A DNA stretch of 64,000 nt from Hyphomicrobiaceae bacterium (GTDB lineage: Bacteria > Pseudomonadota > Alphaproteobacteria > Rhizobiales > Hyphomicrobiaceae), in contig WBUN01000010.1 of NCBI GenBank assembly GCA_008933705.1, positions 40,810 through 104,809 on the forward strand, read 5' to 3'. The notes below the pieces were generated by a model. It was not told the origin of the DNA. It was given only the letters and a program-made list of their open reading frames with translations, and did no database searches. How positions within the stretch are numbered: the first letter of the stretch is position 1; the number at the start of each line of letters is the position of its first letter. This document shows, in pieces, positions 1 to 64,000 of the stretch. The position numbers were made by a program, and so were the translations under genes.

Positions 1-50
1 TGCATAGTGGCCAATACCTCGATGACTTCCCGCGTGATCACCGATGCCAT
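1..50 (-). CDS. Partial N-terminus of an unknown protein
   Basis: A reading frame runs off the left edge. It starts at an ATG at 48-50 on the minus strand with a good ribosome binding site (GAGGAG, 8 nt upstream). Only about 16 residues are visible, beginning MASVITREVIEVLATM, too few to identify a family. An ATG five bases further upstream meets a stop after five codons, so the chosen start is the only sensible one. The call rests on the ribosome binding site and the open frame. Confidence 0.4.
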   Translation of the reverse strand, partial: MASVITREVIEVLATM

Positions 51-183
51 TGCATGAACTCCTCGGAAGCAACCGTTGGGCTTCCCCGTCACCACTAGGG
101 CGATGATCGAGAAATTCGCCGGTGTTTACGGCATGCGTGGAGCGCATTTCTCGATCTGAACCGCACGAGCAACACTATGAACA

Positions 184-259
184 TGGTGCCCCTTTTGATT
201 GCGAAGTTCGCTCCCGCTCCAGCAGCAGACTTCGGCAAACTTCGCAATCGGGACACTAG
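184..259. repeat. MITE-like palindromic element, copy A (degenerate left end)
   Basis: An inverted repeat of about 76 bp. The left arm reads GTGCCCCTTTTGATTGCGAA and the right arm ends GCAATCGGGACACTAG. It resembles the copy at 780-856 in arms and length, but the left terminus has lost the CTAGTG end, so it looks like an older, decayed copy. The inner GAAGTTCG/CGAACTTC stem is shared by all three copies with variation. No transposase gene is in the window. Confidence 0.7.
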
Positions 260-359
260 GGCAAATCCGGCGGGCGTTGAACGACACCGAGCGCTTTATG
301 CACAGAGAGTGTGTGAGGCGGCAGGCACCGCGGCAAGGATGCTTCGCCCGGGGCCGCGG

Positions 360-644
360 TCACCGCGGCGCGGGATACGAGCGCAGACCGAGCAGACAGC
401 CGATGACGCCAAGCTCGTCGAGCGCATCGCCGGTGCCTGCGGCGCCCCGGCGTGCCGGCCTGTGCGCGTCAATCGACGGTAGGGGCTGGCTTGGCTTCTC
501 CATCTCAGCCGCTGCGGAGATGGTGCCCCGGCATGCCAGCTCCGCAAGAGCGGCATCAACTCCAGCCCGGAGAGCAATCAACTTCTGGGCAAGGACGCTC
601 GCATCGGCCTCCGACGCCACGGCGCAACGCACAACTTGGGTCAT
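360..644 (-). CDS. Hypothetical protein between repeats (doubtful)
   Basis: A 94-residue frame starting MTQVVRCAVASEADASVLAQ. The ATG at 642-644 has an AGGGGG ribosome binding site about 10 nt upstream, which is why this start was taken over longer versions. The first 45 residues look like a plausible Ala/Leu-rich helical protein; the rest is low complexity. It lies between two palindromic repeat elements with no partner gene. I do not recognise a family, and the frame could be a chance opening in GC-rich DNA. Confidence 0.25.
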   Translation of the reverse strand: MTQVVRCAVASEADASVLAQKLIALRAGVDAALAELACRGTISAAAEMEKPSQPLPSIDAHRPARRGAAGTGDALDELGVIGCLLGLRSYPAPR

Positions 645-689
645 CACGCACCAACCCCCTTGATGTACCCCACAACCAACAACCCACAT

Positions 690-766
690 CTAGTGTGGTG
701 GTTCAGAAGTTCCCCTACCTTTGCGGCGAGGTCGCGAGGGAACTTCTGAACCATAAACCACACTAG
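690..766. repeat. MITE-like palindromic element, copy B (77 bp)
   Basis: A 77 bp inverted repeat bounded by CTAGTGTGGTGGTTCAGAAG on the left and ending AAACCACACTAG on the right. The arms pair over most of their length around a GC-rich centre. Its ends share CTAGTGT/ACACTAG with copy C, but the arm interiors differ, so B and C are related in architecture rather than identical. It begins 46 bp upstream of the hypothetical gene at 360-644 and 13 bp from copy C. Confidence 0.8.
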
Positions 767-779
767 AAATCATACGAAT

Positions 780-856
780 CTAGTGTCCCCTTTGAATCCG
801 AAGTTCGCAACCACGGGTGCCTCGAAGGTGGGCGAACTTCGGATTCGGGACACTAG
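780..856. repeat. MITE-like palindromic element, copy C (77 bp)
   Basis: A 77 bp inverted repeat starting CTAGTGTCCCCTTTGAATCC and ending GGATTCGGGACACTAG, with an inner GAAGTTCGC/GCGAACTTC stem. Same length as copy B and the same CTAG-containing termini; arms closest to copy A at 184-259. The CTAG at each end could be a duplicated target or part of the element. Confidence 0.8.
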
Positions 857-981
857 CAACAAATCCTCGCCAGAATGTAAACTTGAGAGCAGTTCCGAGA
901 CATCGCGGGGGTTCACTGCCGATCGCCAGCTCTTGAGCTGCTGCAGCGGCATGCGGTTCTGCACCAGTGAGTTCAACGCCG

Positions 982-1980
982 CTACTGCCAGCGCGGCATC
1001 GCGGCTTGGGGTTGCAGCTCGCTTGCGGCCTGGGCGCTCTCCGCTGCTCTTCTTGCGCTGCGCTCCCTGGTCAACTGCCGCCGGACCTCCCTCACGGCAC
1101 GTTCCGCTGCGTTCTTGCCGATCCATGCCCGGACCAGCTGCCCCTGGACATCCTTGGCCAGTTGCTCTGCAGCTTCCTTGTCGCTCAGCGCCTGCGCCAC
1201 CAGATTGCGCGCTTGCCTGGTCGCTCGCTCTGCCGCCTCCCGCTCCTGCAGCGCCTGGGCCAGCCGCTCTTGTGCCTCTTTGGCGGCCCGCCGCAGAGCG
1301 GCCATCGTGCCTTGCTCTCCAGCCAGCCGCTCGAGCGCACCCCCCGCGTCTTCCTCGTATGGCGCACTCGCAGCGACTCTGATCGCCAAGCCACGGTCGA
1401 CCTCCTCAACCGCGCCAGGCAGGCCACCGGCCGTCACGAGCACCGCAGTCAAAGCGGCCAGAAGGCCGATCACAAGGGCCGAGCGCTTGGCTGCGACCCA
1501 CACCATGCTCCGATATCCACGGCTTCTCAGGCGCGTCTCGGCCTGACGATGCCACGGATTGTAGGTGCCGAAGTTCCACAGATGGCCCTCGGGATCTCGG
1601 CATGAGTAGCTGCGCCCCCCTTTCACCTCGTCCTCGATATCGAAAACGATCTGCGCGCCGGCGGCCTTCGCCCGTGCGCAGTGGGCGTGAGCGTCTGCCA
1701 CAAAGAAGTAGCACACCTGCGTTTCCGCGCCGCCGATCTCGTCCGGCTGCCTCAGGAGCTTGTCGAACGCGGACTCGCGGACCGGGCCGATCATGACCAT
1801 GGCCGTGCCGAAGGTCAGCTGGGCGAACATGATCGCGCCATTCTCACCCACGGTTATGCGATGCTTTTCGAACCCGAACGCTCTGCAAAGCCAGTTGATC
1901 GCGGCAGGTATGTCGCGATACCGCATCACCGGGACGACCGACGTTCCAATGGTCTGGGCTGTTGCTTCCGGCGTCGTCAT
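982..1980 (-). CDS. VOC (glyoxalase-fold) domain fused to a transmembrane segment and coiled coil
   Basis: A 332-residue protein. Residues ~10-130 match the VOC/glyoxalase-bleomycin resistance fold (motifs VPVMRYRDIPAAINWL, an AFGFEKH segment, and DPEGHLWNFGTYNP near the end). At about 150-170 there is one hydrophobic membrane span, followed by ~150 residues of Ala/Glu/Arg-rich heptad-like sequence predicted to be coiled coil. VOC proteins are usually 120-160 residues and soluble, so the C-terminal extension is unusual. The start at 1978-1980 (MTTPEATAQ) was preferred because the domain begins just after it; a longer version from 2043 is possible. The substrate is unknown. Confidence 0.75.
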   Translation of the reverse strand: MTTPEATAQTIGTSVVPVMRYRDIPAAINWLCRAFGFEKHRITVGENGAIMFAQLTFGTAMVMIGPVRESAFDKLLRQPDEIGGAETQVCYFFVADAHAHCARAKAAGAQIVFDIEDEVKGGRSYSCRDPEGHLWNFGTYNPWHRQAETRLRSRGYRSMVWVAAKRSALVIGLLAALTAVLVTAGGLPGAVEEVDRGLAIRVAASAPYEEDAGGALERLAGEQGTMAALRRAAKEAQERLAQALQEREAAERATRQARNLVAQALSDKEAAEQLAKDVQGQLVRAWIGKNAAERAVREVRRQLTRERSARRAAESAQAASELQPQAAMPRWQ

Positions 1981-2077
1981 CAAGCACCTGCTCGCCAATG
2001 TGTGATCGGACCGCGAACTCTGTTCCCGTGCGGTCGCGATCACGACCGGCCATTCCCCCGCGCTCGTTGGCGACAGC

Positions 2078-3586
2078 TCAAGCTTCCCGCTTGGCCGCCA
2101 CCAGACCAGCCAGGCGCTGGAAGAGCGTGGCCTTCCGTGGAGGCGCTTCGGGTTGGCGCAGCGGCACGACGGATGGCTCGGCCGGACGCACCGTCACCGG
2201 CTCCCCGCTGGCGACAGCTTCCCCGGCTCTCGCCCAATGCTCGGGCCAGCCGACGGCCGCACTGGCGTCCGCCGCGGGCGGGCGTCGCACGAGGGCGCGG
2301 TTTTCGGTCTGCGTCGCCCTGTCCGGTGCAGGTGGAAATCGCGGCTCGAGGCTCGGTCCACGGCTCTTGGCGGCTTGACCTCGCTTGCCGCGCGCAACCG
2401 GCGGCTGTCCGGGAAGCTTCGGCACTCCCTCCTTCTTCCTGGCGGCGTCGCCTTGGGCACTGCGCCCCCGTCCGCGGCCCTTTTGGCCTGCCCTGGGCTT
2501 GCCCTGCGCGTCACGCTGGATGATCGCCTCCGTCAGCCGCCTGCCGAACAACTCGGGGCCGGAGGCGGCGCCGTCAATGCGCTGATAGCGCGGCGTCCAT
2601 ACGGGAGCGTCGACCTCGAGTGCAGGCTGCGGGGCGCCGGAGTTGGGCATGCCCGATGCCACGATGGACACGCGCATCTTGTCGTCGAGGCTCTCATCCA
2701 GCGTGGCGCCGACGATGATGTTGGCGTCGGGATCAACCTCCTGACGGATGCGGTTGGCCGCCTCGTCGACCTCCCACAGCGTCAGGTCGCGCCCCCCCGT
2801 GATGGACAGGAGCAGGCTCTTTGCTCCCTTGAGTGTCACGTCGTCGAGCAGTGGGTTGACGATCGCCTCCTCGGCGGCGACGATCGCACGCTGCTCGCCG
2901 GATGCCTCGCCCATCCCCATCATCGCCGCTCCCATGCCGCTCAAGACCGCCTTGACATCGGCGAGGTCGAGATTGATGAGGCCTTCCTCGAGGATCAGGT
3001 CGACCAAGGTGGCGATACCCGAGTAGAGCACCTGATCCGCCACCACGAATGCTTCGGCGAACGTCGTCCTGTCGGTGGCGACCCGAAACAGGTTCTCATT
3101 GGGTATGACCAGCAGCGTATCGACATACTGTCCGAGCGCGGCAATCCCGGCTTCGGCATTTCGCATCCGCAGCGAGCCTTCGAACTGGAAGGGCTTGGTC
3201 ACAACGGCGATGGTCAGGATTCCCAGCTCCTTTGCAACGCGCGCGATCACGTAGGCAGCACCGGTCCCCGTGCCGCCGCCCATGCCCGCCGCTATGAACA
3301 CCATGTGCGCGTCGGCAATCTGCGCGCTGATCTCTTCCAGCGCCTCCTCGGCGGCGGCTTCACCGATCTCCGGCTTGGATCCGGCGCCGAGCCCCTCGGT
3401 CAGATTGCTGCCGAGCTGGATGCGATGCTCCGCCTTTGAGGCCGCCAGCGCCTGCATGTCGGTGTTTGCGGCGACGAAATGGACGCCGGCGAGGCCCGCG
3501 CCAACCATGTTATTGATGGCGTTCCCACCGGCGCCGCCCACGCCGATCACGACGATGCGCGGCTTCGTGTTCAGCAGGTCGGGCAT
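2078..3586 (-). CDS. ftsZ: FtsZ-family tubulin-like GTPase (probable accessory FtsZ)
   Basis: A 502-residue FtsZ homologue. The GTP-binding GGGTGTG signature is at residues 103-109, [14 protein letters not shown] is near the N-terminus and the T7-loop [13 protein letters not shown] is present, so polymerisation-dependent GTPase activity is expected. After about residue 320 comes a long Pro/Arg/Ala-rich tail; I do not see the IPAFLRR-type C-terminal peptide that binds FtsA in canonical alphaproteobacterial FtsZ. The start ([10 protein letters not shown]) overlaps the end of the upstream parA-like gene by 16 nt. There is no ftsQ/ftsA or mur neighbour, so this is probably a second FtsZ outside the division cluster. 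Confidence 0.88.
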
Positions 3587-4530
3587 TTCAGGCGTGCCGG
3601 TTGCGCGGGCTTCGCTTTCCGCGCCATGAGCGCATCGCACCTCATGGCAAAAGCCTGCGTCAGCTGCATGATCATCGCCGACGACTGGCCATAGCGATGC
3701 TCAAAACTGATGCTGCCGCCGTCGTCATCGCGCCAGGTCGTCGCCTCCAGTTCTCTGCAGTACGGCAGATAGGGCTTGAGTATCTGAAATCCCGGAGCAA
3801 CGCGGTCGAGAAGGTTCTCGATGGACCTGGTCTGGTAGCGATAGTGCTCGCCGCCATTCCTTTGCCGGATCTTGGATATGACTGTGCCGACCAGCAGGTC
3901 GTCGAGCGACCGGTCTGACCGCGTCCGCCCGATCTCCCTGCGCAAATGGTCAATCGCCGCAAATGAGATCTCGTTGGGCAGGGTAGGAATTATAAGGCCA
4001 TCGGACGCCCTGATCGCCGCCTCGGAGAAGAGCGTCAAGCCGGGCGGGCAATCGATGAGCACGAAGTCGAAATCATCCAGGAGGGACCGGTAGATCTCTC
4101 CGATCATGATTGATGCGGCCTGGTAGGCCGAATGAATATCCCGGCCTGGCAGGTAGGAGGCGAGGATCTGCCGCTCGCGTCGCGGCATGTCCGGGTTGCC
4201 CGGCAGCAGGAACATCAGCTCGGATGCTTCCCTCACGCAATTGCGCGCCCTCACCGCCGTGGCGCTCAACTCCGCCCTGCCATTTCCATCCATCAGCTTT
4301 TGCAGCTGGCAATCCAAGGTGGCATCGATCGAGATCAGGTGGTTCAGCGCCTTCCGTCCCAGCAGCGTGATGGAAGCGCTGCACTGAAAGTCACAGTCGA
4401 TGATCAGAACCCGCTTCTTGAGCAGATGGCAGAGCCCCTCGGCGATCGCGATCGCAACAGTCGTCTTGCCGGTGCCACCTTTGAAATTGATGGCCGACAT
4501 GACGCTCCTTGGCAGATCGACATTGACCAT
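3571..4530 (-). CDS. ParA/MinD-family ATPase
   Basis: A 319-residue P-loop ATPase with a deviant Walker A (KGGTGKTT) close to the N-terminus, Walker A' ([11 protein letters not shown]) and Walker B ([11 protein letters not shown]). These identify the ParA/Soj/MinD group, which uses ATP-driven dimerisation to position DNA or protein complexes. The start MVNVDLPRS was chosen because it keeps the first beta-strand (SVMSAINF) and has a GGGGA box 7 nt upstream; an ATG at 4500 has a stronger AAGGAG but would cut the strand. No parB or centromere-like repeat is nearby. It overlaps the downstream ftsZ paralogue by 16 nt, implying co-translation. Confidence 0.85.
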
Positions 4531-5050
4531 TGTGCCATCCCCGTGGGGCTTGCTTGCGGGCTGGGGCACTGAACGATGCTACTCGGGGGACGCGATGCCG
4601 ATACTGGTCCGACATCGAAGCTCGTCGGACAGCCAAGTGCCTGTCGCGCGCATGCGCCGTGGCATCTCTCTCGCCGCCGACCGGACCGGGCGGAGATGCG
4701 CGCCCGCAACTGCACAACTTCCTGCGTGAGCGCGAGTCATCCATAGCATACGGCGTTAATGATTTGTACAGGAATTTGTGTGCAGGATAACGTGTATAGT
4801 ATTTGAGGTGGCATGGCCGTCACGCCGCTTCTCGTATCGCCGGCGCAAGCGCCTCGCCGGCCGTAGGAACAGCGTCGTCATCTTGCGATGGCGACGTCGG
4901 CCGGCCGGATGGAGTGCGTGGTCGGGCGGTCGTCTTGCGCACCTCGGAGGCGCATAGCTTCTTTGCCCTGCCGACCTGTGCGTCCGGCACCAGCCGTGTG
5001 ATACTGCAGTGTTTCAATCAAGGTGAGTTGCCGACTACGGGAAGCATGTC
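4531..5050. promoter_or_regulatory. Divergent intergenic region between parA-like and gntR-like genes
   Basis: About 520 bp with no convincing gene. An AT-richer patch at 4755-4805 holds a possible plus-strand promoter: TTGTAC (4764-4769), 17 nt, GATAAC (4787-4792). It would give a 250 nt leader for the GntR gene. A short frame at 4803-5054 has no ribosome binding site or family resemblance and was not called. The promoter is a weak pattern match only. Confidence 0.3.
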
Positions 5051-5773
5051 GTGAATGAAGATTCGAAATTCCAAGTGCGGCCCCTCTACCTCCAGGTTCG
5101 CGATGCAGTGCTGGAGCGCATCAAGGACGGCAAATTGAGGCCCGGGGGTCTCCTGCCCAGCGAGTTGGATCTCCACCGCGAGCTCGGCGTCAGCCTCGGG
5201 ACCCTGCGCAAGGCCCTGGGAGTCCTGGAGAATGAGCAGCTCATCGTCCGCGAGCCCGGCCGGGGCACATTCGTGCGGAGCCATCACGCGGGAAGAGCGC
5301 TCGACCGCTTCAATCCGGTCCGCGGGGCGGACGGCACCCCCCTCCGCGGACAGGTCAAGACGGGAAAGGCAAAGCTCGGGTCCCCCAGGAATTGGGAGCG
5401 GGCGGCATTGCGGCTCGAGCCGGGCGATCAGGTCGTTCGCTTCGAGCGGACGAGGTACGTGGAGGAGCGGCCCTATGCCTACGAGCTGCTCTGCCTTTCC
5501 GACCGGCGCTTCCCGGGCCTTGCGCAGCGTGCGTCGATTCCGGATGAACTCGAGGAGCTGGCTCAGGCCTGGGGTGTGCTGGTCGCCCGTGCCGAGGGCA
5601 AAGTGAGGGCGGTGGCAGCCCCGCCTGCGGCCGCCGCAGCGTTGTCGCTCAGTGATCACACGGTCGTACTTTCTCTCGAACGGGTCGCATTCGATACCGA
5701 CGACAACCCTGTCGAGGCCATGACCGCCTACTTCGACCTGCGGAACGAGTATTGCAGGCTGGAGATGCGCTGA
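5051..5773 (+). CDS. GntR-family (HutC subfamily) transcription regulator
   Basis: A 240-residue regulator. Residues ~10-75 form the GntR winged helix (LPSELDLHRELGVSLGTLRKAL, then GRGTFVRS), and residues ~95-235 match the UTRA ligand-binding domain of HutC-type regulators (FERTRYVEERPYAYE, ending with an ALEMTAY-like FDLRNEY). The start is a GTG at 5051 with GGGAAG 8 nt upstream. It is transcribed away from the ParA-like gene and converges on an XRE regulator. Its effector and targets cannot be deduced; no catabolic operon is adjacent. Confidence 0.85.
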   Translation: MNEDSKFQVRPLYLQVRDAVLERIKDGKLRPGGLLPSELDLHRELGVSLGTLRKALGVLENEQLIVREPGRGTFVRSHHAGRALDRFNPVRGADGTPLRGQVKTGKAKLGSPRNWERAALRLEPGDQVVRFERTRYVEERPYAYELLCLSDRRFPGLAQRASIPDELEELAQAWGVLVARAEGKVRAVAAPPAAAAALSLSDHTVVLSLERVAFDTDDNPVEAMTAYFDLRNEYCRLEMR

Positions 5774-5791
5774 CGGTCGTAGCGCCAACGC

Positions 5792-6232
5792 TCATTCGTG
5801 CATCGCCTTCTTGGTGGATTGGCGCAGGGCCCTGGCGAGGGCGAGCAGATGCTGCTGTCCCTCCAGATCGAGTTGTCGAAACGACTCGGCCAGAAACTGC
5901 ACCCGCTCTTCGACGGTGCAGATCCGATAGGTGCGCCGAGAGCTGCTGCACGCGGCGTCCTCTCCCTCCTCGCTCGACTGGGAATCCTCGAAGAACCAGC
6001 GAACCGGCACGGCATACAGCTCCGCCAGCCGGGAAAGCAGGGGAGCTGATGCCTGAGCGCACGCCGACTCGTAGCCCTCGTACTCGCTTTGCGAGATGCC
6101 GAGTTCTTCCGCCACCTGATCCACATCAAAGCCGAACTGAATGCGGCGTGCGCGCAGCCGGCGACCAACGGATAGCCAAATGGCACGGTCAGACCGGTCC
6201 GATGCAAGGCTGCAAGCTCGACGTCTGTTCAT
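5792..6232 (-). CDS. XRE-family helix-turn-helix regulator
   Basis: A 146-residue protein with a Cro/cI-type helix-turn-helix at about residues 22-78 (RRLRARRIQFGFDVDQVAEELGISQSEYEGYE, given here in its parts: R-x-R start, LGISQSEYEGYE recognition region) and a VPVRWFFED tail common in alphaproteobacterial XRE regulators. The ATG at 6230-6232 has a GGGGGGA ribosome binding site 8 nt upstream, so the 212-residue version is rejected. The C-terminal half is polar and may mediate dimer contacts. An 18 bp palindrome 265 nt upstream could be its operator. The role is unknown. Confidence 0.8.
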   Translation of the reverse strand: MNRRRACSLASDRSDRAIWLSVGRRLRARRIQFGFDVDQVAEELGISQSEYEGYESACAQASAPLLSRLAELYAVPVRWFFEDSQSSEEGEDAACSSSRRTYRICTVEERVQFLAESFRQLDLEGQQHLLALARALRQSTKKAMHE

Positions 6233-6628
6233 GATCACGTCCCCCCACACAGCGCGCACCTCGTTGGCGTCAGTCCCAAGAACCACGGTCAGAGTGATTG
6301 GGTTCCACTGAGGCAAGCGGCCGATGCTCGGCCGCTGCTCCTTCGTTTCCAATCGGCAACGCACCGCCACGCCGTCTGCAGTTGCCTGTGGGAGTGAGCC
6401 AACAGGTGCGAGGGCCTGAACAACGCTCACGCCCTAGGATTGCTAAGTCCGTCGCGGCGATAACGAGCGTCGCCGCGGGTCAATTCCGTCACATCTCTGT
6501 TTGTGGACAAACAGACCGTTCACTCACGGCTTCCGCACTTGTGCCATGATTATAGGCTTGGGCATCGACGACGCAGGGAATGTGACGCTCGCCAGCGGCG
6601 ATTCACTCCGCCTGGAGTGCAGAGGCAC
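6233..6628. other. Intergenic stretch with one palindrome
   Basis: About 400 bp between the XRE gene and the sensor kinase gene, both on the minus strand. Apart from the palindrome at 6497-6514 and a short AT-rich patch near 6545-6555 I see no gene, RNA or terminator. The small frames here lack ribosome binding sites. Confidence 0.5.
6497..6514. promoter_or_regulatory. 18 bp perfect palindrome, candidate XRE operator
   Basis: CTGTTTGTGGACAAACAG is an 8-2-8 perfect inverted repeat. XRE/cI-type repressors commonly bind palindromes of this size, and the only such regulator nearby is the one encoded at 5792-6232. No direct evidence links the two. Confidence 0.4.
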
Positions 6629-8041
6629 CTACCCTGCCGTAGACTGAGGTTTCCCGGAAAGAGGCAGCGTGATCATGGCGCGCAAGCCGCCGGTCTCCCG
6701 GTTGCTGAGCGTCAGCACGCCGCCATGTGCCTGCACGATCGACTGCGCGATGGCAAGCCCGAGCCCGACCCCGCCGGTCTCGCGGCTGCGCGATTCCTCA
6801 ACGCGATAGAAGGGCTCGAGGACACGCGCCAGTTCCGATGGAGGAATCCCCGGTCCTTCATCGTCGACGCAGATCTCGATGGCCCGTGATGCTCTGCGGA
6901 TCCGAGCCGTTCCCGCCTTTCCGTACTTGACGGCATTGTCGAGCAGGTTGCGGACCGCGCGCTTGAGTGCTGCAGGCTGGCACTCGTAGACGACAGGTTC
7001 GGCGGACTCCATGCGGACCGGAAGACCGGCATCGCTCATCTCATCGACGGCGCTTTGCAGCAGGGATGCAAGGTCCGTCGGCCTTCGGGGCTCGCTCGCA
7101 CTCTCCTCGCGCGCGAACTGCAGCGTGGCGCCAATGAGGGAATCCATCTCGGTGATGGTGCCCAGCATCTTATCCCGCTCCTGCGCATTCTCGACAGTCT
7201 CGGCCCGCAGCCGCAACAGCGTCAGCGGCGTACGCAGGTCGTGCGAGATGGCCGCCAGCAGCCGTGTTCGATTCTCGATCAGCCTCCGCAGGCGCATTTG
7301 CATGTCATTGAAGGCGCGGGCAGCCTGGCGCGTCTCGGTGGTGCCGGTCTCCGGCAAGGGCGGAGCGTTGACATCCTGTCCGAGCCGCTCCGCTGCCGTC
7401 GCCAGCGAGGCAAGCGGAGCAGTCACGCGGCGCACGGCCCACACGGACACGGCGACGATGATGAGCGCCATGATGCCCATGGACAGGAGAAACTGCGCGG
7501 AGAAGGCCGGGCCGCCTGCGGGCAGGGCTGTCGCAAACGACAGCCACGAACCATCTGCCAGAGGAATGGAGACCTGCAGATCGCGAAAGCCGGCAAAGGC
7601 CCCGAAGCCGCGCATCATCGGGCCGTGACCCATCATGCGTCCAGGTCCGAACGGGGGTCCCTCCGCCGCGGATGCCGATACGCGTGGTTGCCGTGCAGGG
7701 CCAAGGGAAAGCTGATCGACGAGGAAGTCCCTGATTGCCCTTGCAGCGGGCACATCATCATTGACGGCCTGCACTGCCGTCGGCTGGGCCGCCAGCGAGA
7801 CGCGGAAGCTCTGATCGCTCAAGGCAGCGACGATACGCTGGCGCGCCTCACGCGGCATGTCCTCGACAAGGCGGGTCAGATTGGCAATGCGCTGCGCGGT
7901 TGCAAAGCCGCCGACGGCGCGCACGGCCTGCTCGCGGTCCGCCGTGTAGATCCAGGAGCCGGCGGCATGCGACACAATCAGGCCCGCCAGCAGGACAAGC
8001 AGGGTCTGCCCGAACAGGCTCCTCGGAAAGAACTGGTTCAT
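6629..8041 (-). CDS. Two-component sensor histidine kinase (EnvZ/OmpB-type)
   Basis: A 470-residue membrane kinase. One membrane span is near residues 12-30, a periplasmic domain follows at ~32-182, a second span at ~183-204, then HAMP, an H-box ISHDLRTPLTLL with His267, an N-box NLLDNAVKYG and the G boxes DEGPGIP and GLGLAI. The periplasmic domain carries a Met/His/Gly patch (MMGHGPMMRG, 136-145) resembling the repeats in the periplasmic protein encoded across the promoter at 8944, which suggests metal or envelope-stress sensing. The gene overlaps its response regulator by 4 nt (ATGA), so the pair is translationally coupled. Confidence 0.93.
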   Translation of the reverse strand: MNQFFPRSLFGQTLLVLLAGLIVSHAAGSWIYTADREQAVRAVGGFATAQRIANLTRLVEDMPREARQRIVAALSDQSFRVSLAAQPTAVQAVNDDVPAARAIRDFLVDQLSLGPARQPRVSASAAEGPPFGPGRMMGHGPMMRGFGAFAGFRDLQVSIPLADGSWLSFATALPAGGPAFSAQFLLSMGIMALIIVAVSVWAVRRVTAPLASLATAAERLGQDVNAPPLPETGTTETRQAARAFNDMQMRLRRLIENRTRLLAAISHDLRTPLTLLRLRAETVENAQERDKMLGTITEMDSLIGATLQFAREESASEPRRPTDLASLLQSAVDEMSDAGLPVRMESAEPVVYECQPAALKRAVRNLLDNAVKYGKAGTARIRRASRAIEICVDDEGPGIPPSELARVLEPFYRVEESRSRETGGVGLGLAIAQSIVQAHGGVLTLSNRETGGLRAMITLPLSGKPQSTAG

Positions 8042-8760
8042 TCCCGGCTCACCGTCGGCGTGAACATGTAGCCGCCGCCCCAGACCGTCTTGATGATCTT
8101 GGGATCGCCCGGGTCCTGCTCGAGCTTTCTGCGCAGCCGGCTCACCTGCGTATCGATGCTCCGGTCGAGGGCATTTGCCGCACGTCCGCGTGCCAGATCG
8201 AGAAGCTGGTCGCGGCTGAGAACGCGCTGCGGCCGCTCCACCAGCGCAATCAGAAGATCGTATTCTCCGGTGCTGAGCGGCAGCGTAACGCCGTCGTCAC
8301 GCAGCAGCTCCCGAGCCCCGACATCGAGGCGCCAACGATCGAAACGGTATTGCTTGGCTCGTTCGCTCGATCTTGCCGCCAGGGGAGAGTCCTGGCTGCG
8401 CCGCAGGACCGCCTTGATGCGCGCAATCAGCTCGCGGCTGCCGAAGGGCTTCGGCAGGTAGTCGTCGGCACCCATCTCCAGTCCGATCACACGATCGACC
8501 TCATCGCCTTTGGCGGTCAGCATGATGATGGGGATGTTCGACTCGGCGCGCAGCGTGCGGCACAGCGACAGGCCGTCTTCCCCCGGCAGCATCAGGTCGA
8601 GGAGGATGAGATCGATGCGGCTGTCGCTCAAAACCTTGCGCATGGCGCGGCCGTCTGCGGCGACGCTGACCCGGAAGCCCTCCTTGGTCAGCGCGCGCGA
8701 GACCAGATCGCGGATATCGCGATGGTCATCGACGATCAGGATGTGGGGCGCGCTGTGCAT
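8038..8760 (-). CDS. OmpR-family response regulator
   Basis: A 240-residue regulator with an N-terminal receiver domain (DD at 11-12, phospho-acceptor Asp55 in LILLDLMLPGEDG, Lys in MLTAKG) and a C-terminal winged helix (LSTGEYDLLIALVERP, then SRLRRKLEQDP and TVWGGGYMF). The start MHSAPHILIV at 8758-8760 was chosen because the receiver begins immediately after it; the longer frame adds an unrelated Arg/Ser-rich stretch. It pairs with the downstream kinase. Short inverted repeats in the divergent promoter are plausible binding sites. Confidence 0.92.
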   Translation of the reverse strand: MHSAPHILIVDDHRDIRDLVSRALTKEGFRVSVAADGRAMRKVLSDSRIDLILLDLMLPGEDGLSLCRTLRAESNIPIIMLTAKGDEVDRVIGLEMGADDYLPKPFGSRELIARIKAVLRRSQDSPLAARSSERAKQYRFDRWRLDVGARELLRDDGVTLPLSTGEYDLLIALVERPQRVLSRDQLLDLARGRAANALDRSIDTQVSRLRRKLEQDPGDPKIIKTVWGGGYMFTPTVSRE

Positions 8761-8833
8761 GACGGGAATATAGCCGACACGGCGGGAAGACGGTCTTGGA
8801 ATGTGTGTCGACGTGTTGCCGACCCCGGCGCCC

Positions 8834-8851
8834 GACAAACTTTGTCACAAA
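8834..8851. promoter_or_regulatory. Overlapping inverted repeats in the divergent promoter, candidate response-regulator site
   Basis: GACAAACTTTGTC (6-1-6, 8834-8846) overlaps TTTGTCACAAA (5-1-5, 8841-8851). They lie between the response regulator and the Met/His-rich periplasmic protein, about 95 nt before the latter's start. OmpR-type regulators often bind such sites in the promoter they share with a target gene. Pattern match only. Confidence 0.4.
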
Positions 8852-8943
8852 AAACCCTGCCCCTGAAAAACTTGGGCCACCGCTTGCCTCTCCAATGGCT
8901 CAGCAACGGGCGTTTCCGTTGGCGGCAACAATTGGAGACAGTC

Positions 8944-9540
8944 ATGAAGAAGAAGACTGTGGTGATCAGCGCCATCGCGGCTGCGACGGTGCTCGCAGGC
9001 GGATGGGCCATGGCGCAGTCGGCCGGGCCCGGCAGCTTCGGCCCTCCGTTCATGCATGGCAAAGGCGCCGACGGAATGGGCCACGGCATGATGAGAGGCA
9101 TGGGCCACGGCATGATGAAGGGCATGGGGCACGGCATGGGTCCCGGCATGATGCATGGGGGCGCCGGCCTGACGTTCGCCGATCCGGCACGGATCGATGC
9201 GCTCAAGGCAGGGCTCGCGATCACGCCGGCCCAGGAGGCGGCCTGGAGCAAGTACGCCAAAGCCGTGCAGGACGCGGCGGCCACGATGAAGACGACGCGG
9301 GAGAGCATCGATCCGACCCAGATGAGCAAGATGACCCCGTCGGATCGCTTCGCATTCATGACCAAGATGCGTGAGCAGCGACAGACGCAATTCGACGCCG
9401 TGAAAAAGGCCGCCGAGGAGCTGCTCGCAACGCTCGACGCAGCCCAGAAGGCCAAGGCGACCGACATCCTGCCCGGGCTCGCGTTCGGCCCCGGCCCGAT
9501 GCGCGGAGCGTCCGCGGGTGATCAGCAGCACAGACACTGA
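8944..9540 (+). CDS. Met/His-rich periplasmic LTXXQ (Spy/CpxP-like) protein
   Basis: A 198-residue secreted protein. The signal peptide is residues 1-26 (MKKKTVVISAIAAATVLAGG, cleavage near AMA-QS). Residues ~37-75 are an array of GMGHGMM/GMxHG repeats able to bind soft metals such as copper or silver. The rest is helical and carries the Spy/CpxP-type LAITPAQEAAW motif and a second helical pair ending in LDAAQKAKATDILPG. Spy-like proteins act as periplasmic chaperones or metal-binding stress proteins. The ATG at 8944 follows GGAGACAGTC. It is divergent from the two-component system and probably its target. Confidence 0.85.
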   Translation: MKKKTVVISAIAAATVLAGGWAMAQSAGPGSFGPPFMHGKGADGMGHGMMRGMGHGMMKGMGHGMGPGMMHGGAGLTFADPARIDALKAGLAITPAQEAAWSKYAKAVQDAAATMKTTRESIDPTQMSKMTPSDRFAFMTKMREQRQTQFDAVKKAAEELLATLDAAQKAKATDILPGLAFGPGPMRGASAGDQQHRH

Positions 9541-9599
9541 CACCACGGGCGGCGTCGGCGGCCGCGGCCGCGGCATCCTCGCGCCATGCTGCCTGAACC

Positions 9600-9623
9600 C
9601 TCCGGGCGCCCGCGCGCCCGGAG
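9600..9623. terminator. GC-rich hairpin after the LTXXQ gene
   Basis: CTCCGGGCGC-CCGC-GCGCCCGGAG is a 10 bp perfect stem with a 4-nt loop, 60 bp past the stop of the LTXXQ gene and before the convergent small gene at 9674. No T-tract follows on either strand, so it may act as an mRNA 3' boundary rather than a classic intrinsic terminator. Confidence 0.45.
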
Positions 9624-9673
9624 CGCAGCAAGGGGTGAATTCGCTCACTGAGTCGCAGTCCGACGCGCACCCA

Positions 9674-9970
9674 TCATTCAACGCGGGGGGACGGCGGCGG
9701 AATGGGAGGCAGCTGCTGCAAGGGCGGCGCGATCACGGCCGGCGGCAGGACTTCGCGTGAGGGCCTCCCTGCGCGGTACCGGGGATAGACGGCGTGTGGA
9801 AACGTGGGTGAGTCGCGCAACTGCGGAGGCGGCGGATTCAAGGATGAGTAGGGCGGTGGATAGGGCGCCGAGTGTGAAGTCTGGGCAGCGGCCATCTCCG
9901 TGCCGCCCGCCAATACCGCCAGCACAACGACGCCTGAACGCATCAGCTCGCAGAATGTGTTGTCTGACAT
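9674..9970 (-). CDS. Small proline-rich secreted protein
   Basis: A 98-residue protein starting MSDNTFCELMRSGVVVLAVL, with a hydrophobic stretch and a probable signal-peptidase site after AAA-QT near residue 30. The mature part is dominated by proline (YPPPYSS, NPPPPQL, IPPPSP). It starts 8 bp after the stop of the acyl-CoA synthetase gene and is probably its operon partner. I recognise no family. Proline-rich exported peptides in this class of bacteria often sit in the cell envelope, but no function can be assigned. Confidence 0.55.
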   Translation of the reverse strand: MSDNTFCELMRSGVVVLAVLAGGTEMAAAQTSHSAPYPPPYSSLNPPPPQLRDSPTFPHAVYPRYRAGRPSREVLPPAVIAPPLQQLPPIPPPSPRVE

Positions 9971-9978
9971 GGGCAATA

Positions 9979-11865
9979 TCAACTCGATAGGCGTGCGCCA
10001 TCTGCCTGATGGACGCGGGCGTGACCGCCGCGGGAATACAGCTTCTCGATCTCGGCCACCAGGCGCTGCTCCAGCGCGGCCCGCTTGATCTTGAGCGTCG
10101 GCGTGAGCAGTCCTGCCGCAATGGTCCAGGGCTCTGTCGTCCACCAGACCGCACGCGGCGTGGCGTAGGCGGGGAAATCCTTCACGGCCTTCGCTATGCG
10201 CTGCAGGAGGAAGTCGGCCTCACGCTGATGCGAAGACCTCACCATGCCGTCGGTCTTGCTCTCGAGCTTGGTCTTTTCCCGGCTCCACTCGTCGGGGTTG
10301 AGGACGACGAGGGCCGCCAGGAAAGGACGCCGCTCCCCGATCACCATGGCCTGCTCGAACAGCGGGTCGGATATGATGGCCGTCTCGAGATCGACCGGAG
10401 CTATCTTCTCACCAGTGGACGTGACGATGATGTCCTTGATGCGCCCGGTGATGGTGATGCGTCCCCCTTCGATGCGCGCCTGATCGCCCGTATGCAGCCA
10501 CCCGTCGGCCTCGATCGCCCGGTGGGTCTCCTCCGGCTTGCGCCAATAGCCGACCATGACGCTCGGAGCGCGCACGAGAAGCTCTTCGTTCTCGCCGATC
10601 TTGACCTCGATGCCGACAAGCGGCCTGCCGACCGAACGGGGATCGTTGTCGTCCGGCGTGTTGGTGGAGACCACGGGCGATGTCTCCGTCATGCCGTAGC
10701 CCTGCAGGATGTCCAGCCCCAGGGACAGAAACAGACGAATGATCGGAAACGCGATGGGCGCACCGCCACTGACGGCGACGCGCAGCCGCCCTCCGAGCTG
10801 GGCCAGCACCTTGTCGGCGACCATTCGCTTCAGGATAGGCCAAAAGAGCCGGTCGAGCAGCGAGAGCGGACCTCCTCGACCCTGGCGCGCATCAAACAGG
10901 CGGCCGCCGACAGCCAGTGTCATATCGAGCAGGGCCCGCTCCAGCCATGTGGCCGACGCCCGATGCTCCATGACCTTGGAATAGAACTTCTCGTAGATGC
11001 GGGGCACCGAGACGAGAACCGTCGGCCGTACCGTCTTCAAGTCCTCGGGCAGGTGCTGCGTGGATCGGGCGTAAGCCACGCAGGCGCCGGCCGCGATTGG
11101 ATAGTAGTAGCCCGCCGTGCGCTCGAAGGTATGCGACAGCGGCAGGAAAGACAGGAAGATGTCGCTTTCCTCCGCCTGCACGCGCTCCCGAATAGCCCTG
11201 ATGTTGGTCATGATGTTGTGGTGCGACAGCATGACGCCCTTCGGCCGCCCTGTCGTACCGGAGGTGTACACGATGGCAGCGAGATCGCTCGGCTTGACGA
11301 CGACGGAGCCATCACCCTTCGCTGCGCGCATTTGCCCGCTGGCAAGCCAACGATCGACCGCGACGACGCGGCCACTGACGCCTTCGACGTCCCCCGCGGG
11401 GCCGTCCTTCAAGCAGATGACGCGCTTCAGCCCGCCAAGCCGGTCGGCTGCGGACGCCAGCGTCTGCCACCGCTCGGCCGAATCGATGAGCAGAAGCGAA
11501 GCGCCGCTGTCTTGCAGGATATAGATGATGCTTTCCGGGTTATCGATGGCATGGAGGGGCACAGGAACCAGGCCGCGAGAAAGCACCGCCTGATCCATCG
11601 AGACGTGGTCGATGCCGTTCGGCACGAGTATGGCGACACGCTCGCCGGGGGCCAACTCCTCGGCGTCGAGGGCACGCCTCCAGGCTTCGAACCGCTGGTC
11701 GATCTCTTGCCACGAGTAGCCGACCCAGCGGCCCGCCTTGCCATCGAACTGACGATAGGCTTCCCGGCGCGGTGTCTTCCCGACACGCCATCGCAGCAGC
11801 TCCGGCAATGTCTGCACGTCATCGAGGCCCGCGGAAGGATACGGCTCACGATCTGCAGATGCCAT
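9979..11865 (-). CDS. AMP-dependent long-chain acyl-CoA synthetase
   Basis: A 628-residue ANL-superfamily ligase. The P-loop-like motif IVYTSGTTGRPKG is at residues 198-210, followed by LSHHNIM; a YGMTE-type motif (LQGYGMTETSPV), the hinge region WLHTGDQARI and the GRIKDIIVTSTGEKI A10 region are present. It should activate a fatty or related carboxylic acid via an acyl-adenylate to its CoA thioester. The start MASADREP was chosen for its AGAAGG box; an ATG 30 nt upstream has only a CGGAG box 2 nt away, too close. It lies downstream of the cbb operon in the same direction, separated by 229 bp, and need not be part of it. Confidence 0.9.
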   Translation of the reverse strand: MASADREPYPSAGLDDVQTLPELLRWRVGKTPRREAYRQFDGKAGRWVGYSWQEIDQRFEAWRRALDAEELAPGERVAILVPNGIDHVSMDQAVLSRGLVPVPLHAIDNPESIIYILQDSGASLLLIDSAERWQTLASAADRLGGLKRVICLKDGPAGDVEGVSGRVVAVDRWLASGQMRAAKGDGSVVVKPSDLAAIVYTSGTTGRPKGVMLSHHNIMTNIRAIRERVQAEESDIFLSFLPLSHTFERTAGYYYPIAAGACVAYARSTQHLPEDLKTVRPTVLVSVPRIYEKFYSKVMEHRASATWLERALLDMTLAVGGRLFDARQGRGGPLSLLDRLFWPILKRMVADKVLAQLGGRLRVAVSGGAPIAFPIIRLFLSLGLDILQGYGMTETSPVVSTNTPDDNDPRSVGRPLVGIEVKIGENEELLVRAPSVMVGYWRKPEETHRAIEADGWLHTGDQARIEGGRITITGRIKDIIVTSTGEKIAPVDLETAIISDPLFEQAMVIGERRPFLAALVVLNPDEWSREKTKLESKTDGMVRSSHQREADFLLQRIAKAVKDFPAYATPRAVWWTTEPWTIAAGLLTPTLKIKRAALEQRLVAEIEKLYSRGGHARVHQADGARLSS

Positions 11866-12094
11866 TGTTGGTCCGCCTTCTCCTGCGTCCCCCATCTCCG
11901 AGGCGAATTATACCACCTTTGTGTGGAATGGGCCTCTGCGAGGGCCGGCAAAGACGCCAACATCTATTGCGTCGACCGGGCGCGGCGTCCTGGCGCCGGC
12001 ATGCTGCAAGACGCGGTCGATGCGCTGGCATGCCCCGTCACGTCCGGAGCAAGCGGCACACCCCTGGCACCTGCCCTGTCACCGATCGATGCGG

Positions 12095-12775
12095 CTAAGT
12101 CGTCGCGCCACCCTGCGCCGCATCCCTGATCGCGCGAATGTTGGCCGCGTAGGCGTCGCGGTCTTCGCCACGGAAGACAGCGGACCCGGCAACCAGCACG
12201 TTCGCGCCTGCTGCAGTGACGAGCGGTGCGGTTTGAGGCGTCACGCCACCGTCGACCTCGATGTCGATCGGCCGCGTGCCGATCATTGCCTTGAGACGCC
12301 GCACCTTCTCAACCACGGCCGGGATGAAGGCCTGGCCGCCAAAGCCGGGATTGACCGTCATCACGAGGATGAGGTCCAGCCTGTCGAGCACGTACTCGAC
12401 GACGCTCTCGGGCGTAGACGGATTGAGCGACACGCCGGCCTTCTTGCCCAGAGCGCGGATCGCCTGCAGCGATCGGTCGAGGTGTGGGCCTGCCTCGGCA
12501 TGCACCGTGATGATGTCGCAGCCCGCATCCGCAAAGCTCGCCAGAAAGGGATCAGCGGGCGCAATCATCAGGTGGCAATCGAATGTCTTCCTGGATGCGG
12601 ATCGAATGGCCTTCACCACCGGCGGGCCGAAAGTGATATTGGGTACGAAGTGACCATCCATAACGTCGAGATGGATCCAGTCAGCGCCGGCCGCGTCGAC
12701 GGCGCGCACCTCCTCCCCGAGACGCGCGAAGTCGGCTGAGAGTATCGAGGGCGCGATGATGATCGGCCGGGTCAT
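12095..12775 (-). CDS. cbbE: Ribulose-phosphate 3-epimerase
   Basis: A 226-residue TIM-barrel epimerase that interconverts ribulose 5-phosphate and xylulose 5-phosphate in the Calvin and pentose phosphate cycles. Diagnostic motifs: [17 protein letters not shown] at the N-terminus, [30 protein letters not shown] and EVDGGV, which hold the metal-binding His/Asp residues and the catalytic Asp pair. Its ATG overlaps the cbbX stop (ATGA). It is the last gene of the cbb operon. Symbol cbbE is used because of context; the general name is rpe. Confidence 0.95.
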
Positions 12776-13725
12776 CGGGAGGGTTCTCGCGTGGACGGAG
12801 CGACCGGCAGCGCAAATACGCGGCTCGCCAGGATATCCGGGGCGTCGATGATGGAAAGCGCGTCGGCCGTCAGCGGCTGCTGCGCACTCTCGAACAGCCG
12901 GTTGGCCTGGCGCAGCCTCGCTCGATCGAGCGCATTGCGGATCGAGCGGGCATTGGCGAAGTGGGGCAACTGCCGCCTGTGGGCGATGTACCGTGACAGG
13001 GCCTCACGACCCGCAGGGGAAAGCCGGTAGCTTTGGCGCTCGAGCATGCGACCGGCGATCAGCAGCAGCTCCTCGTTGGAATAATCCGGGAAATCGATGT
13101 GATGGGCGATACGTGAGCGAAATCCGGGGTTGCTTCCGAAGAACCGATCCATGCGGTCGGCGTAACCCGCCAGGATCACGACCAGGTCCTCGCGCTGGTT
13201 CTCCATCGCCTGCAGGAGGATCTCGATCGCCTCCTGACCATAGTCCCGCTCGTTCTCGGCGCGGTAGAGGTAGTAGGCCTCGTCGATGAACAGCACACCG
13301 CCCATCGCCTTTCGCAACACCTCTTTCGTCTTCGGCGCCGTGTGACCGATGTACTGACCGACGAGATCATCGCGCGTCACCGATACAAGATGGCCTTTGC
13401 GCACATACCCCAGCCGATGCAGCAGATCCGCCATTCGCACCGCCACCGTGGTCTTACCAGTCCCCGGGTTGCCGGTGAAGCTCATGTGCAGCGTCGGGGT
13501 CTCATGGGCGAGGCCGAGCTTCTTGCGTGCGCGCTCCACGAGCAGCAACGCCGCAATCTCGCGGATGCGCCGCTTGACGGGGGCAAGGCCGACGAGATCG
13601 CGGTCGAGCTCTTCGAGGACGGACCCGACCCCGGCCTCGGCAAATTCCCGTTGCAGGTCGACGCTCGCGCCCATCGTGTCGCCGCGGGCCTCGATATCGC
13701 TGACGCGTTCCGGTGCTGCTGCCAT
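12772..13725 (-). CDS. cbbX: Red-type RuBisCO activase CbbX (AAA+ ATPase)
   Basis: A 317-residue AAA+ protein that remodels inhibited red-type RuBisCO. Walker [10 protein letters not shown], Walker [12 protein letters not shown], a sensor region and the [20 protein letters not shown] pore-loop segment typical of CbbX are visible. The start MAAAPERV at 13723-13725 has GAAGGG 9 nt upstream. Located directly after cbbS (23 bp gap), as expected for form IC RuBisCO operons. Confidence 0.95.
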
Positions 13726-13748
13726 GGTCCGGTACCCTTCGACTGCGC

Positions 13749-14168
13749 TCAATCGTATCGCTTGCCTTCGGGACGCCCTGCGGCATAGGCCCGCGTGGTG
13801 TAGACGACGTTGCGGCCTTTGCCTTCCGTCCGCTCGAGCGCAAAGCCGGGCTCCTCCTTCGGCCGGTTGACGATGAAGGAAATCCTCACCGACTCCCAGC
13901 CGTGGCTCGCATCGAACGCAGACAGACGCACGTAGCGATCACCATAGATCTTGCGGCAGGACGCCAGCTCGTTCATGACGCCGGCCGCATCCTTCAGATC
14001 GAACATCGGCAGGCCCCACATCTCCCAGAAGCTGTTGCGGGGATGCGGGTCGTCGGTGAACTCCAGGCTGATCGCCCACCCCTTCTTGAGGCAGTACTCG
14101 ACCTGTTTGCGGATCTGCTCGTCGGTCAGGTCGGGCAGAAACGAAAAGCAGCCCTGGGTGATGCGCAT
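13749..14168 (-). CDS. cbbS: RuBisCO small subunit (red type)
   Basis: A 139-residue small subunit beginning [19 protein letters not shown], the standard red-type N-terminus, and carrying the long C-terminal beta-hairpin extension (after ~110) of form IC/ID enzymes. The ATG at 14166-14168 has GAGGAT upstream; the longer 178-residue frame is rejected because it runs into cbbL. It lies 11 bp after cbbL. Confidence 0.96.
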
Positions 14169-14179
14169 GATGGGTATCC

Positions 14180-16745
<2,566 letters not shown>

Positions 16746-16909
16746 GTGCGGCCTCTCCTCGCTAGTCGTGTCCAGTTGATCGCTGCTGCTCCGCAGCGGC
16801 GACATCCATCGCGCCGGCGCTTCGCCGACCGTCGAGACCTACCCAAAGCCATCAGCACTCACGGCGCTGCTCGAAGCAGCCACGCCGTCGCTGTCTCGGT
16901 CCCTGCATC
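16746..16909 (-). other. 164 bp gap inside the cbb operon with a small hairpin
   Basis: The only sizeable gap inside the otherwise tight cbb operon. It holds a 6 bp stem with 6-nt loop (CGCTGC-TGCTCC-GCAGCG, 16781-16798) about 35 nt ahead of cbbA. It might be a processing or stabilising hairpin that lets cbbALSXE transcripts differ in level from cbbFPT. No promoter motif stands out. Confidence 0.4.
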
Positions 16910-18913
16910 TCAGCCACCCACAGCCTTCGCCGCCGCCACGATGGCGTCGGCTGTGATGCCGCAGTGTCGATAGACCTCATCGCCAGGCGCCGACGCGCCA
17001 AAGCCCTTCATGCCGATGAAGACGCCTTTGCTGCCGATCCATTGGTCCCATCCAAGCCGCACGCCCGCCTCGATGGCGATCCGCGGCGCCGAACCCAAGA
17101 CCTCAAGCCGGTATTCCTCCGGCTGCTGGGCGAACATCTCCCAGGACGGCATGGAGACGACGGCTGCGCGCATCCCGATCCGTGCGAGCCGGGCCGCAGC
17201 CTCCACCGCCAACGCGACCTCCGATCCCGTCGCCAACAGGGTAACATCGCGCCCGCTCTTGGGTTCGATCAGGACATGCGCGCCGAATGCGACGAGGTTG
17301 TTGTCGGTGTGCTCCGTCCGCAGTGTCGGTACGTTCTGGCGGGTCAGGCACAGCACCGAGGGTTTGTCGACTTGCCTGATTGCCACCGCCCAAGCTTCGG
17401 CCGTCTCGACGGCGTCGGCTGGCCGGAACACAAGCAGATTCGGGATCGCCCGCAGGCTGGCCAGATGCTCGACAGGTTGATGCGTCGGCCCGTCCTCACC
17501 CAGACCGATGCTGTCGTGCGTCATCACATGCACGACGCGCACGCCCATCAAGGCGGCAAGCCGGATCGCCGGGCGCGAATAGTCGGAGAAGGCGAGGAAG
17601 GTGCCGCCGTACGGGATGAACCCGCCGTGCAGTGCCAGGCCGTTCATCGCCGAAGCCATCGCGTGCTCGCGCACACCGTAGTTGATGTAGCTTCCGCGAT
17701 AGTCGGCGGGCGCCACCGCGACCTGATCCTTGGTCCTGGTGCCGTTGGAGCCGGTGAGGTCGGCCGAGCCCCCGACCAGATTGGGTTGCAGCTTCGTGAG
17801 CTCGGTCAGCACCTGTTGCGAGGAGATGCGCGTGGCCACGCGCGGCCGCTCGGCCGAAAACCGCCTCTTGATCTCCTCCATGCCGGCACAGAGATCGGAC
17901 GCGGGTCGCCCCGAGATCTGATCCTGGAATTCCACTCGCGTGGCGGGTTCCATCGCTTCCAATCGCGCCTGCCAATGCTCGCGCATCGCGCGTCCGCGGC
18001 TGCCCGCCGCGCGCCAGCGTGCCAGCACGTGCTCGGGGACCTCGAAGGGCTGGCTCGACCAACCCAGATGCGCTCGCGCAGCGGCGATTTCGGCCGCGCC
18101 CAGCGGCGCACCGTGCATTTCCTTGGTGCCCTGCTTGTTCGGCGCTCCAAAGCCGATGATCGTCCGGCACGCGATCAGCGATGGCCTGTCCGCGTTCTGC
18201 GCCGCGGCAAGGGCGTCGGCGACCTCCGCCGGAGCATGGCCGTTGACCCGCGTCACGGCCCAGCCCGCCGCCTCAAAGCGCTTGAGCTGATCCATCGACG
18301 TCGAAAGCGACGTGCCGCCGTCGATTGTGATGCCGTTGTCGTCGAAAAGCACGATGAGCCGGGAAAGCTTCAGATGACCGGCAAGATCGATGGCCTCGTG
18401 GCTTATGCCTTCCATGAGGCAGCCATCGCCGGCCATCACATAGGTGCGGTGATCCACAAGACCATCGCCGTAACGCGCATTCAGCATGCGTTCCGCCAGC
18501 GCCATGCCGACTGCGGTGGCGATCCCCTGGCCGAGCGGGCCCGTGGTCGTCTCCACGCCCGGACAATGGCCAAACTCGGGATGGCCGGCGGTCTTGGCCC
18601 CGAGCTGCCGGAAACGCCTCAGCTCGTCGACACCGACGCCGTCGTAGCCTGTCAGGTAAAGCAAGGCGTAGAGCAGCATCGAGCCGTGGCCGGCCGACAG
18701 AACAAAGCGATCCCGATCCGGCCAGGCAGGCCTGCTCGCATCGAACTTGAGGAACTGGGTGAAGAGAACCGTGGCCACGTCGGCCATGCCCATCGGCATG
18801 CCGGGATGACCCGACTTGGCATTTTCCACCGCGTCCATCGCCAGCACGCGGATCGCGTTGGCCATCCCCGCGTGGGGCTGGCTTGCGCCCGTCGCACGGT
18901 CGCGTTCAGCCAT
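16910..18913 (-). CDS. cbbT: Transketolase
   Basis: A 667-residue thiamine diphosphate enzyme that moves two-carbon units in the regenerative phase of the Calvin cycle. Visible are the N-terminal [12 protein letters not shown] segment, the ThDP-binding GDGCLMEG...N motif ([14 protein letters not shown], then DDNGITIDG), [11 protein letters not shown] and [16 protein letters not shown]. The ATG at 18911-18913 was taken for its GGAG box; an ATG six codons upstream is possible. It follows cbbP closely. Confidence 0.95.
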
Positions 18914-18935
18914 GTGCTCCGTGTCCCTCATGGTC

Positions 18936-19811
18936 TCACGCGGCGCGCCGCTTCCTCTCTATGAGCCGCAAGATCATCGGCGTCAGGATCAACTGCATCG
19001 CCAGGTCCAGCTTGTTGCCTGGCGTCACGATGGAGTTCGCGCGCGACATGAAGCTGCCTGGGATCATCGCCAGCAGGTACGGAAAGTCGATGCCGCGCGG
19101 ATTGCGAAAGCGGATGACGACCATCGATTCATCGGGCGTCGGTATCCAGCGGGCGACGAACGGATTGGAGGTATCGACCGTCGGCACGCGTTGGAAGTTG
19201 ATGTCCGTCTCGGTGAACTGCGGGCAGATGTAGCTCACATAGTCGGGCATGCGCCGCAGGATCGTATCGGTCACCGCCTCGGTCGTGTATCCGCGCGACG
19301 CCCGGTCGCGATGGATCTTCTGAATCCACTCGAGGTTGATGACGGGCACCACTCCGATCTTGAGATCGGCATAGCGCGCCACATTGAGGCGATCCGTCAC
19401 GGCGGCGCCGTGCAGGCCCTCGTAGAACAGCAGGTCGCTCCCATGCGGCAGATCCTGCCAAGCCGTGAATGTGCCCGGCGGAGAGCCGAGCGCCGCGGCT
19501 TCCTCTTCATCATGCACGTAGTGCCGTGTGCGGCCGGTGCCGGTCTCTCCATACGTCCTGAACACGTCTTCGAGATCCGCCAGCAGATTGGCTTCCGGTC
19601 CGAAGTGGCTGAAGTGATTGTTCCCTTTCTTCGACGCCTCCGCCATCGCCGCCTTCATCTCCGCACGGTCGTAGCGATGGAAGGCATCGCCTTCGATGAA
19701 AGCGGCATTGATCTTCTCCCGACGGAAGATCTGCTCGAACGTCTGCTTGACCGAGCTGGTGCCGGCCCCGGACGATCCGGTAACGGAGATTATCGGATGC
19801 TTGACGGACAT
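18936..19811 (-). CDS. cbbP: Phosphoribulokinase
   Basis: A 291-residue kinase of the bacterial octameric class. The P-loop GSSGAGTSS is at residues 12-20, and [23 protein letters not shown] and LFYEGLHGA hold the substrate-binding residues. It makes ribulose 1,5-bisphosphate. The start ([12 protein letters not shown]) has a GAGGAAG box just upstream and lies 16 bp from the cbbF stop. Confidence 0.97.
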
Positions 19812-19827
19812 CGCTTCCTCAACCGGC

Positions 19828-20874
19828 CTAGGTTCCGAATAATCCGCGCTGGTTGAACAGGGGCGAGCGCTCGCCGATGGCGTGAAGATCCGACTTGTAG
19901 CGCGCGATGCGCTCCACTTCCTCCTTGGAGCCGAACACGAAAGGCGTCCGCTGGTGCAGTCGCTGCGGCGTCGCATCAAGAATGCGCTCGCGGCCGTCCG
20001 TTGCGCAGCCGCCTGCCTGCTCGACAAGCCATGCGACGGGATTGGCCTCGTATATCAGGCGAAGGCGGCCGCTGCCGTAGCCTTTGCGTGCGTCGCCTGG
20101 ATACAGAAAGACCCCGCCGCGCATCAGGATGCGGTGGGCCTCGGCAACCAGTGAGGCGATCCAGCGCGTATTGAAATCCTGGTCGCGCGGGCCGTCCTTG
20201 CCGGCCACGCAATCACCCACGTAGGCGCGGATTGCCTCGCTCCAATAGCGGGCATTCGAGGCGTTGATCGCGTATTCGCGGGTCTTCTCCGGAATCTTCG
20301 CGCACGCAACGGTCATCAGGAAGGCGCCGGAGAGCCGGTCGAGCGTATAGATCTGTGTCCCCTTGCCGACCGTCAGCACCATCGCGCAATGGGGACCATA
20401 AATCACGTATCCGGCGGCTTTCTGCGCTGCCCCCTTCTGCAGGAACACGCTGTCCGCCGTGCCGTTCGTCTTCCCCTGCATGGGCACAATCGAGAAGATC
20501 GTGCCGATCGAGACGTTGCTGTCGATGTTGGATGACCCATCCAGAGGATCGAGGGCCACGGCAAGGGGTGCATCCTCGCTCAGGACGAGGGACGCTTCGA
20601 GCTCCTCGGACGCGACAGCCGCCACGGGCGCCGCGCGCAACGCCGCGATCAGCAGCTCGTTGGCCCTGACGTCGAGTTCCTTCTGCTCATCGCCCTGGAC
20701 ATTGCCGCCCACGACTTCTGCGAGCCTGCCGCCAAGGGCTCCCTGGCCAATAAGGGTTGCTATCGATCGTGCAGCGTCTGCGATTGCCAGTATGGTTGCC
20801 GCGACAGCCCGGCGCTCCGCGCTGACGGCACTCCAGCCTGCGAGATACGTCTCCAGCGGAATTTGTTGTGCCAT
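19828..20874 (-). CDS. cbbF: Fructose-1,6-bisphosphatase class I
   Basis: A 348-residue class I FBPase (with sedoheptulose-1,7-bisphosphatase activity in many autotrophs). Motifs: GNVQGDEQKELDVRAN, the metal-binding LDPLDGSSNIDSNVSIGTIF and GGVFLYPGD, with RLRLIYEANPVAWLVEQAGG near the C-terminus. The start MAQQIPLETYLAGW follows GGGAAGATCAGG. It is the first gene of the cbb operon, 147 bp from divergent cbbR, so the operon promoter must lie in that gap. Confidence 0.96.
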   Translation of the reverse strand: MAQQIPLETYLAGWSAVSAERRAVAATILAIADAARSIATLIGQGALGGRLAEVVGGNVQGDEQKELDVRANELLIAALRAAPVAAVASEELEASLVLSEDAPLAVALDPLDGSSNIDSNVSIGTIFSIVPMQGKTNGTADSVFLQKGAAQKAAGYVIYGPHCAMVLTVGKGTQIYTLDRLSGAFLMTVACAKIPEKTREYAINASNARYWSEAIRAYVGDCVAGKDGPRDQDFNTRWIASLVAEAHRILMRGGVFLYPGDARKGYGSGRLRLIYEANPVAWLVEQAGGCATDGRERILDATPQRLHQRTPFVFGSKEEVERIARYKSDLHAIGERSPLFNQRGLFGT

Positions 20875-20993
20875 CCTGATCTTCCCTCTCCTGCGATCAA
20901 CCGCGCTGCACGCGCGGTGCTCACCCCGATCGCTTCCCTGGCGCTGCCGGCTTTCATCGGTCTTTGCGTCAAATCCTGATCTGGCTGGCACAT

Positions 20994-21010
20994 TTAGTGA
21001 AGTTGAATTA
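20994..21010. promoter_or_regulatory. CbbR-type TNA-N7-TNA boxes
   Basis: Two overlapping matches to the LysR/CbbR consensus: TTA-GTGAAGT-TGA (20994-21006) and TGA-AGTTGAA-TTA (20998-21010). They lie in the cbbF-cbbR gap, just ahead of the cbbR start, where CbbR operators are found in characterised operons. The site fits both autorepression and activation of cbbF. Confidence 0.6.
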
Positions 21011-21021
21011 TCTTTCCCCAC

Positions 21022-21999
21022 ATGAAAGAAAAGCTGAAGCACAACCCCATGCGCGACGTTACGCTCAAACAGCTGCGCGTCCTGGCCGCGATCGCGCGAA
21101 CCGGGCGAATCACAAGCGCAGCCAATGAGTTAGGAGTAACCCCTCCGGCCGTAACACTGCAGCTCCAGCTCCTGGAGGAAAGCGCCGGCGTCCCGCTCTT
21201 CGACCGCACCAAGCGCGGCCTGCGACCCACCGACGCGGGCGCCTACATGCTTGGAATCCAGGCCCGCATCGAGGCCGCGCTCTCCGAATGCAGCGAATCT
21301 CTTCGGGTCATGCAAGGCCTCGGCAGCGGCAAGGTCTCAGTCGGCGTCGTCAGCACGGCCAAGTACTTTGCGCCTCGCATGCTCGCCGCCTTCGCAGAGG
21401 CACATCCGCAGATCGAGGTGCGGCTGGTTGTTGGCAACCGCGAGGATACCATTGCGGCGCTGGCCCAGCTCGACCTCGACATCGCCGTCATGGGCCGGCC
21501 CCCTGAGTCCATCGAGGTCGAGCAGCAGATCATCGGCGATCACCCTCACGTCGTGATCGCGTCCCCCAACCATCGGCTTGCATCTCGGCGGCGCATTGCG
21601 CTCCAGGCTCTCGACAATGAGAAGTTCCTGTTGAGGGAAGCGGGATCCGGCACCCGCACCCTGATGGAGCGCATGTTTGCCAAGGCTGAGATCGTTCCCC
21701 AGATCGGCATGGAGCTCGGCAGCAACGAGACGATCAAGCAGGCGGTGATGGCAGGGCTCGGCATTGCGTTCATATCCGCCCACACCGTGGCGGCCGAGGT
21801 CGAGTCGGGAAGACTTTGCGTGCTGCCCGTCGAGGGGCTGCCCATCGTCCGGCAATGGTACGCTGTGCGGAACCAGGAGAAGCACCTGCTCCCCGCCGGC
21901 ACGGCGATGTGGGAGTTTCTCGTGTCGAAGGGCTCCGGCTTTCTGCCCGATGTGTCTGCGTTGATTCATCCGCAGACGGCTTCGCCGCGAACGCGGTAG
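21022..21999 (+). CDS. cbbR: LysR-type regulator CbbR
   Basis: A 325-residue LysR regulator. The winged helix is at residues ~12-72 (TLKQLRVLAAIARTGRITSA, then GVTPPAVTLQLQLLEES), followed by the two-subdomain effector fold (VSVGVVSTAKYFAPRML, LREAGSGTRTLMERMF). The STAKYF signature and the divergent cbb operon identify CbbR, which activates CO2-fixation genes in response to Calvin-cycle metabolites or NADPH. The ATG at 21022 follows an AT-rich leader holding the TNA-N7-TNA boxes. Confidence 0.95.
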   Translation: MKEKLKHNPMRDVTLKQLRVLAAIARTGRITSAANELGVTPPAVTLQLQLLEESAGVPLFDRTKRGLRPTDAGAYMLGIQARIEAALSECSESLRVMQGLGSGKVSVGVVSTAKYFAPRMLAAFAEAHPQIEVRLVVGNREDTIAALAQLDLDIAVMGRPPESIEVEQQIIGDHPHVVIASPNHRLASRRRIALQALDNEKFLLREAGSGTRTLMERMFAKAEIVPQIGMELGSNETIKQAVMAGLGIAFISAHTVAAEVESGRLCVLPVEGLPIVRQWYAVRNQEKHLLPAGTAMWEFLVSKGSGFLPDVSALIHPQTASPRTR

Positions 22000-22087
22000 C
22001 GGGGGTGGTGCGGCAGATGGGCAGTGGCCCTTGCCTCTCGTTTTTTGTGGGTGCCGCGCGTCGGTTGCCTGCTCTCCCCGGGGTGCC

Positions 22088-22867
22088 TCAAGTCGCGCAC
22101 GGCGCGTATTGCCGGCGCGCGGCGGCGACAACGGCGCGCATGCTGTCGTCGGGCGGCAATGTGCCTTCTGTCGCGCGCTTGAGCGCCGCGGCCATGGCGA
22201 GGAACTTCTGCGGAGGGGCATTGCGGGAGATGATGAGATATTGCGTCGCGTCCGTTTGCCAGATGACCGCCGTCTCCGATCGGATCCGGGAGCCCAGTGC
22301 CGGTGCGCTGGCAAAATCATGCGATATGGGGCCGGCCCACAGCGCCAGCCGGCATCCGCTCGGCCCAAGCAGATCGAAGGTCACGCCGTCAGCAACCCCT
22401 TCGGTCTTGACGATGTGGAGCTCAAGGATGGAAAGTCCTTGAAGCAATCTGATGAGCCCCGCGCCCCGCATCCTGGCTGCGGCCGAGTTGGGCCGTGATG
22501 TCGACTCGGGGGCCGGCTCCATCGCCCAGCCGTCGACGACGGCAAGGACGCGGCCCGCATCGGTCTGCTCCGGGGCACGAGCAAGAAGGACGGTTGCCGA
22601 GATCGTCGCGATGACGCCGACAGCGGCGGCGCCGGCCGCCCACCAGAGCCTCCTGCGGCCGCGGCTGCTCGACACTGCGTCCGGCAGCGGCGGGGCTTCT
22701 GCGCTGAAGGCGGCCACGGTGGCCGCCTTCAGGCGGGCGAGCGCGGCGACCTCGCGCGCAAGCTCACGATCCCGAGCGATGGCCTCGGCAACATGCGTGG
22801 CATGCGGCGGGCTGAGCTCGCCGTCGACATAGGCATTGAGTTCGGTCGCATTCGGTTTGTAGGTCAT
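22088..22867 (-). CDS. Membrane anti-sigma factor of the adjacent ECF sigma
   Basis: A 259-residue single-span protein. The N-terminal ~70 residues (ELNAYVDGELSPPHATHVAE) are an anti-sigma-type cytoplasmic helical domain without an H-x3-C-x2-C zinc motif. One membrane span is at about 74-97, then a periplasmic domain of ~160 residues. Its ATG overlaps the sigma gene stop (ATGA). With the sorAB-like genes divergent, the pair may sense sulfite or a redox change; in Sinorhizobium ECF factors controlling sulfite oxidation are known, so the analogy is reasonable but untested. Confidence 0.85.
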   Translation of the reverse strand: MTYKPNATELNAYVDGELSPPHATHVAEAIARDRELAREVAALARLKAATVAAFSAEAPPLPDAVSSSRGRRRLWWAAGAAAVGVIATISATVLLARAPEQTDAGRVLAVVDGWAMEPAPESTSRPNSAAARMRGAGLIRLLQGLSILELHIVKTEGVADGVTFDLLGPSGCRLALWAGPISHDFASAPALGSRIRSETAVIWQTDATQYLIISRNAPPQKFLAMAAALKRATEGTLPPDDSMRAVVAAARRQYAPCAT

Positions 22868-23427
22868 GCGCGATGCTTGCGAGTTGCCGGATGGTCCACG
22901 ACGTTGGCATGCTCCTGGACGATGAGGGCCGCCAGCTTGCGCCGCGCCTCCGACACGCGGCTCATGACAGTGCCGATGGGCACGCCGAGGATCTCCGAAG
23001 CCTCCGCGTATCGAAATCCTGCAATGTCGACCAGCCCCAAAGTGTCCCGCAGAATAGGTGAAAGCTGCGTCATGGCCGCGCGCACGGCGATGCCGTCGAG
23101 GTACTGCTGCTCCGGCATGGCGACGGCGTGGCAATCGCAGACGTCGAGGGAATCGATGGCCGACGTGGTGCGGTCGCTCCGTAGCCGGTCGCGCCAGAGA
23201 TTGCGCAGAACGACGAACAGCCATGCCCGGCAAGCGGGCGGCTCGACCGGAAATCGCTTTGCCGACAGGGCGCGAAGCGCACACTCCTGAAAGAGTTCGG
23301 CCGCGAGATCTGGATCGCCGGTCAGACTCAAAGCGTATCCGTACAGCCTGCGGCTGTGTTCCGTCAGGGCCGAGCGGATCATGGCCGCCAAGGCATCCTC
23401 CCCATGTCGCGTCGCCTGCATGGGCAT
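22864..23427 (-). CDS. ECF-family RNA polymerase sigma factor
   Basis: A 187-residue group 4 sigma factor. Region 2 is at ~20-90 (YALSLTGDPDLAAELFQECALRA, split as DPDLAAELFQECALRAL, with AWLFVVLRNLWRDRLRS) and region 4 at ~118-175 (LSPILRDTLGLVDIAGFRYAEASEILGVPIGTVMSR, seen in parts). The start MPMQATRHGED was chosen by fit to the family; MDSRRC ten codons upstream is the main alternative, neither having an ideal ribosome binding site. It is co-transcribed with the anti-sigma gene and divergent from the sulfite dehydrogenase. Confidence 0.88.
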   Translation of the reverse strand: MPMQATRHGEDALAAMIRSALTEHSRRLYGYALSLTGDPDLAAELFQECALRALSAKRFPVEPPACRAWLFVVLRNLWRDRLRSDRTTSAIDSLDVCDCHAVAMPEQQYLDGIAVRAAMTQLSPILRDTLGLVDIAGFRYAEASEILGVPIGTVMSRVSEARRKLAALIVQEHANVVDHPATRKHRA

Positions 23428-23568
23428 GACGCGTACTGCACAACGTCGACTATCCATGCCTTCCCGCCAAACCGGAAGCGCAAACTTTTTCGCCAGCAAC
23501 CGAATAAAGTGCAGGGGTCGGGCGTTTACTCTTCTCCATGAGATCAAAAAAGCAAGGGAGAAACCCCG

Positions 23569-24933
23569 ATGGGCAAGACAGAGCGCAGCCCGGAGGAGCT
23601 TTATCAAGGCGATCCGGAGCGGGCGGATGCGGTCATCTTCGGCCGCAGGACGGATGTTTCGCGGCGTGGATTTCTGGGCGGCGGCGGCCTCGCAGCCATG
23701 AGCGCCGCCGTGGGCGGTCCGATTGTGTTTGCGGCCGGCATGCCGGGCGGGCTGATCCCCGCGGCCTTTGCGCAGGAGGCCAAGAAGGATGCTCCGGCCG
23801 CCGCGCCTGCGCCTGCGGCCCCCAAGGGCCCTCAGTTCCTGAACTTCCCGGGCAAGGATGCAGGCCTCGTAGTGCTCGGCGACAAGCCGCTGGTGGCCGA
23901 GACGCCCGAGCACCTGCTGAACGACGACACCACGCCGGTCCCAAAGTTCTTCATTCGCAACAACGGCCAGATTCCTGAGCCCGCCAAAGATGTGGACGGC
24001 TGGAAGCTCACGATCGATGGCGAGGTCAACAAGCCGATCGAGATCACGCTGGCCGACCTGAAGAAGCGCTTCGCCGCCAAGACCTATCGTATGGTGCTGG
24101 AATGCGGCGGCAACGGCCGCTCGTTCTTCACGCCGCAGGCGCGCGGCAACCAGTGGACCAACGGAGGCGCCGGCTGTGCCGAATGGACCGGCGCCCCGCT
24201 CGCCGATGTGCTCAAGGCGGTGGGCGTGAAGTCGTCTGCCGTCTACACCGCCAACTACGGAATGGACCTCCACCTTTCGGGTGATCCGAAGCGGCAGGCA
24301 CTGTCGCGCGGCGTGCCGATCGCCAAGGCGATGGACCAGCACAATCTCCTGGTCTGGGCGATGAACGGAAAACCCCTGGAGAACATCCACGGTGGCCCGC
24401 TTCGACTGCTCATCCCGGGCTGGCCAGGTTCCACTTCGCACAAGTGGCTCTCCAAGATCACGCTGCGCGACAGGGTGCACGACGGCCAGGGCATGATGGG
24501 TACGTCCTATCGCGTGGCGATCAAGCCGATGGTGCCGGGCGGCAAGGCGGACGATGCAAACTTCAAGATCATGGAGTCGATGCCCGTGCGCAGCATCGTC
24601 ACCAGCCCTGCGAACGGCACCAAGCTCGCCGCGGGGACGAAAGAGGTGAAGCTGCGCGGAGCGGCCTGGGCCGGCGACCTGGAGGTGCGCCGCGTCGACG
24701 TCTCCACCGACTTCGGGGCGACGTGGACGCAAGCCGCTCTCGTGCCGGCCAAGAACCGCTACGACTGGCGGCGCTGGACTGCGACGGTGAGGCTGCCGAG
24801 CGACGGCTACTACGAGATCTGGTCGCGCGCCACCGACTCCAAAGGCAAGGCGCAGCCGCACACCGCCGGCAACTGGAACCCGCAAGGCTACGGCGGCAAT
24901 CCGATGCACCGTATCGCTGTCCTGGTCGGGTGA
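23569..24933 (+). CDS. sorA: Periplasmic sulfite dehydrogenase, molybdenum subunit (SorA/SoxC-like)
   Basis: A 454-residue sulfite-oxidase-family enzyme. A Tat signal (SRRGFLGGGG, residues 31-40) with a hydrophobic stretch directs export. The molybdopterin domain follows, with the molybdenum-ligand Cys179 in VLECGGNGRS and GCAEWTGAPLADVL, and a C-terminal Mo-co dimerisation domain. It should oxidise sulfite (or a sulfane sulfur, if SoxC-like) and pass electrons to the cytochrome encoded 3 bp downstream. With no soxB or soxAX in the window, SorA is the better reading. AGGGAG precedes the ATG. Confidence 0.85.
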   Translation: MGKTERSPEELYQGDPERADAVIFGRRTDVSRRGFLGGGGLAAMSAAVGGPIVFAAGMPGGLIPAAFAQEAKKDAPAAAPAPAAPKGPQFLNFPGKDAGLVVLGDKPLVAETPEHLLNDDTTPVPKFFIRNNGQIPEPAKDVDGWKLTIDGEVNKPIEITLADLKKRFAAKTYRMVLECGGNGRSFFTPQARGNQWTNGGAGCAEWTGAPLADVLKAVGVKSSAVYTANYGMDLHLSGDPKRQALSRGVPIAKAMDQHNLLVWAMNGKPLENIHGGPLRLLIPGWPGSTSHKWLSKITLRDRVHDGQGMMGTSYRVAIKPMVPGGKADDANFKIMESMPVRSIVTSPANGTKLAAGTKEVKLRGAAWAGDLEVRRVDVSTDFGATWTQAALVPAKNRYDWRRWTATVRLPSDGYYEIWSRATDSKGKAQPHTAGNWNPQGYGGNPMHRIAVLVG

Positions 24934-24936
24934 GCA

Positions 24937-25314
24937 GTGGCCGTGCGTTCAAGCAAGCGGATGGCGGCCACAGCGCTGGCCGCCGCGACGGTGATGGCGA
25001 TGGTCGTCGCCTCGGCCATGGAGGGCGCGGCCCAGAGTGCGCGCCCGCCCGAAGAGCAGCCCGAGCATTACCCCGAGGGTGCTCATCGCGAGGATACCTT
25101 CTACTTCTGCACCGCCTGCCACAGCTTCAAGCTCGTGGCGGCACAGGGCATGTCACGCGACCGCTGGAACGATACGCTGGATTTCATGGTCTCGCGGCAC
25201 AAGATGCCGGACGTGCAGGGCCAGGACCGCGAGAAGATCCTCGATTACCTGTCGAGCGCCTTCCCTGAGCGGCGCGAGCCGCGCGGCTGGCAAAGCCCGT
25301 TCGCGCCGAAATGA
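24937..25314 (+). CDS. sorB: Cytochrome c subunit of the sulfite dehydrogenase (SorB-like)
   Basis: A 125-residue exported monoheme cytochrome. The signal peptide covers about residues 1-32; the heme site is CTACH (Cys58, Cys61, His62), and a Met in the C-terminal half (KMPDVQG) is a likely axial ligand. It uses a GTG start 3 bp after the sorA stop. It would take electrons from the molybdenum subunit and pass them to the respiratory chain. Confidence 0.85.
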   Translation: MAVRSSKRMAATALAAATVMAMVVASAMEGAAQSARPPEEQPEHYPEGAHREDTFYFCTACHSFKLVAAQGMSRDRWNDTLDFMVSRHKMPDVQGQDREKILDYLSSAFPERREPRGWQSPFAPK

Positions 25315-25392
25315 AGCACGATGGCGATTGCGGACAGTGCGCGAGGCAGGCCCGCAGCGTTCGAAGCTGCCGTTCAGGCCCAGCTTCTTTAC

Positions 25393-25408
25393 ATCCGAAC
25401 ATTCGGAT
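25393..25408. promoter_or_regulatory. ATYC-N8-GRAT palindrome, candidate persulfide-repressor operator (site 1)
   Basis: ATCC-GAACATTC-GGAT inside an 18 bp perfect palindrome (CATCCGAACATTCGGATG, 25392-25409). It lies 124 bp ahead of the exported DsrE-like gene. The spacing matches eight other sites in this window, so it is likely bound by the ArsR-type regulator encoded at 44596 or a paralogue. Confidence 0.65.
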
Positions 25409-25435
25409 GCATTAATATGCTGATCAACTGTGGGG

Positions 25436-25486
25436 GCCGCGCTTGTGGGCGCGGCTTGACAGGGCACTGCCGGAGCATTCCGGCAG
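25436..25486 (+). other. Two tandem hairpins in the leader of the dsrE-like gene
   Basis: GCCGCGC-TTGTGG-GCGCGGC (25436-25455) is followed by CTGCCGGA-GCAT-TCCGGCAG (25467-25486). A TTGACA sits between them at 25455-25460, so the second hairpin may be at the transcript 5' end. There is no T-run, so they are not standard terminators. They may stabilise the mRNA. Confidence 0.45.
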
Positions 25487-25531
25487 CAAGAAAACACAAC
25501 AGCAAAGACAAAACACACAGGGAGAACGCCA

Positions 25532-26053
25532 ATGACCGATATCGATCGCAGACACCTTCTCGGTGCCCTTGCCGTCGGCGGGGCGGCCGTTGCCACCACC
25601 GTTGCCGCGCGCGCGGCACCTGTGGAACTCAAGCTCACCGACATGAAGAAGGAGGCAGAGGTTGCGTGCCTCTATCATTGCGACTTCGGCGACGACAAGC
25701 GCTACGACGCCATGCTTCGCAACATCAACAACCACCTGTCCGTCTACAATTTCGATCCTCTCGGCACGAAGATCGTCATCGTCGCGCACTCGGTGGGCAT
25801 CAAATATCATCTGAAGAGTCTCGCGGGCACACCGTGGGAGAAGCACCCGCCGATCGATCCGGAATTGGAGAAGCGCATGAAGGCGCTCTCGCAATACGGG
25901 GTGGAGGTCTATCTGTGCAAGATCACGTTCGATCGCACCAAGATCAACCTCCAGCTTGCGAAGGACGAGCCCTACATCAAGCTGGTCCCTTCGGGCGTTG
26001 CGACGGTGGCGGCGTTGCAGAGCAAGGGCTTCGCCTATCTGAAGGTGGGTTGA
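25532..26053 (+). CDS. Tat-exported DsrE-family protein
   Basis: A 173-residue DsrE/F-fold protein with a twin-arginine signal (DRRHLLGALAVGGAAVATTV), cleaved near ARA-AP. The mature part has cysteines at 46 and 50 (VACLYHCDF) and Cys129 in the conserved GVEVYLCKITF strand, the usual position of the persulfide-carrying Cys in this fold. Most DsrE relatives are cytoplasmic, so a folded, Tat-exported version suggests sulfane-sulfur handling in the periplasm. It follows sorAB but has its own leader with an operator. RBS GGGAG is 9 nt before the ATG. Confidence 0.75.
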   Translation: MTDIDRRHLLGALAVGGAAVATTVAARAAPVELKLTDMKKEAEVACLYHCDFGDDKRYDAMLRNINNHLSVYNFDPLGTKIVIVAHSVGIKYHLKSLAGTPWEKHPPIDPELEKRMKALSQYGVEVYLCKITFDRTKINLQLAKDEPYIKLVPSGVATVAALQSKGFAYLKVG

Positions 26054-26087
26054 CAGGCACGCGCCGCCCCTGCGCGTACACACAGGC

Positions 26088-26106
26088 CCGGCCCTGATAG
26101 GGCCGG
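26088..26106 (+). terminator. Hairpin after the dsrE-like gene
   Basis: CCGGCCCT-GAT-AGGGCCGG forms an 8 bp stem with a 3-nt loop 35 bp after the stop codon. No U-tract follows, so termination may be partial or Rho-assisted. Confidence 0.5.
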
Positions 26107-26482
26107 CCATCCGCAGCCGCGTTACGCCAACACCTTGCGGAGCCTGCAGCGGCCTCCGGCAACGTGGGCCAGCACTGCTGCCCAGACGGCGCCCGCTGAA
26201 CCCACTCGATGGACCGGTAACCGCCACGCCTGCCCGTGGCACCACCCGGCTCAGGCAATCTCAGCCGGGCATGCTCGGCCTCAAGCCGGGCTCAGCCAAC
26301 GGTCGAGCGCTTTGCGCGTTTGCACCGGGCGGCGGAAATATATCCTCTCCCGCCCCATTAGTATGAACATCCATTCTTCTCGGAAATCTGCCGCCGGAAC
26401 AGCATGTTTATTTCATATATATGGGCCTTACAGGTTGATTTTTCTCCGGTGCGGCGATATTTCACCTGCAGGCGGAGGCCCG
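26107..26482. other. Intergenic region upstream of the DUF442 gene
   Basis: About 375 bp without a gene. The first part is GC-rich with repeated GCCGGGC blocks; from 26340 to 26470 it is AT-rich and probably holds the promoter of the downstream gene. A partial half-site (GAACATCCATTC) resembles the sulfur operators but does not fit their N8 spacing. Confidence 0.45.
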
Positions 26483-26944
26483 ATGACAAAGGTAACCTAC
26501 ATCACCCCCGAATTTGCAGTCAGCCCCGCGCTGTCGCCGGACGACTTCGCGAGGATCGCTGCGATGGGCTTCAGGTCGGTGATCTCCAATCTTCCCGACG
26601 GAGAATCGCAGTCGCATCCGACCAGCTGCGAGGCTGCCGCCTTGGCTTCACGGTTCGGGCTCGAGTATCGGCACATCCCTGCGGTCAAGTTCGACATCTT
26701 CAACGACAGCGTGGTCGAGCGCGTGGACGACGCCTTGCGCGAGTTGCCGGGGCCGATACTGGCGCACTGCCTGTCGGGCCTGCGGTCGGCGATCGCGTGG
26801 GCAGCCGTGGCGGCGCGCCGCCAGCCGGCGGACAACGTGCTCGCCAGGCTGAGCGCGGTCGGCTTGAATCTGGAAACGGTCCGCGATGAGCTGCATGCGC
26901 AGAACGCGCGCGGACAATCGGCCAGCTTGTCCGCGGTGGCTTGA
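26483..26944 (+). CDS. TIGR01244/DUF442 phosphatase-fold sulfur-metabolism protein
   Basis: A 153-residue protein of the DUF442 (beta-lactamase hydrolase-like, BLH) family. It has the tyrosine-phosphatase-like loop HCLSGLRSA with the nucleophilic Cys, and GFRSVISNLPDGE near the N-terminus. Family members are often fused to or encoded beside persulfide dioxygenases and sulfur carriers and are thought to act on persulfides rather than phosphoesters. RBS GGAGG is 5-6 nt before the ATG. A second, diverged copy is at 62076. Confidence 0.8.
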   Translation: MTKVTYITPEFAVSPALSPDDFARIAAMGFRSVISNLPDGESQSHPTSCEAAALASRFGLEYRHIPAVKFDIFNDSVVERVDDALRELPGPILAHCLSGLRSAIAWAAVAARRQPADNVLARLSAVGLNLETVRDELHAQNARGQSASLSAVA

Positions 26945-26978
26945 GCCCGCGGTCTCGTCCAGATCGAAAGCGTATGCG

Positions 26979-28301
26979 CTAACGCGCCGGGCGCGGCGCG
27001 CTTGATGCCGTGTCGTCGAGGTGCACGGCAAGGAGCTCGACTAGGCTCTCGAGCTCGCCATCCCAGCCCAGAGCCGCCTTGCTCTCGTCCATGGTCAAGC
27101 GACAGTTCGAGCAGGCGGACACCATCATCGCCGCGCCGGTTTCGCTCACCTGACGCATCTTGATGCGGAAGACCTCATGGCGCACCTCCGCCGCACGGCC
27201 GAGCGCCTGCACACCGCCACCGCCTCCACAGCACCAGTTGTAGTTGCCGGTCGGCGTCATCTCCCGGAAGTCGCTTGCAACCCCGTCGAGGAGATAGCGC
27301 GCATCGGCGGTTGCACCGCCGCGCCGCGAGATCTGGCAGGGGTCGTGGTAGGTCATCGATGTATCGATCGGCTTGAACCTGAGCCGTCCATCGCGCTTGT
27401 GCTGCGCAAGGAATTCCGTGATGTGACGAACCTCGTAGGGAAGCGGGCGGCCGAGGATGTTGGCGCCGGACCAGCGCAGCACGCCGAATGCATGACCGCA
27501 CTCGGGCACAATCACGGTCCTGGCGCCCAACGCTTCGGCAGCCTCCGTAATGCGCGCTATCAACGTTCTCGCCACGTCCGGCTTGCCGGCCAGGAAGCCG
27601 AAATTCGTCGACTCGTATCCGCGCGACGACAACGTCCAGTCGACGCCGGCGTGGTTCAAGAGCTTGGCCATGGCGACGACCGAGCGCGGATACTTCATCA
27701 GCTCGATCGAAGAGATCAGAAGCAGTACGTCGGCCTTGGGCTTGTCGAGGCGGATCTCGGTCTCGTGCTCATCGGCGAGCCATTCGACCCGATCCTTCAG
27801 GACCTCCCTTGTGACGCCCAGCGGACTACCCCTGTCGCGTGCATTGTCGGCCGCTTGCAGCAGATCGGGAGGCCCGAGCCCCGCGGCGACGAACGCCTGG
27901 CGCGACAGTGCGACGACGGAGGCAATATCGATCGCCATCGGGCAAACCACAGTGCACCGTCCGCACATGGTGCACGAATCGAAGATCAGCTCCTCCCATT
28001 CCTCGAGATCCTTGCGGCTGAGCTCCGGCGCGAGACCCAGCGTTCGACGCAGGCCGGCGAAGGGTGCCTTGTGGCGCCTGTAGACCTTGGTGATGGGCGC
28101 AAGCTTCATCGCCGGGACACGGCGCGGATCGCGTGTCACCTCGTGAAAATGGCAGGCTTGCGCGCACTGGCCACAGTGGACGCAGGCGTCGAGATAGGAC
28201 GCGATGTGCGCGTTGGTCAGCGCGTTGAACTTGTCCACCGCGGCCTGCACGTTGATCGAGCGCGCCGGAGCATCGGCGATTGCGCTTGCCGCAGACGTCA
28301 T
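26979..28301 (-). CDS. DsrK/HdrD-like iron-sulfur protein
   Basis: A 440-residue Fe-S protein. Two ferredoxin-type [4Fe-4S] motifs (CVHCGQCAQACHF and CTMCGRCTVVCP) are in the N-terminal third. CCG-type cysteine segments follow (ECGHAFG, YHDPCQIS, NWCCGGGGG, CSNCRLT), which in HdrD/DsrK bind the special cluster that works on disulfides. It is translationally coupled to the NarI-like gene upstream (ATGA). With that gene it resembles a DsrMK/HdrDE pair, which exchanges electrons between quinones and a thiol/disulfide. Because it follows the sHdr-lbpA operon, it is a candidate electron partner for sHdr; that is inference. Confidence 0.8.
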   Translation of the reverse strand: MTSAASAIADAPARSINVQAAVDKFNALTNAHIASYLDACVHCGQCAQACHFHEVTRDPRRVPAMKLAPITKVYRRHKAPFAGLRRTLGLAPELSRKDLEEWEELIFDSCTMCGRCTVVCPMAIDIASVVALSRQAFVAAGLGPPDLLQAADNARDRGSPLGVTREVLKDRVEWLADEHETEIRLDKPKADVLLLISSIELMKYPRSVVAMAKLLNHAGVDWTLSSRGYESTNFGFLAGKPDVARTLIARITEAAEALGARTVIVPECGHAFGVLRWSGANILGRPLPYEVRHITEFLAQHKRDGRLRFKPIDTSMTYHDPCQISRRGGATADARYLLDGVASDFREMTPTGNYNWCCGGGGGVQALGRAAEVRHEVFRIKMRQVSETGAAMMVSACSNCRLTMDESKAALGWDGELESLVELLAVHLDDTASSAPRPAR

Positions 28302-28942
28302 GGGGTAAACCCTCTCCGGCCCAAGGCTGCGCCGGTGTTGACCCGAGCGAGGAGGAAGGTGAAAGCGTGCGTCAGGCGGCTGAAGGGAAAGTAGATCATC
28401 AGCGCCTCGACCGACAGCATGTGCAGCATCCTCAGCCCGGCGTGCGCCTCCTGCAATGCGAGGCACCCGGTGAGCATGGCCACGAACGTGAGCCACACGC
28501 CGACGTGGTCGTCGACGTCGGAGAGCTGACGGGTCACAGGGTCGGTAAGGCGGCGCACATAGAGCAGAATGAGACCGGCGAAGGCCGCTTCCGCCGCGAT
28601 GATGAAGGCCCAGTGCGGCATGGCCGGCCACGGCAGGGCGACGATGCCCGCATTGATGAACGCAACATGCGGCGCCGCGAACAGCAGCAGCGCAAAGAGG
28701 CCGATATGAAACAGGTAGCCCGTCACGAAGTGGTAGACGGTGCGGCCAAGGTTGCCGCCATGCGGCACCGAGTGCAGCAACACGGCCTTGGCGGCGCCGA
28801 CAATCGGCGACCGCCGGCTTACGCTCAGGTCCCGCGCGCGGCCAATCATGAAGATGGCGGCGATGCGCCAGGCGATGCCGAGCACGAAGATGGCGGATGC
28901 GGCGTACCACACAGGCCCCTCGATGAATTCCATCGCCGTCAT
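28298..28942 (-). CDS. NarI/DsrM-like membrane cytochrome b
   Basis: A 214-residue integral membrane protein with five predicted spans (about WYAASAIFVLGIAWRIAAI, YHFVTGYLFHIGLFALLLF, WAFIIAAEAAFAGLILLY, VWLTFVAMLTGCLAL, MLHMLSVEALMIYFPF). Several histidines inside the spans (for example FHIG, MLHML, LTHAF) are suited to bind heme b. This is the architecture of NarI, DsrM and HdrE. It overlaps its neighbours by 4 nt on both sides, so the three genes form a tight unit. RBS GGAGG precedes the ATG. Confidence 0.8.
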   Translation of the reverse strand: MTAMEFIEGPVWYAASAIFVLGIAWRIAAIFMIGRARDLSVSRRSPIVGAAKAVLLHSVPHGGNLGRTVYHFVTGYLFHIGLFALLLFAAPHVAFINAGIVALPWPAMPHWAFIIAAEAAFAGLILLYVRRLTDPVTRQLSDVDDHVGVWLTFVAMLTGCLALQEAHAGLRMLHMLSVEALMIYFPFSRLTHAFTFLLARVNTGAALGRRGFTP

Positions 28943-30036
28943 CTCTGTGCCTCCCAGACCGCGCGGTCGCCGCGCTCCGCGGCCGCGACCTCGGCACGGC
29001 GGATGTCGGCCGTCGCCGACGTCTTGTGCTCCGCCCACCACAGATCGTGATGCTCCTTGGCCCAGTTCTCATCGACCGTGCCGCGCGTCATGCCCTCGAG
29101 TGCACCCTCCATGCCGATCGTGCCGAGATAGATGTGGCCGATGGCGAAAGCGATGAAGAGCAGGGCCGCGATGGCGTGGGCAAGATTGGCAAGCTGCACC
29201 ACGGAACGGTCGCCGATCACGGAGGGCAAGAGCAGCGCCATCCCGCTTGCCGAGAGGACAAGCCCCATGACGACCGACCACCAGAACCAGCTCTTCTCGC
29301 CGAAATTGTACTTGAGCGAGCTGGCGTGACCGCCGAAGAAGCCGCCCCCTTTGAGAAGCCAGGTGAAGTCCACACCGCGATAACCGTTACCGCGAACAAA
29401 GGTGACGCACAGCGCGACCACGGCGGGGATGAAGAGCGGCCCGAACAGATTGTGGGCTTCAATCGACGCACTGGCAGCAAGCGCAAAGGCGTGCTGGCCG
29501 ATGATCGGCGGGAGGAGATATCTGCCGAAAAGCAGGAGAAGGCCGGTAACGGCGAGAAGCACAAACAGAACGGCCGCGAACCAGTGCACGATGCGCTGAA
29601 CGAGCGAGAAGCGAGGGATCACCCGCCCTGTCCGGCCGCCTTTGATGGGGATACGCCCGCGAACCAGGAGGTATGATCCGGCGACCCCAAGGACGGCAAG
29701 CAGCAGCCCGCCTCCATAGGCCACCGTCGTGTCGTGACGCAGCCGCCACGTCTCGCCCGCGCTCTGGATCAACACGCCGCCCTCGGGCCGCGGAAAGACC
29801 ACCGTTCCGCTCTTGCCGCGGCGTATATCGCGCCACATCTCCGGGCTCGACTGGCCGCCCTGCGCGGTGTTCGGTCCCGAGTAGCTTTCTGCGGGGAAGG
29901 GAGGCGGCGACTGCGCCATTGCGTATGGAGCGAGCAGCACCATCGCGAGGACAATCCAAACCACCCCTGCCGCCCACCCAAGCCGCCGCCATCGCCGGGC
30001 GACTGATCCGGACTGCCAATCTCTCACAAAGGCCAT
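28939..30036 (-). CDS. Formate dehydrogenase gamma-type cytochrome b556 subunit
   Basis: A 365-residue membrane protein similar to the FdnI/FdoI gamma subunit. It has an N-terminal span or signal, about five further spans, and histidines in IVHWFAAV, AHNLFGP, LAHAIAA and GHIYLGT that match the heme-binding pattern. No formate dehydrogenase catalytic subunit is nearby, so it probably serves another dehydrogenase by delivering electrons to quinone. It starts the three-gene unit with the NarI-like and DsrK-like proteins. The ATG at 30036 is preferred over a GTG 9 nt upstream. Confidence 0.8.
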   Translation of the reverse strand: MAFVRDWQSGSVARRWRRLGWAAGVVWIVLAMVLLAPYAMAQSPPPFPAESYSGPNTAQGGQSSPEMWRDIRRGKSGTVVFPRPEGGVLIQSAGETWRLRHDTTVAYGGGLLLAVLGVAGSYLLVRGRIPIKGGRTGRVIPRFSLVQRIVHWFAAVLFVLLAVTGLLLLFGRYLLPPIIGQHAFALAASASIEAHNLFGPLFIPAVVALCVTFVRGNGYRGVDFTWLLKGGGFFGGHASSLKYNFGEKSWFWWSVVMGLVLSASGMALLLPSVIGDRSVVQLANLAHAIAALLFIAFAIGHIYLGTIGMEGALEGMTRGTVDENWAKEHHDLWWAEHKTSATADIRRAEVAAAERGDRAVWEAQR

Positions 30037-30056
30037 GAGAACCACGCCGAGTTGTC

Positions 30057-30072
30057 ATCGTTGAACAACGAT
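30057..30072. promoter_or_regulatory. 16 bp perfect palindrome ahead of the cytochrome b operon
   Basis: ATCGTTG-AA-CAACGAT (7-2-7) lies 21 bp upstream of the FdnI-like start, between lbpA and the membrane module. It differs from the ATTC-N8-GAAT sites, so a different regulator is implied. No T-tract follows, so it is not a typical terminator. Confidence 0.45.
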
Positions 30073-30173
30073 CCTGCTTCCGGTGCGTACACACCTTGCG
30101 CGAGATCAATGATCCCGGGCGATGGCCCGAACCACAGCAGCACAATTGGATCGGCGGCGCCCTCGAGCGGGAG

Positions 30174-30620
30174 CTAAGGCGCGGCGCAGCCGCCGAAGCC
30201 GTCCGCCTGCATCTTCGCCTCGTATTTCGCCGTCACCTGCGCCCCAAGCGTCAAGGTCGCCTTTACAGCGCCCCAGTCAGCCGGCTTCAGGATGATGAAC
30301 CACCCCTTCACGTAAGGATCCTCGTTGGCAAGCTTGGGATTGGCGACCAGATCATCGTTGACCTTGACAACCTCGCCGGCCGCCGCCGACTTGGCTGGTC
30401 CCACCCACTTGCCGCTCTCGACCGTCGCGCAGCTCTTGCCCGCATCGACCGTGCGGCCGACCTTCTTCGGCGTGAAAGCGACAAGCTGGCCGGCCATGGC
30501 TGTGGCTACGGTGGTCATGCCGAGCTTGACGGTGCCGTCGTCCTGCTCCTGGAACCAGATGTGATTGTCCACATCATAGAGCAGGTGGTCGGGCAGATTG
30601 CATCCTTTGACGATGGGCAT
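30174..30620 (-). CDS. lbpA: Lipoate-binding protein LbpA of the sHdr pathway
   Basis: A 148-residue GcvH-like protein. The lipoyl hairpin is TVESGKWVGPAKSAAAGEV, with Lys71 as the expected lipoylation site and the usual trailing AAGEV turn. It differs from glycine-cleavage GcvH by extra cysteines (Cys64, Cys145) and by its location at the end of the sHdr operon. In this pathway the lipoamide is thought to carry sulfur between sHdr subunits while it is oxidised to sulfite. RBS GGAGTAGG precedes the ATG. No gcvT or gcvP is near. Confidence 0.93.
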   Translation of the reverse strand: MPIVKGCNLPDHLLYDVDNHIWFQEQDDGTVKLGMTTVATAMAGQLVAFTPKKVGRTVDAGKSCATVESGKWVGPAKSAAAGEVVKVNDDLVANPKLANEDPYVKGWFIILKPADWGAVKATLTLGAQVTAKYEAKMQADGFGGCAAP

Positions 30621-30655
30621 GTCCTACTCCGCAATTCTCGCTTCGTGTTTCCGCC

Positions 30656-31141
30656 TCAGCGCTGGTCGTCGCCGCTGCGCAGCGGCTTTGCCGCGCAGCA
30701 AAACTCTCCGAGCCCCGCGACCTGCATTTTGCCGGAGACGAACAGGCACAGATGCTTGGCAATCATGGCCGCCAGCTTCGTGCGCTTTGCCCGGTCCGGA
30801 TGGCTCGGCTCGAGCATGATCAGGTTGTGGTGATAGACCAGCTCGCGACACGTCTCGCGGCACGCGTTGAAGGAGGGCTCACCCTTGGCTCCCTGCCGAT
30901 GCAGGGCGAGGAGCCGGAAGCCTTCCCTCTCCTCCCTGGTCGGCGTCTCGCCGCGCGCAAACAGCCAATGCTCGAGCACCTCTTCGCCGAGCGCCAGCAG
31001 CTCACGCACGGTCGCACCCGGATCGCCCGGGCGCTCGGCGAGCTCGTCGATCCTTGCCTCGATGTCGGCAAGAGAGCGCAGGTCCGAGGGACCGTGTCTT
31101 GGCGGCGGCGCGGGGATGGTCAAGGTGGGGCTGGCGGGCAT
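30656..31141 (-). CDS. Conserved sHdr-locus protein of unknown function
   Basis: A 161-residue protein between hdrB2 and lbpA. It is mostly helical, with a conserved-looking cluster NACRETCRELVYHH (Cys94, Cys98, His104, His105), Cys132 and a C-terminal FCC pair (Cys148, Cys149). These could bind a metal or carry persulfide. No signal peptide or span. I do not know its family name; its fixed position in the operon suggests an accessory role for sHdr or LbpA. Confidence 0.7.
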   Translation of the reverse strand: MPASPTLTIPAPPPRHGPSDLRSLADIEARIDELAERPGDPGATVRELLALGEEVLEHWLFARGETPTREEREGFRLLALHRQGAKGEPSFNACRETCRELVYHHNLIMLEPSHPDRAKRTKLAAMIAKHLCLFVSGKMQVAGLGEFCCAAKPLRSGDDQR

Positions 31142-31199
31142 CCGCTTTCGATCCTTCAGGGCGCCGGTGCCCGACGCCGGACTGGCGACATCCAGCGTG

Positions 31200-32144
31200 T
31201 CAGGTCAAACACTTGTCGATAACGAGATCCATGGACTCGGAAATGTTCGTGTGGATGCCCAGTCTACGCGGACCTATGCCCAGAGCAAGACCCAGCAGCT
31301 GCGTGAAGTACATGATCTTGACGCTGGTCTTCTTGCCGAACCGCTTCTCGGCTCTGACCTGATGCATCTCCAGCCCCGTGTGGCATGTCGGGCATTCGGT
31401 GGCGATCACATCGGCGCCCGCGGCCTCGGCGGCCTGCAGAATATTCAACACCAGCCTGGTGGAGGTATCGGAATCCGACAGCGTGTGGGCGCCCCCGCAG
31501 CACGCGGTCTTCAGCGGAAACTCGACGTTCTCCGCCCCGGCGGCCGCGAGCAGGTCGTCCATGAAGTGCGGCTTCGACGTGCTCTCCGAGCCCGGCCCCT
31601 GATCCTTCTCGGGAAAGATGTGGCGCGGACGCACGTACATGCACCCGTAGTAATTCGCCACCTTCAGCCCGGCGAGCTTGCCCTTGGTGCGCTCTCTCAG
31701 CCCTTCCTCCCCGATCGCCTCCTTGATCCAGTCGAGCGCATGGATGGTCTCCGCCTGTCCGGCCTCGTAGGCCTTGTGCCCGGCCTTTCTGGAGAGCTCG
31801 CCGACGACCTCGCGCGATTGGGCATCGTGCTTGAGGTCATACTCCGCCTTCTTGAGATTGTGATAGCAGCCGTTGCACGGGGCCATCACGACGTTCATGC
31901 GGTCAAGATGGACCGCATTGGAGAGCACGCGCGCCGACAGATACGTCTGGAGCTTGGGGTCGACGTTCTTCACCTCCATCGCCCCGCAGCAGTTCCAATT
32001 CTGCACATCCTTGAGACGCAGGCCCAGCTCCTTGGCAACCGCACGGGTCGACACATCGTATCCGTTGCCCGAGCCCTCCAGCGCGCAACCCGGATAGTAG
32101 CCGACGGTGTCGTACTTCTTCGTCTTGTTGGCCTTCTCCGACAT
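31200..32144 (-). CDS. hdrB2: sHdrB2, heterodisulfide reductase-like subunit B
   Basis: A 314-residue protein with two CCG domains: YYPGCALEG...NCCGAMEVKN...APCNGCYHNL and YYGCMYVRP...ACCGGAH...ECPTCHTGLE. In HdrB such domains hold non-cubane [4Fe-4S] clusters that cleave disulfides. In sulfur oxidisers the sHdr complex runs in the oxidative direction on protein-bound sulfane sulfur. The start MSEKANKTKK has AAGGAG 8 nt upstream. It is preceded by hdrC2 and followed by the 161-residue protein. Confidence 0.92.
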   Translation of the reverse strand: MSEKANKTKKYDTVGYYPGCALEGSGNGYDVSTRAVAKELGLRLKDVQNWNCCGAMEVKNVDPKLQTYLSARVLSNAVHLDRMNVVMAPCNGCYHNLKKAEYDLKHDAQSREVVGELSRKAGHKAYEAGQAETIHALDWIKEAIGEEGLRERTKGKLAGLKVANYYGCMYVRPRHIFPEKDQGPGSESTSKPHFMDDLLAAAGAENVEFPLKTACCGGAHTLSDSDTSTRLVLNILQAAEAAGADVIATECPTCHTGLEMHQVRAEKRFGKKTSVKIMYFTQLLGLALGIGPRRLGIHTNISESMDLVIDKCLT

Positions 32145-32154
32145 CGTCCGCTCC

Positions 32155-32952
32155 TTACTCCGCCGCCGATGGCCGGCTGACCGGCGCATTCTCGTTTGCA
32201 GCCCTCGGTCTGCTCTGCGGCTTGCCGATGTGCAGGGCCTTCTCGTGCTCTTCCTCCTGCGCGTGGATGTAGTCCTCGATCGCACGCCGGGCCTTGGCCC
32301 AGCCTCTGGTCCTCGGCTTGCGCAGGAGGGAGAAGGCCGACTTGAGGCCCCACTTCACCGGCAGGCGCTTGGCGATGCGCCAGGCAATCTCGACCAGCCA
32401 GTCCTGCATGAGCGGTTGGCGCGTGCGCTTGAAGAAGCCGCGCAGCACCTCGACGTCCTCAATCCGGCCGCGCGCGACAACCTGCTCGGTGAACTCGCGA
32501 TCGAAATGCATGGAGGGCGACGTTGCCGTGTGCCCCTTCATTTCGAGCCAGTGCGCCGTCGCCTTCATCACGCCTTCCGGGACCACGTCGCGCGGGCAGG
32601 CGTAGGTGCACTTGTGGCACGACACGCACTGCCAGATGATATCCTTGTCGCGCAGCAGCTCGCTCTCGAGCCCCATGCGGATCAGATAGATCCAGTAGCG
32701 CGGGTTGAAGCGCGGCTCGATCGCGTTGACCGTGCACGAGTTGGTGCAGGAGCCGCATTGCCAGCAGCGGTGGATGTTCTCCCCGCCGGGAAGCGCGGCA
32801 ATCTCGGCTTCGAGGGCCTCGTTGTAGTCCGTGATGACCCGCGACTCTATGAAGGTCGACCAGTGGCCCGACACGTCGACGCCATCGATGGTGAGCTTCT
32901 CGTGGGTCCTCAAGTTCTCTGGCCGGATCAGCGATTTTTCGTGGATGGGCAT
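32155..32952 (-). CDS. hdrC2: sHdrC2, heterodisulfide reductase-like subunit C
   Basis: A 265-residue ferredoxin-like electron-transfer subunit with two [4Fe-4S] motifs, CWQCGSCTNSC at about 83-93 and CVSCHKCTYACP at about 127-138. The first motif ends in CTV rather than CP, a difference from hdrC1. It probably wires HdrA flavin to HdrB2. It lies 10 bp upstream of hdrB2. Confidence 0.92.
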   Translation of the reverse strand: MPIHEKSLIRPENLRTHEKLTIDGVDVSGHWSTFIESRVITDYNEALEAEIAALPGGENIHRCWQCGSCTNSCTVNAIEPRFNPRYWIYLIRMGLESELLRDKDIIWQCVSCHKCTYACPRDVVPEGVMKATAHWLEMKGHTATSPSMHFDREFTEQVVARGRIEDVEVLRGFFKRTRQPLMQDWLVEIAWRIAKRLPVKWGLKSAFSLLRKPRTRGWAKARRAIEDYIHAQEEEHEKALHIGKPQSRPRAANENAPVSRPSAAE

Positions 32953-32964
32953 CGTCGCTGTTCC

Positions 32965-33825
32965 TCAGCTCAGGCGCTTGATGTCGTCTACGACTTCGGA
33001 CGTCCCGTCGATGGTCTTGAACCGGGATCGACCGGTCCTTTGCGACTGGGAATCGAGGCCGAGAATGCGGCGGGAGTGCTCCAGTGGATCGCCCTCCGAA
33101 CCGAAGTCGGTCTTCAGATACGCGCCTCCCTGCGCGTTGATGTAATCGCCGTAGATCTGCGCCTGCAGAAGATCGACGTACCAGATCATGTCGCGGAAGA
33201 CGCCGTTGTCGGCGAGAAACTGCGAGAGCTCCTCCCGCAGCACCAGAAATGTCTCGTAGCGATCGGGAACGTCGATCACCATGTGATCGACGTCCGCTCC
33301 GTGCCAGATCTCGCGGATCACGCCGGTGTTGGCCTTTGTGTCCCACACCCAGCGATGCATGAGCGGGTAGTGCTCGGGATAAACGTTGTGCAGCACTTCA
33401 GCCGCGAGGTCTCGAACGAAGCGATGCTCCTTGTCGGCCGGAAATTCCGCGCAGAAGGCCGTCATCCTGTCGTCGGCTAAGGTCGTGTCGTGTGCCCCAT
33501 CGAGCAGGGCAACAATAGCCATGCGCATGCGCGACCAGCCCATCGCCTGGATCGACCTGGCAACGCGACGGCGCACCGTCGCCATCGCCGCCGTCAATTG
33601 CTCGAAGTCGGAAAGCTCGAGCCTGCTGGCCCGCCCGTCGCCCATCAGCTCCAGGAAGACGGCGGATTTGATCTTGGCTGCGTCAGAAAACTTCTCGATG
33701 CCGCCAATCGTCTCGGCGGCCCTGACCAGAGCCTCGAGCGCGGAACGCAGCTTTGGCCCGGAAAGCTCGAGGACCGGCCGGCCCGAGGTTGGCCCGGCAT
33801 TTCCGAGGGGGATGACACTCGCCAT
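32965..33825 (-). CDS. Conserved hypothetical protein of the sHdr complex locus
   Basis: A 286-residue soluble protein between hdrA and hdrC2, the position where characterised sHdr loci carry a conserved hypothetical gene. It has one cysteine, many aromatic residues in the C-terminal half (HRWVWDTKANTGVIREIWHG) and no recognised motif. It is 13 bp from hdrA and 12 bp from hdrC2, so it is co-expressed in equal measure and may be a structural part of the complex. Function unknown. Confidence 0.8.
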   Translation of the reverse strand: MASVIPLGNAGPTSGRPVLELSGPKLRSALEALVRAAETIGGIEKFSDAAKIKSAVFLELMGDGRASRLELSDFEQLTAAMATVRRRVARSIQAMGWSRMRMAIVALLDGAHDTTLADDRMTAFCAEFPADKEHRFVRDLAAEVLHNVYPEHYPLMHRWVWDTKANTGVIREIWHGADVDHMVIDVPDRYETFLVLREELSQFLADNGVFRDMIWYVDLLQAQIYGDYINAQGGAYLKTDFGSEGDPLEHSRRILGLDSQSQRTGRSRFKTIDGTSEVVDDIKRLS

Positions 33826-33837
33826 AGGTGACCGCGA

Positions 33838-34890
33838 CTACTCCGCCGCCTGCAAGATCTGATTGCGCCCCGCTGCCAGCGCCGACATGGCTGCCGCATG
33901 CGCTTGCGCGATCGAATCGTCGATCGTCTCGGGACCGGCGGCGGCCCCTGCCACGAACACGCCGGTGCGCGAGGTCGCCCCCATCGCGCCATAGGCATCC
34001 TTGCGCGCGATGTAGCCGTGCCGGTGCAGATCGACGCCGAACACAGCGGACAGCGTCATGTTGTCGACGTTGGGATCCATGCCGATCGCATGCACCACCA
34101 TGTCGAAGGGAATGGTGATCGGCCGCTTGACCAGCGTGTCCTCGCCCTTGACGATGAGCTGCTTGCCGTCGCTGGTGACCTCGGCGATGCGCGCCTTGAT
34201 GTACTTGACCTTGAACTCCTCCTGGCTCTTCCAGTAATAGTCGCTCTCGTAGAGGCCGAAGGTGCGAATATCCATGTAGTAGATGTAGACGTGGCAGTCG
34301 GGCAGCTCCTCGCGAATTTCCATCGCCATGTTGGCGGACACGGTGCAGCAGATCTTGGAGCACCACTCGCGCCCGATCTGCCGGTCGCGGGAGCCTACGC
34401 AGAGCAGAATGGCGACGCGCTTGGGCTTGCGCCCGTCGGAGGGGCAGCGTACGCCCCTGCCGCTCGAGATCATCTGCTCGACCTGGCTGGTGGTCACCAC
34501 ATCCGGAAACGTGCCGAAGCCCCACTCGGGCTTGTTGACGGAGTCGAAGTGGGTGAAGCCGGTCGTCAGGATGGCGGCGCTCGCCTCGATGATGGCGCCG
34601 TCCGACAGCGTCGCCGTGAAGGCACCGGGTTGGCCGGAGAACGTCTTCACGATCGCGGACTTCCGCACCGTGACGGCCGGGTTGGCTTCAACACGCGCAA
34701 CCATGCCGCCGATGGCGTCCTTCGCCCATTGGCCGGATGGCACCAGCTTGGCGTAGCCGGTAAGGATCGGGGCGCCGCCGAGCCGGTCGGCCTTCTCGAC
34801 CAGCACCGTCTTCTGCCCGATGCTCCCGAGAGCATGGGCCGCCGCCAGGCCTGCTGGCCCGCCGCCGACGATGAGGATGGGCTTTGACAT
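33838..34890 (-). CDS. hdrA: sHdrA, flavin-binding subunit of sulfur-oxidising heterodisulfide reductase-like complex
   Basis: A 350-residue HdrA homologue. The FAD-binding ILIVGGGPAGLAAAHALG begins at residue 6, and a cluster-binding segment CVGSRDRQIGREWCSKICC is at about residues 180-200. It lacks the N-terminal and ferredoxin extensions of methanogen HdrA, as expected for the bacterial sHdr type. It should move electrons from sulfur oxidation to an acceptor such as NAD+. RBS is weak. Its neighbours are hdrB1 and the 286-residue protein. Confidence 0.93.
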   Translation of the reverse strand: MSKPILIVGGGPAGLAAAHALGSIGQKTVLVEKADRLGGAPILTGYAKLVPSGQWAKDAIGGMVARVEANPAVTVRKSAIVKTFSGQPGAFTATLSDGAIIEASAAILTTGFTHFDSVNKPEWGFGTFPDVVTTSQVEQMISSGRGVRCPSDGRKPKRVAILLCVGSRDRQIGREWCSKICCTVSANMAMEIREELPDCHVYIYYMDIRTFGLYESDYYWKSQEEFKVKYIKARIAEVTSDGKQLIVKGEDTLVKRPITIPFDMVVHAIGMDPNVDNMTLSAVFGVDLHRHGYIARKDAYGAMGATSRTGVFVAGAAAGPETIDDSIAQAHAAAMSALAAGRNQILQAAE

Positions 34891-34960
34891 CGAGACTAAT
34901 CCTCCAAGACTTGCAGCGGCCCTTGAGATCGGACCGCAGTTATTGTTGGCCCAGCGCCCC

Positions 34961-36358
34961 TCATGCCTGAGCAGGCGGCGGCGGAATGACCTCGCGCTTG
35001 ATCGGCTTGAAGCCGGGCCCGCCGGTGATTCTCAGGCGCGGGTCGTAGAGCTGGTCCTGACGGCCGGCCTCGACCTCCTTCAGGTAGGCCTCGAACTCGG
35101 CCTTCTTGGCCCGCCAATCGATCCCGATCTTCTCCATCAGCTGCTCGATCGGGCTCGCGTGCCAATGCGTCTGCACAATCTTGTAGGGATGCGCTCCGCA
35201 CGCCAGCGCCGCGAACTGGCAATCGGCCATCACCGGCAGCTCGTAGCCCTTGCCGGCCGCCTTGCCGATCCACTGGTTCTTGTCCAACGTCGTGATGCAG
35301 CCCGTATCATGGCCGATCATGACGTCTGCCTTCGCCTCCTCCACCGCCACCTTGATCTTGCGGTCGATGGCGAACGAGCGCGTGAACTCGCGCTCGGAGA
35401 TGATGTGACGGAACCCGAAGCCGCAGCAGTCGTACCAGGTCTTGTAGTCGATCACCTGCGCGCCGAGCGCCTGGATGACGCCTGTCGAGACCGCCACACG
35501 ATTGCCGTCCAAGACCTCGTCGTCGTAGATCACGTCCTCCGGCACCATCTTGTACACATGGCAGGCCGGGTGAATCGTGGCGCGCACTCCGGAGACGTCG
35601 ATCTCCTGGTAGTTCTTGATCCGACTGCGCATCACGTGCACCCATTCGGAATAGTGCACGACCTCTTCAGGGATCAGCAGCTTGCCGTCGACGAGCCGAC
35701 CGAGCTTGCCCAGGATCTTCTTCACGCTTTCGCGCAGCTTGGCCGAGTGGATCAGATAGCCGCGCACCTCCTTGTAGTTGCCGAACGAGGTGCCGCAATG
35801 GACGAGCGGGTAGAAATGACCAGCGGGGAGACCTTGGGCCTTCGCCGAAACATAAGCCTGGTGGAAGTTGCGCAGAAAGACGGCGGCAAGGCTCTCGATG
35901 TTGCCGATCCCCGAGCCGTGATAGTTCCACGCGGTGCAACTTGTCTGGTCGGTCTCGTCGAGGTAGGAGATCCCCATCTTGTTCATGAGCCAGAGCAGCG
36001 AGACGGGATATCCCGGGATATTGCCGCACTGGCCGCAGCTCTTGTGGTGCCAAAGCTGCGTCGTCGGAATGCGCTTGGTCCAGCCGTACAGGGTCTTTGC
36101 CTCGACCGGCTGATGCACGTCCGCGACGCGGTGCACCAGGATTTCGCCATCCTTCTCAAGCTGCCACATCGCATCGCGCACATCCTCCACGCGATCCTTG
36201 TTGGTCAGCATGGAGCGCTTGTCGATCTTCTGCTCGACCCAGGCCGTGGCGATCGAGGCCTCGCGCGGGGACAGGTTCGCGTCCTTCCATTCCGGCCCGT
36301 GGCCAGTGAAGCGTTGGCCCGCCTGCACCAGGTCGCCGTTACCATTCTTGGTTGCCAT
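34961..36358 (-). CDS. hdrB1: sHdrB1, heterodisulfide reductase-like subunit B
   Basis: A 465-residue protein, longer than HdrB2. It has cysteine segments SCGQCGNIPG, HPACHVYKMVP, YDCCGFGFRHI and DTGCITT, which match a CCG-type cluster in the second half, while the first half has diverged. The start MATKNGNGD at residue 13 of the longest frame was taken by family fit. It is the presumed active-site subunit paired with HdrC1. Confidence 0.9.
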   Translation of the reverse strand: MATKNGNGDLVQAGQRFTGHGPEWKDANLSPREASIATAWVEQKIDKRSMLTNKDRVEDVRDAMWQLEKDGEILVHRVADVHQPVEAKTLYGWTKRIPTTQLWHHKSCGQCGNIPGYPVSLLWLMNKMGISYLDETDQTSCTAWNYHGSGIGNIESLAAVFLRNFHQAYVSAKAQGLPAGHFYPLVHCGTSFGNYKEVRGYLIHSAKLRESVKKILGKLGRLVDGKLLIPEEVVHYSEWVHVMRSRIKNYQEIDVSGVRATIHPACHVYKMVPEDVIYDDEVLDGNRVAVSTGVIQALGAQVIDYKTWYDCCGFGFRHIISEREFTRSFAIDRKIKVAVEEAKADVMIGHDTGCITTLDKNQWIGKAAGKGYELPVMADCQFAALACGAHPYKIVQTHWHASPIEQLMEKIGIDWRAKKAEFEAYLKEVEAGRQDQLYDPRLRITGGPGFKPIKREVIPPPPAQA

Positions 36359-36406
36359 GGCATCCTCCACTTTCACGCCGGGCCGCGCGTGCACCCGGCT
36401 GCGGGA

Positions 36407-37156
36407 TCAGTCGTCGTTGTCCTGATCCTCGATGAAATCTTTCCAATCCTCGCGCTTCTCATCCATGATGTCGGTGATGACATCGAACAGGTTCTCGTCG
36501 ATCCCTTCGAGCTGGCTGAGGACCCCGGTCATCTCCCAGATCGTGTAAAGCTCGACCGACGTCTTGAGGTTCACCTCCCAGGCCGTCGCCGTGGTGTTGA
36601 GCGTCGCCATCGGAATCGCCTTGCGCAGCACCTTGAGCGGCGCGTCCACCTTGGAAATGTTAGGCCCCCAATCCGCGAAGTGATCGGGCGTTATCATGTC
36701 GGGTGCGAGCTGATTGCCGGTCGAAATCAGCTTCAGCATCACGCGGCTGAACGGGCGCAGCACGTCCTTGGCTGACTGCATCTGATGCTTGATGGCGACC
36801 TCACGCATCAGCATGACGAGACCGCCTGGGGAATTCCCGAAGGGGCACCGCGCCGCACACGTGTAGCACTGCGCGCATGACCAGATCTTCTCCTGCATGG
36901 CATCGTAGATGCCTTCCAGGTTTTCGGTCCACAGGAGCTGCACGATCTCGCGCGGAGAGAAGTCGTAATAGTGCGCCGCCGGACAGGTCGCCGTGCAGAT
37001 GCCGCAGTTGAGGCAGCCGTTCAGCTCGTGATCGAAGCGAAGGTCCTGCTGGATATCCTGGAATATCTCTTCGAGCTTGGCGCGCGCCACGGGCGGCTTC
37101 TCGGAGACGGGATCGCCGATGAAGTCCTGTACGCGGCTTGCTGCGGCATGAGACAT
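36407..37156 (-). CDS. hdrC1: sHdrC1, heterodisulfide reductase-like subunit C
   Basis: A 249-residue protein with two [4Fe-4S] motifs, CLNCGICTATCP and CAQCYTCAARCP, in the first half and a helical C-terminal half ending in an acidic tail. It relays electrons between HdrB1 and HdrA. An ATG at 37156 is preferred over a GTG nine bases upstream because AAGGG is 11 nt away from it. It lies about 43 bp downstream of dsrE3. Confidence 0.9.
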   Translation of the reverse strand: MSHAAASRVQDFIGDPVSEKPPVARAKLEEIFQDIQQDLRFDHELNGCLNCGICTATCPAAHYYDFSPREIVQLLWTENLEGIYDAMQEKIWSCAQCYTCAARCPFGNSPGGLVMLMREVAIKHQMQSAKDVLRPFSRVMLKLISTGNQLAPDMITPDHFADWGPNISKVDAPLKVLRKAIPMATLNTTATAWEVNLKTSVELYTIWEMTGVLSQLEGIDENLFDVITDIMDEKREDWKDFIEDQDNDD

Positions 37157-37199
37157 GAGCGTCACGGCCCTTACGAAGCGTAGGCAGAGGCGGCAAGGA

Positions 37200-37577
37200 T
37201 CAGTAGGTGAGCACCTTGCAGTCGCTCTCCATGACCTGCTCGATCAGATAGGCTCCGCCGACGATCCCCGCGCACTCGGGAATCATGTCTTCCTTCTTCA
37301 TGTCGAACAGATCGAGGTTGGGCGAGCAGCAGTAGAACTTCACGCCCGCCGAATGTGCGTCCTTGATGAAGTCGTAGACCGTCTTGGGGCTGCCGGGCTT
37401 CACCACAAGGCTCTCGGCAACGCCCTTCTTCATGAGGCGCCCGGATGTTGCCGTGCAGATGACCTCAACGTCGTAATCCATGGCAGCCGCGACGGAGGCC
37501 TGAAAGAACGGCGCCCCCAGTTCCTCGCCGTTGCGGGGGTCGGTGTTTGCCATCACGATCAGCAGCTTCTTGGCCAA
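37200..37577 (-). CDS. dsrE3: DsrE3-type sulfurtransferase of the sHdr locus
   Basis: A 125-residue DsrE-fold protein starting (T)TGGCCAAGAAGCTG, a TTG start with GGAGGA 4 nt upstream; the next ATG would remove the first strand. Adjacent cysteines 83 and 84 (FYCCSPNLDLF) lie where DsrE3 proteins of sHdr systems carry their reactive Cys, and Cys102 and Cys120 follow. It likely exchanges persulfide sulfur with TusA and delivers it to sHdr. It is the first gene of the sHdr operon, with an operator 97-112 nt upstream. Confidence 0.88.
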   Translation of the reverse strand: MAKKLLIVMANTDPRNGEELGAPFFQASVAAAMDYDVEVICTATSGRLMKKGVAESLVVKPGSPKTVYDFIKDAHSAGVKFYCCSPNLDLFDMKKEDMIPECAGIVGGAYLIEQVMESDCKVLTY

Positions 37578-37673
37578 TGTTCCTCCTCCCTGCGCTAAGG
37601 CGCATCTGTGTCGTTGACGCAATCCTCTTCAGTTTTGCAGCATAGCGCCCAACCGATTTGACCGCAATCAAAT

Positions 37674-37689
37674 ATTCGCATTTATGAAT
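37674..37689. promoter_or_regulatory. ATTC-N8-GAAT operator (site 2), upstream of dsrE3-hdr
   Basis: ATTC-GCATTTAT-GAAT, extended to ATATTC...GAATAT (37672-37691). A near-perfect match to the shared motif, placed in the 174 bp gap before dsrE3. This should control the sHdr operon. Confidence 0.75.
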
Positions 37690-37722
37690 ATCGCGGCGCT
37701 GACCAGCTGCGAGCATGCATGA

Positions 37723-37739
37723 TTGCTGCGCTGCAGCAA
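37723..37739 (-). terminator. Hairpin after the lipoate operon
   Basis: TTGCTGC-GCT-GCAGCAA is a 7 bp stem with a 3-nt loop, 13 bp beyond the stop of the amidotransferase-like gene. No U-tract follows. It may end the lip operon message before the sHdr promoter. Confidence 0.35.
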
Positions 37740-37751
37740 CCTGGCCCGGCT

Positions 37752-38450
37752 TTATGGACCCATCCAGCCCGTGAGCTGGATGAGCCCGGCCATGATGGGC
37801 ACCAGCGCGTCCTCGACGGCGCCGCCTATGGCCAGCAGCTTGTCGAGCCCAGCCGCGGCATCCTCCGGCACCTCATCGCACTCCATCAGGAGATCCTCGA
37901 TCATGGCGCGACGAACGCCGGGATGCCCGGTGAAACCGAATGCGTTGCGACCGATCTGGAAAAGTGCGGGGACGCCCCCCTCGTCGATGGCAAGCACCTG
38001 CGCGTAGTCCGGCGGAATGGGGCGGTCGCGCATATATACGACGTTGGGATAGCGTTCGGGCAGGAAGCCGTTGAGCGCATCGTCTCTCACGCGCCGAGCC
38101 TCGCCCACCCTGAGCGTCAGCGGCGCCGCCTCGGACCGCCCGTCGGCCGCAAGAGCCAGAATCTGCGCCCCGAGCCCGATCCCGATCACGGGCTTATCGA
38201 GCATAAGGCAAACCCGTGCGAGCCGGACCTCCGCCTCGAGCGTGGGCAATGTGCGGTCCGCCGTTGCCGTGCCCCATGGGCCGCCGCCGAGCACAATGAG
38301 ACCGTCGCCGAGCAGGTCGCGGTCCGGCAGCTTGCCGCCCGCCGTGAAGGGCCGCGAGTAGCCGAAGCGGATGCCGCGACCTTCAAAGTGATCTTCGATG
38401 TGGCCCAGCCATTCCGACTGCGTATGCTGGATTACCGTGACGTACTTCAT
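37752..38450 (-). CDS. Class I glutamine amidotransferase-like protein lacking the catalytic Cys
   Basis: A 232-residue GATase1-fold protein (GMP-synthase-amidotransferase-like). The nucleophile elbow reads VIGIGLGAQILA, with Leu93 (codon CTC) where active enzymes have Cys in GxCxGxQ. The C-terminal HPE of the triad reads HPG (His176-Pro-Gly178). It should therefore be unable to hydrolyse glutamine. It is translationally coupled to the lipoate ligase (ATGA overlap) and ends the lip operon, so a non-catalytic role in lipoylation or sHdr assembly is likely. Confidence 0.85.
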   Translation of the reverse strand: MKYVTVIQHTQSEWLGHIEDHFEGRGIRFGYSRPFTAGGKLPDRDLLGDGLIVLGGGPWGTATADRTLPTLEAEVRLARVCLMLDKPVIGIGLGAQILALAADGRSEAAPLTLRVGEARRVRDDALNGFLPERYPNVVYMRDRPIPPDYAQVLAIDEGGVPALFQIGRNAFGFTGHPGVRRAMIEDLLMECDEVPEDAAAGLDKLLAIGGAVEDALVPIMAGLIQLTGWMGP

Positions 38451-39523
38451 CCAGTGTCAGAGCTTACGGCTGCCTCGACGACTGTCCGGAAGTCCGCTGG
38501 CGATATCGTCAGGAGATCGGGCTTGGTTGCCGCGAAGAAGCGGTCGACCGCGGCACCGGCGTCGCCGACCATGGCGCCGCGCAGTGAAGCTTCAAGGTCG
38601 TAGATCAGTCGCGGCGGCGTGACGAAGAAGTCACCAGTCAGCAGGACCTCGCGAACGCGCCGCGCATCGCCGCGACCTTCGAGACGCACGTACGCCGTGA
38701 CCGTGCCACCGGGACCGGTATGCGAGGCTTCGAGCACGCCCGCACCGCGCGGATCGTCGATGGAGAAGACGAACTCCTCGGTTCCGATCTCCTCGGCGTT
38801 GAGCTTGGCCGCCAAAGCCTCCTCCTCGCTGCTCGGCTTGCCGTTCTCGGGGGCAATGCCGAGACGCTCGGCGAGGCCGAGGAGAACGGCTTCATGCACG
38901 GCGGATATATCCGGCGCCTTGCCGCCAAGCAGCGCCTTCAACGTGGTGACGCGCTGCTCCGCCTTGTCGATGCCGCGCTTCTTGAGCTTGGCCTCGGGCA
39001 CATTCAGGCACGACATGATCCGCGCGGGGTCCGCATCGACGAGCACGGTGCCCTGATAGAAGAGCGTGTCGCCGTCGAAGAAACCGCCCGTGCCGCAGAG
39101 CTTCTGACCGCCGACCTCGATGTCGTTGCGGGGACGGTAGCGTGCATCGATGGCGAAGGACTTCGATAGTCCGAACGCGACCGCTTCACAGATCGCCCGC
39201 GTGTAGTCGGCAAGCGTCGCCATCGGCAGCCGCTTTCTGGAAAGCACGAGCTCCCAGCCGACCTGGCTGGGATCGAGATAGATCGCACCGCCTCCGGTGA
39301 TGCGGCGGACGAGGGCCACCCCATTGGAGCGGCAGAAGTCGAGCTTCAGCTCCTGCCGAATGGCCTGGTGGCGGCCAACGAGGGCACTCGGCTCGAAGCG
39401 CAGGAACCGGATGGTGTCGGGTACGCGGCCGCCGCGGTGCAGCTCGATTAATGCCTGGTCGAAGGCGATCTGGATGCGGCCGTCGCGAACGCCCGTGTCG
39501 ATGACGCGGAAAGGAATGGCCAT
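38447..39523 (-). CDS. slpl(AB): Lipoate-protein ligase sLpl(AB)
   Basis: A 358-residue ligase. The N-terminal LplA domain carries RRITGGGAIYLDPSQ (the RRxxGGG(A/T) lipoyl-AMP motif), a GGQKLCGTGGFF segment and LVDADPARIMSCL; the C-terminal ~110 residues match the LplB accessory domain. It should attach octanoate or lipoate to LbpA. A 3 bp gap separates it from lipS2. The dedicated ligase fits the family that serves sHdr systems rather than central 2-oxoacid dehydrogenases. Confidence 0.9.
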   Translation of the reverse strand: MAIPFRVIDTGVRDGRIQIAFDQALIELHRGGRVPDTIRFLRFEPSALVGRHQAIRQELKLDFCRSNGVALVRRITGGGAIYLDPSQVGWELVLSRKRLPMATLADYTRAICEAVAFGLSKSFAIDARYRPRNDIEVGGQKLCGTGGFFDGDTLFYQGTVLVDADPARIMSCLNVPEAKLKKRGIDKAEQRVTTLKALLGGKAPDISAVHEAVLLGLAERLGIAPENGKPSSEEEALAAKLNAEEIGTEEFVFSIDDPRGAGVLEASHTGPGGTVTAYVRLEGRGDARRVREVLLTGDFFVTPPRLIYDLEASLRGAMVGDAGAAVDRFFAATKPDLLTISPADFRTVVEAAVSSDTG

Positions 39524-39526
39524 GGC

Positions 39527-40822
39527 TCAGCCGAGCTCCTCCAGCTCCTCGGATTCGCGATAGGGATCACTCGCCTTCTCCATGCCGAGCTGATGACGGA
39601 TCTTGCGCAGATCGGCAGCAGCGGGCTGAAACGGATAGCTGGCGATGTTGGAGGGAGGGCTGTCCCCGTATGGCCTATCACAGGCGGAAATGTCCTCCTG
39701 GATCTTGCCGGGGCAACCGCTCGTGCGGAAGGCGATACCCTTGTCGATGATGGAATCGAGCTCGGCTTTCGGAATGCCGAAATCGACGACGCGGCCGGCC
39801 TCGTCGAAGCGCATGTGCTCGACTCGAACCTGGGCATAGTCGATCAGATATCGAGCCAACTGCACGCGCCGCCACTGGTCGCGCGGCGTGGCCGGAAGAT
39901 GGTCCATGAGAGACCCTTTCTCCGGGAAGAAGCAGAACATGTGGCTGTGGCCGCCCATGTCGACGAGCCGCTGCACAAGCATCAGCACGTCGTATTCGGT
40001 TTCACCCATGCCGACAATGATGTGCGCGCCGAATTTCTGCGGACCAAACACGTCGCGCGCGATGTCAAGGACCTCCCAATACTTCGCCCAGCTGTGCGGG
40101 GAATCGACCCCTTTGCCGCGGGTGCGGTCGAATATCTCGGGCGTCGCCGCATCGAGCGCGACCGTGAAGATGTCGGCGCCGAGATCCTTCAGCTGGCGAA
40201 CGTCCGCGGCCGACATGGTGGTCGGATTGGAGAGGATCGACACGGGCACGGTGGCCGGGTCGATGCGGCTCGTCCATGTCTTGAGCACCGTCACGGTGTC
40301 CGCGTCCGAACGCGGATGGGTGATCATCGAAATGCACATGCGGTGAAAGGGGGTATTGCCCCCGTCGGCCGCAACTCTTGCGACGATCTCACCCATCGGC
40401 ACGGCAGGCCAATCGACCCGGATGAAGTTGCGGTCGGCGTAGTCGCGCTCGGCCTCGCGATGCCGCGCGAGCCCGCAGTAGGCGCAGTTGGCGCGACAGC
40501 CCTCCGGATAGGTCAGCAAGAGGTTGAGGCAGCGCGTGCAGCCGCAGCGGTGCATCCGACCCGGCATCACGCCCAGCGTGATGGCCGCTGCCGTCGACAT
40601 CTGGACGTAATCGGGCGAGCGCATATGCGGGGCCAAGCGATTGTTGTTCGGCAGGTATACACCCTCGGGGGGCACGTTCGCCGCCTTCACGCGTCCCCCG
40701 TTCTTGGCCTCGGCAGGGACAGCGCGCGGCGCACGCGGCTTCATTGCCTCGAACGGATTGTGGTCGAGCCCGCCGACCCCGATGCGGGTCGGCAACGCGA
40801 TCTCTCTCTTGAGGCACGTCAT
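39527..40822 (-). CDS. lipS2: Radical SAM lipoate synthase component LipS2
   Basis: A 431-residue radical SAM protein. The SAM-cluster motif is C-x3-C-x2-C (Cys109, Cys113, Cys116 in CRANCAYC), and a second cysteine set (HRCGCTRC, Cys93/95/98) could hold an auxiliary cluster donating sulfur. Together with LipS1 it is expected to insert two sulfurs into protein-bound octanoate. It lies between lipT and the ligase. The start MTCLKREI was taken because the extra 13 residues upstream are unrelated. Confidence 0.88.
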   Translation of the reverse strand: MTCLKREIALPTRIGVGGLDHNPFEAMKPRAPRAVPAEAKNGGRVKAANVPPEGVYLPNNNRLAPHMRSPDYVQMSTAAAITLGVMPGRMHRCGCTRCLNLLLTYPEGCRANCAYCGLARHREAERDYADRNFIRVDWPAVPMGEIVARVAADGGNTPFHRMCISMITHPRSDADTVTVLKTWTSRIDPATVPVSILSNPTTMSAADVRQLKDLGADIFTVALDAATPEIFDRTRGKGVDSPHSWAKYWEVLDIARDVFGPQKFGAHIIVGMGETEYDVLMLVQRLVDMGGHSHMFCFFPEKGSLMDHLPATPRDQWRRVQLARYLIDYAQVRVEHMRFDEAGRVVDFGIPKAELDSIIDKGIAFRTSGCPGKIQEDISACDRPYGDSPPSNIASYPFQPAAADLRKIRHQLGMEKASDPYRESEELEELG

Positions 40823-40845
40823 GACGCTCTGCCTTCTCCCGTTAT

Positions 40846-41934
40846 CTATGCCGCCGCCCAATACTGCGGAAACGCGATCCAGCTTCGTTGCAGCTCGTCG
40901 CGGGATGGTCGGCCGCCGTCGGCATAGACATGCATGAGCTGCCGCCTTCTTGCCAGCGCCCGATCGAGGGAGGACTTGAACAAGTCCTCCAGCTCCTCCG
41001 CATACCTGCAGGCACCACCCGTGCCGCCGACGGCCTCCGCCGCGGCCAGCCCCGCAAGCCGGCCGGAGATGACTGCCGGGTTTATGCCGGCACCTGTAAT
41101 CGGGTTCGTCAGCCCTGCCGCGTCGCCGGCCAGCAGAACCAGGCTTCGCCCGATTTCGCCCTGCGGGTGCAGCATGCCGCCGACGGGGATCGCGCCTCCC
41201 GTATGACCGAGGACGTCTCGGCCGACCCGGCCCTCGGCTACGAGCTGACGGTGCAGATCATCGAGCAGGGGCTTCAGAAGATGGCGCTGCTCAGGCGCGA
41301 TGCCGAGCCCCAGGTTTGCCCTGTCTGCCTTGGGAAAGAGCCAAGCGTAGCCACCGGAAATGCGGGCGGACAGGAAGATGTCCGTCGCATCGAACGGCTT
41401 CAGCAACGGTATCGTGATCTGGCGTGTCTCGGCGAGCTCGCGATTGACCTGGCCGATCGCCCGGCCGACCGGCGAGCGCGGCCCGTCGGCTCCGATAATC
41501 ACGCGGGCCTCGACGGCGCGGCCGTCGGACAGGCGCGCGGTTCCATCCGTGTCGACGCTGGACAAGCCGACGCCGAAGCGGCATTCGGCGCCCTCGGCAA
41601 CGGCTGCAGCCACGAGCGCGGCATCGAAAGCCGCGCGGTCGATCATGTGGCCGGGGAAGTGCTCCTTGAGGTGCGGCGCATCGTCCTCCACAAACGTGTG
41701 CATCGCGCGCACGCCCTGGCGCCAGCTCGAGCGGACGGCCGCCGTCTGATCCGCTTCAAGCAACGGTCCGATCATGGCCGGCACGAACTCGGCGCACTGA
41801 ACGGGCAAGCCGGCCTGGCGCTTGCGGTCGATGGCCAGCACACGCCGGTCCGCACGCGCAGCGGCCGCTGCCGCCGTCGCACCGGCCGGTCCAAGTCCTG
41901 CAACCAGGATGTCGACACGTATCCGGGCATTCAT
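40846..41934 (-). CDS. lipT: FAD-dependent oxidoreductase LipT (geranylgeranyl reductase-like)
   Basis: A 362-residue flavoprotein. The FAD motif VAGLGPAGATAAAAAARADR is at residues ~10-30, with IGADGPRSPVGRAI and LLAGDAAGLTNPITGAGI further on, the pattern of geranylgeranyl-reductase-type oxidoreductases. In the LipS1/LipS2 pathway LipT is proposed to supply reducing equivalents. Its start overlaps the lipS1 stop (ATGA), so they are made together. A frame extension to 42375 is artefactual. Confidence 0.88.
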   Translation of the reverse strand: MNARIRVDILVAGLGPAGATAAAAAARADRRVLAIDRKRQAGLPVQCAEFVPAMIGPLLEADQTAAVRSSWRQGVRAMHTFVEDDAPHLKEHFPGHMIDRAAFDAALVAAAVAEGAECRFGVGLSSVDTDGTARLSDGRAVEARVIIGADGPRSPVGRAIGQVNRELAETRQITIPLLKPFDATDIFLSARISGGYAWLFPKADRANLGLGIAPEQRHLLKPLLDDLHRQLVAEGRVGRDVLGHTGGAIPVGGMLHPQGEIGRSLVLLAGDAAGLTNPITGAGINPAVISGRLAGLAAAEAVGGTGGACRYAEELEDLFKSSLDRALARRRQLMHVYADGGRPSRDELQRSWIAFPQYWAAA

Positions 41935-42971
41935 GACGCGCACGCTGCGGCTGCAGGCGCCCGCAGCCCGCCGCCTATCTTGATGGAGCAGCACGCATGC
42001 TGCTGCTCGTAAGGACGGCCGATGGCCCGTGAAACGGCGACCGCTCCGTCCGCCGGGAATGCAATGCCGTCCAAGCCGGCCATGACGGCATACGCATCCG
42101 TGACCCGCTTGTGCATGCCGGGAGGACGCGCGCAGCCGAGCAGCACCTGCTTGGCCGGCACCCGCCGCCGCGCGTCCAAGAAGATGCGGCCGACATCCGA
42201 CGTCGTCGGCGTCACGAACGTGCCGGGCTTTGCGTAGAACGGCATGATCACGACCAGCACGAGCGAGTGGATGGCATGGCGCGCACAGATGTCCAGCGCC
42301 GCCACCTCGCCGAGGATGCGGCCATAATGCAAGCCGACAACGATGTGGGGCACGACCTCCATCCGGGTCGAGCACAGCGCCGCCAGCGCCGCCTCGAAAT
42401 CGGCCACTGGCCGGTCGAGATGATAGACCTGCCGGATGGTTTCACCGGAGCCGATGACGTCCATCATCGCCGTATCGACACCCGCGCTCTCCATCAGTCG
42501 TGCCCGCCGCTCGTCCAGAAGGGCCGAGTGAACGGCGATCCTCAAGTGTGGAAAGTCGCGCTTCAGACGCTCGATAGCCGGGTAGTACCTCTCGTACTTG
42601 ATCTCATTGCGCTTGTTGGACCCGCCCGAGAGCAGGAAGCCCTGCAGGTTCTGCAACATGATGAGATCGCGGACCTTTTGCTCGAGCATCTGCGGCGTCG
42701 TCGCCGGTATCATCGGCTCGAGGATCCTGGCGCGGCAGTGATCGCAGTCCAGCGCGCATGCTCCGGCCGTCACAGAGAAGGCCGGAAAGGAATTCTTCCC
42801 GCATCCCTTCATCTCGGTGGACGCGTATTCCTTGAACGTCGGGGTCGAGAAGCGGATGGGACCGAACCCTCCGGCGGCCCGCGCCTCAGCCTCCATCGCA
42901 GCTACGAGGTCGGCGTCGAACGGCACATCCTCCAGCTCTTCGATTTGTTGCAGTAGCCCGATCCATCCCAT
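41931..42971 (-). CDS. lipS1: Radical SAM lipoate synthase component LipS1
   Basis: A 346-residue radical SAM protein with Cys72-x3-Cys76-x2-Cys79 (GACALDCDHC), Cys57 and a C-terminal QQHACCSIK that may bind an auxiliary cluster. With LipS2 it makes lipoyl groups on LbpA. The ATG at 42971 has no ribosome binding site and lies only 12 bp from an operator, so the mRNA may be leaderless; a TTG at 43007 is the alternative. Confidence 0.87.
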   Translation of the reverse strand: MGWIGLLQQIEELEDVPFDADLVAAMEAEARAAGGFGPIRFSTPTFKEYASTEMKGCGKNSFPAFSVTAGACALDCDHCRARILEPMIPATTPQMLEQKVRDLIMLQNLQGFLLSGGSNKRNEIKYERYYPAIERLKRDFPHLRIAVHSALLDERRARLMESAGVDTAMMDVIGSGETIRQVYHLDRPVADFEAALAALCSTRMEVVPHIVVGLHYGRILGEVAALDICARHAIHSLVLVVIMPFYAKPGTFVTPTTSDVGRIFLDARRRVPAKQVLLGCARPPGMHKRVTDAYAVMAGLDGIAFPADGAVAVSRAIGRPYEQQHACCSIKIGGGLRAPAAAACAS

Positions 42972-42982
42972 GCGACTAATAT

Positions 42983-42998
42983 ATTCACACTTCCTAAT
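42983..42998. promoter_or_regulatory. ATTC-N8-TAAT operator (site 3), lipS1/MBL divergent promoter
   Basis: ATTC-ACACTTCC-TAAT with flanks ATATTC...TAATAT (42981-43000). One half-site is degenerate. It lies in the 64 bp gap between divergent lipS1 and the metallo-beta-lactamase-like gene, so one site could control both. Confidence 0.65.
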
Positions 42999-43035
42999 AT
43001 TAAACAATCACGCGGACGAGCCCGGAGGAGCACAC

Positions 43036-44034
43036 ATGCGCACGAGAGCACCAGTCTCGCCAGTCAGCCCTATGGCGGCTGGCTTTGAATCCCGGCGCGG
43101 GCTGGACCGTCGCTGCTTCCTCGCCGCGTTTGCCGGTGCCGCATATGGCGCCGTGGCGGACATCGGCCTGGGCAGCGCAAGCGCCCACGCGGCAGCCGCG
43201 CGGACATTCGCGCACGGCGAATTCGAGATCACCATCGTCAGCGACGGCCACCTGACGCTTCCGGCCGAGGGGCTTGCACGAAACGCCGATCCGGCCAAGC
43301 TTGCTGTCGCCCTCGGGCTGGCCGATCTCACGCCTCAGGTCAGTGCGCCGACCAACGTCACGCTGATCAAGACCAAGTCGGAGCTCATTCTGATCGACGT
43401 CGGTGCCGGTCCCAACTTCATGCCGACCGCAGGGAAGCTCGTCGACAATCTGGAAGCGCTCGGCATCGACAGGAAGCGCGTGACCAGGATCGTTTTCACG
43501 CACGGCCATCCCGACCATCTTTGGGGAGCCATGGACGAGTTCGAGGATGCGCCGACCTTCCCCAACGCCTCCTACATGATCTCGGCCGACGAATGGAACC
43601 TCTGGGTGTCCGACGACGTGCTGAACAAGATACCGTCGGACCGCCAGAACCTCGCGCCCGGTGCCAAGCGCAACCTCTTGGGCATCAAGGGCAGGGTGCA
43701 AACCATCAAGGCGGGCGATGACATCGTTGCCGGCATCCGCACCATCGATACGCGCGGACATACGCAGGGACATATATCCCTCGAGGTTGCCGGCGGACGC
43801 GATACGCTGATCGTGCTCGGCGATGCGCTGACGCACCCCGTTGTCTCGTTCGCCTACCCGGATTGGAAGCCGGCAGCAGATCATGAGCCCGACCGCGGCG
43901 TCGCCACGCGCAGGAAGCTCCTTGATCGCCTCGCCAGCGACCGAAGCCTTGTCATCGGCTATCATCTGCCGCAATCCGGCTTGGGACGGGTCGAGCGCAA
44001 GGGAGGAGCGTACGCATTTGTGCCGGCAACTTGA
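43036..44034 (+). CDS. Exported metallo-beta-lactamase-fold protein
   Basis: A 332-residue MBL-fold hydrolase. A Tat-like signal (RRCFLAAFAGAAYGAVADIG) precedes the mature domain. The metal ligands HGHPDH (His156, His158, Asp160, His161), DTRGHTQGH and VLGDALTHP are intact. Relatives occur near sox and sHdr genes (SoxH-like), with unproven activity, possibly thioester or persulfide hydrolysis. RBS GGAGGAG is 6 nt before the ATG. It diverges from the lip operon and precedes tusA. Confidence 0.82.
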   Translation: MRTRAPVSPVSPMAAGFESRRGLDRRCFLAAFAGAAYGAVADIGLGSASAHAAAARTFAHGEFEITIVSDGHLTLPAEGLARNADPAKLAVALGLADLTPQVSAPTNVTLIKTKSELILIDVGAGPNFMPTAGKLVDNLEALGIDRKRVTRIVFTHGHPDHLWGAMDEFEDAPTFPNASYMISADEWNLWVSDDVLNKIPSDRQNLAPGAKRNLLGIKGRVQTIKAGDDIVAGIRTIDTRGHTQGHISLEVAGGRDTLIVLGDALTHPVVSFAYPDWKPAADHEPDRGVATRRKLLDRLASDRSLVIGYHLPQSGLGRVERKGGAYAFVPAT

Positions 44035-44081
44035 GAGACTGTTCGCAGCCCCGCCTCGCATTTGCCTATTCAGGCACTTGA

Positions 44082-44097
44082 ATTCACAGATATGAAT
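44082..44097. promoter_or_regulatory. ATTC-N8-GAAT operator (site 4), upstream of tusA
   Basis: ATTC-ACAGATAT-GAAT, followed 3 bp later by CGAATGTTCG. It is 86 bp before the tusA start. Confidence 0.7.
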
Positions 44098-44183
44098 GTG
44101 CGAATGTTCGTGTGCGGCGAGACATCCGGCGAGCCGCGATAGAAAGGCAGCCCGCTGCCAGCAAGGACTAGGAAGGACACGCA

Positions 44184-44411
44184 ATGGCGGACAAGACGAT
44201 CGATGCCAAGGGAGTGAACTGCCCCATTCCAATTCTCAAGGCGAAAAAGGGAATAACCGAAGTGCCGGCAGGCGGCACCCTCGAAGTGCTCGCCACCGAT
44301 CCTGGTTCGGTAGCCGATTTCCAGGCGTTCTGCCGCACAACCGGAAATGAGTTGGTCGAGCAGAGCGAGGCGGGCGGCGTTTACCGCTTTCTCATCAAGC
44401 GCGCGCACTGA
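44184..44411 (+). CDS. tusA: TusA sulfur carrier
   Basis: A 75-residue TusA-family protein. Cys13 in the VNCPIPILKAKK motif (CPxP) is the persulfide-carrying residue. It is thought to collect sulfane sulfur and pass it to DsrE3 and sHdr. RBS AGGAAGG precedes the ATG. It lies just upstream of the ArsR regulator gene. Confidence 0.95.
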   Translation: MADKTIDAKGVNCPIPILKAKKGITEVPAGGTLEVLATDPGSVADFQAFCRTTGNELVEQSEAGGVYRFLIKRAH

Positions 44412-44522
44412 GCCCTGGCTCCCGCTCTTCTGCTGCATTGCAAAAAATGAGGCTTGGGCCTGGAAACGGTCCAAGCAGGCTTCCATGGGAATCTTCGAAA
44501 ATCGCCGTACTGCGTTGCAAGA

Positions 44523-44538
44523 ATTCGTACATTCGGAT
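44523..44538. promoter_or_regulatory. ATTC-N8-GGAT operator (site 5), upstream of the ArsR gene
   Basis: ATTC-GTACATTC-GGAT, 57 bp before the regulator start, which suggests autoregulation. Confidence 0.65.
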
Positions 44539-44595
44539 ATTTTGAACGTTGGTTCATCCGCACGGCGACGCGGATCCACTTATTGAGCGAGCACG

Positions 44596-44967
44596 ATGAA
44601 AGATACGCAACAACCCCGCCTCGACGGCGAGACCAAGGACCTCGAAGGAAACGTCTTGACTGCCATGCGCGGCGCCGCCGAGCAGGCAGCGGAGCTTCTG
44701 CGGTCTATCGGAAGCACCCATCGCCTGATGATCCTTTGTCTCTTGATGGACGGCGCCAAGACCGTCACCGAGATCTGCGACGCGGTCGGTGCGCGGCAAA
44801 GCCTCGTATCGCAGCATCTGACGAGACTGAGACTGGACGGCTTGGTACGGGCCGAGCGCCAGGGTCACTTCGTGCACTACTCGATGACGGAGACGCCGGC
44901 GAAGGATATCGTCGCAACGCTCCACAAGCACTTCTGTCCGGACGGAGCCGGCACCACGAAGAACTAG
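44596..44967 (+). CDS. shdrR: ArsR-family persulfide-responsive repressor (sHdrR-like)
   Basis: A 123-residue winged-helix regulator (SIGSTHRLMILCLLMDG, TEICDAVGARQSLVSQHLTRLR) of the SqrR/BigR/SoxR group. Cys48 and Cys114 are 66 residues apart, the same spacing I recall for the Cys pair that forms a polysulfide bridge in SqrR; Cys61 is extra. It lies beside tusA with an operator upstream and others through the locus. It likely represses sulfur-oxidation genes until persulfides modify the Cys pair. Confidence 0.88.
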   Translation: MKDTQQPRLDGETKDLEGNVLTAMRGAAEQAAELLRSIGSTHRLMILCLLMDGAKTVTEICDAVGARQSLVSQHLTRLRLDGLVRAERQGHFVHYSMTETPAKDIVATLHKHFCPDGAGTTKN

Positions 44968-45075
44968 CACGCGCCTTGAGCGCGAAAGCAGGCACGCGAG
45001 AGAGACACGCAAGAGGTCCTGGCCGCGAGAGAGTGGGCGGCCCCGCGCAAGCCGAGCATGGGGAGGACGAGGAGG

Positions 45076-45417
45076 ATGTTGGCCAGACGCATCTTTTCCC
45101 TATCTGTAGGCATCGCGGCCGCCTGTCAGCCTGTTGCTGTGGCGGCCGACGAGAAGCAGCGCCTCGCCTACGGCGAGCACCTCTCACGCGAGTGCACGAC
45201 CTGCCATCGCACCGACGGGAGCGACAGCGCCATACCGACGATCATCGGCTGGTCGACCGATGAATTCGTCGTCACATTGAAGTTCTACAAGGCCGGCGAG
45301 CGACAGAACCCCACGATGATCTCGGTTGCGCAGTCGCTCGATGACGAGCAGATGCTGGCGCTGGCGACCTACTTCGCGTCGCTCAAGCCGCCGCCAAAGA
45401 AGAAGGCGCAACCTTAG
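45076..45417 (+). CDS. Small exported cytochrome c (FccA/SorB-like)
   Basis: A 113-residue monoheme cytochrome. The signal peptide spans about residues 1-24 (cleavage AVA-AD). The heme site is CTTCH (Cys40, Cys43, His44), and Met residues near 72-90 could be the axial ligand. It resembles the FccA-like small cytochromes of sulfide dehydrogenases; the fccB-like gene lies 13 kb away, so pairing is speculative. GGGAGG is 9 nt upstream of the chosen ATG. Confidence 0.75.
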   Translation: MLARRIFSLSVGIAAACQPVAVAADEKQRLAYGEHLSRECTTCHRTDGSDSAIPTIIGWSTDEFVVTLKFYKAGERQNPTMISVAQSLDDEQMLALATYFASLKPPPKKKAQP

Positions 45418-45456
45418 GCCGGCGCCGCTGAGCCTGCGGGCCCGCGGAGGAAGATC

Positions 45457-46437
45457 TCAGTCACGGCCTATGGCAGCGGGAGATGCCGGCTCCGCACCCC
45501 GCGGCTTCGCCTCGCCTCTGCCCGTCGCCAGCTCCTCGAGCTTCTCGGGCGCGATGGTGTTGCGATGCAGCGCCGCGTCCTTCTTAGCGTCGAGGCCGAA
45601 GGCAACGGCCATCAACTGGCTGTAGAACACGACCGGGATATTGTAGTCGGTGCCGAACTTCTCGTTGATCTGTTCCTGGTACATCTCGACATTGGTCTGA
45701 CACAGCGGGCAAGGCGTCGAGATGACGTCAGCGCCGGCCTGCTTGGCCTCCTCCAGGATATTCTTGACGAGATGTAGCGTGCGATCGGGGCTCATGACCG
45801 CGACTGACCCGCCGCAGCACGCCGTCTTGTGCTGGAAAGGCACGGGCTCGGCACCAAGAGCCTCGGTGAAATCGTCTAGAAACGCGGGGTCGTCGTACGT
45901 GTCGTACTCTCCGCCCGCATCGGTGTTGGCAAAGGGACGGACGGTCTGGCAGCCGACATAGCCGGCCACCTTCAGGCCGGTCAGGGGCTTCGTGACGCGC
46001 TCTTTGACCTTGTCGACACCGACCTCGTTGACGATCACCTCGCACATGTGACGGACCCTCAAGTCCTCGTCATAGGAGAGGTCGCCCGCAGCCAAGGCGT
46101 CGTTGACCTTGCGGCGCAGGTTCACGTCCGCCTTGATCTTCTCGTTGCCGCCATGCGTGTTCAGATAGCAGGCGGCGCAGCCTGTGACGACATCCTGCCT
46201 GCCCTGGCGCTGCGCATGGGCAAGGTTCCGCCCGGTCAGTGCCACGTTCGGAAGCTGGCCGCCGCCGATATGGCCGACCGAAGCGCCGCAGCAATTCCAG
46301 TCTTCGAGCTCGTCGAGCTCGATGCCAAGCTCTGGCGCGATGGCACGCAGCGATTCGTCCAGATGCCTCGCACTGCCCTGGCTGGAACAGCCCGGATAGT
46401 ACGTAAACTTCTTCTTGTCAGTGGTGTTGTCTGTCAT
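45457..46437 (-). CDS. hdrB: HdrB-type subunit of the Qmo-like complex
   Basis: A 326-residue protein with two CCG domains (YYPGCSSQGSA, NCCGASVGH, GCAACYLN; then YVGCQTVRP, ACCGGSV, PCPLCQTNVE). It is the last gene of qmoA-qmoB-hdrC-hdrB. In organisms with QmoAB-HdrCB, soluble HdrCB replaces the membrane QmoC. The start MTDNTTDKKKF was taken because the upstream part of the long frame is the shadow of hdrC. It converges on the cytochrome gene. Confidence 0.88.
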   Translation of the reverse strand: MTDNTTDKKKFTYYPGCSSQGSARHLDESLRAIAPELGIELDELEDWNCCGASVGHIGGGQLPNVALTGRNLAHAQRQGRQDVVTGCAACYLNTHGGNEKIKADVNLRRKVNDALAAGDLSYDEDLRVRHMCEVIVNEVGVDKVKERVTKPLTGLKVAGYVGCQTVRPFANTDAGGEYDTYDDPAFLDDFTEALGAEPVPFQHKTACCGGSVAVMSPDRTLHLVKNILEEAKQAGADVISTPCPLCQTNVEMYQEQINEKFGTDYNIPVVFYSQLMAVAFGLDAKKDAALHRNTIAPEKLEELATGRGEAKPRGAEPASPAAIGRD

Positions 46438-46451
46438 TGGAGCGGCCTCCT

Positions 46452-47060
46452 TCAGTGCAGGCCTTCGCGTTTGGCTATCTCCTCGGCCTTGGCCAGGATC
46501 GCCTTCAGCTGCCTTCTGCCCTTTATGCGGTGCGGCAGGCCGATGTGCATTCGGCCCCTCTTCACGAAATTGAGGGCGATCTTCAAATTCGCCAGTCCAC
46601 GTTGGTAGCCTTCCTTGAGGCCGAACGAGAAGTAGTAGAGCGCGGTCACGAGCCTCTCGTCGGTCCTGCCGAAGGTCTTGGCCGACCACCAGAACGATCT
46701 GGCGAAGTTGACGTTCTCGTTGGTCTTTTGCGCATAGCCGAGCTCGGCCGACTTGGCGGCAAGATCCTGCAGTATGTACGTCACCGGGACGCTGCGCGGG
46801 CAGCGCACGACGCAGCGGTAGCACGACGTGCAGTTCCACTGCGTGCTGGAGGTCATGACCTCCTCCTTCATGCCCGCACGGATCATCATGAAGAGCTTGC
46901 GCGGTCCATAGTCCATCTGCACGCCGATGGGACAGGAGCCCGAGCACACGCCGCACTGCATGCACAGCGCAAGCTTGTCGCCGCCCTCGATGTTCTCGTA
47001 GACCCACTTTGCGAAATCCAGGTCGTACTTCGTGCTCGTGTCTGGAGGCGCCACGGTCAT
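46452..47060 (-). CDS. hdrC: HdrC-type subunit of the Qmo-like complex
   Basis: A 202-residue protein with two [4Fe-4S] motifs, CMQCGVCSGSCP and CTSCYRCVVRCP, in the first half. Unlike QmoC it has no membrane spans. It passes electrons between QmoA/QmoB and HdrB. Gaps to its neighbours are 3 and 14 bp. Confidence 0.88.
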   Translation of the reverse strand: MTVAPPDTSTKYDLDFAKWVYENIEGGDKLALCMQCGVCSGSCPIGVQMDYGPRKLFMMIRAGMKEEVMTSSTQWNCTSCYRCVVRCPRSVPVTYILQDLAAKSAELGYAQKTNENVNFARSFWWSAKTFGRTDERLVTALYYFSFGLKEGYQRGLANLKIALNFVKRGRMHIGLPHRIKGRRQLKAILAKAEEIAKREGLH

Positions 47061-47063
47061 GGC

Positions 47064-49343
47064 TCAGAAGCCCTTCATCGGATTTGGGTCCATCGCGCCG
47101 ATCAGCTCAGCGAACTTGTTGACAACCTCCGGCACACGGTGGCTGTCCGCAATGGACACCTCCTCCATCGTCACACGCTCCTTTTCGAGCATCAGGCTCT
47201 TGAGCGTCTCGCCGACCTTCGACATGCGCTCCTTGGCGATGCCTGATCCCTTGACGAAGTGGCACTGATAGTCGTCTCCCGACTTGCAGCCCATCAGCAT
47301 GATGCCGTCGTAGCCCTTCTGCAGCGCGGTCGATATCCACTGCATGGTCACGGACCCGAGGCAGCGCACGGGGATGATGCGCACGAAAGGCGACCACTGA
47401 TGCCGGTTGATGCCGGCCATGTCGATCGCCGGGTAGGCGTCGTTCTCGCAGGCAAGCACGAGGATGCGCGGCTTCTCCGAGAACTCGTCGGGGATCTCGT
47501 TGGCCTCGATCATCGCGTTGACCATCTGCGGATTGTAGTTGTCGAACGTGATGGTCTGCACCGGGCATGCGCCCATGCATGTGCCGCAGCGTCGGCATCG
47601 CGACGGGTTGATGACTGGCCGCCCCTGCTCGTCCTCGTCGATGGCGCCAAACGGGCATTCCACCGTGCAGCGCCGGCATTTGGTGCACTTGTCGTGGCCG
47701 ATCTTCGGAAACGAGAGGTCGCCGACGCGCGGATGCAGCGAGGAACCCATTTTCGAGCCCTCGATCGCCTGGATGGCCTTGAGCACGGCGCCCATGGCGT
47801 CTTCGGCGCTCTCCGCCATATCCATCGGCCTGCGTACAGGCCCCGCCGTGTAGATGCCGGAGCGGCGGGTCTCGTAGGGAAAGCAGATGTAGTGACTGTC
47901 CGAGAAGCCGTCGGCCAGGATGGGGATGTGCGGACCTTGCCGGTATTGCAGATTGAGGATGGGCCCGCCGGGAGGCACGCCTTTGTCGATATGCGGCCAG
48001 GCCTTGCCTTCACCCGACAGGTATCCGGCCACCTTGATGGGGGCGACCGGGTTGATGTCGTCCTTGAGCTGGGCCTCGCCCTTCTCGGGCTCGACTGCGG
48101 GGGCGTCGGGATTGGTCGAATTCGGCACCATGCCCGTCGCCAGGACGATCATGTCGAGCGGGCCGAGGGGCACATCCATGCCGAGCAGCTCGTCCTGATA
48201 GGTCACCGTCATCCGCCCGCCATCGACCTTGCCGGCCTTGCCCTTCATGAAGATGACGCCGGCCTTCTGCGCCTGGCGATAGAACTCCTCGGCCGTGCCG
48301 GGCGTGCGCAACTCTTCGTAGACGATGTAGGCGGAGGCCTTGGGACTACGGGTTACCACCTGCAGGGCCTGCTTGATGGAGACGCCGCAGCAAACGCTCG
48401 AGCAGTAGGGCAGGTGATCGGGGTCGCGGCTTCCCGCACACTGCACGAAGGCAATTCTCTCAACGGGCGCGCCGTTGGATTTGCGCGTCAGCGTGCCGGC
48501 CTTGAGCATCGCCTCGAGCTCGATGCCGGTCACGACGTCCGGCGAGCTGCCATGGCCGAGATGCCCGAGCTTGCTCGCGTCGTAGGGCCGCCAGCCCGTT
48601 GCCACGACGATGGCGCCAACCCTTTCGGTCGTCTCCTGTCCGCCCTGCGACAGCGTTACGGCGAACGCGCCTGGCTGACCCGCTGTCCTCGTGATCAGCG
48701 TGTTGGTCTTGACGGTGATCTGCTTGTCCGCCTGCACTGCCGTGACGAGCTTGCCTACGTCATTGGGCTGAACGTCCCGGTATGGCGGCCGATGCGGCAT
48801 GCGGGCGGACCATTTCGCCGCCCATCCGCCGAGCCTGTCGGTCTTCTCGACCAGCAGCACCGGGTATCCGGCCTTCGCCGCCTCGCGGGCGGCCGTAAGC
48901 CCCGTGATGCCGCCGCCGACGACCATGACGGTACGCGAGAACTCCTGCACGACCGACGGCGCAGGCGTCTCGGTCCGGCTGAGCTGCGTCACGCCCATGC
49001 GGATCTGATCGGCCGCGAGCATCTGCGTGTCCTCAGCCTTGGCCGGCTGCGACCACGCCACCTGCTCGCGCAGGCCGGCCCGCACAACTGGTGCGGCACC
49101 GAACTGAAACTTGTCGGTCATGACGCGATGCGAGCAGGCCGCAATCACCATGCGGTTGACGCTGCCCGACTCCACGTCGTTCCTGATCGTTGCAAGGCCA
49201 TCGTCCGAGCAGAGCGCCGCGTGCTGCAGGCAGCGGCCGATCTTGAATTCGGACTTGGCAACGGTTTCGAGCGCGTCGACGTCGACAGCCTCGCCGATGC
49301 CGCACCCTTTGCAGAGGTAGACTGCGGGTTTCTTCTCCGACAC
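47064..49343 (-). CDS. qmoB: QmoB-like (HdrA/MvhD fusion) flavoprotein
   Basis: A 759-residue flavo-iron-sulfur protein. N-terminal YLCKGCGIGEAV; FAD motif VMVVGGGITGLTAAREAA; CAGSRDPDHLPYCSSVCC; two [4Fe-4S] motifs (CTKCRRCTVECP, CRRCGTCMGACP); C-terminal MvhD-like domain (LVLACENDAYPA, VRCLGSV, MLMGCKSGDDYQC). It links AMP-dependent sulfite oxidation to electron carriers. A GTG start at 49343 is chosen because GGGAG is 8 nt upstream; a TTG 15 nt further up is the alternative. Confidence 0.9.
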   Translation of the reverse strand: MSEKKPAVYLCKGCGIGEAVDVDALETVAKSEFKIGRCLQHAALCSDDGLATIRNDVESGSVNRMVIAACSHRVMTDKFQFGAAPVVRAGLREQVAWSQPAKAEDTQMLAADQIRMGVTQLSRTETPAPSVVQEFSRTVMVVGGGITGLTAAREAAKAGYPVLLVEKTDRLGGWAAKWSARMPHRPPYRDVQPNDVGKLVTAVQADKQITVKTNTLITRTAGQPGAFAVTLSQGGQETTERVGAIVVATGWRPYDASKLGHLGHGSSPDVVTGIELEAMLKAGTLTRKSNGAPVERIAFVQCAGSRDPDHLPYCSSVCCGVSIKQALQVVTRSPKASAYIVYEELRTPGTAEEFYRQAQKAGVIFMKGKAGKVDGGRMTVTYQDELLGMDVPLGPLDMIVLATGMVPNSTNPDAPAVEPEKGEAQLKDDINPVAPIKVAGYLSGEGKAWPHIDKGVPPGGPILNLQYRQGPHIPILADGFSDSHYICFPYETRRSGIYTAGPVRRPMDMAESAEDAMGAVLKAIQAIEGSKMGSSLHPRVGDLSFPKIGHDKCTKCRRCTVECPFGAIDEDEQGRPVINPSRCRRCGTCMGACPVQTITFDNYNPQMVNAMIEANEIPDEFSEKPRILVLACENDAYPAIDMAGINRHQWSPFVRIIPVRCLGSVTMQWISTALQKGYDGIMLMGCKSGDDYQCHFVKGSGIAKERMSKVGETLKSLMLEKERVTMEEVSIADSHRVPEVVNKFAELIGAMDPNPMKGF

Positions 49344-49409
49344 TTTGCGCGCTCCCAAGGGGTCAAGACTGTTTTTCGCTTGCGGCTGCCGCCGGGCGGC
49401 GCCCCGTCT

Positions 49410-50699
49410 CTACATGCCGCTCCTGACGGCCTGCACGGCTTTCAGCGCCGCCGCGGTCGCCGACTGCACGGACATCGACACGTCGAGGGGACCGGAGGCG
49501 ACGCCGGCAGAGAAGATGCCGTCATCGCCATCCTGCTCGTTCGCCACCAGGAATCCGTAGTCGTCGGCCGCGAGGCTGACTGCCGGCCTGTACCCCTCGA
49601 CGGCCGACGGCTCCATGCCGGTTGCCAGCACCACGAGATCGTAAGGCTCGGCGTAGATCTGCCGATCGATGGTGCGCTCGCCGAAGAGCACGGGACGACC
49701 GTCATCGCCCACACGGATGTGGGCGGGCTTCGACTTTATGAACCTCACCTGCGGATCTGAGCGCACCTTGTTGTAAAAGGCTTCCAGCTTATCGTGGGCG
49801 CGGATGTCGATGTAGTAGATGTGCACCTCTGCATCGGCATACTGCTCGCGAACATAGGCGGCGTGCTTGAGCGAGCCGAGGCAGCAGATGCGCGAGCAGT
49901 ACGGCAGATGATTGTTGTCACGGCTGCCCGCGCATTGGATGAGCGCAACTCTCTTGGCGGGCTCGCCATTCGACGGCCGAAGAATCTTACCCTGGGTAGG
50001 CCCGTCATGGGCCGCAAGCCGCTCCATCTCGACGTTGTTGATGATGTCGGCCGAATGGCCATAGCTGTACACGTCGAGCTTGTTGGGATCGTACGGTCGC
50101 CAGCCCGTCGCCCAGATGATGGCGCCGACCGACAGCTCGAACGTGGTCTCCTTCTCGTCCGGGTCGACCGCTCCGTAGGCACAGGCCGCTTTCAGTTTGG
50201 CGCCTTCGCCCGCCCGCATGGCTGCGGGATCGATCACGTAGCGCATGGGCATGGCGTGCTCATGCGGCAGATAGGCGGCGCTCACCTTGTCGAGGCCATA
50301 GTTGTAGGGATTGGGCACGCGGATCGCCGTCGCCTTGGCGCACTCGCCACAGGCCGTGCACTTGTCGTTGACATAACGGGGATGGCGTCTGATGGTGACG
50401 GTGAACGCGCCTTTGCGGCCTGCCACCGCCGTCGGCTCGCACATCGTCATCACCTTCAGGCGCGGGTTCTTCTTGATGCGCTGATAGTTGATCTCGAGGC
50501 CGCAGGTTGGATGGCAAAGCTTGGGGAAGTACCGGGCCAACCGCGTCACCCGGCCCCCGAGGCTGGGCCCTTGCTCCAGAAGGACGACCTCATGGCCGGT
50601 CTCCGCAGCCTCCAGCGCCGCGGTGATGCCGGCGATCCCGCCTCCGACGACGAGAATGGTCTGGCTCTTCGGTCCTGCCTTGGGTCCGTCGAGCGTCAT
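49410..50699 (-). CDS. qmoA: QmoA-like flavoprotein
   Basis: A 429-residue HdrA-related flavoprotein. FAD motif ILVVGGGIAGITAALEAAE, then PKLCHPTCGLEIN, CTACGECAKAT (an incomplete ferredoxin motif), and CAGSRDNNHLPYCSRICC. It is the usual partner of AprBA, accepting its electrons. RBS GGAGGAAAG precedes the ATG. It diverges from sat with an operator between them. Confidence 0.92.
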   Translation of the reverse strand: MTLDGPKAGPKSQTILVVGGGIAGITAALEAAETGHEVVLLEQGPSLGGRVTRLARYFPKLCHPTCGLEINYQRIKKNPRLKVMTMCEPTAVAGRKGAFTVTIRRHPRYVNDKCTACGECAKATAIRVPNPYNYGLDKVSAAYLPHEHAMPMRYVIDPAAMRAGEGAKLKAACAYGAVDPDEKETTFELSVGAIIWATGWRPYDPNKLDVYSYGHSADIINNVEMERLAAHDGPTQGKILRPSNGEPAKRVALIQCAGSRDNNHLPYCSRICCLGSLKHAAYVREQYADAEVHIYYIDIRAHDKLEAFYNKVRSDPQVRFIKSKPAHIRVGDDGRPVLFGERTIDRQIYAEPYDLVVLATGMEPSAVEGYRPAVSLAADDYGFLVANEQDGDDGIFSAGVASGPLDVSMSVQSATAAALKAVQAVRSGM

Positions 50700-50770
50700 G
50701 TCTTTCCTCCCCTGCCGCAATCCCGACCGCCATACTCGGCATGTCGGTTCTATCATGCGTCAATTCTTAT

Positions 50771-50786
50771 ATTCGACTTTTTGAAT
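50771..50786. promoter_or_regulatory. ATTC-N8-GAAT operator (site 6), qmoA/sat divergent promoter
   Basis: ATTC-GACTTTTT-GAAT, extended ATATTC...GAATAA (50769-50788). It lies in the 178 bp gap between qmoA and sat, where one site could serve both transcription units. Confidence 0.75.
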
Positions 50787-50877
50787 AAGATACCGCCTAA
50801 TCGTGGCAGGCAAGCCCTTCGATCGACGCTTCTTGCCGCAACGCGCCGAACGCGCATCCCAAGGGAGGGAACCGACC

Positions 50878-52056
50878 ATGTCCAGTCTGATTGCGCCGCA
50901 CGGTGGCGGATCCTTGAAGCCGCTGCTCCTTCCAGCGCCAGAGCGCGCAGAGGCGCGCAGGCGCGCCGAAAGACTGAAGAAGGTTCCGCTTACGTCCCGT
51001 GAGGTCTCGGACATCTTCATGCTCGGCATGGGCGCCTACACGCCCTTGGAAGGCTTCATGGGCCACGACGACTGGCGCGGCTCGGTCACCGACATGAAAC
51101 TCTCGAACGGCGTCTTCTGGCCCATTCCGATCACACTCTCATTGGCCAAGGGCATCGCCGACAGCCTGGGCGTGGGCGAGGAGGTCGCGCTCGCCGACGG
51201 CGAGACCGGCGAGATCCTTGGCCTGCTGATGGTACGCGAGAAATACGCGATCGACCGAAACCTCGAATGCAAGAGTGTATTTCGCACGACCGATCCGAAG
51301 CATCCCGGCGTGGAGAAGGTGATGCAGCAGGGCGAGGTCAATGTGGGCGGCCCTGTGATTGCGCTTTCAGAGGGCGAGTATCCTGTCAAGTACAAGGGCC
51401 TCTATCTACGACCCGAGGAGTCGCGCGCCGAGTTCGCGAAGCGGGGATGGAACCAGGTGGCCGCCTTCCAGACGCGCAACCCCATGCACCGCAGCCATGA
51501 GCATCTCGCCAAGATCGCAGCCGAGGTGACGGACGGCGTCTTCATCCACCAGGTGCTCGGCAAGCTCAAGGCGGGCGATATTCCTGCCGAGGTCAGGACG
51601 CGCGCCATACAGGCCATGATCGACAACTACTTCAAGCCCAACATCGCCATCCAGGCCGGCTATCCGATCGAGATGCGCTACGCGGGTCCACGCGAAGCGC
51701 TCATTCACGCGCTCATCCGCCAGAACTTCGGCTGCTCGCACCTGGTCGTCGGGCGCGATCATGCGGGGGTGGGCAGCTATTACGGTCCGCTCGACGCGCA
51801 GCACATTTTCGACGAGCTCTGGGACGGCGCGCTGCTGTGCAAGCCGCTCAAGATCGACGTGACGTTCTATTGCTACCGCTGCGGCGGCATGGCCACGGGC
51901 AAGACCTGCCCGCACGATCCCAAGCACCACCTTTCGGTGTCGGGCACGCGCCAGCGCGAGATGCTCTCGAAGGGCGAGGACGTGCCAATCGAGTTCAGCA
52001 GGCCGGAAGTCATCGCCATTCTGAGAGAGTACTACCGGAGCCTTGGCACCGCGTGA
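50878..52056 (+). CDS. sat: ATP sulfurylase
   Basis: A 392-residue dissimilatory-type ATP sulfurylase. Motifs: [27 protein letters not shown], and [16 protein letters not shown], which likely binds zinc. In this setting it runs toward ATP and sulfate from adenylyl sulfate and pyrophosphate. The ATG at 50878 has GGGAGG 9-10 nt upstream; the frame opens further up but without a ribosome binding site. Confidence 0.96.
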
Positions 52057-52149
52057 GCGCATGACGGAGTGCCGGCAGCCTGCCCGCGGGACCGATCTCG
52101 GCCCCGTGCGTGGCGACGGCCGGCGCCATGAAGCGTAAGATGTGCCGCC

Positions 52150-52659
52150 ATGAAGGCCTATCGCTACTACGTCCGCTCGCCGGACGGGCGCGCCATATTC
52201 GGCTTCGATCGACTCGAGGCGGCCGTGGGAGTTGCGCTCGAGTACGGCGCTGGCGCCGCTCTGGTGGACACCATGGCACAGGCCTACCACCCGATGGTGC
52301 AGGAGATGCGGCCCAGGGCCGATGGGAGCAAGGAGCTTTTCTACCTCCCTATCGGCGGCTGGGATACCGGCCGCTTCGGCGCCGACCGCGACATGATCGA
52401 AGGCATCAAGAAGGGTCACCCTGCGATCGTCCACGCCTTCCTCGCCAAGGGGGCCTCGGCCAATGCGGTGGACACCAAGGGCGGACCAGCCCTGCACTGG
52501 GCGGCGGCCCGCGGCAACGCAGAGGTGGTCAAACTGCTCCTCGCGCACGGCGCCGACATCAACGCGCGTGACGGCAAAGGGCAAACGGCGCTCGACGTTG
52601 CGGTTGCGAAGAACAAGACCGCGATCCGGGATCTCTTGAAGGCCGCTGGAGCGGGCTAG
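52150..52659 (+). CDS. Ankyrin-repeat protein
   Basis: A 169-residue protein. Residues ~1-75 are of unknown fold (start MKAYRYYVRSPDGRAIFGFD). Residues ~80-165 hold about three ankyrin repeats (GGPALHWAAARGNAEVVKLL, GADINARDGKGQTALDVA). It is wedged between sat and aprB in the same direction and could be a scaffold or assembly helper for Apr; function unknown. No signal peptide. Confidence 0.7.
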   Translation: MKAYRYYVRSPDGRAIFGFDRLEAAVGVALEYGAGAALVDTMAQAYHPMVQEMRPRADGSKELFYLPIGGWDTGRFGADRDMIEGIKKGHPAIVHAFLAKGASANAVDTKGGPALHWAAARGNAEVVKLLLAHGADINARDGKGQTALDVAVAKNKTAIRDLLKAAGAG

Positions 52660-52981
52660 GCGTCAAGGCGGTCCCGCTTTGCAGGGGTCATGGGGGCTGA
52701 TGTGGGGGGCCGAGCGCCGCCGGCGAGCCCCTCGAATTCGACGAAAGGCGCATACGGGTCGCCCTAGGGGCGCAGCGCCGGAGGCCGCCGACAGCCGCAT
52801 TCCGCACCACTCAGTTGTTCGGCCGCGCAATATTGTGCGGCCGCCTTCCCTGCGTCACGGTGTGTCTCCGCGACAAATGTGCTGGACATGCGAGCATTCA
52901 TGCCTTTTGATATTTGAATTGCTATTGCCGACCTTGACCGTGCGGTGCACAAAGATCAATGGCAGCTCTGGGAGGATTGGA
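52660..52981. other. Intergenic region before aprB
   Basis: About 320 bp. GC-rich and featureless to ~52880, then AT-rich with a partial sulfur operator (52896-52911). This indicates a separate aprBA promoter. No gene seen. Confidence 0.5.
52896..52911. promoter_or_regulatory. Degenerate ATTC-N8-TGAT operator (site 7), upstream of aprBA
   Basis: ATTC-ATGCCTTT-TGAT matches one half-site fully and the other in part. It is 71 bp before aprB. Weaker than other sites, but in the expected place. Confidence 0.4.
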
Positions 52982-53410
52982 ATGCCAACTTTCGTACACA
53001 CAGAGAAATGCGACGGTTGCAAGGGCGGCGAGGTCACCGCCTGCATGTACATATGCCCCCATGACCTCATGAAGCTCGACGTGACGCGCATGAAGGCGTT
53101 CAACCAAGAGCCCGAGCAGTGCTGGGAGTGCCAGTGCTGCGTCAAGGCCTGTCCCCAACAGGCCATCGAGGTGCGCTCCTTCCAGGACTGGGTGCCGATG
53201 GGTGGTGCAGCCATCCCGCTCCGCACCGACAGCGCCATCATGTGGACCATCAAGTTCCGCGACGGCGAGGTGAAGCGCTTCAAGTTTCCGGTGCGGACAA
53301 CGCCGGTCGGGTCGATTAACCCTTACGGCAACAAGCCCCAGATCGGCGATCTCAAGGATCAGCGGCTGTTTACGGAAGCCGGCAAAGAGCTGCCCAAGCC
53401 TGCCGCCTGA
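52982..53410 (+). CDS. aprB: Adenylylsulfate reductase beta subunit
   Basis: A 142-residue iron-sulfur protein with two [4Fe-4S] sets (CDGCKGGEVTACMYICPHD and CWECQCCVKACP), then the AprB C-terminal tail that wraps AprA (VPMGGAAIPLRTDS). It takes electrons from AprA and passes them to Qmo. RBS GGGAGG is about 7 nt before the ATG; the upstream open frame is non-coding. Confidence 0.96.
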   Translation: MPTFVHTEKCDGCKGGEVTACMYICPHDLMKLDVTRMKAFNQEPEQCWECQCCVKACPQQAIEVRSFQDWVPMGGAAIPLRTDSAIMWTIKFRDGEVKRFKFPVRTTPVGSINPYGNKPQIGDLKDQRLFTEAGKELPKPAA

Positions 53411-53486
53411 GCCAATCCTTCCTACGCAACCCTGCGCACCAAGCGCCGACCGACCACGTCAATTCTGGATACGCTGAGACAACGCC

Positions 53487-55406
53487 ATGAGTGAAGCGAG
53501 CTTTGGCAACCCCGAAATCGTCGAATACGAGACTGACATTCTGATCGTCGGCGGCGGCATGGCCGCCTGCGGTGCGGCGTTTGAGGCCAAGCGATGGGGC
53601 GGCGATGACGTCAAGGTCACGCTGGTGGACAAGGCGGCCATGGACCGCTCCGGCGCCGTGGCGCAGGGCCTCTCCGCCATCAACACCTACCTCGGCGAGA
53701 ACACGCCTGAGGACTACTGCCGCTACGTTTCCGCCGACCTCATGGGCATCACGCGCGACGACCTCGTCTACGACGTCGGCCGCCATGTGGACGACACCGT
53801 CTATCTGTTCGAAGAGTGGGGCCTGCCGGTCTGGAAGGACAAGGGATCGGAAGGCGTGGCGCTCAAGGACGGCGGCAAGCCCGTGCGCTCCGGCCGCTGG
53901 CAGATCATGATCAACGGCGAGGGCTACAAGACCATCGTCGCCGAGGCAGCCAAGAAGGCGCTCGGCATGGAGAACATCTTCGAGCGCGTTTTCATCGTCA
54001 AGCTCCTCCTGGATGCCAACAACCCTGGTCAGATCGCGGGCGCCGTCGGCTTCTCTGTCAGGGAGCACAAGATTTACGTCTTCAAGTGTAAGACGATGAT
54101 GGTCGCGTGCGGCGGCGCGGTGAACGTGTTCCGTCCGCGGTCGACAGGCGAAGGAATGGGCCGCGTCTGGTATCCGGTCTGGAATGCCGGCTCGACGTAT
54201 GCCATGGCCGCAGAGGTCGGCGCCGAGCTGACCATGATGGAGAACCGGTTTGTGCCGACCCGGTTCAAGGACGGCTACGGCCCGGTCGGCGCATGGTTCC
54301 TGCTGTTCAAATCGAAAGCCATCAACGGCTTCGGCGAGGACTACGTGACCAAGAACAAGGACCTGCTCGCCGAATATGCGCCGTACGACAAGGCGTACGT
54401 GGTGCCGACCTGCCTGCGCAACGCCGCCATGCTGAAGGAGATGAAGGAAGGCCGTGGGCCCATCATGATGGACACGCCCACCGCCATGAAGGCGCTGGCC
54501 GAGAAGATGACGCCGAAGGAGGTTAAGCACCTCGAGGCCGAGGCATGGGAGGACTTCCTCGACATGTGCATCGGCCAGGCGGGCGTGTGGGCGGGCTTGA
54601 ACATCCGTCCCGAGCAGAGCATGTCCGAGCTGATGCCGACCGAGCCCTACCTGCTCGGCAGCCATTCAGGCTGCTGCGGCATCTGGGTGTCGGGCCCCGA
54701 GGACTTTGCGCCCAAGGAGTGGCAGTGGGGCTACAATCGAATGACAACGGTCAAGGGGCTATTCACGGCGGGCGACGGGGTCGGCGCCTCCGGCCACAAG
54801 TTCTCCTCGGGCAGCCACACCGAGGGGCGCATCGCCGGCAAGAACATGGTCCGCTACTGCCGCGATCACAAGGACTTCAAGCCGGCCCTGAAGGGAGACC
54901 TGAAGCAGATCGCCGAGGAGATATACAGGCCCGTCAGGACCTACCTCGCGCACAAGGACAAGACGACGGCGGAGGACATCAATCCCAACTACATCACGCC
55001 GCGCATGTTCCAGATGCGCCTGCAGAAGATCATGGACGAGTACGTGGCAGGCGTTGCGACGTACTACCAGACGAATGCAAAGCTGCTTGAGATGGGCTTG
55101 CATTATCTGACCATGCTCAAGGAGGATTCGGTTCACCTGCGTGCAAAGGATCTGCACGAGCTTTTGCGCGCCTGGGAGAACTATCATCGCCTCTGGACGG
55201 CAGAGGCCCACCTGCGCCACATCCAGTTCCGCGAGGAGACGCGTTATCCTGGCTTCTACTGGCGCGCCGACTACCCGAAGCTGGACGAGGCCAACTGGAA
55301 GGTCTTCGTCAACTCGACATACAGCCCCGAGACCAAGCAATGGACCATGAAGAAGGTCCCGCACAAGGATCTCGTGCCGAAGACCTTCGGTGCGGCAAAG
55401 CACTGA
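53487..55406 (+). CDS. aprA: Adenylylsulfate reductase alpha subunit
   Basis: A 639-residue FAD enzyme that oxidises sulfite plus AMP to adenylyl sulfate in sulfur oxidisers. FAD motif DILIVGGGMAACGAAFEAKR, DRSGAVAQGLSAINTYLG, and HSGCCGIWVSGPEDFAP match AprA. It is 76 bp after aprB. It pairs with Sat and Qmo genes nearby. Confidence 0.97.
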   Translation: MSEASFGNPEIVEYETDILIVGGGMAACGAAFEAKRWGGDDVKVTLVDKAAMDRSGAVAQGLSAINTYLGENTPEDYCRYVSADLMGITRDDLVYDVGRHVDDTVYLFEEWGLPVWKDKGSEGVALKDGGKPVRSGRWQIMINGEGYKTIVAEAAKKALGMENIFERVFIVKLLLDANNPGQIAGAVGFSVREHKIYVFKCKTMMVACGGAVNVFRPRSTGEGMGRVWYPVWNAGSTYAMAAEVGAELTMMENRFVPTRFKDGYGPVGAWFLLFKSKAINGFGEDYVTKNKDLLAEYAPYDKAYVVPTCLRNAAMLKEMKEGRGPIMMDTPTAMKALAEKMTPKEVKHLEAEAWEDFLDMCIGQAGVWAGLNIRPEQSMSELMPTEPYLLGSHSGCCGIWVSGPEDFAPKEWQWGYNRMTTVKGLFTAGDGVGASGHKFSSGSHTEGRIAGKNMVRYCRDHKDFKPALKGDLKQIAEEIYRPVRTYLAHKDKTTAEDINPNYITPRMFQMRLQKIMDEYVAGVATYYQTNAKLLEMGLHYLTMLKEDSVHLRAKDLHELLRAWENYHRLWTAEAHLRHIQFREETRYPGFYWRADYPKLDEANWKVFVNSTYSPETKQWTMKKVPHKDLVPKTFGAAKH

Positions 55407-55511
55407 CGTGACCTTGGGTGTTGCGACTGGGGGGGCGCCGGGACAGTCGGCGCCTTCCGTCGTTCCGGGGTATAGTTGCGCTCGCACCCGTCGAAAGGAA
55501 TGCATGGTCCC

Positions 55512-56495
55512 ATGCACATGCCCGACCCCGTGACGCCCGAGGACGGCGATGCAGAGAGCGGTGCACCCGCTCCTGAGGATCAGGTGCTCGCCGAGCAGGA
55601 GATGAAGCGCCGGCAGGCTGAAGCCGATATGGAAATGCCGATCGTCTCGGCCCTGAAGGAGACGAGCACCGACCCCATCCAGGCTGTCCGCTACAAGGCG
55701 ACCGACAGCTTCTGCTTCCACTGCCACAAGGGGGTGAAGTGCTGGAACGAATGCTGCTACGACACTGACATTGCTCTGACACCCTACGACATCCTGAGGC
55801 TGGCGCGGCACTTCGAGGCGCGTCCAGAGGCCATCGTGCGCCTGTTTGCGGCCCCCGCCGTGCACGACAAATCCGGCATGCCGATTGCCAAGTTGAGGAT
55901 GATCGACAAGGGCGGACCGAAGAACCCGTGCGTATTTCTCGACGAGGAGGAGGGCTGCACGGTCTATGAGCATCGCCCGGCCGCTTGCCGATACTATCCG
56001 CTGGGGCTTGCCGCCATAAAGATGAAAGGGCATGACGAACCGGAGGACTTCCATTTCCTCGTCAAGGAGCCCCACTGCAAAGGGCACGAGGAGAAGCGGG
56101 AGCAGACGGTTGCGGGGTTTCGCCGCGAGCAGGGTGTCGAGCCGTACGACGAGCAAAATCGCGGCTGGATCTACGTCCTGATGAAGCTCGCTTCGTGGAA
56201 GACCTTGGGCGGTCCGTGGGGCAAAGAGCCCGACGAGCGCACCAAGAAGATGTTCTACATGGCATCGACCGATATCGATGCGTTCCGCCGGTTTGTCTTC
56301 AACTCGTCGTTCCTGGACCGCTACGCCGTCGAGCCGGCAATGCGCGAGGAACTCGCCATGAACGATGAAGCGCTTCTGGCGCTGGCGTTCGATTGGCTCC
56401 GCAACGTGCTTTTCAATGAGCCCACCGTCGCGCTCAAGCAGGAGGTCCTGCAGCAAGCGATCGCCAAGGCGCAGCGGGATATGGGGGCGGGATAG
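55512..56495 (+). CDS. YkgJ-family cysteine cluster protein
   Basis: A 327-residue protein. Residues ~60-190 match the YkgJ/CxxCxxCC domain (FCFHCHKGVKCWNECCYDTDI, NPCVFLDEEEGC, RPAACRYYPLG), thought to bind zinc or an Fe-S cluster. The C-terminal half is helical. It follows aprA in the same direction after 105 bp. Its role beside Apr is unknown; one option is help with cluster assembly. The chosen ATG is 12 nt after AAAGGA; ATG at 55500 is immediately after it, too close. Confidence 0.75.
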   Translation: MHMPDPVTPEDGDAESGAPAPEDQVLAEQEMKRRQAEADMEMPIVSALKETSTDPIQAVRYKATDSFCFHCHKGVKCWNECCYDTDIALTPYDILRLARHFEARPEAIVRLFAAPAVHDKSGMPIAKLRMIDKGGPKNPCVFLDEEEGCTVYEHRPAACRYYPLGLAAIKMKGHDEPEDFHFLVKEPHCKGHEEKREQTVAGFRREQGVEPYDEQNRGWIYVLMKLASWKTLGGPWGKEPDERTKKMFYMASTDIDAFRRFVFNSSFLDRYAVEPAMREELAMNDEALLALAFDWLRNVLFNEPTVALKQEVLQQAIAKAQRDMGAG

Positions 56496-56513
56496 AGCGC
56501 CGCGCAGCGGCGA

Positions 56514-57098
56514 TCAAAGCCGCTCGTTCCCCCGATCACGGGCAGATGCGGCCCGGTGAAGATCCCGAAGCGGCGTGGTCAGCGTACCGCTGTTGGAGGT
56601 CAGACCGCCCTCGCGTTCGGCGCCGATGGCCCACTTCAACAGGGCCAGGCACTTGCGCTTGCGGTTGGCGACATACTCGAGTAGCACGACAAAGGTCGGC
56701 CCATTCTTGCGCGGCCGCATGTCGGGCAAGCCCTTCTCGCGATTGCCCGCCACCTCGATCTGCAGGGCGACCCAGTCGATGAGCTCCGGCTCGCCGAGGA
56801 GGCGCACGCGATCGAGAACCGCGCGCCATTGGTCCGAGCGCTTGATGCCGGCCCGATCGCGATAGGGGGTTTGATAGACGAAGCGGTGGATCGCCCGCCA
56901 TTTTGCCAGTTGCAGCTGGTAGCGCTCCCGCTCCGGGAGACCGGAAACGGACCTCGCTGCTGCCTCCTGTGCTACCGCCGCCCGGATCTCTGCAACGTGT
57001 GCCGCAAGCTCGGCGCGCGTCGGCCGCCGCCGCGCCTCCAGGCGCGCAAGCAGCCGCTCGCCGGCATCACACGCGAACCGTGGCGATTGATCGGTCAT
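56514..57098 (-). CDS. Conserved hypothetical protein
   Basis: A 194-residue basic, helical protein starting MTDQSPRFACDAGERLLARL. It has many Arg residues and a WRAIHRFVYQTPYRDR segment that looks conserved. No signal or span. I do not recognise the family. The longer 273-residue frame is rejected because its first 79 residues look non-coding. It is convergent to the YkgJ gene. Confidence 0.55.
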   Translation of the reverse strand: MTDQSPRFACDAGERLLARLEARRRPTRAELAAHVAEIRAAVAQEAAARSVSGLPERERYQLQLAKWRAIHRFVYQTPYRDRAGIKRSDQWRAVLDRVRLLGEPELIDWVALQIEVAGNREKGLPDMRPRKNGPTFVVLLEYVANRKRKCLALLKWAIGAEREGGLTSNSGTLTTPLRDLHRAASARDRGNERL

Positions 57099-57315
57099 CG
57101 GGCGCTCACAGGACGGCATCCGAAACGCGATCCATCCTATCACCGCTGCCCGATCGGCGCCTATCCATGCCGGTGCAGACAAGAGTGCCGAGGACGAAGG
57201 GAGGGCATCGTTCGGTTCTGGCGGACCGCCTCCTGACAGCCGCGAGACGCGCGTGGAGGCGAAGTCCAGGAGGCGCAGCGCCGTCAAGATCGGGGGCACA
57301 ACGCCGCGGGCGCCG

Positions 57316-57804
57316 TCAGCGATTGGGACGCGCAATCGCGCGGCCTGCCTGCGGCGGCACGGGAAGCCCTCCGTGCGCTTCCATCAAGCGCGCGAGGGTT
57401 TCGCGCTGGCTGGGCGTCCACGGCTCTGTCTGGCGCTTGGTCAGGGCCACGTTGGCGATGGCGAGCTCGGTGGTGGCTGCGATCTCGCCGGCCTCGGTTC
57501 GCATGAACATGATGAGGTGAACCCGCTTCTCGGCGAATGCCAGCGCCTGCACCTCGATGCGAACCGTTTCACCCTCGCGCAGCTCCTTCTGATAGCAGGT
57601 GTGCATCTCCAGGAGGAACGGCGCCGCGGTGGCGTCGCGCCCGGCTGACAGGCCGATACGCTCGAGAAACCCCTCGATCGCAAGGTCGAACAGGACGATG
57701 TACTGCGCCGCCCGCAAGTGACCGGAAGCATTCAGCCATTCGGGTCGCACTGTCACCCGCTGCAAGAACAGCGGCTCGGCGTCGAATTGGGACTCATCGG
57801 TCAC
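57316..57804 (-). CDS. Hotdog-fold thioesterase
   Basis: A 162-residue protein of the 4HBT family. VRPEWLNASGHLRAAQYIVLFD has the typical substrate-binding and catalytic Asn/Asp positions, and LMEAHGGLP is at the C-terminus. It should hydrolyse an acyl-CoA of unknown chain. A GTG at 57804 is taken because AGGGCGG is 6 nt upstream; the GTG two codons earlier is too close. Confidence 0.75.
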   Translation of the reverse strand: MTDESQFDAEPLFLQRVTVRPEWLNASGHLRAAQYIVLFDLAIEGFLERIGLSAGRDATAAPFLLEMHTCYQKELREGETVRIEVQALAFAEKRVHLIMFMRTEAGEIAATTELAIANVALTKRQTEPWTPSQRETLARLMEAHGGLPVPPQAGRAIARPNR

Positions 57805-57833
57805 AGGCACCCGCCCTATCTCGCACAGAGCAA

Positions 57834-57857
57834 AGCAGGCGCAGTTGTGCGCCTGCT
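57834..57857 (-). terminator. Intrinsic terminator-like hairpin after fccB
   Basis: AGCAGGCGCA-CAAC-TGCGCCTGCT on the minus strand, a 10 bp perfect stem with a 4-nt loop followed by TTGCTCT. It is 22 bp past the fccB stop and before the thioesterase gene. Confidence 0.65.
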
Positions 57858-57878
57858 CCCCTCCATGTCAAGGCAATC

Positions 57879-59177
57879 TCACGACACCTTCTTGGCGAAG
57901 ATGTCCGAGACGATGCCGCTGTACCAGCCGAGGCTTTCCTCGAATGTCTGCTTGCGCAGCGCCGCATCCTCGCCGGGCTTGGAAACGAAACCGTCGGCCG
58001 GGGCAAGCTTGCCCTCCTTGGGCGTGTAGTTCGCGCCGACCTTGACGGAGTTGTTCGGCGCCAACATGGACCAACAGGTGTTGCGGTAGCGGGCCGGGAA
58101 CTTCTGCTTGCCGGCGAGAGCCGCCTCGATCGCGTTGGCCACGACCTTGGCTTGGCTGTTGGCCGAGAACGCCGACTTCGGCATCTCAGCGGCTATGGAG
58201 GCATCCCCCAGGACATAAACGTCCTTGGCCTTCTTGGAGGAGAAGTCCTCGCCGTTCACCGGGCACCAGTCGCCTTCGGTAACGCCGGCCTTGGCGGCGA
58301 TCTCGCCGGCCTTCTGAGCCGGGATGATGTTGGCGACGGCCGCCTTGACCTTCTTGCCTGCCTTGGTCTCGATCTCCATGGTCTTCGCATCGAGCCTAGC
58401 GATGGCGTGGCTGTCGATCTCCGTCGACAGATTGATCTCGATGATATTTTTGTAGATGCCCTCGAACGCCTCCTTGAAAACGGGACCTTTCGAGATGATG
58501 TCCTTCTTGGGATCGAGCACCACCAGCTTGGACTTCGGCTTCTTCGTCTTGATGTGGTGAGCGATCATGCACATGCGCTCGTACGGCCCCGGCGGGCAGC
58601 GATAGGGTCCCGGCGGGTTGACCATCACCACGACCCCGCCATCGGGCATCGCCTCGAGCTGCTTCTTGAGGAGCTGGGTTTGGGGCCCGGCCTTGTAGGC
58701 GTGCGGCATCTTCTCCGCCGCTTCGGCCGAATAGCCCGGAACGCTCTCCCATTTGAAGTCGATGCCAGGCGACAGGACGAGATTGTCGTAGGCAAGCGTG
58801 CGGCCGCCACTGAGCTTCACCGTCTTCTTGGCGGTGTCGATGCCGGTCGCAAGCTCATGCACCATCTTGACGCCGAGCTTGGCCAAATCGTCGTAGCGAT
58901 GGACCAGCGAATCATACGTGCGGAAGCCGCCGAGATAGAGATTGGAGAAGAAGCAGGTGGTGTACTGCTTGCCGGGTTCTACGAGCGTGACGTCGAGCTT
59001 CGGCGAACCCTTCTTGAGGTAGTGCGCAACCGTCGCGCCGCCCGCGCCGCCGCCGATGATCACAACCTTGGCGGCAGCCTGTGCAATGGCAAAGTTGCCG
59101 AACCCAGTGAGGGGAACACTTGCTGCCCCCGCCACCCCGATCAACTTGCCGAACTCACGCCTGTTGAGGTCCTTCAT
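57879..59177 (-). CDS. fccB: Flavocytochrome c sulfide dehydrogenase-like flavoprotein
   Basis: A 432-residue exported flavoprotein. A Tat signal (NRREFGKLIGVAGAASV) is followed by an FAD motif (VVIIGGGAGGATVAHYLK). The FccB redox-cysteine regions YTTCFFSNLYLGG and RYRNTCWSMLAPNN are present. It would oxidise sulfide or a thiol to sulfur in the periplasm, passing electrons to a cytochrome c; the usual FccA is not adjacent. It is divergent from soxYZ. Confidence 0.87.
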   Translation of the reverse strand: MKDLNRREFGKLIGVAGAASVPLTGFGNFAIAQAAAKVVIIGGGAGGATVAHYLKKGSPKLDVTLVEPGKQYTTCFFSNLYLGGFRTYDSLVHRYDDLAKLGVKMVHELATGIDTAKKTVKLSGGRTLAYDNLVLSPGIDFKWESVPGYSAEAAEKMPHAYKAGPQTQLLKKQLEAMPDGGVVVMVNPPGPYRCPPGPYERMCMIAHHIKTKKPKSKLVVLDPKKDIISKGPVFKEAFEGIYKNIIEINLSTEIDSHAIARLDAKTMEIETKAGKKVKAAVANIIPAQKAGEIAAKAGVTEGDWCPVNGEDFSSKKAKDVYVLGDASIAAEMPKSAFSANSQAKVVANAIEAALAGKQKFPARYRNTCWSMLAPNNSVKVGANYTPKEGKLAPADGFVSKPGEDAALRKQTFEESLGWYSGIVSDIFAKKVS

Positions 59178-59359
59178 ATTCTCCTCCCTGGGAATAATTG
59201 ACCGAGCGACCTGCTCGCTCCCTGCATTTGCCCGCATTTCCGCCTATTGAAGGTCAGCAATGGACCTCTATTAAGACCGGCGGCACTCCGGCGGGCTGGC
59301 CTGCTCGAATCGGGCAGGCTGCCCCCTTCTTGGGTCTCACAGCTACATAGAACCTGTAC

Positions 59360-59375
59360 ATCCACATATTTGAAT
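59360..59375. promoter_or_regulatory. ATCC-N8-GAAT operator (site 8), fccB/soxY divergent promoter
   Basis: ATCC-ACATATTT-GAAT with flank GAATAT, in the 365 bp gap between fccB and soxY. This region also holds the promoters of both. No gene is seen in it. Confidence 0.65.
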
Positions 59376-59542
59376 ATTATACAATGGTAGAGAGATTGCG
59401 AAAAAAGCGCCATGTGGCGAATGAGACGCTCGATCTCGCGGCTGGGCCCCAACACTACCGCCCAAGCCTCGCGGCTCAAGAAATCCGGTGAACGGATCTG
59501 GAACCAACAGGGCAAACCCGCCCGCACAACGGAAGAGGAAAC

Positions 59543-60025
59543 ATGAAGCGACAATTGAGACTGGACATCGTGCATCGTCGCGACGTGCTGCTTGGCGCGG
59601 CCGGGGCGGCAGCCTTTATCTCGCTCCTTGCGATGGGCGGCAAGGCTTCGGCGCAAGAGAATGTTCCGACCGCTGCTGACCTCCTGAAGAGCATCCACGG
59701 CGACGCCAAGCCGACGGAAGCCAGAATCAATGTGGACCTGCCGGAGATCGCCGAGAACGGAAACACAGTGCCGTTCGGCATCGTCGTCGAGAGCCCCATG
59801 ACGGGCACCGACTACGTGAAGGCGATCCACGTGGTGGCGACGGGCAATCCGCGGCCCGAAGTCGCGACCTTCCTGCTCACGCCGGATTCGGGCAAAGCGG
59901 CCATCTCAAGCCGCATGCGCCTCGGCAAGACGCAGGACATCATCGTCGTCGCGGAGATGAGCGACGGCAAGTTCTACATGGGCAAGCGCGCCGTCAAAGT
60001 GACGATCGGCGGCTGCGGCGGCTAG
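59543..60025 (+). CDS. soxY: SoxY sulfur carrier subunit
   Basis: A 160-residue exported carrier. A Tat-like signal ([15 protein letters not shown]) is cleaved near ASA-QE. The C-terminal swinging arm ends GGCGG, with Cys158 as the sulfur-binding residue. It holds thiosulfate-derived sulfane groups while Sox enzymes act on it. No soxAX, soxB or soxCD is in this window. RBS GGAAGAGG precedes the ATG. Confidence 0.96.
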   Translation: MKRQLRLDIVHRRDVLLGAAGAAAFISLLAMGGKASAQENVPTAADLLKSIHGDAKPTEARINVDLPEIAENGNTVPFGIVVESPMTGTDYVKAIHVVATGNPRPEVATFLLTPDSGKAAISSRMRLGKTQDIIVVAEMSDGKFYMGKRAVKVTIGGCGG

Positions 60026-60044
60026 GGATTGGGGAGAAACGAAA

Positions 60045-60368
60045 ATGGCTGCAAAACCGCGCATCAAGATTCCGGACAAGGCCAAGGTCGGCGAGGTCAT
60101 CGAGATCAAGACGCTCATTGCGCACGTGATGGAGACCGGGCAGCGCAAGGACAAGGACGGCAAACCCATCCCGCGCAACATCATCCACACGTTCGAGGCC
60201 AAGTTCGCAGGCAAGCCCGTTTTCACGGCCAAACTGTTCTCGGGCACCTCGTCCAACCCCTACATCGCCTTCTTCATGAAGGTGCCGGGCCCCGGCGATC
60301 TGGAGTTCCTGTGGGTGGACGACGCCGGCGAGAAGGTCACCGAGAAGATGAAGCTCAACGTCGCGTGA
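60045..60368 (+). CDS. soxZ: SoxZ sulfur carrier partner
   Basis: A 107-residue partner of SoxY, with RIKIPDKAKVGEVIEIKTLI and an immunoglobulin-like fold ending FLWVDDAGEKVTEKM. It forms the SoxYZ heterodimer; export is by piggy-back on SoxY since it has no signal. It lies 19 bp after soxY. Confidence 0.96.
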   Translation: MAAKPRIKIPDKAKVGEVIEIKTLIAHVMETGQRKDKDGKPIPRNIIHTFEAKFAGKPVFTAKLFSGTSSNPYIAFFMKVPGPGDLEFLWVDDAGEKVTEKMKLNVA

Positions 60369-60381
60369 TATCGAGCCCCTC

Positions 60382-60406
60382 GGGTCCGGGATACGATCCC
60401 GGACCC
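60382..60406 (+). terminator. Strong hairpin after soxYZ
   Basis: GGGTCCGGGAT-ACG-ATCCCGGACCC is an 11 bp perfect stem with a 3-nt loop, 13 bp after the soxZ stop. No T-run; may also block the convergent deacetylase-like gene transcript. Confidence 0.65.
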
Positions 60407-60479
60407 AGAGGACGACGCGCGTGCGTCGAAGCTGTCAGTCAAGGCATGCGCGTTGCGTCAGACGCGACGCGAGATGCCC

Positions 60480-61643
60480 CTATCCGATCGGCAGCGCCGC
60501 GTCGATGACCTCATAGATGCGCGCGCGAACTGCTCCTCTGTTGGCGGAATCGGCGATGCTGCTGAGCCACGCCGGATCGCGGTCATCGTCGTCGACGAGA
60601 TCGCAGCTCAATCGAGCCAGAATATCCTGTGCCGCCGGCGGCAGCCGGTCGGGTATCGGCTTGCCCGACATCTGCGCCCACAACCCAGCCCACATCCGTG
60701 CCGTCGTCCACGGATTGTACCCGCCGCCGCCGAGAACCACGGCATGCCTGGCAAGCGACGTGCTGACCTGAACGGCTGCGGCGAGCGCCTTGTTTGACAC
60801 CTCCATCGACGACAGCGGGTCGCCCCTCAGTGCATCGGCGCCGCACGTTACGACGACCGCTTCGGGCTGCAACCCCTCGAGCCTGCGCCGGCACAGCTCC
60901 TGAATGACCAGCAGGAACTCGTCATCGTTGACGTGTCGCGGAACGGGCAGGTTGATGACGCGACGGCTCGGCCGATCCTGGAGCCCGCCGGTTCCCGGCC
61001 ATCGCCCCTCCTCGTGAATGGAGGCCAGCGTGACACGCTCGTCCGCCGCGAACGCCGCCTCGACGCCATCGCCGTGATGGGCATCAAGGTCGACGTAGAG
61101 CACGCGGTTGAGCCCGGCGTCGAGGAAACGCAGCACGGCGAATACAGGATCATTGAAGTAACAGAAGCCGGCCGCACGATTCGGCCGGCCATGATGGGTG
61201 CCGCCTCCGGGATGGAACGCCAAGCGGCCTTGCATCGCCAGTTCGGCGGCAAGGATCGAGCCGCCCACGCTCGCCCTCGCGCGATCCCACAAGCCTGCGA
61301 ACAACGGGCACTCCATCGTTCCGACATTGTAGCGCTCGCGAACAGCGGGCGTGGCCATGAGCGCGCGGGCACTTGCCTCCAAAGCGTCGAGATAGTCCGG
61401 CGTATGGAACCGCTCGAGCGTGTCGCGGTCGGGGAGCGGTGCATGGCGCAGGGTGTCGGGAGAGAGCCAGTCCATTGCCTCGCACAGATCCAGCACCGCC
61501 CCGTGCCGCATGATGGACAGGGGATGGTTGGCGCCGAACCCAGGCTGGCGGAAGATCGGATGGGTGATGAACACCGAAGGCCTGGATGCCGCCGTCTCGG
61601 CCGGCCCCTCCTCCGGGACCGCTGCCTCATCAAGACGCGACAT
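60480..61643 (-). CDS. Histone-deacetylase-fold protein (AcuC/class II-like)
   Basis: A 387-residue zinc-amidohydrolase of the deacetylase superfamily. HPGGGTHHGRPNRAAGFCYFND, YVDLDAHHGDGVEAAF and VLGGGGYNP hold the metal ligands and catalytic His pair, so it is likely active. The natural substrate (acetyl-lysine or an acetylated small molecule) is unknown. It is the last gene of a presumed yeeE-DUF442-hyp operon. The ATG at 61643 was chosen over a TTG upstream. Confidence 0.88.
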   Translation of the reverse strand: MSRLDEAAVPEEGPAETAASRPSVFITHPIFRQPGFGANHPLSIMRHGAVLDLCEAMDWLSPDTLRHAPLPDRDTLERFHTPDYLDALEASARALMATPAVRERYNVGTMECPLFAGLWDRARASVGGSILAAELAMQGRLAFHPGGGTHHGRPNRAAGFCYFNDPVFAVLRFLDAGLNRVLYVDLDAHHGDGVEAAFAADERVTLASIHEEGRWPGTGGLQDRPSRRVINLPVPRHVNDDEFLLVIQELCRRRLEGLQPEAVVVTCGADALRGDPLSSMEVSNKALAAAVQVSTSLARHAVVLGGGGYNPWTTARMWAGLWAQMSGKPIPDRLPPAAQDILARLSCDLVDDDDRDPAWLSSIADSANRGAVRARIYEVIDAALPIG

Positions 61644-61682
61644 GTGATGCTGGATCCTCACGACGACCAACGCCCGCTCGAT

Positions 61683-62042
61683 TCAACCGCCCTCGGGCCG
61701 CGGCACGCGCGAGAGGCATCCCACCAGCCGCTCCAGGCGCCGGGCGTCGAGGGCGCGCCACGCAGCGAGAAGGCGGTCTTCAGCGTTGCTGCCGCCGATC
61801 GTGGCCGCGGCGTAGAACGCCTGCAGGAACGGATCGAGCGCCTCCTTGAGCTCCCAGTTGCGCAGGCTATCAGGGGTCCAGGCCAGCATGCGGCCCTCCT
61901 TCTCGAAGGCCTGCACATTGGGGGCCGAGCAAGCCAACTCCTGCAGGCGCTTCAGCCGAGCCAAGTCCTCCCGCAGCAACTGGCAACGGAAATAGCTCTC
62001 TTCCGTCAGCAGCTCGTTCTCGAGTCGTGCCACCAGTTGCAT
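61683..62042 (-). CDS. Hypothetical helical protein
   Basis: A 119-residue protein starting MQLVARLENELLTEESYFRC, with GAGGAGG 5 nt before the ATG. Mostly helical, two cysteines, no signal or span. It lies between a DUF442 gene and the deacetylase-like gene with gaps of 33 and 39 bp, so it is probably in their operon. Family unknown. A GTG at 62075 would add 11 residues. Confidence 0.6.
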   Translation of the reverse strand: MQLVARLENELLTEESYFRCQLLREDLARLKRLQELACSAPNVQAFEKEGRMLAWTPDSLRNWELKEALDPFLQAFYAAATIGGSNAEDRLLAAWRALDARRLERLVGCLSRVPRPEGG

Positions 62043-62075
62043 GGCCGCCTCCTCGATGGCTTCACCCCTGGCCAC

Positions 62076-62594
62076 TCATTCGTCGTCTTCCTCGAGCATC
62101 TCACGGCGCATGTCCATCTTTGCCGCGAGGCCGGATACGTCATATCCGGCGCGGGCGCATGTGGTGACGAGCGCTTCGGTTGTCGCCTCGGTGACGGATG
62201 CCAATGCCCACAAGGCCGCCGACCGTCCGCCCGACTGGCAGAACGCGTAGATCGGTTGCGGCAACGCCTTCAGGGCTTGTGCAAAGGCGCGGACGTCCTT
62301 CTCGAGTGGATTGCGTCCCTCGACGGGGATGTGCATGTAGGCCAGGCCCAAGCTTGACGCGACGGCTTCAGCCTCGGCCGATGTCATCGGGCTGTCCTTC
62401 TCGCCGTCCGGCCGGTTGTTGATCAGAGAGCGAAAGCCCCCGCCGGCAAGGATCGCTATCTCCTCCCGAGTGGCAGAGCGGCCGACGGCAACGCCCTCCG
62501 ACAAGCGCCGCGGGACCAGCGGTATGGCGCCGGCCGAGGGCGGACAGGTGCCGGCGCAAGCTGACGCCAGATCATTGCTCGGGTCGGACGTCAT
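62076..62594 (-). CDS. TIGR01244/DUF442 phosphatase-fold protein, second copy
   Basis: A 172-residue relative of the protein at 26483. The loop FCQSGGRSA holds the nucleophile Cys, and GFRSLINNRPDGEKD marks the family. It has an N-terminal extension of ~30 residues with two extra Cys. Downstream of the YeeE-type transporter gene, suggesting work on imported thiosulfate or persulfide. RBS GGAGAAGG precedes the ATG. Confidence 0.78.
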   Translation of the reverse strand: MTSDPSNDLASACAGTCPPSAGAIPLVPRRLSEGVAVGRSATREEIAILAGGGFRSLINNRPDGEKDSPMTSAEAEAVASSLGLAYMHIPVEGRNPLEKDVRAFAQALKALPQPIYAFCQSGGRSAALWALASVTEATTEALVTTCARAGYDVSGLAAKMDMRREMLEEDDE

Positions 62595-62651
62595 CGAGGC
62601 CTTCTCCAACCGGGCGGCACGACCACGGGAGAGTTCGACTGGCCGCCGAGC

Positions 62652-63755
62652 CTACACATCGGCCACCAGCAGCCTTTCCATGTACTTCATCCCTGCGATG
62701 CCACCGAAGACAATGGCCGCGAAGGTGACGAACGAGCCGGCGGCCAAGGTGGAGATGCCGGTGACGGCCTGCCCAATGGTGCATCCGAGCGCCATCACGC
62801 CACCCACGCCCATCAGCGCGGCTCCGCCCAGGTTGCGCAGCATGTCGCGGACGTCGGCAAACGTCGTGAGCTGGAACCGACCCGAGGCCTTGGCCGCAAC
62901 GAACGCACCAAGGATGGCACCGAGGACGGTCGCGACGCCGAAGCCCGGAATGCGTGCGGCCGTAAAGCGCTGCAGCCATTCGACCGTATCTCCGGTCGGG
63001 CGCACATAAGTGAGCGAGATTGGGGCCGTAGGCCTCTCGGCCAGCTCGTCGAACGCCAAGCCTGTAAGCGCCCAGCCCGCCACCACGCACAGCCCGACGC
63101 CGATCCCCGACCAGACCTGGACGGGAGAGCCGCGAAACGCTGCATCGGCAAAGCAGTAAAGAAGCGCAAGACCGGCGATCGCAAGCGCCAGCACCACATC
63201 GGCGCGCGCAACGCTCAGGCCGAGATAATGATTGGCGACCGTGCCAAGACCCTGCGTTCCGATCTTGAGATTGGCAAGGTTGATCGCCGTTGTCTGGTCG
63301 AGCCAATTGCGGATCGGTCCGAGCAATCCTCCCATGGCCATATAGGCGAACAGGGCGATGACCAGCAATGTCACCAGCGCGCGCAGATCACCGCCACCGA
63401 GGCGCGCCAGGTTCTTGCTCGCGCAGCCTCCCGCAAGCACCATGCCGAAGCCGAACATCAAGCCGCCGACCAGATTGCCGAACCAGTTGAAGCTGGCCGT
63501 CAGATACATGGATTTCGACAGGTCGACGAGGCCCGCCATCTGCAGCATCTGGGTGCCGATGAGTGCGACCGCGCCGGCAAGGACCCAGGCCCGGAAGCGG
63601 CGGAAATCGCCAAAGGACATGAAATCGGAGATCGATCCCATCGTGCAGAAGTTCGTGGCAAAGACGATCCAGCCGAAGGCGAAGCCGATGATGAGCCCGC
63701 CGACGGCAAGGGCGGTCGGCGCGTCTTTCGTTATGATGTCAGTGAGCACGTCCAT
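62652..63755 (-). CDS. YeeE/YedE-family thiosulfate transporter-like membrane protein
   Basis: A 367-residue integral membrane protein with about nine spans in two related halves. Conserved Cys motifs TNFCTMGS, LAGGCASKNL and ALGCTIGQAV match the YeeE/YedE (TsuA-like) family, where cysteines pass thiosulfate through the membrane. Its start follows a sulfur operator 54-69 bp upstream, so it is likely in the same regulon. It heads the operon with DUF442, a hypothetical and the deacetylase-like gene. Confidence 0.88.
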   Translation of the reverse strand: MDVLTDIITKDAPTALAVGGLIIGFAFGWIVFATNFCTMGSISDFMSFGDFRRFRAWVLAGAVALIGTQMLQMAGLVDLSKSMYLTASFNWFGNLVGGLMFGFGMVLAGGCASKNLARLGGGDLRALVTLLVIALFAYMAMGGLLGPIRNWLDQTTAINLANLKIGTQGLGTVANHYLGLSVARADVVLALAIAGLALLYCFADAAFRGSPVQVWSGIGVGLCVVAGWALTGLAFDELAERPTAPISLTYVRPTGDTVEWLQRFTAARIPGFGVATVLGAILGAFVAAKASGRFQLTTFADVRDMLRNLGGAALMGVGGVMALGCTIGQAVTGISTLAAGSFVTFAAIVFGGIAGMKYMERLLVADV

Positions 63756-63808
63756 CGGTTTTCTTCCCGTATCAGCGGAATAGCTTCTTTCTGTTCATTT
63801 TACTATAT

Positions 63809-63824
63809 ATTCGCATGAACGAAT
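63809..63824. promoter_or_regulatory. ATTC-N8-GAAT operator (site 9), upstream of yeeE
   Basis: ATTC-GCATGAAC-GAAT with flanks ATATTC...GAATGT (63807-63826). A full match to the core, 54 bp before the yeeE start. Confidence 0.75.
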
Positions 63825-63876
63825 GTTTGCTTGCAAGCCGGCCCTGCCGCCGTCTTGCGGGGGGCAGGGGGCGGCG

Positions 63877-64000
63877 TCAAGCGGCGTCGGCGCCGTAGTA
63901 GAGGGTGACGACGTGGCGGGCCTCGGCGAAGAAGAGCCAGCGCTCGATGCCAAGGCCTGCGGCCATGGCGAGGGCGGCGATGGCCGCGCCGCCGAGGCCG
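63877..64000 (-). CDS. C-terminus of a DmsC-type membrane anchor (possibly SoeC), cut by the window edge
   Basis: Only the last 41 codons are visible. The frame reads GLGIERWLFFAEARHVVTLY (then YGADAA and stop), the hallmark C-terminal end of DMSO-reductase anchor (DmsC) proteins. In sulfur oxidisers this subunit is often SoeC of the sulfite-oxidising SoeABC complex. The remaining genes would lie to the right of the window, on the same strand. Which DmsC-type enzyme it belongs to cannot be told from here. Confidence 0.7.
   Translation of the reverse strand, partial: GLGGAAIAALAMAAGLGIERWLFFAEARHVVTLYYGADAA

Follow-up and report, generated by a model that had tools for sequence, protein, structure and literature searches.

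The stretch of DNA analysed here (the window, 64,000 nucleotides) carries a succession of sulfur gene units headed by palindromes of the type ATTC-N8-GAAT, which raises the question of whether these palindromes are operators and, if so, which repressor reads them and how far the regulon extends into the rest of the genome. Judged from sequence, the palindromes are likely the operators of a genome-wide sulfur-oxidation regulon, the predicted repressor being the ArsR protein encoded at 44596-44967, probably together with a SoxR orthologue and a second sHdrR-type protein.

Gene units and candidate operators of the window

The original prediction comprised nine ATYC-N8-(G/T)(A/R)AT palindromes. 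All nine are in place with the 8-nt spacing (16-mers checked), and 9/9 are intergenic and ahead of a sulfur unit, 12 to 183 bp from the next start codon with refined starts; this range takes 43057 as the start of the metallo-beta-lactamase gene, a position that holds no start codon, unlike 43036 with its ATG, and an assumed TTG at 37577 for dsrE3. The neighbouring genes had also been described correctly, with domain or family matches to exported DsrE, ArsR, SoxY, YeeE, TusA, Sat, AprBA, SoxZ, FccB and a metallo-beta-lactamase. The names sHdr, DsrE3, LbpA and QmoA/B derive from Hdr-, DsrE- and GcvH-like matches and context, and those of LipS1, LipS2 and LplA from the best NCBIfam matches, which lie under the curated cut-offs. 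The sHdr and lip genes share gene order and 56-91% identity with their counterparts in the reference genome G346, taken as H. denitrificans from gene order, protein lengths and cysteines.

Upstream of the gene for the exported DsrE-family protein (25532..26053, plus strand; PF02635), the candidate operator (25391..25418; sites are given without strand) can be read in two registers that overlap with an offset of 8 bp, 25393-25408 (PWM rank 15) and 25401-25416 (rank 6), the better 20-mer being 25399-25418. The full 20-mer palindrome ATATTCGCATTTATGAATAT (37672..37691; rank 1) precedes the minus-strand dsrE3-sHdr C1B1A-hyp-C2B2-hyp-lbpA operon (30174..37577), named by match and gene order, and ATATTCACACTTCCTAATAT (42981..43000; rank 3) separates the lipoate assembly operon (37752..42971, minus), encoding LipS1, a geranylgeranyl-reductase-like FAD protein, LipS2, LplA and a glutamine amidotransferase-like protein, from the gene for the metallo-beta-lactamase fold protein (43036..44034, plus; start inferred). 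Tandem candidates (44068..44097), 44068-44083 and 44082-44097, both exact ATTC-N8-GAAT, lie ahead of tusA (44184..44411, plus), and a single one (44521..44540; rank 8) lies 58 bp from the ATG of the sHdrR-type arsR gene (44596..44967, plus). Further along, candidates are found (i) between the minus-strand genes for QmoA, QmoB, an HdrC-like and an HdrB-like protein (45457..50699; HdrA-like matches, with Qmo assigned from the context beside sat-apr) and sat, encoding ATP sulfurylase (50878..52056, plus), at 50769..50788 (rank 5); (ii) ahead of aprBA, encoding APS reductase (52982..55406, plus), at 52894..52913, with a weak right half TGAT (rank 12); (iii) between fccB, encoding the flavocytochrome c sulfide dehydrogenase flavoprotein (57879..59177, minus), and soxYZ (59543..60368, plus), at 59358..59377 (rank 4); and (iv) ahead of the yeeE/soxT-type gene for a YeeE/YedE family sulfur transporter (62652..63755, minus; PF04143), at 63807..63826 (rank 2).

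The core motif has six plus-strand matches beyond the nine, at 3035, 25401, 35907, 42965, 44068 and 48023, that at 44068 being the second exact site ahead of tusA. The exact ATTC-N8-GAAT is present in four of the nine and at 44068, the other five carrying one or two changes. Over the 63,981 positions scored, the weakest of the nine are the aprBA site at 52896 and the dsrE site at 25393, at the ranks given above.

Departure from chance

Within the 8,010 intergenic bases, 11 core sites stand against a shuffle mean of 0.64 and five exact sites against 0.09, with 0/1000 shuffles as high in either case; on the plus strand, 11 of the 15 core sites and 5/5 exact sites are intergenic. Chance is ruled out only in this intergenic setting. 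Across the whole window, ATTC-N8-GAAT with ≤1 mismatch occurs 17 times versus 15.7 in shuffles (40/100 as high), an unremarkable count, and the degenerate core 24 times versus 12.2 (2/100 as high). With other spacings there is at most one intergenic core site for each of N2-7 and N9-15, and there are six for N16, mostly due to a third half-site 8 bp away.

These figures bear on a non-operator reading, in which the palindromes would be promoter elements rich in A and T or would have arisen by chance in AT-rich spacers. The half-site end GAATAT does resemble a -10 element and the whole-window counts are near chance, yet shuffles of the same regions fail to reproduce the signal, both in the window and in the dsrA, qmoA and dsrE3 promoters elsewhere, and spacing 8 beats 14 others, the runner-up in the window, N16 (6 versus 11), arising from third half-sites. 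Already disfavoured, the reading is very improbable. On the other side, a sigma-70 consensus was looked for within 44001-64000 and none was found, which counts against the operator reading.

The window ArsR and its paralogues

The window ArsR contains a winged-helix domain (PF01022, E 2.2e-12, over the cut-off), and the predicted Cys48 and Cys114, 66 residues apart, are confirmed, a pair typical of persulfide sensors. A third cysteine, Cys61, follows Cys48 by 13 residues (counterparts in HdsHdrR: C50/C63/C116); the general importance of the third cysteine of sHdrR is doubted in the available text of the H. denitrificans work (PMC12423496, PMC10451225, PMC11582611). The window protein is 60% identical to G346 sHdrR versus 32% to G346 SoxR, and falls in a 100/100 clade with sHdrR, apart from SoxR/SqrR (midpoint root). 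Its gene shares a cluster with shdr, lip and the YeeE/soxT-type gene, yeeE being 18 kb off. By identity and tree, the window ArsR is an sHdrR orthologue, and the earlier suggestion of a SqrR protein is set aside on the same two grounds. A BigR identity was also rejected (NCBIfam NF040642, 62.3 bits versus a cut-off of 155).

The Cys-66-Cys pair occurs in all of the best 5 of 8 ArsR-like matches of the genome, including the SoxR orthologue (contig 82) and a second sHdrR-clade member (contig 51). Since five ArsR proteins of this genome carry the pair, several of them may act at the sites, and the proposal of one regulator for all nine is to be taken with reserve; in the H. denitrificans experiments available to us, the fragments bound by sHdrR are also bound by SoxR.

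One division of labour, which we consider possible if less than probable, would make the contig 82 SoxR orthologue the main repressor and confine the window ArsR to a subset (lip, shdr, yeeE); it is compatible with the best explanation and differs in who does what. According to the available text, the genes under SoxR control in H. denitrificans are those of sox, shdr and lip, and sHdrR acts on a subset only (PMC12423496, PMC10451225, PMC11582611); the contig 82 protein is 63% identical to that SoxR, its gene adjoins a YeeE-type gene, and in G083, G164 and G281, which are sHdr or Dsr genomes, the site or an ATTA form of it is present, while the linked ArsR genes that were found are all of other subtypes. 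The window ArsR gene, however, sits in the middle of the regulon with its own upstream site, 13 of the 30 orthologue loci have a site at ≤2 mismatches (17/30 have none), and for the contig 82 gene none was found at that threshold in a 3-kb locus.

Occurrence of the site in the genome

The scan of the genome with a matrix, proposed earlier as a check, agrees with the prediction for the best sites and loses specificity below them. The 20-mer ATATTC-N8-GAATAT with 0-1 mismatch occurs at nine places, namely (i) four in the window; (ii) four on contig 46, in a sox/soe/dsrE2 region, two between soxA and a soeB-like gene, one ahead of a molybdoenzyme gene and one ahead of a porin gene; and (iii) one ahead of a BigR-like arsR. 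Six of these places precede sulfur genes, two the PhsA-like molybdoenzyme and FadL-like porin genes of the same sox-dsrE2 cluster. The operator class is shared, the BigR-like arsR (1 mismatch) adjoining efflux genes. With two mismatches, 20 of the 28 matches outside the window are coding, so matrix specificity is lost at that level, a count that would also suit the promoter or chance reading. The genome's own dsrA, on another contig, has an upstream site with two mismatches, the level at which most genome matches are noise, and dsrE2, likewise on another contig, has three-mismatch sites upstream. Most sulfur-oxidation gene sets of this bacterium thus have a site of this kind upstream. The idea of a single sulfur regulon stands insofar as one operator class marks it; the regulon is larger than was stated, including the soxA/soeB-like, porin and molybdoenzyme sites and, less strictly, dsrA and dsrE2.

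The BigR-like gene leads to the further reading of parallel regulons, in which each ArsR (sHdrR-type, SoxR, BigR-like) would recognize its own subset of ATTC-N8-GAAT-like sites through flanks and inner bases. The site of the BigR-like arsR, the presence of two sHdrR-type paralogues in this genome and an ATTA-N8-TAAT variant ahead of shdr in some other genomes are consistent with it, whereas the binding of the same four fragments by sHdrR and SoxR in vitro, reported in the available H. denitrificans text, argues against it. We regard parallel regulons as unlikely.

Conservation in relatives

In relatives the site is conserved upstream of many of the corresponding genes. Across the order, 25 of 30 dsrA loci have an upstream site at ≤3 mismatches (shuffle mean 4.4, maximum 11; maximum 12 for other spacings). 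Sites at ≤2 mismatches precede qmoA in 4/9 and dsrE3 in 5/10 (shuffle maximum 1 for each); the dsrA, qmoA and dsrE3 sets each include the present genome. Upstream regions of ftsZ, the control, hold such sites in 0/30 (3/30 at ≤3 mismatches), which further argues against promoter elements or chance. In G297 and G056, two-mismatch sites lie farther up, between qmoA and sat. Within the family, the dsrA site has one mismatch in 6 of 7 other genomes (four of the seven belong to one genus), and the dsrE3 site 0-1 mismatch in 10/10 genomes fetched with upstream DNA. At ≤2 mismatches, sites also accompany YeeE (6/7), LipS1 (3/8), SoxY (5/15), TusA (5/14) and DsrE2 (4/10), with little conservation for FccB (2/18), AprB (1/4) and SoxB (0/4). 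Five genomes combine dsrA with a gene of the sHdrR clade and lack an sHdr match; their dsrA sites have 1 mismatch in G023 and G024, but 2 in G042 (far upstream), 3 in G059 and 4 in G050.

Comparison with known systems

Paracoccus SoxR resembles the present system in operator type, with a 2-mismatch site in soxW-soxX and a 3-mismatch site at soxS-soxV, which we take to be SoxR target regions, and differs in belonging to another clade, with 39% identity to the window ArsR; it is not known to control genes other than sox. BigR-type loci hold similar sites as well. BigR/YgaV share the ArsR subfamily and cysteine pair, and this genome has a BigR-like paralogue with a similar site, but their links are with efflux and detoxification, not with energy metabolism, and the window ArsR scores below the BigR cut-off. 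SqrR of Rhodobacter capsulatus was reportedly presented in a 2017 PNAS paper as a regulator of sulfide-dependent photosynthesis. The suggestion that the spacing is of SqrR type proved right, half-sites and spacing being equal to the SqrR site ATTC-N8-GAAT deduced in the accessible part of PMC9774250; SqrR also shares the ArsR fold and the 66-residue distance (Cys41/Cys107), in contrast to an identity of 38% and the position of the window ArsR outside the SoxR/SqrR clade.

The closest counterpart is the sHdrR/SoxR regulon of H. denitrificans, with orthologous repressors (60%, 63%), equal cysteine spacing and sites ahead of YeeE/SoxT, lipS1 and dsrE3C-shdr. Unlike there, sites here also precede qmo/sat, aprBA, exported dsrE, fccB/soxYZ, soxA/soeB-like, porin, molybdoenzyme and dsrA. 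As described in the available text (PMC12423496, PMC10451225, PMC11582611), gel shifts with sHdrR (N-terminally truncated) and SoxR gave binding to soxT1A-shdrR, upstream lipS1, upstream dsrE3C and soxA-soxY, and left a tusA-downstream control unbound. In G346, three of the four bound fragments (soxT1A-shdrR, upstream lipS1, upstream dsrE3C) contain a 1-mismatch site, the control region (placed from gene coordinates) contains none within 5 mismatches, and the bound soxA-soxY region has no good N8 site, its best having 4 mismatches. The same sources state that the repressor genes are not thiosulfate-induced, which counts against autoregulation, and that soxAX/soxYZ are not under sHdrR control in vivo, which counts against sHdrR alone at soxYZ. 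A term search of the available text returned no apr, Sat or rDsr target; G346 has no dsrA match, and the H. denitrificans work could therefore not have tested dsrA.

Proposed regulation and significance

In the regulon proposed here, repressor dimers would occupy ATATTC-N8-GAATAT and block transcription when sulfur is absent. Sulfane sulfur would enter through the YeeE-type transporter, be handed on by TusA/DsrE proteins and link Cys48 to Cys114 through a polysulfide bridge; the bridged repressor would leave the DNA, and all units would be derepressed together. In the available H. denitrificans text, release of sHdrR from DNA with sulfane sulfur is itself inferred from SoxR (PMC12423496, PMC10451225, PMC11582611).

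As dsrA carries the same kind of site, a single signal would induce the rDsr route along with the sHdr route, and reverse Dsr and sHdr are predicted to share one persulfide-responsive operator. With moderate confidence, this can be widened to the Hyphomicrobiales, where the rDsr operon would be a target of a persulfide-sensing ArsR of the sHdrR/SoxR group and rDsr, sHdr and Apr-Sat-Qmo would come under one operator, a single persulfide signal turning on every route in the present organism. A 2010 Allochromatium study is said to have dealt with dsr regulation. The published sHdrR/SoxR work, in its available text, covers sox, soxT, lip and shdr (PMC12423496, PMC10451225, PMC11582611); the palindrome ahead of dsrA and qmoA in relatives of the order is new. 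A partial search of open literature, including the available text of PMC9774590 and PMC3397948, brought up no publication in which a transcriptional repressor of either reverse Dsr or Apr-Sat-Qmo is named for sulfur oxidizers. With a site from which rDsr control can be predicted in the sequence, the question becomes open to direct test.

sHdr and reverse Dsr are alternative pathways, seldom encoded in one genome, and the present genome holds both. Such rare genomes lend themselves to the question of why a bacterium keeps both routes; they account for 1 of 297 genomes sampled in the order and 2 of 103 in the family.

Palindromic sites in the window

Nine 16-mers reading ATYC-N8-(G/T)(A/G)AT occur at the positions first listed for them, 25393, 37674, 42983, 44082, 44523, 50771, 52896, 59360, and 63809, and the annotation agrees with the sulfur genes proposed as their neighbors, comprising those for exported DsrE, ArsR, SoxY, YeeE, TusA, Sat, AprBA, SoxZ, FccB, and a metallo-beta-lactamase. 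The scans against Pfam and NCBIfam covered chosen ORFs, called by a simple script that misses some genes (e.g., the dsrE3 of one relative, G337). LipS1, LipS2, and LplA are best NCBIfam matches scoring under the NCBIfam cut-offs; the sHdr, DsrE3, and LbpA genes display only loose matches to Hdr-, DsrE-, and GcvH-type models, and their order is that of the sHdr locus of G346, the reference genome taken as H. denitrificans, with 56-91% identity. QmoA and QmoB are HdrA-like by match and are so named because they are placed beside sat-apr; in the region 45457-50699, HdrC- and HdrB-like subunits take the place of QmoC, making this a Qmo variant.

Motif counts over the whole window disclose no clear excess over chance and were dropped as a significance test for that reason. 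Of the 15 core matches on the plus strand, 11 fall within the 8,010 intergenic bases of the window, as do all five exact ATTC-N8-GAAT matches, compared to shuffle means of 0.64 and 0.09, respectively, with none of 1000 shuffles reaching either observed count; this intergenic excess is more than chance. No spacing in the ranges 2-7 and 9-15 yields more than a single intergenic core match; spacing 16 yields six, because a third half-site stands 8 bp away at several sites. Such direct third half-sites, frequent among the own operators, are observed at 25393-25416, 44523-44538, and 50763-50786, and at 13494 and 19051 of locus L068. Across 14 regions of the own genome, seven direct half-site pairs at 8 bp stand against seven inverted N8 pairs; relatives seldom show the direct arrangement (two cases across 46 regions), which rules it out as a general operator grammar. 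Sigma-70 promoters, sought in 44001-64000 to position the sites relative to the -35 and -10 elements, were not found, nor were tRNAs or RNA families at gathering score within the window.

Identity of the regulator

The predicted repressor encoded at 44596-44967 (plus strand) carries the expected Cys48 and Cys114, plus Cys61. The N8 spacing is indeed that of SqrR, for which the site ATTC-N8-GAAT has been deduced (PMC9774250, in the sections available), and the nearest solved structures to the window ArsR, the entry group 13ct/6o8l-6o8o (E 3e-19), correspond to SqrR, the name given to 6O8N. The protein is nevertheless no SqrR but an sHdrR orthologue, grouping with the G346 sHdrR at 100/100 in the tree and showing 60% identity to it, compared to 32% to the G346 SoxR. 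The assignment of the two reference proteins relies on the G346 sHdr locus, with the gene order published for H. denitrificans, and on cysteines and lengths equal to those reported for sHdrR and SoxR in the accessible text of PMC10451225: (i) the first ArsR comprises 125 residues with Cys50, Cys63, and Cys116, and (ii) the second comprises 124 residues from the chosen start with Cys50 and Cys116.

That one regulator covers all nine sites remains an assumption, since contig 82 of the own genome encodes an orthologue of SoxR (63% identity), contig 51 has another member of the sHdrR clade, and two further ArsR proteins are present, and all five inspected, the window one included, have cysteines 66 residues apart; three weaker ArsR-like matches lie outside this set of five.

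Correspondence to published binding

According to the available sections of PMC10451225 and PMC12423496, truncated sHdrR and SoxR from H. denitrificans shift the soxT1A-shdrR, lipS1, dsrE3C, and soxA-soxY fragments, and a control fragment downstream of tusA is shifted by neither protein. The G346 soxT1A-shdrR, lipS1, and dsrE3C regions each contain a site with one mismatch to the predicted operator ATATTC-N8-GAATAT, soxA-soxY contains a four-mismatch site only, and the control region, positioned from gene coordinates, has no site within five mismatches. The same sections mention inverted and direct repeats and give no consensus (PMC10451225, PMC12423496). Similar sites are found in Paracoccus sox DNA, in soxW-soxX (two mismatches) and at soxS-soxV (three mismatches).

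Genome-wide distribution

The own genome comprises 5.30 Mb in 145 contigs, the window being the end of contig 20. The exact ATTC-N8-GAAT occurs at 33 places, five of them in the window. The anticipated association of the palindrome with intergenic regions of sulfur genes held for close matches: of the nine places with zero or one mismatch to the 20-mer, the window and contig 46 have four each, and the ninth is on contig 26, where a BigR-like arsR adjoining efflux genes begins. It faded at two mismatches, where 31 places are found, three in the window (one coding) and 28 elsewhere, 20 coding and eight intergenic. One of these eight precedes dsrA on contig 51, a contig with dsrAB, dsrC, cysG, and a member of the DsrE family; the other seven show no match to a small sulfur reference set. 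Given these coding and unmatched places, two-mismatch matches were dropped as regulon members, except dsrA. Up to three mismatches, 478 places compare with 120 for a reversed control pattern.

Contig 46 contains soxAXB, a SoeB/DsrO-like iron-sulfur subunit, DsrE2 (209.8 bits, cut-off 210), a FadL-like porin, and a PhsA-like molybdoenzyme. The stretch separating soxA from the soeB-like gene has two of its sites, one precedes the porin, and one precedes the molybdoenzyme, with the best dsrE2 sites at three mismatches only. A contig mix-up as the origin of the dsr and sox genes is disfavoured by tetranucleotide correlation with a sample of the remaining genome (0.987 for the contig 46 stretch, 0.982 for the contig 51 stretch). 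The 16-mer ATTCACGTTCTTGAAT recurs, once with one change, on seven contigs (C48, C82, C85, C105, C123, C132, and C138); it matches the bare core and resembles a dispersed repeat family, and was set aside as an operator.

Conservation in relatives

The best 20-mer per promoter was compared at spacing 8 with other spacings and 100 dinucleotide shuffles, with the own genome counted within the dsrA, qmoA, and dsrE3 sets. Among 30 dsrA loci (drawn from 34 matches in 32 genomes, related genomes among them), a site is present in 6 at up to one, 10 at up to two, and 25 at up to three mismatches; at the last threshold other spacings reach at most 12, and shuffles a mean of 4.4 and a maximum of 11. Sites within two mismatches precede qmoA in four of nine scored loci (11 loci, two without upstream DNA) and dsrE3 in 5 of 10, the shuffle maximum being one in each case. 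Seven other dsrA loci of the same family, four from a single genus, show one mismatch in six and three mismatches in one, and a site with zero or one mismatch lies upstream of dsrE3 in 10/10 family genomes (of 16 further sHdr genomes, 11 were examined, one sequence being cut inside dsrE3).

For the other promoters of relatives, the counts within two mismatches are YeeE 6/7, the arsR orthologue 13/30, LipS1 3/8, SoxY 5/15, TusA 5/14, DsrE2 4/10, AprB 1/4, FccB 2/18, and SoxB 0/4. The ftsZ control gives 0/30 within two and 3/30 within three mismatches, its 30 loci coming from 29 genomes and being less AT-rich than the dsrA set (GC 0.60 versus 0.53). Five genomes combine an sHdrR-clade gene and dsrA without an sHdr match; the dsrA site has one mismatch in G023 and G024, two in G042 (far upstream), three in G059, and four in G050.

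An ATTA-N8-TAAT-like form of the site precedes shdr in three sHdr genomes; in other families, it stands before shdr and some neighbors (loci L132, L138, L139, L141, L142, and L146). One genome, G164, links a BigR-like ArsR to such sites, a possible regulator-operator covariation.

Predicted repression and its extension to dsrA

Considering the observed sites, their spacing, positions, and conservation, and the clade of the regulator, we infer that the window ArsR and its relatives would hold these units repressed until sulfane sulfur arrives. As described in the sections available, sulfane sulfur bridges two cysteines of Hyphomicrobium SoxR and abolishes DNA binding, a like response being assumed for sHdrR (PMC10451225, PMC12423496). 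The H. denitrificans repressor genes themselves show no induction (PMC12423496, in part), so the site before the window arsR may serve a role other than induction.

Repressors of the sHdrR/SoxR type are already known to govern sHdr, lip, and yeeE/soxT. A non-exhaustive literature search, including the available sections of PMC12423496, PMC10451225, and PMC11582611, found no control of qmo/sat, aprBA, or dsrA by such repressors; the novelty thus resides in the extension of the predicted control to dsrA in the first place, and to qmo/sat and aprBA as well. The own genome carries sHdr on contig C20 and reverse Dsr on contig C51. In samples containing many incomplete genomes, dsrA and sHdr occur in 32 and 10 of 297 genomes of the order, taken as Hyphomicrobiales from named relatives, both only in the own genome, and in 8 and 17 of 103 genomes of the family, both in the own genome and G027.

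The scoring matrix was built from 25 sites of relatives chosen by closeness to the same 20-mer and is therefore not wholly independent. None of its 30 best matches precedes two modules of the window: (i) the SorA/SorB-like sulfite dehydrogenase genes at 23569-25314, directly upstream of exported dsrE and scoring under the NCBIfam cut-offs, and (ii) a membrane module of TmcB/HmcF-like, TmcC-like, and formate-dehydrogenase-gamma-like components at 26979-30045 (minus strand), between exported dsrE and lbpA-sHdr. TmcB/TmcC-like genes (70-71%) also flank sHdr in G027 (locus L261, 16978 and 18285), and the module is a possible quinone link for sHdr. In several Hyphomicrobiales MAGs (L090, L101, L105, L110, L116, and similar loci, with no sHdr gene called), the sHdrR-clade arsR lies between fccB and/or soxYZ and a three-gene operon with products of about 835-905, 670, and 430-500 amino acids, which give the impression, by size and sequence, of a fatty-acid oxidation-like system.
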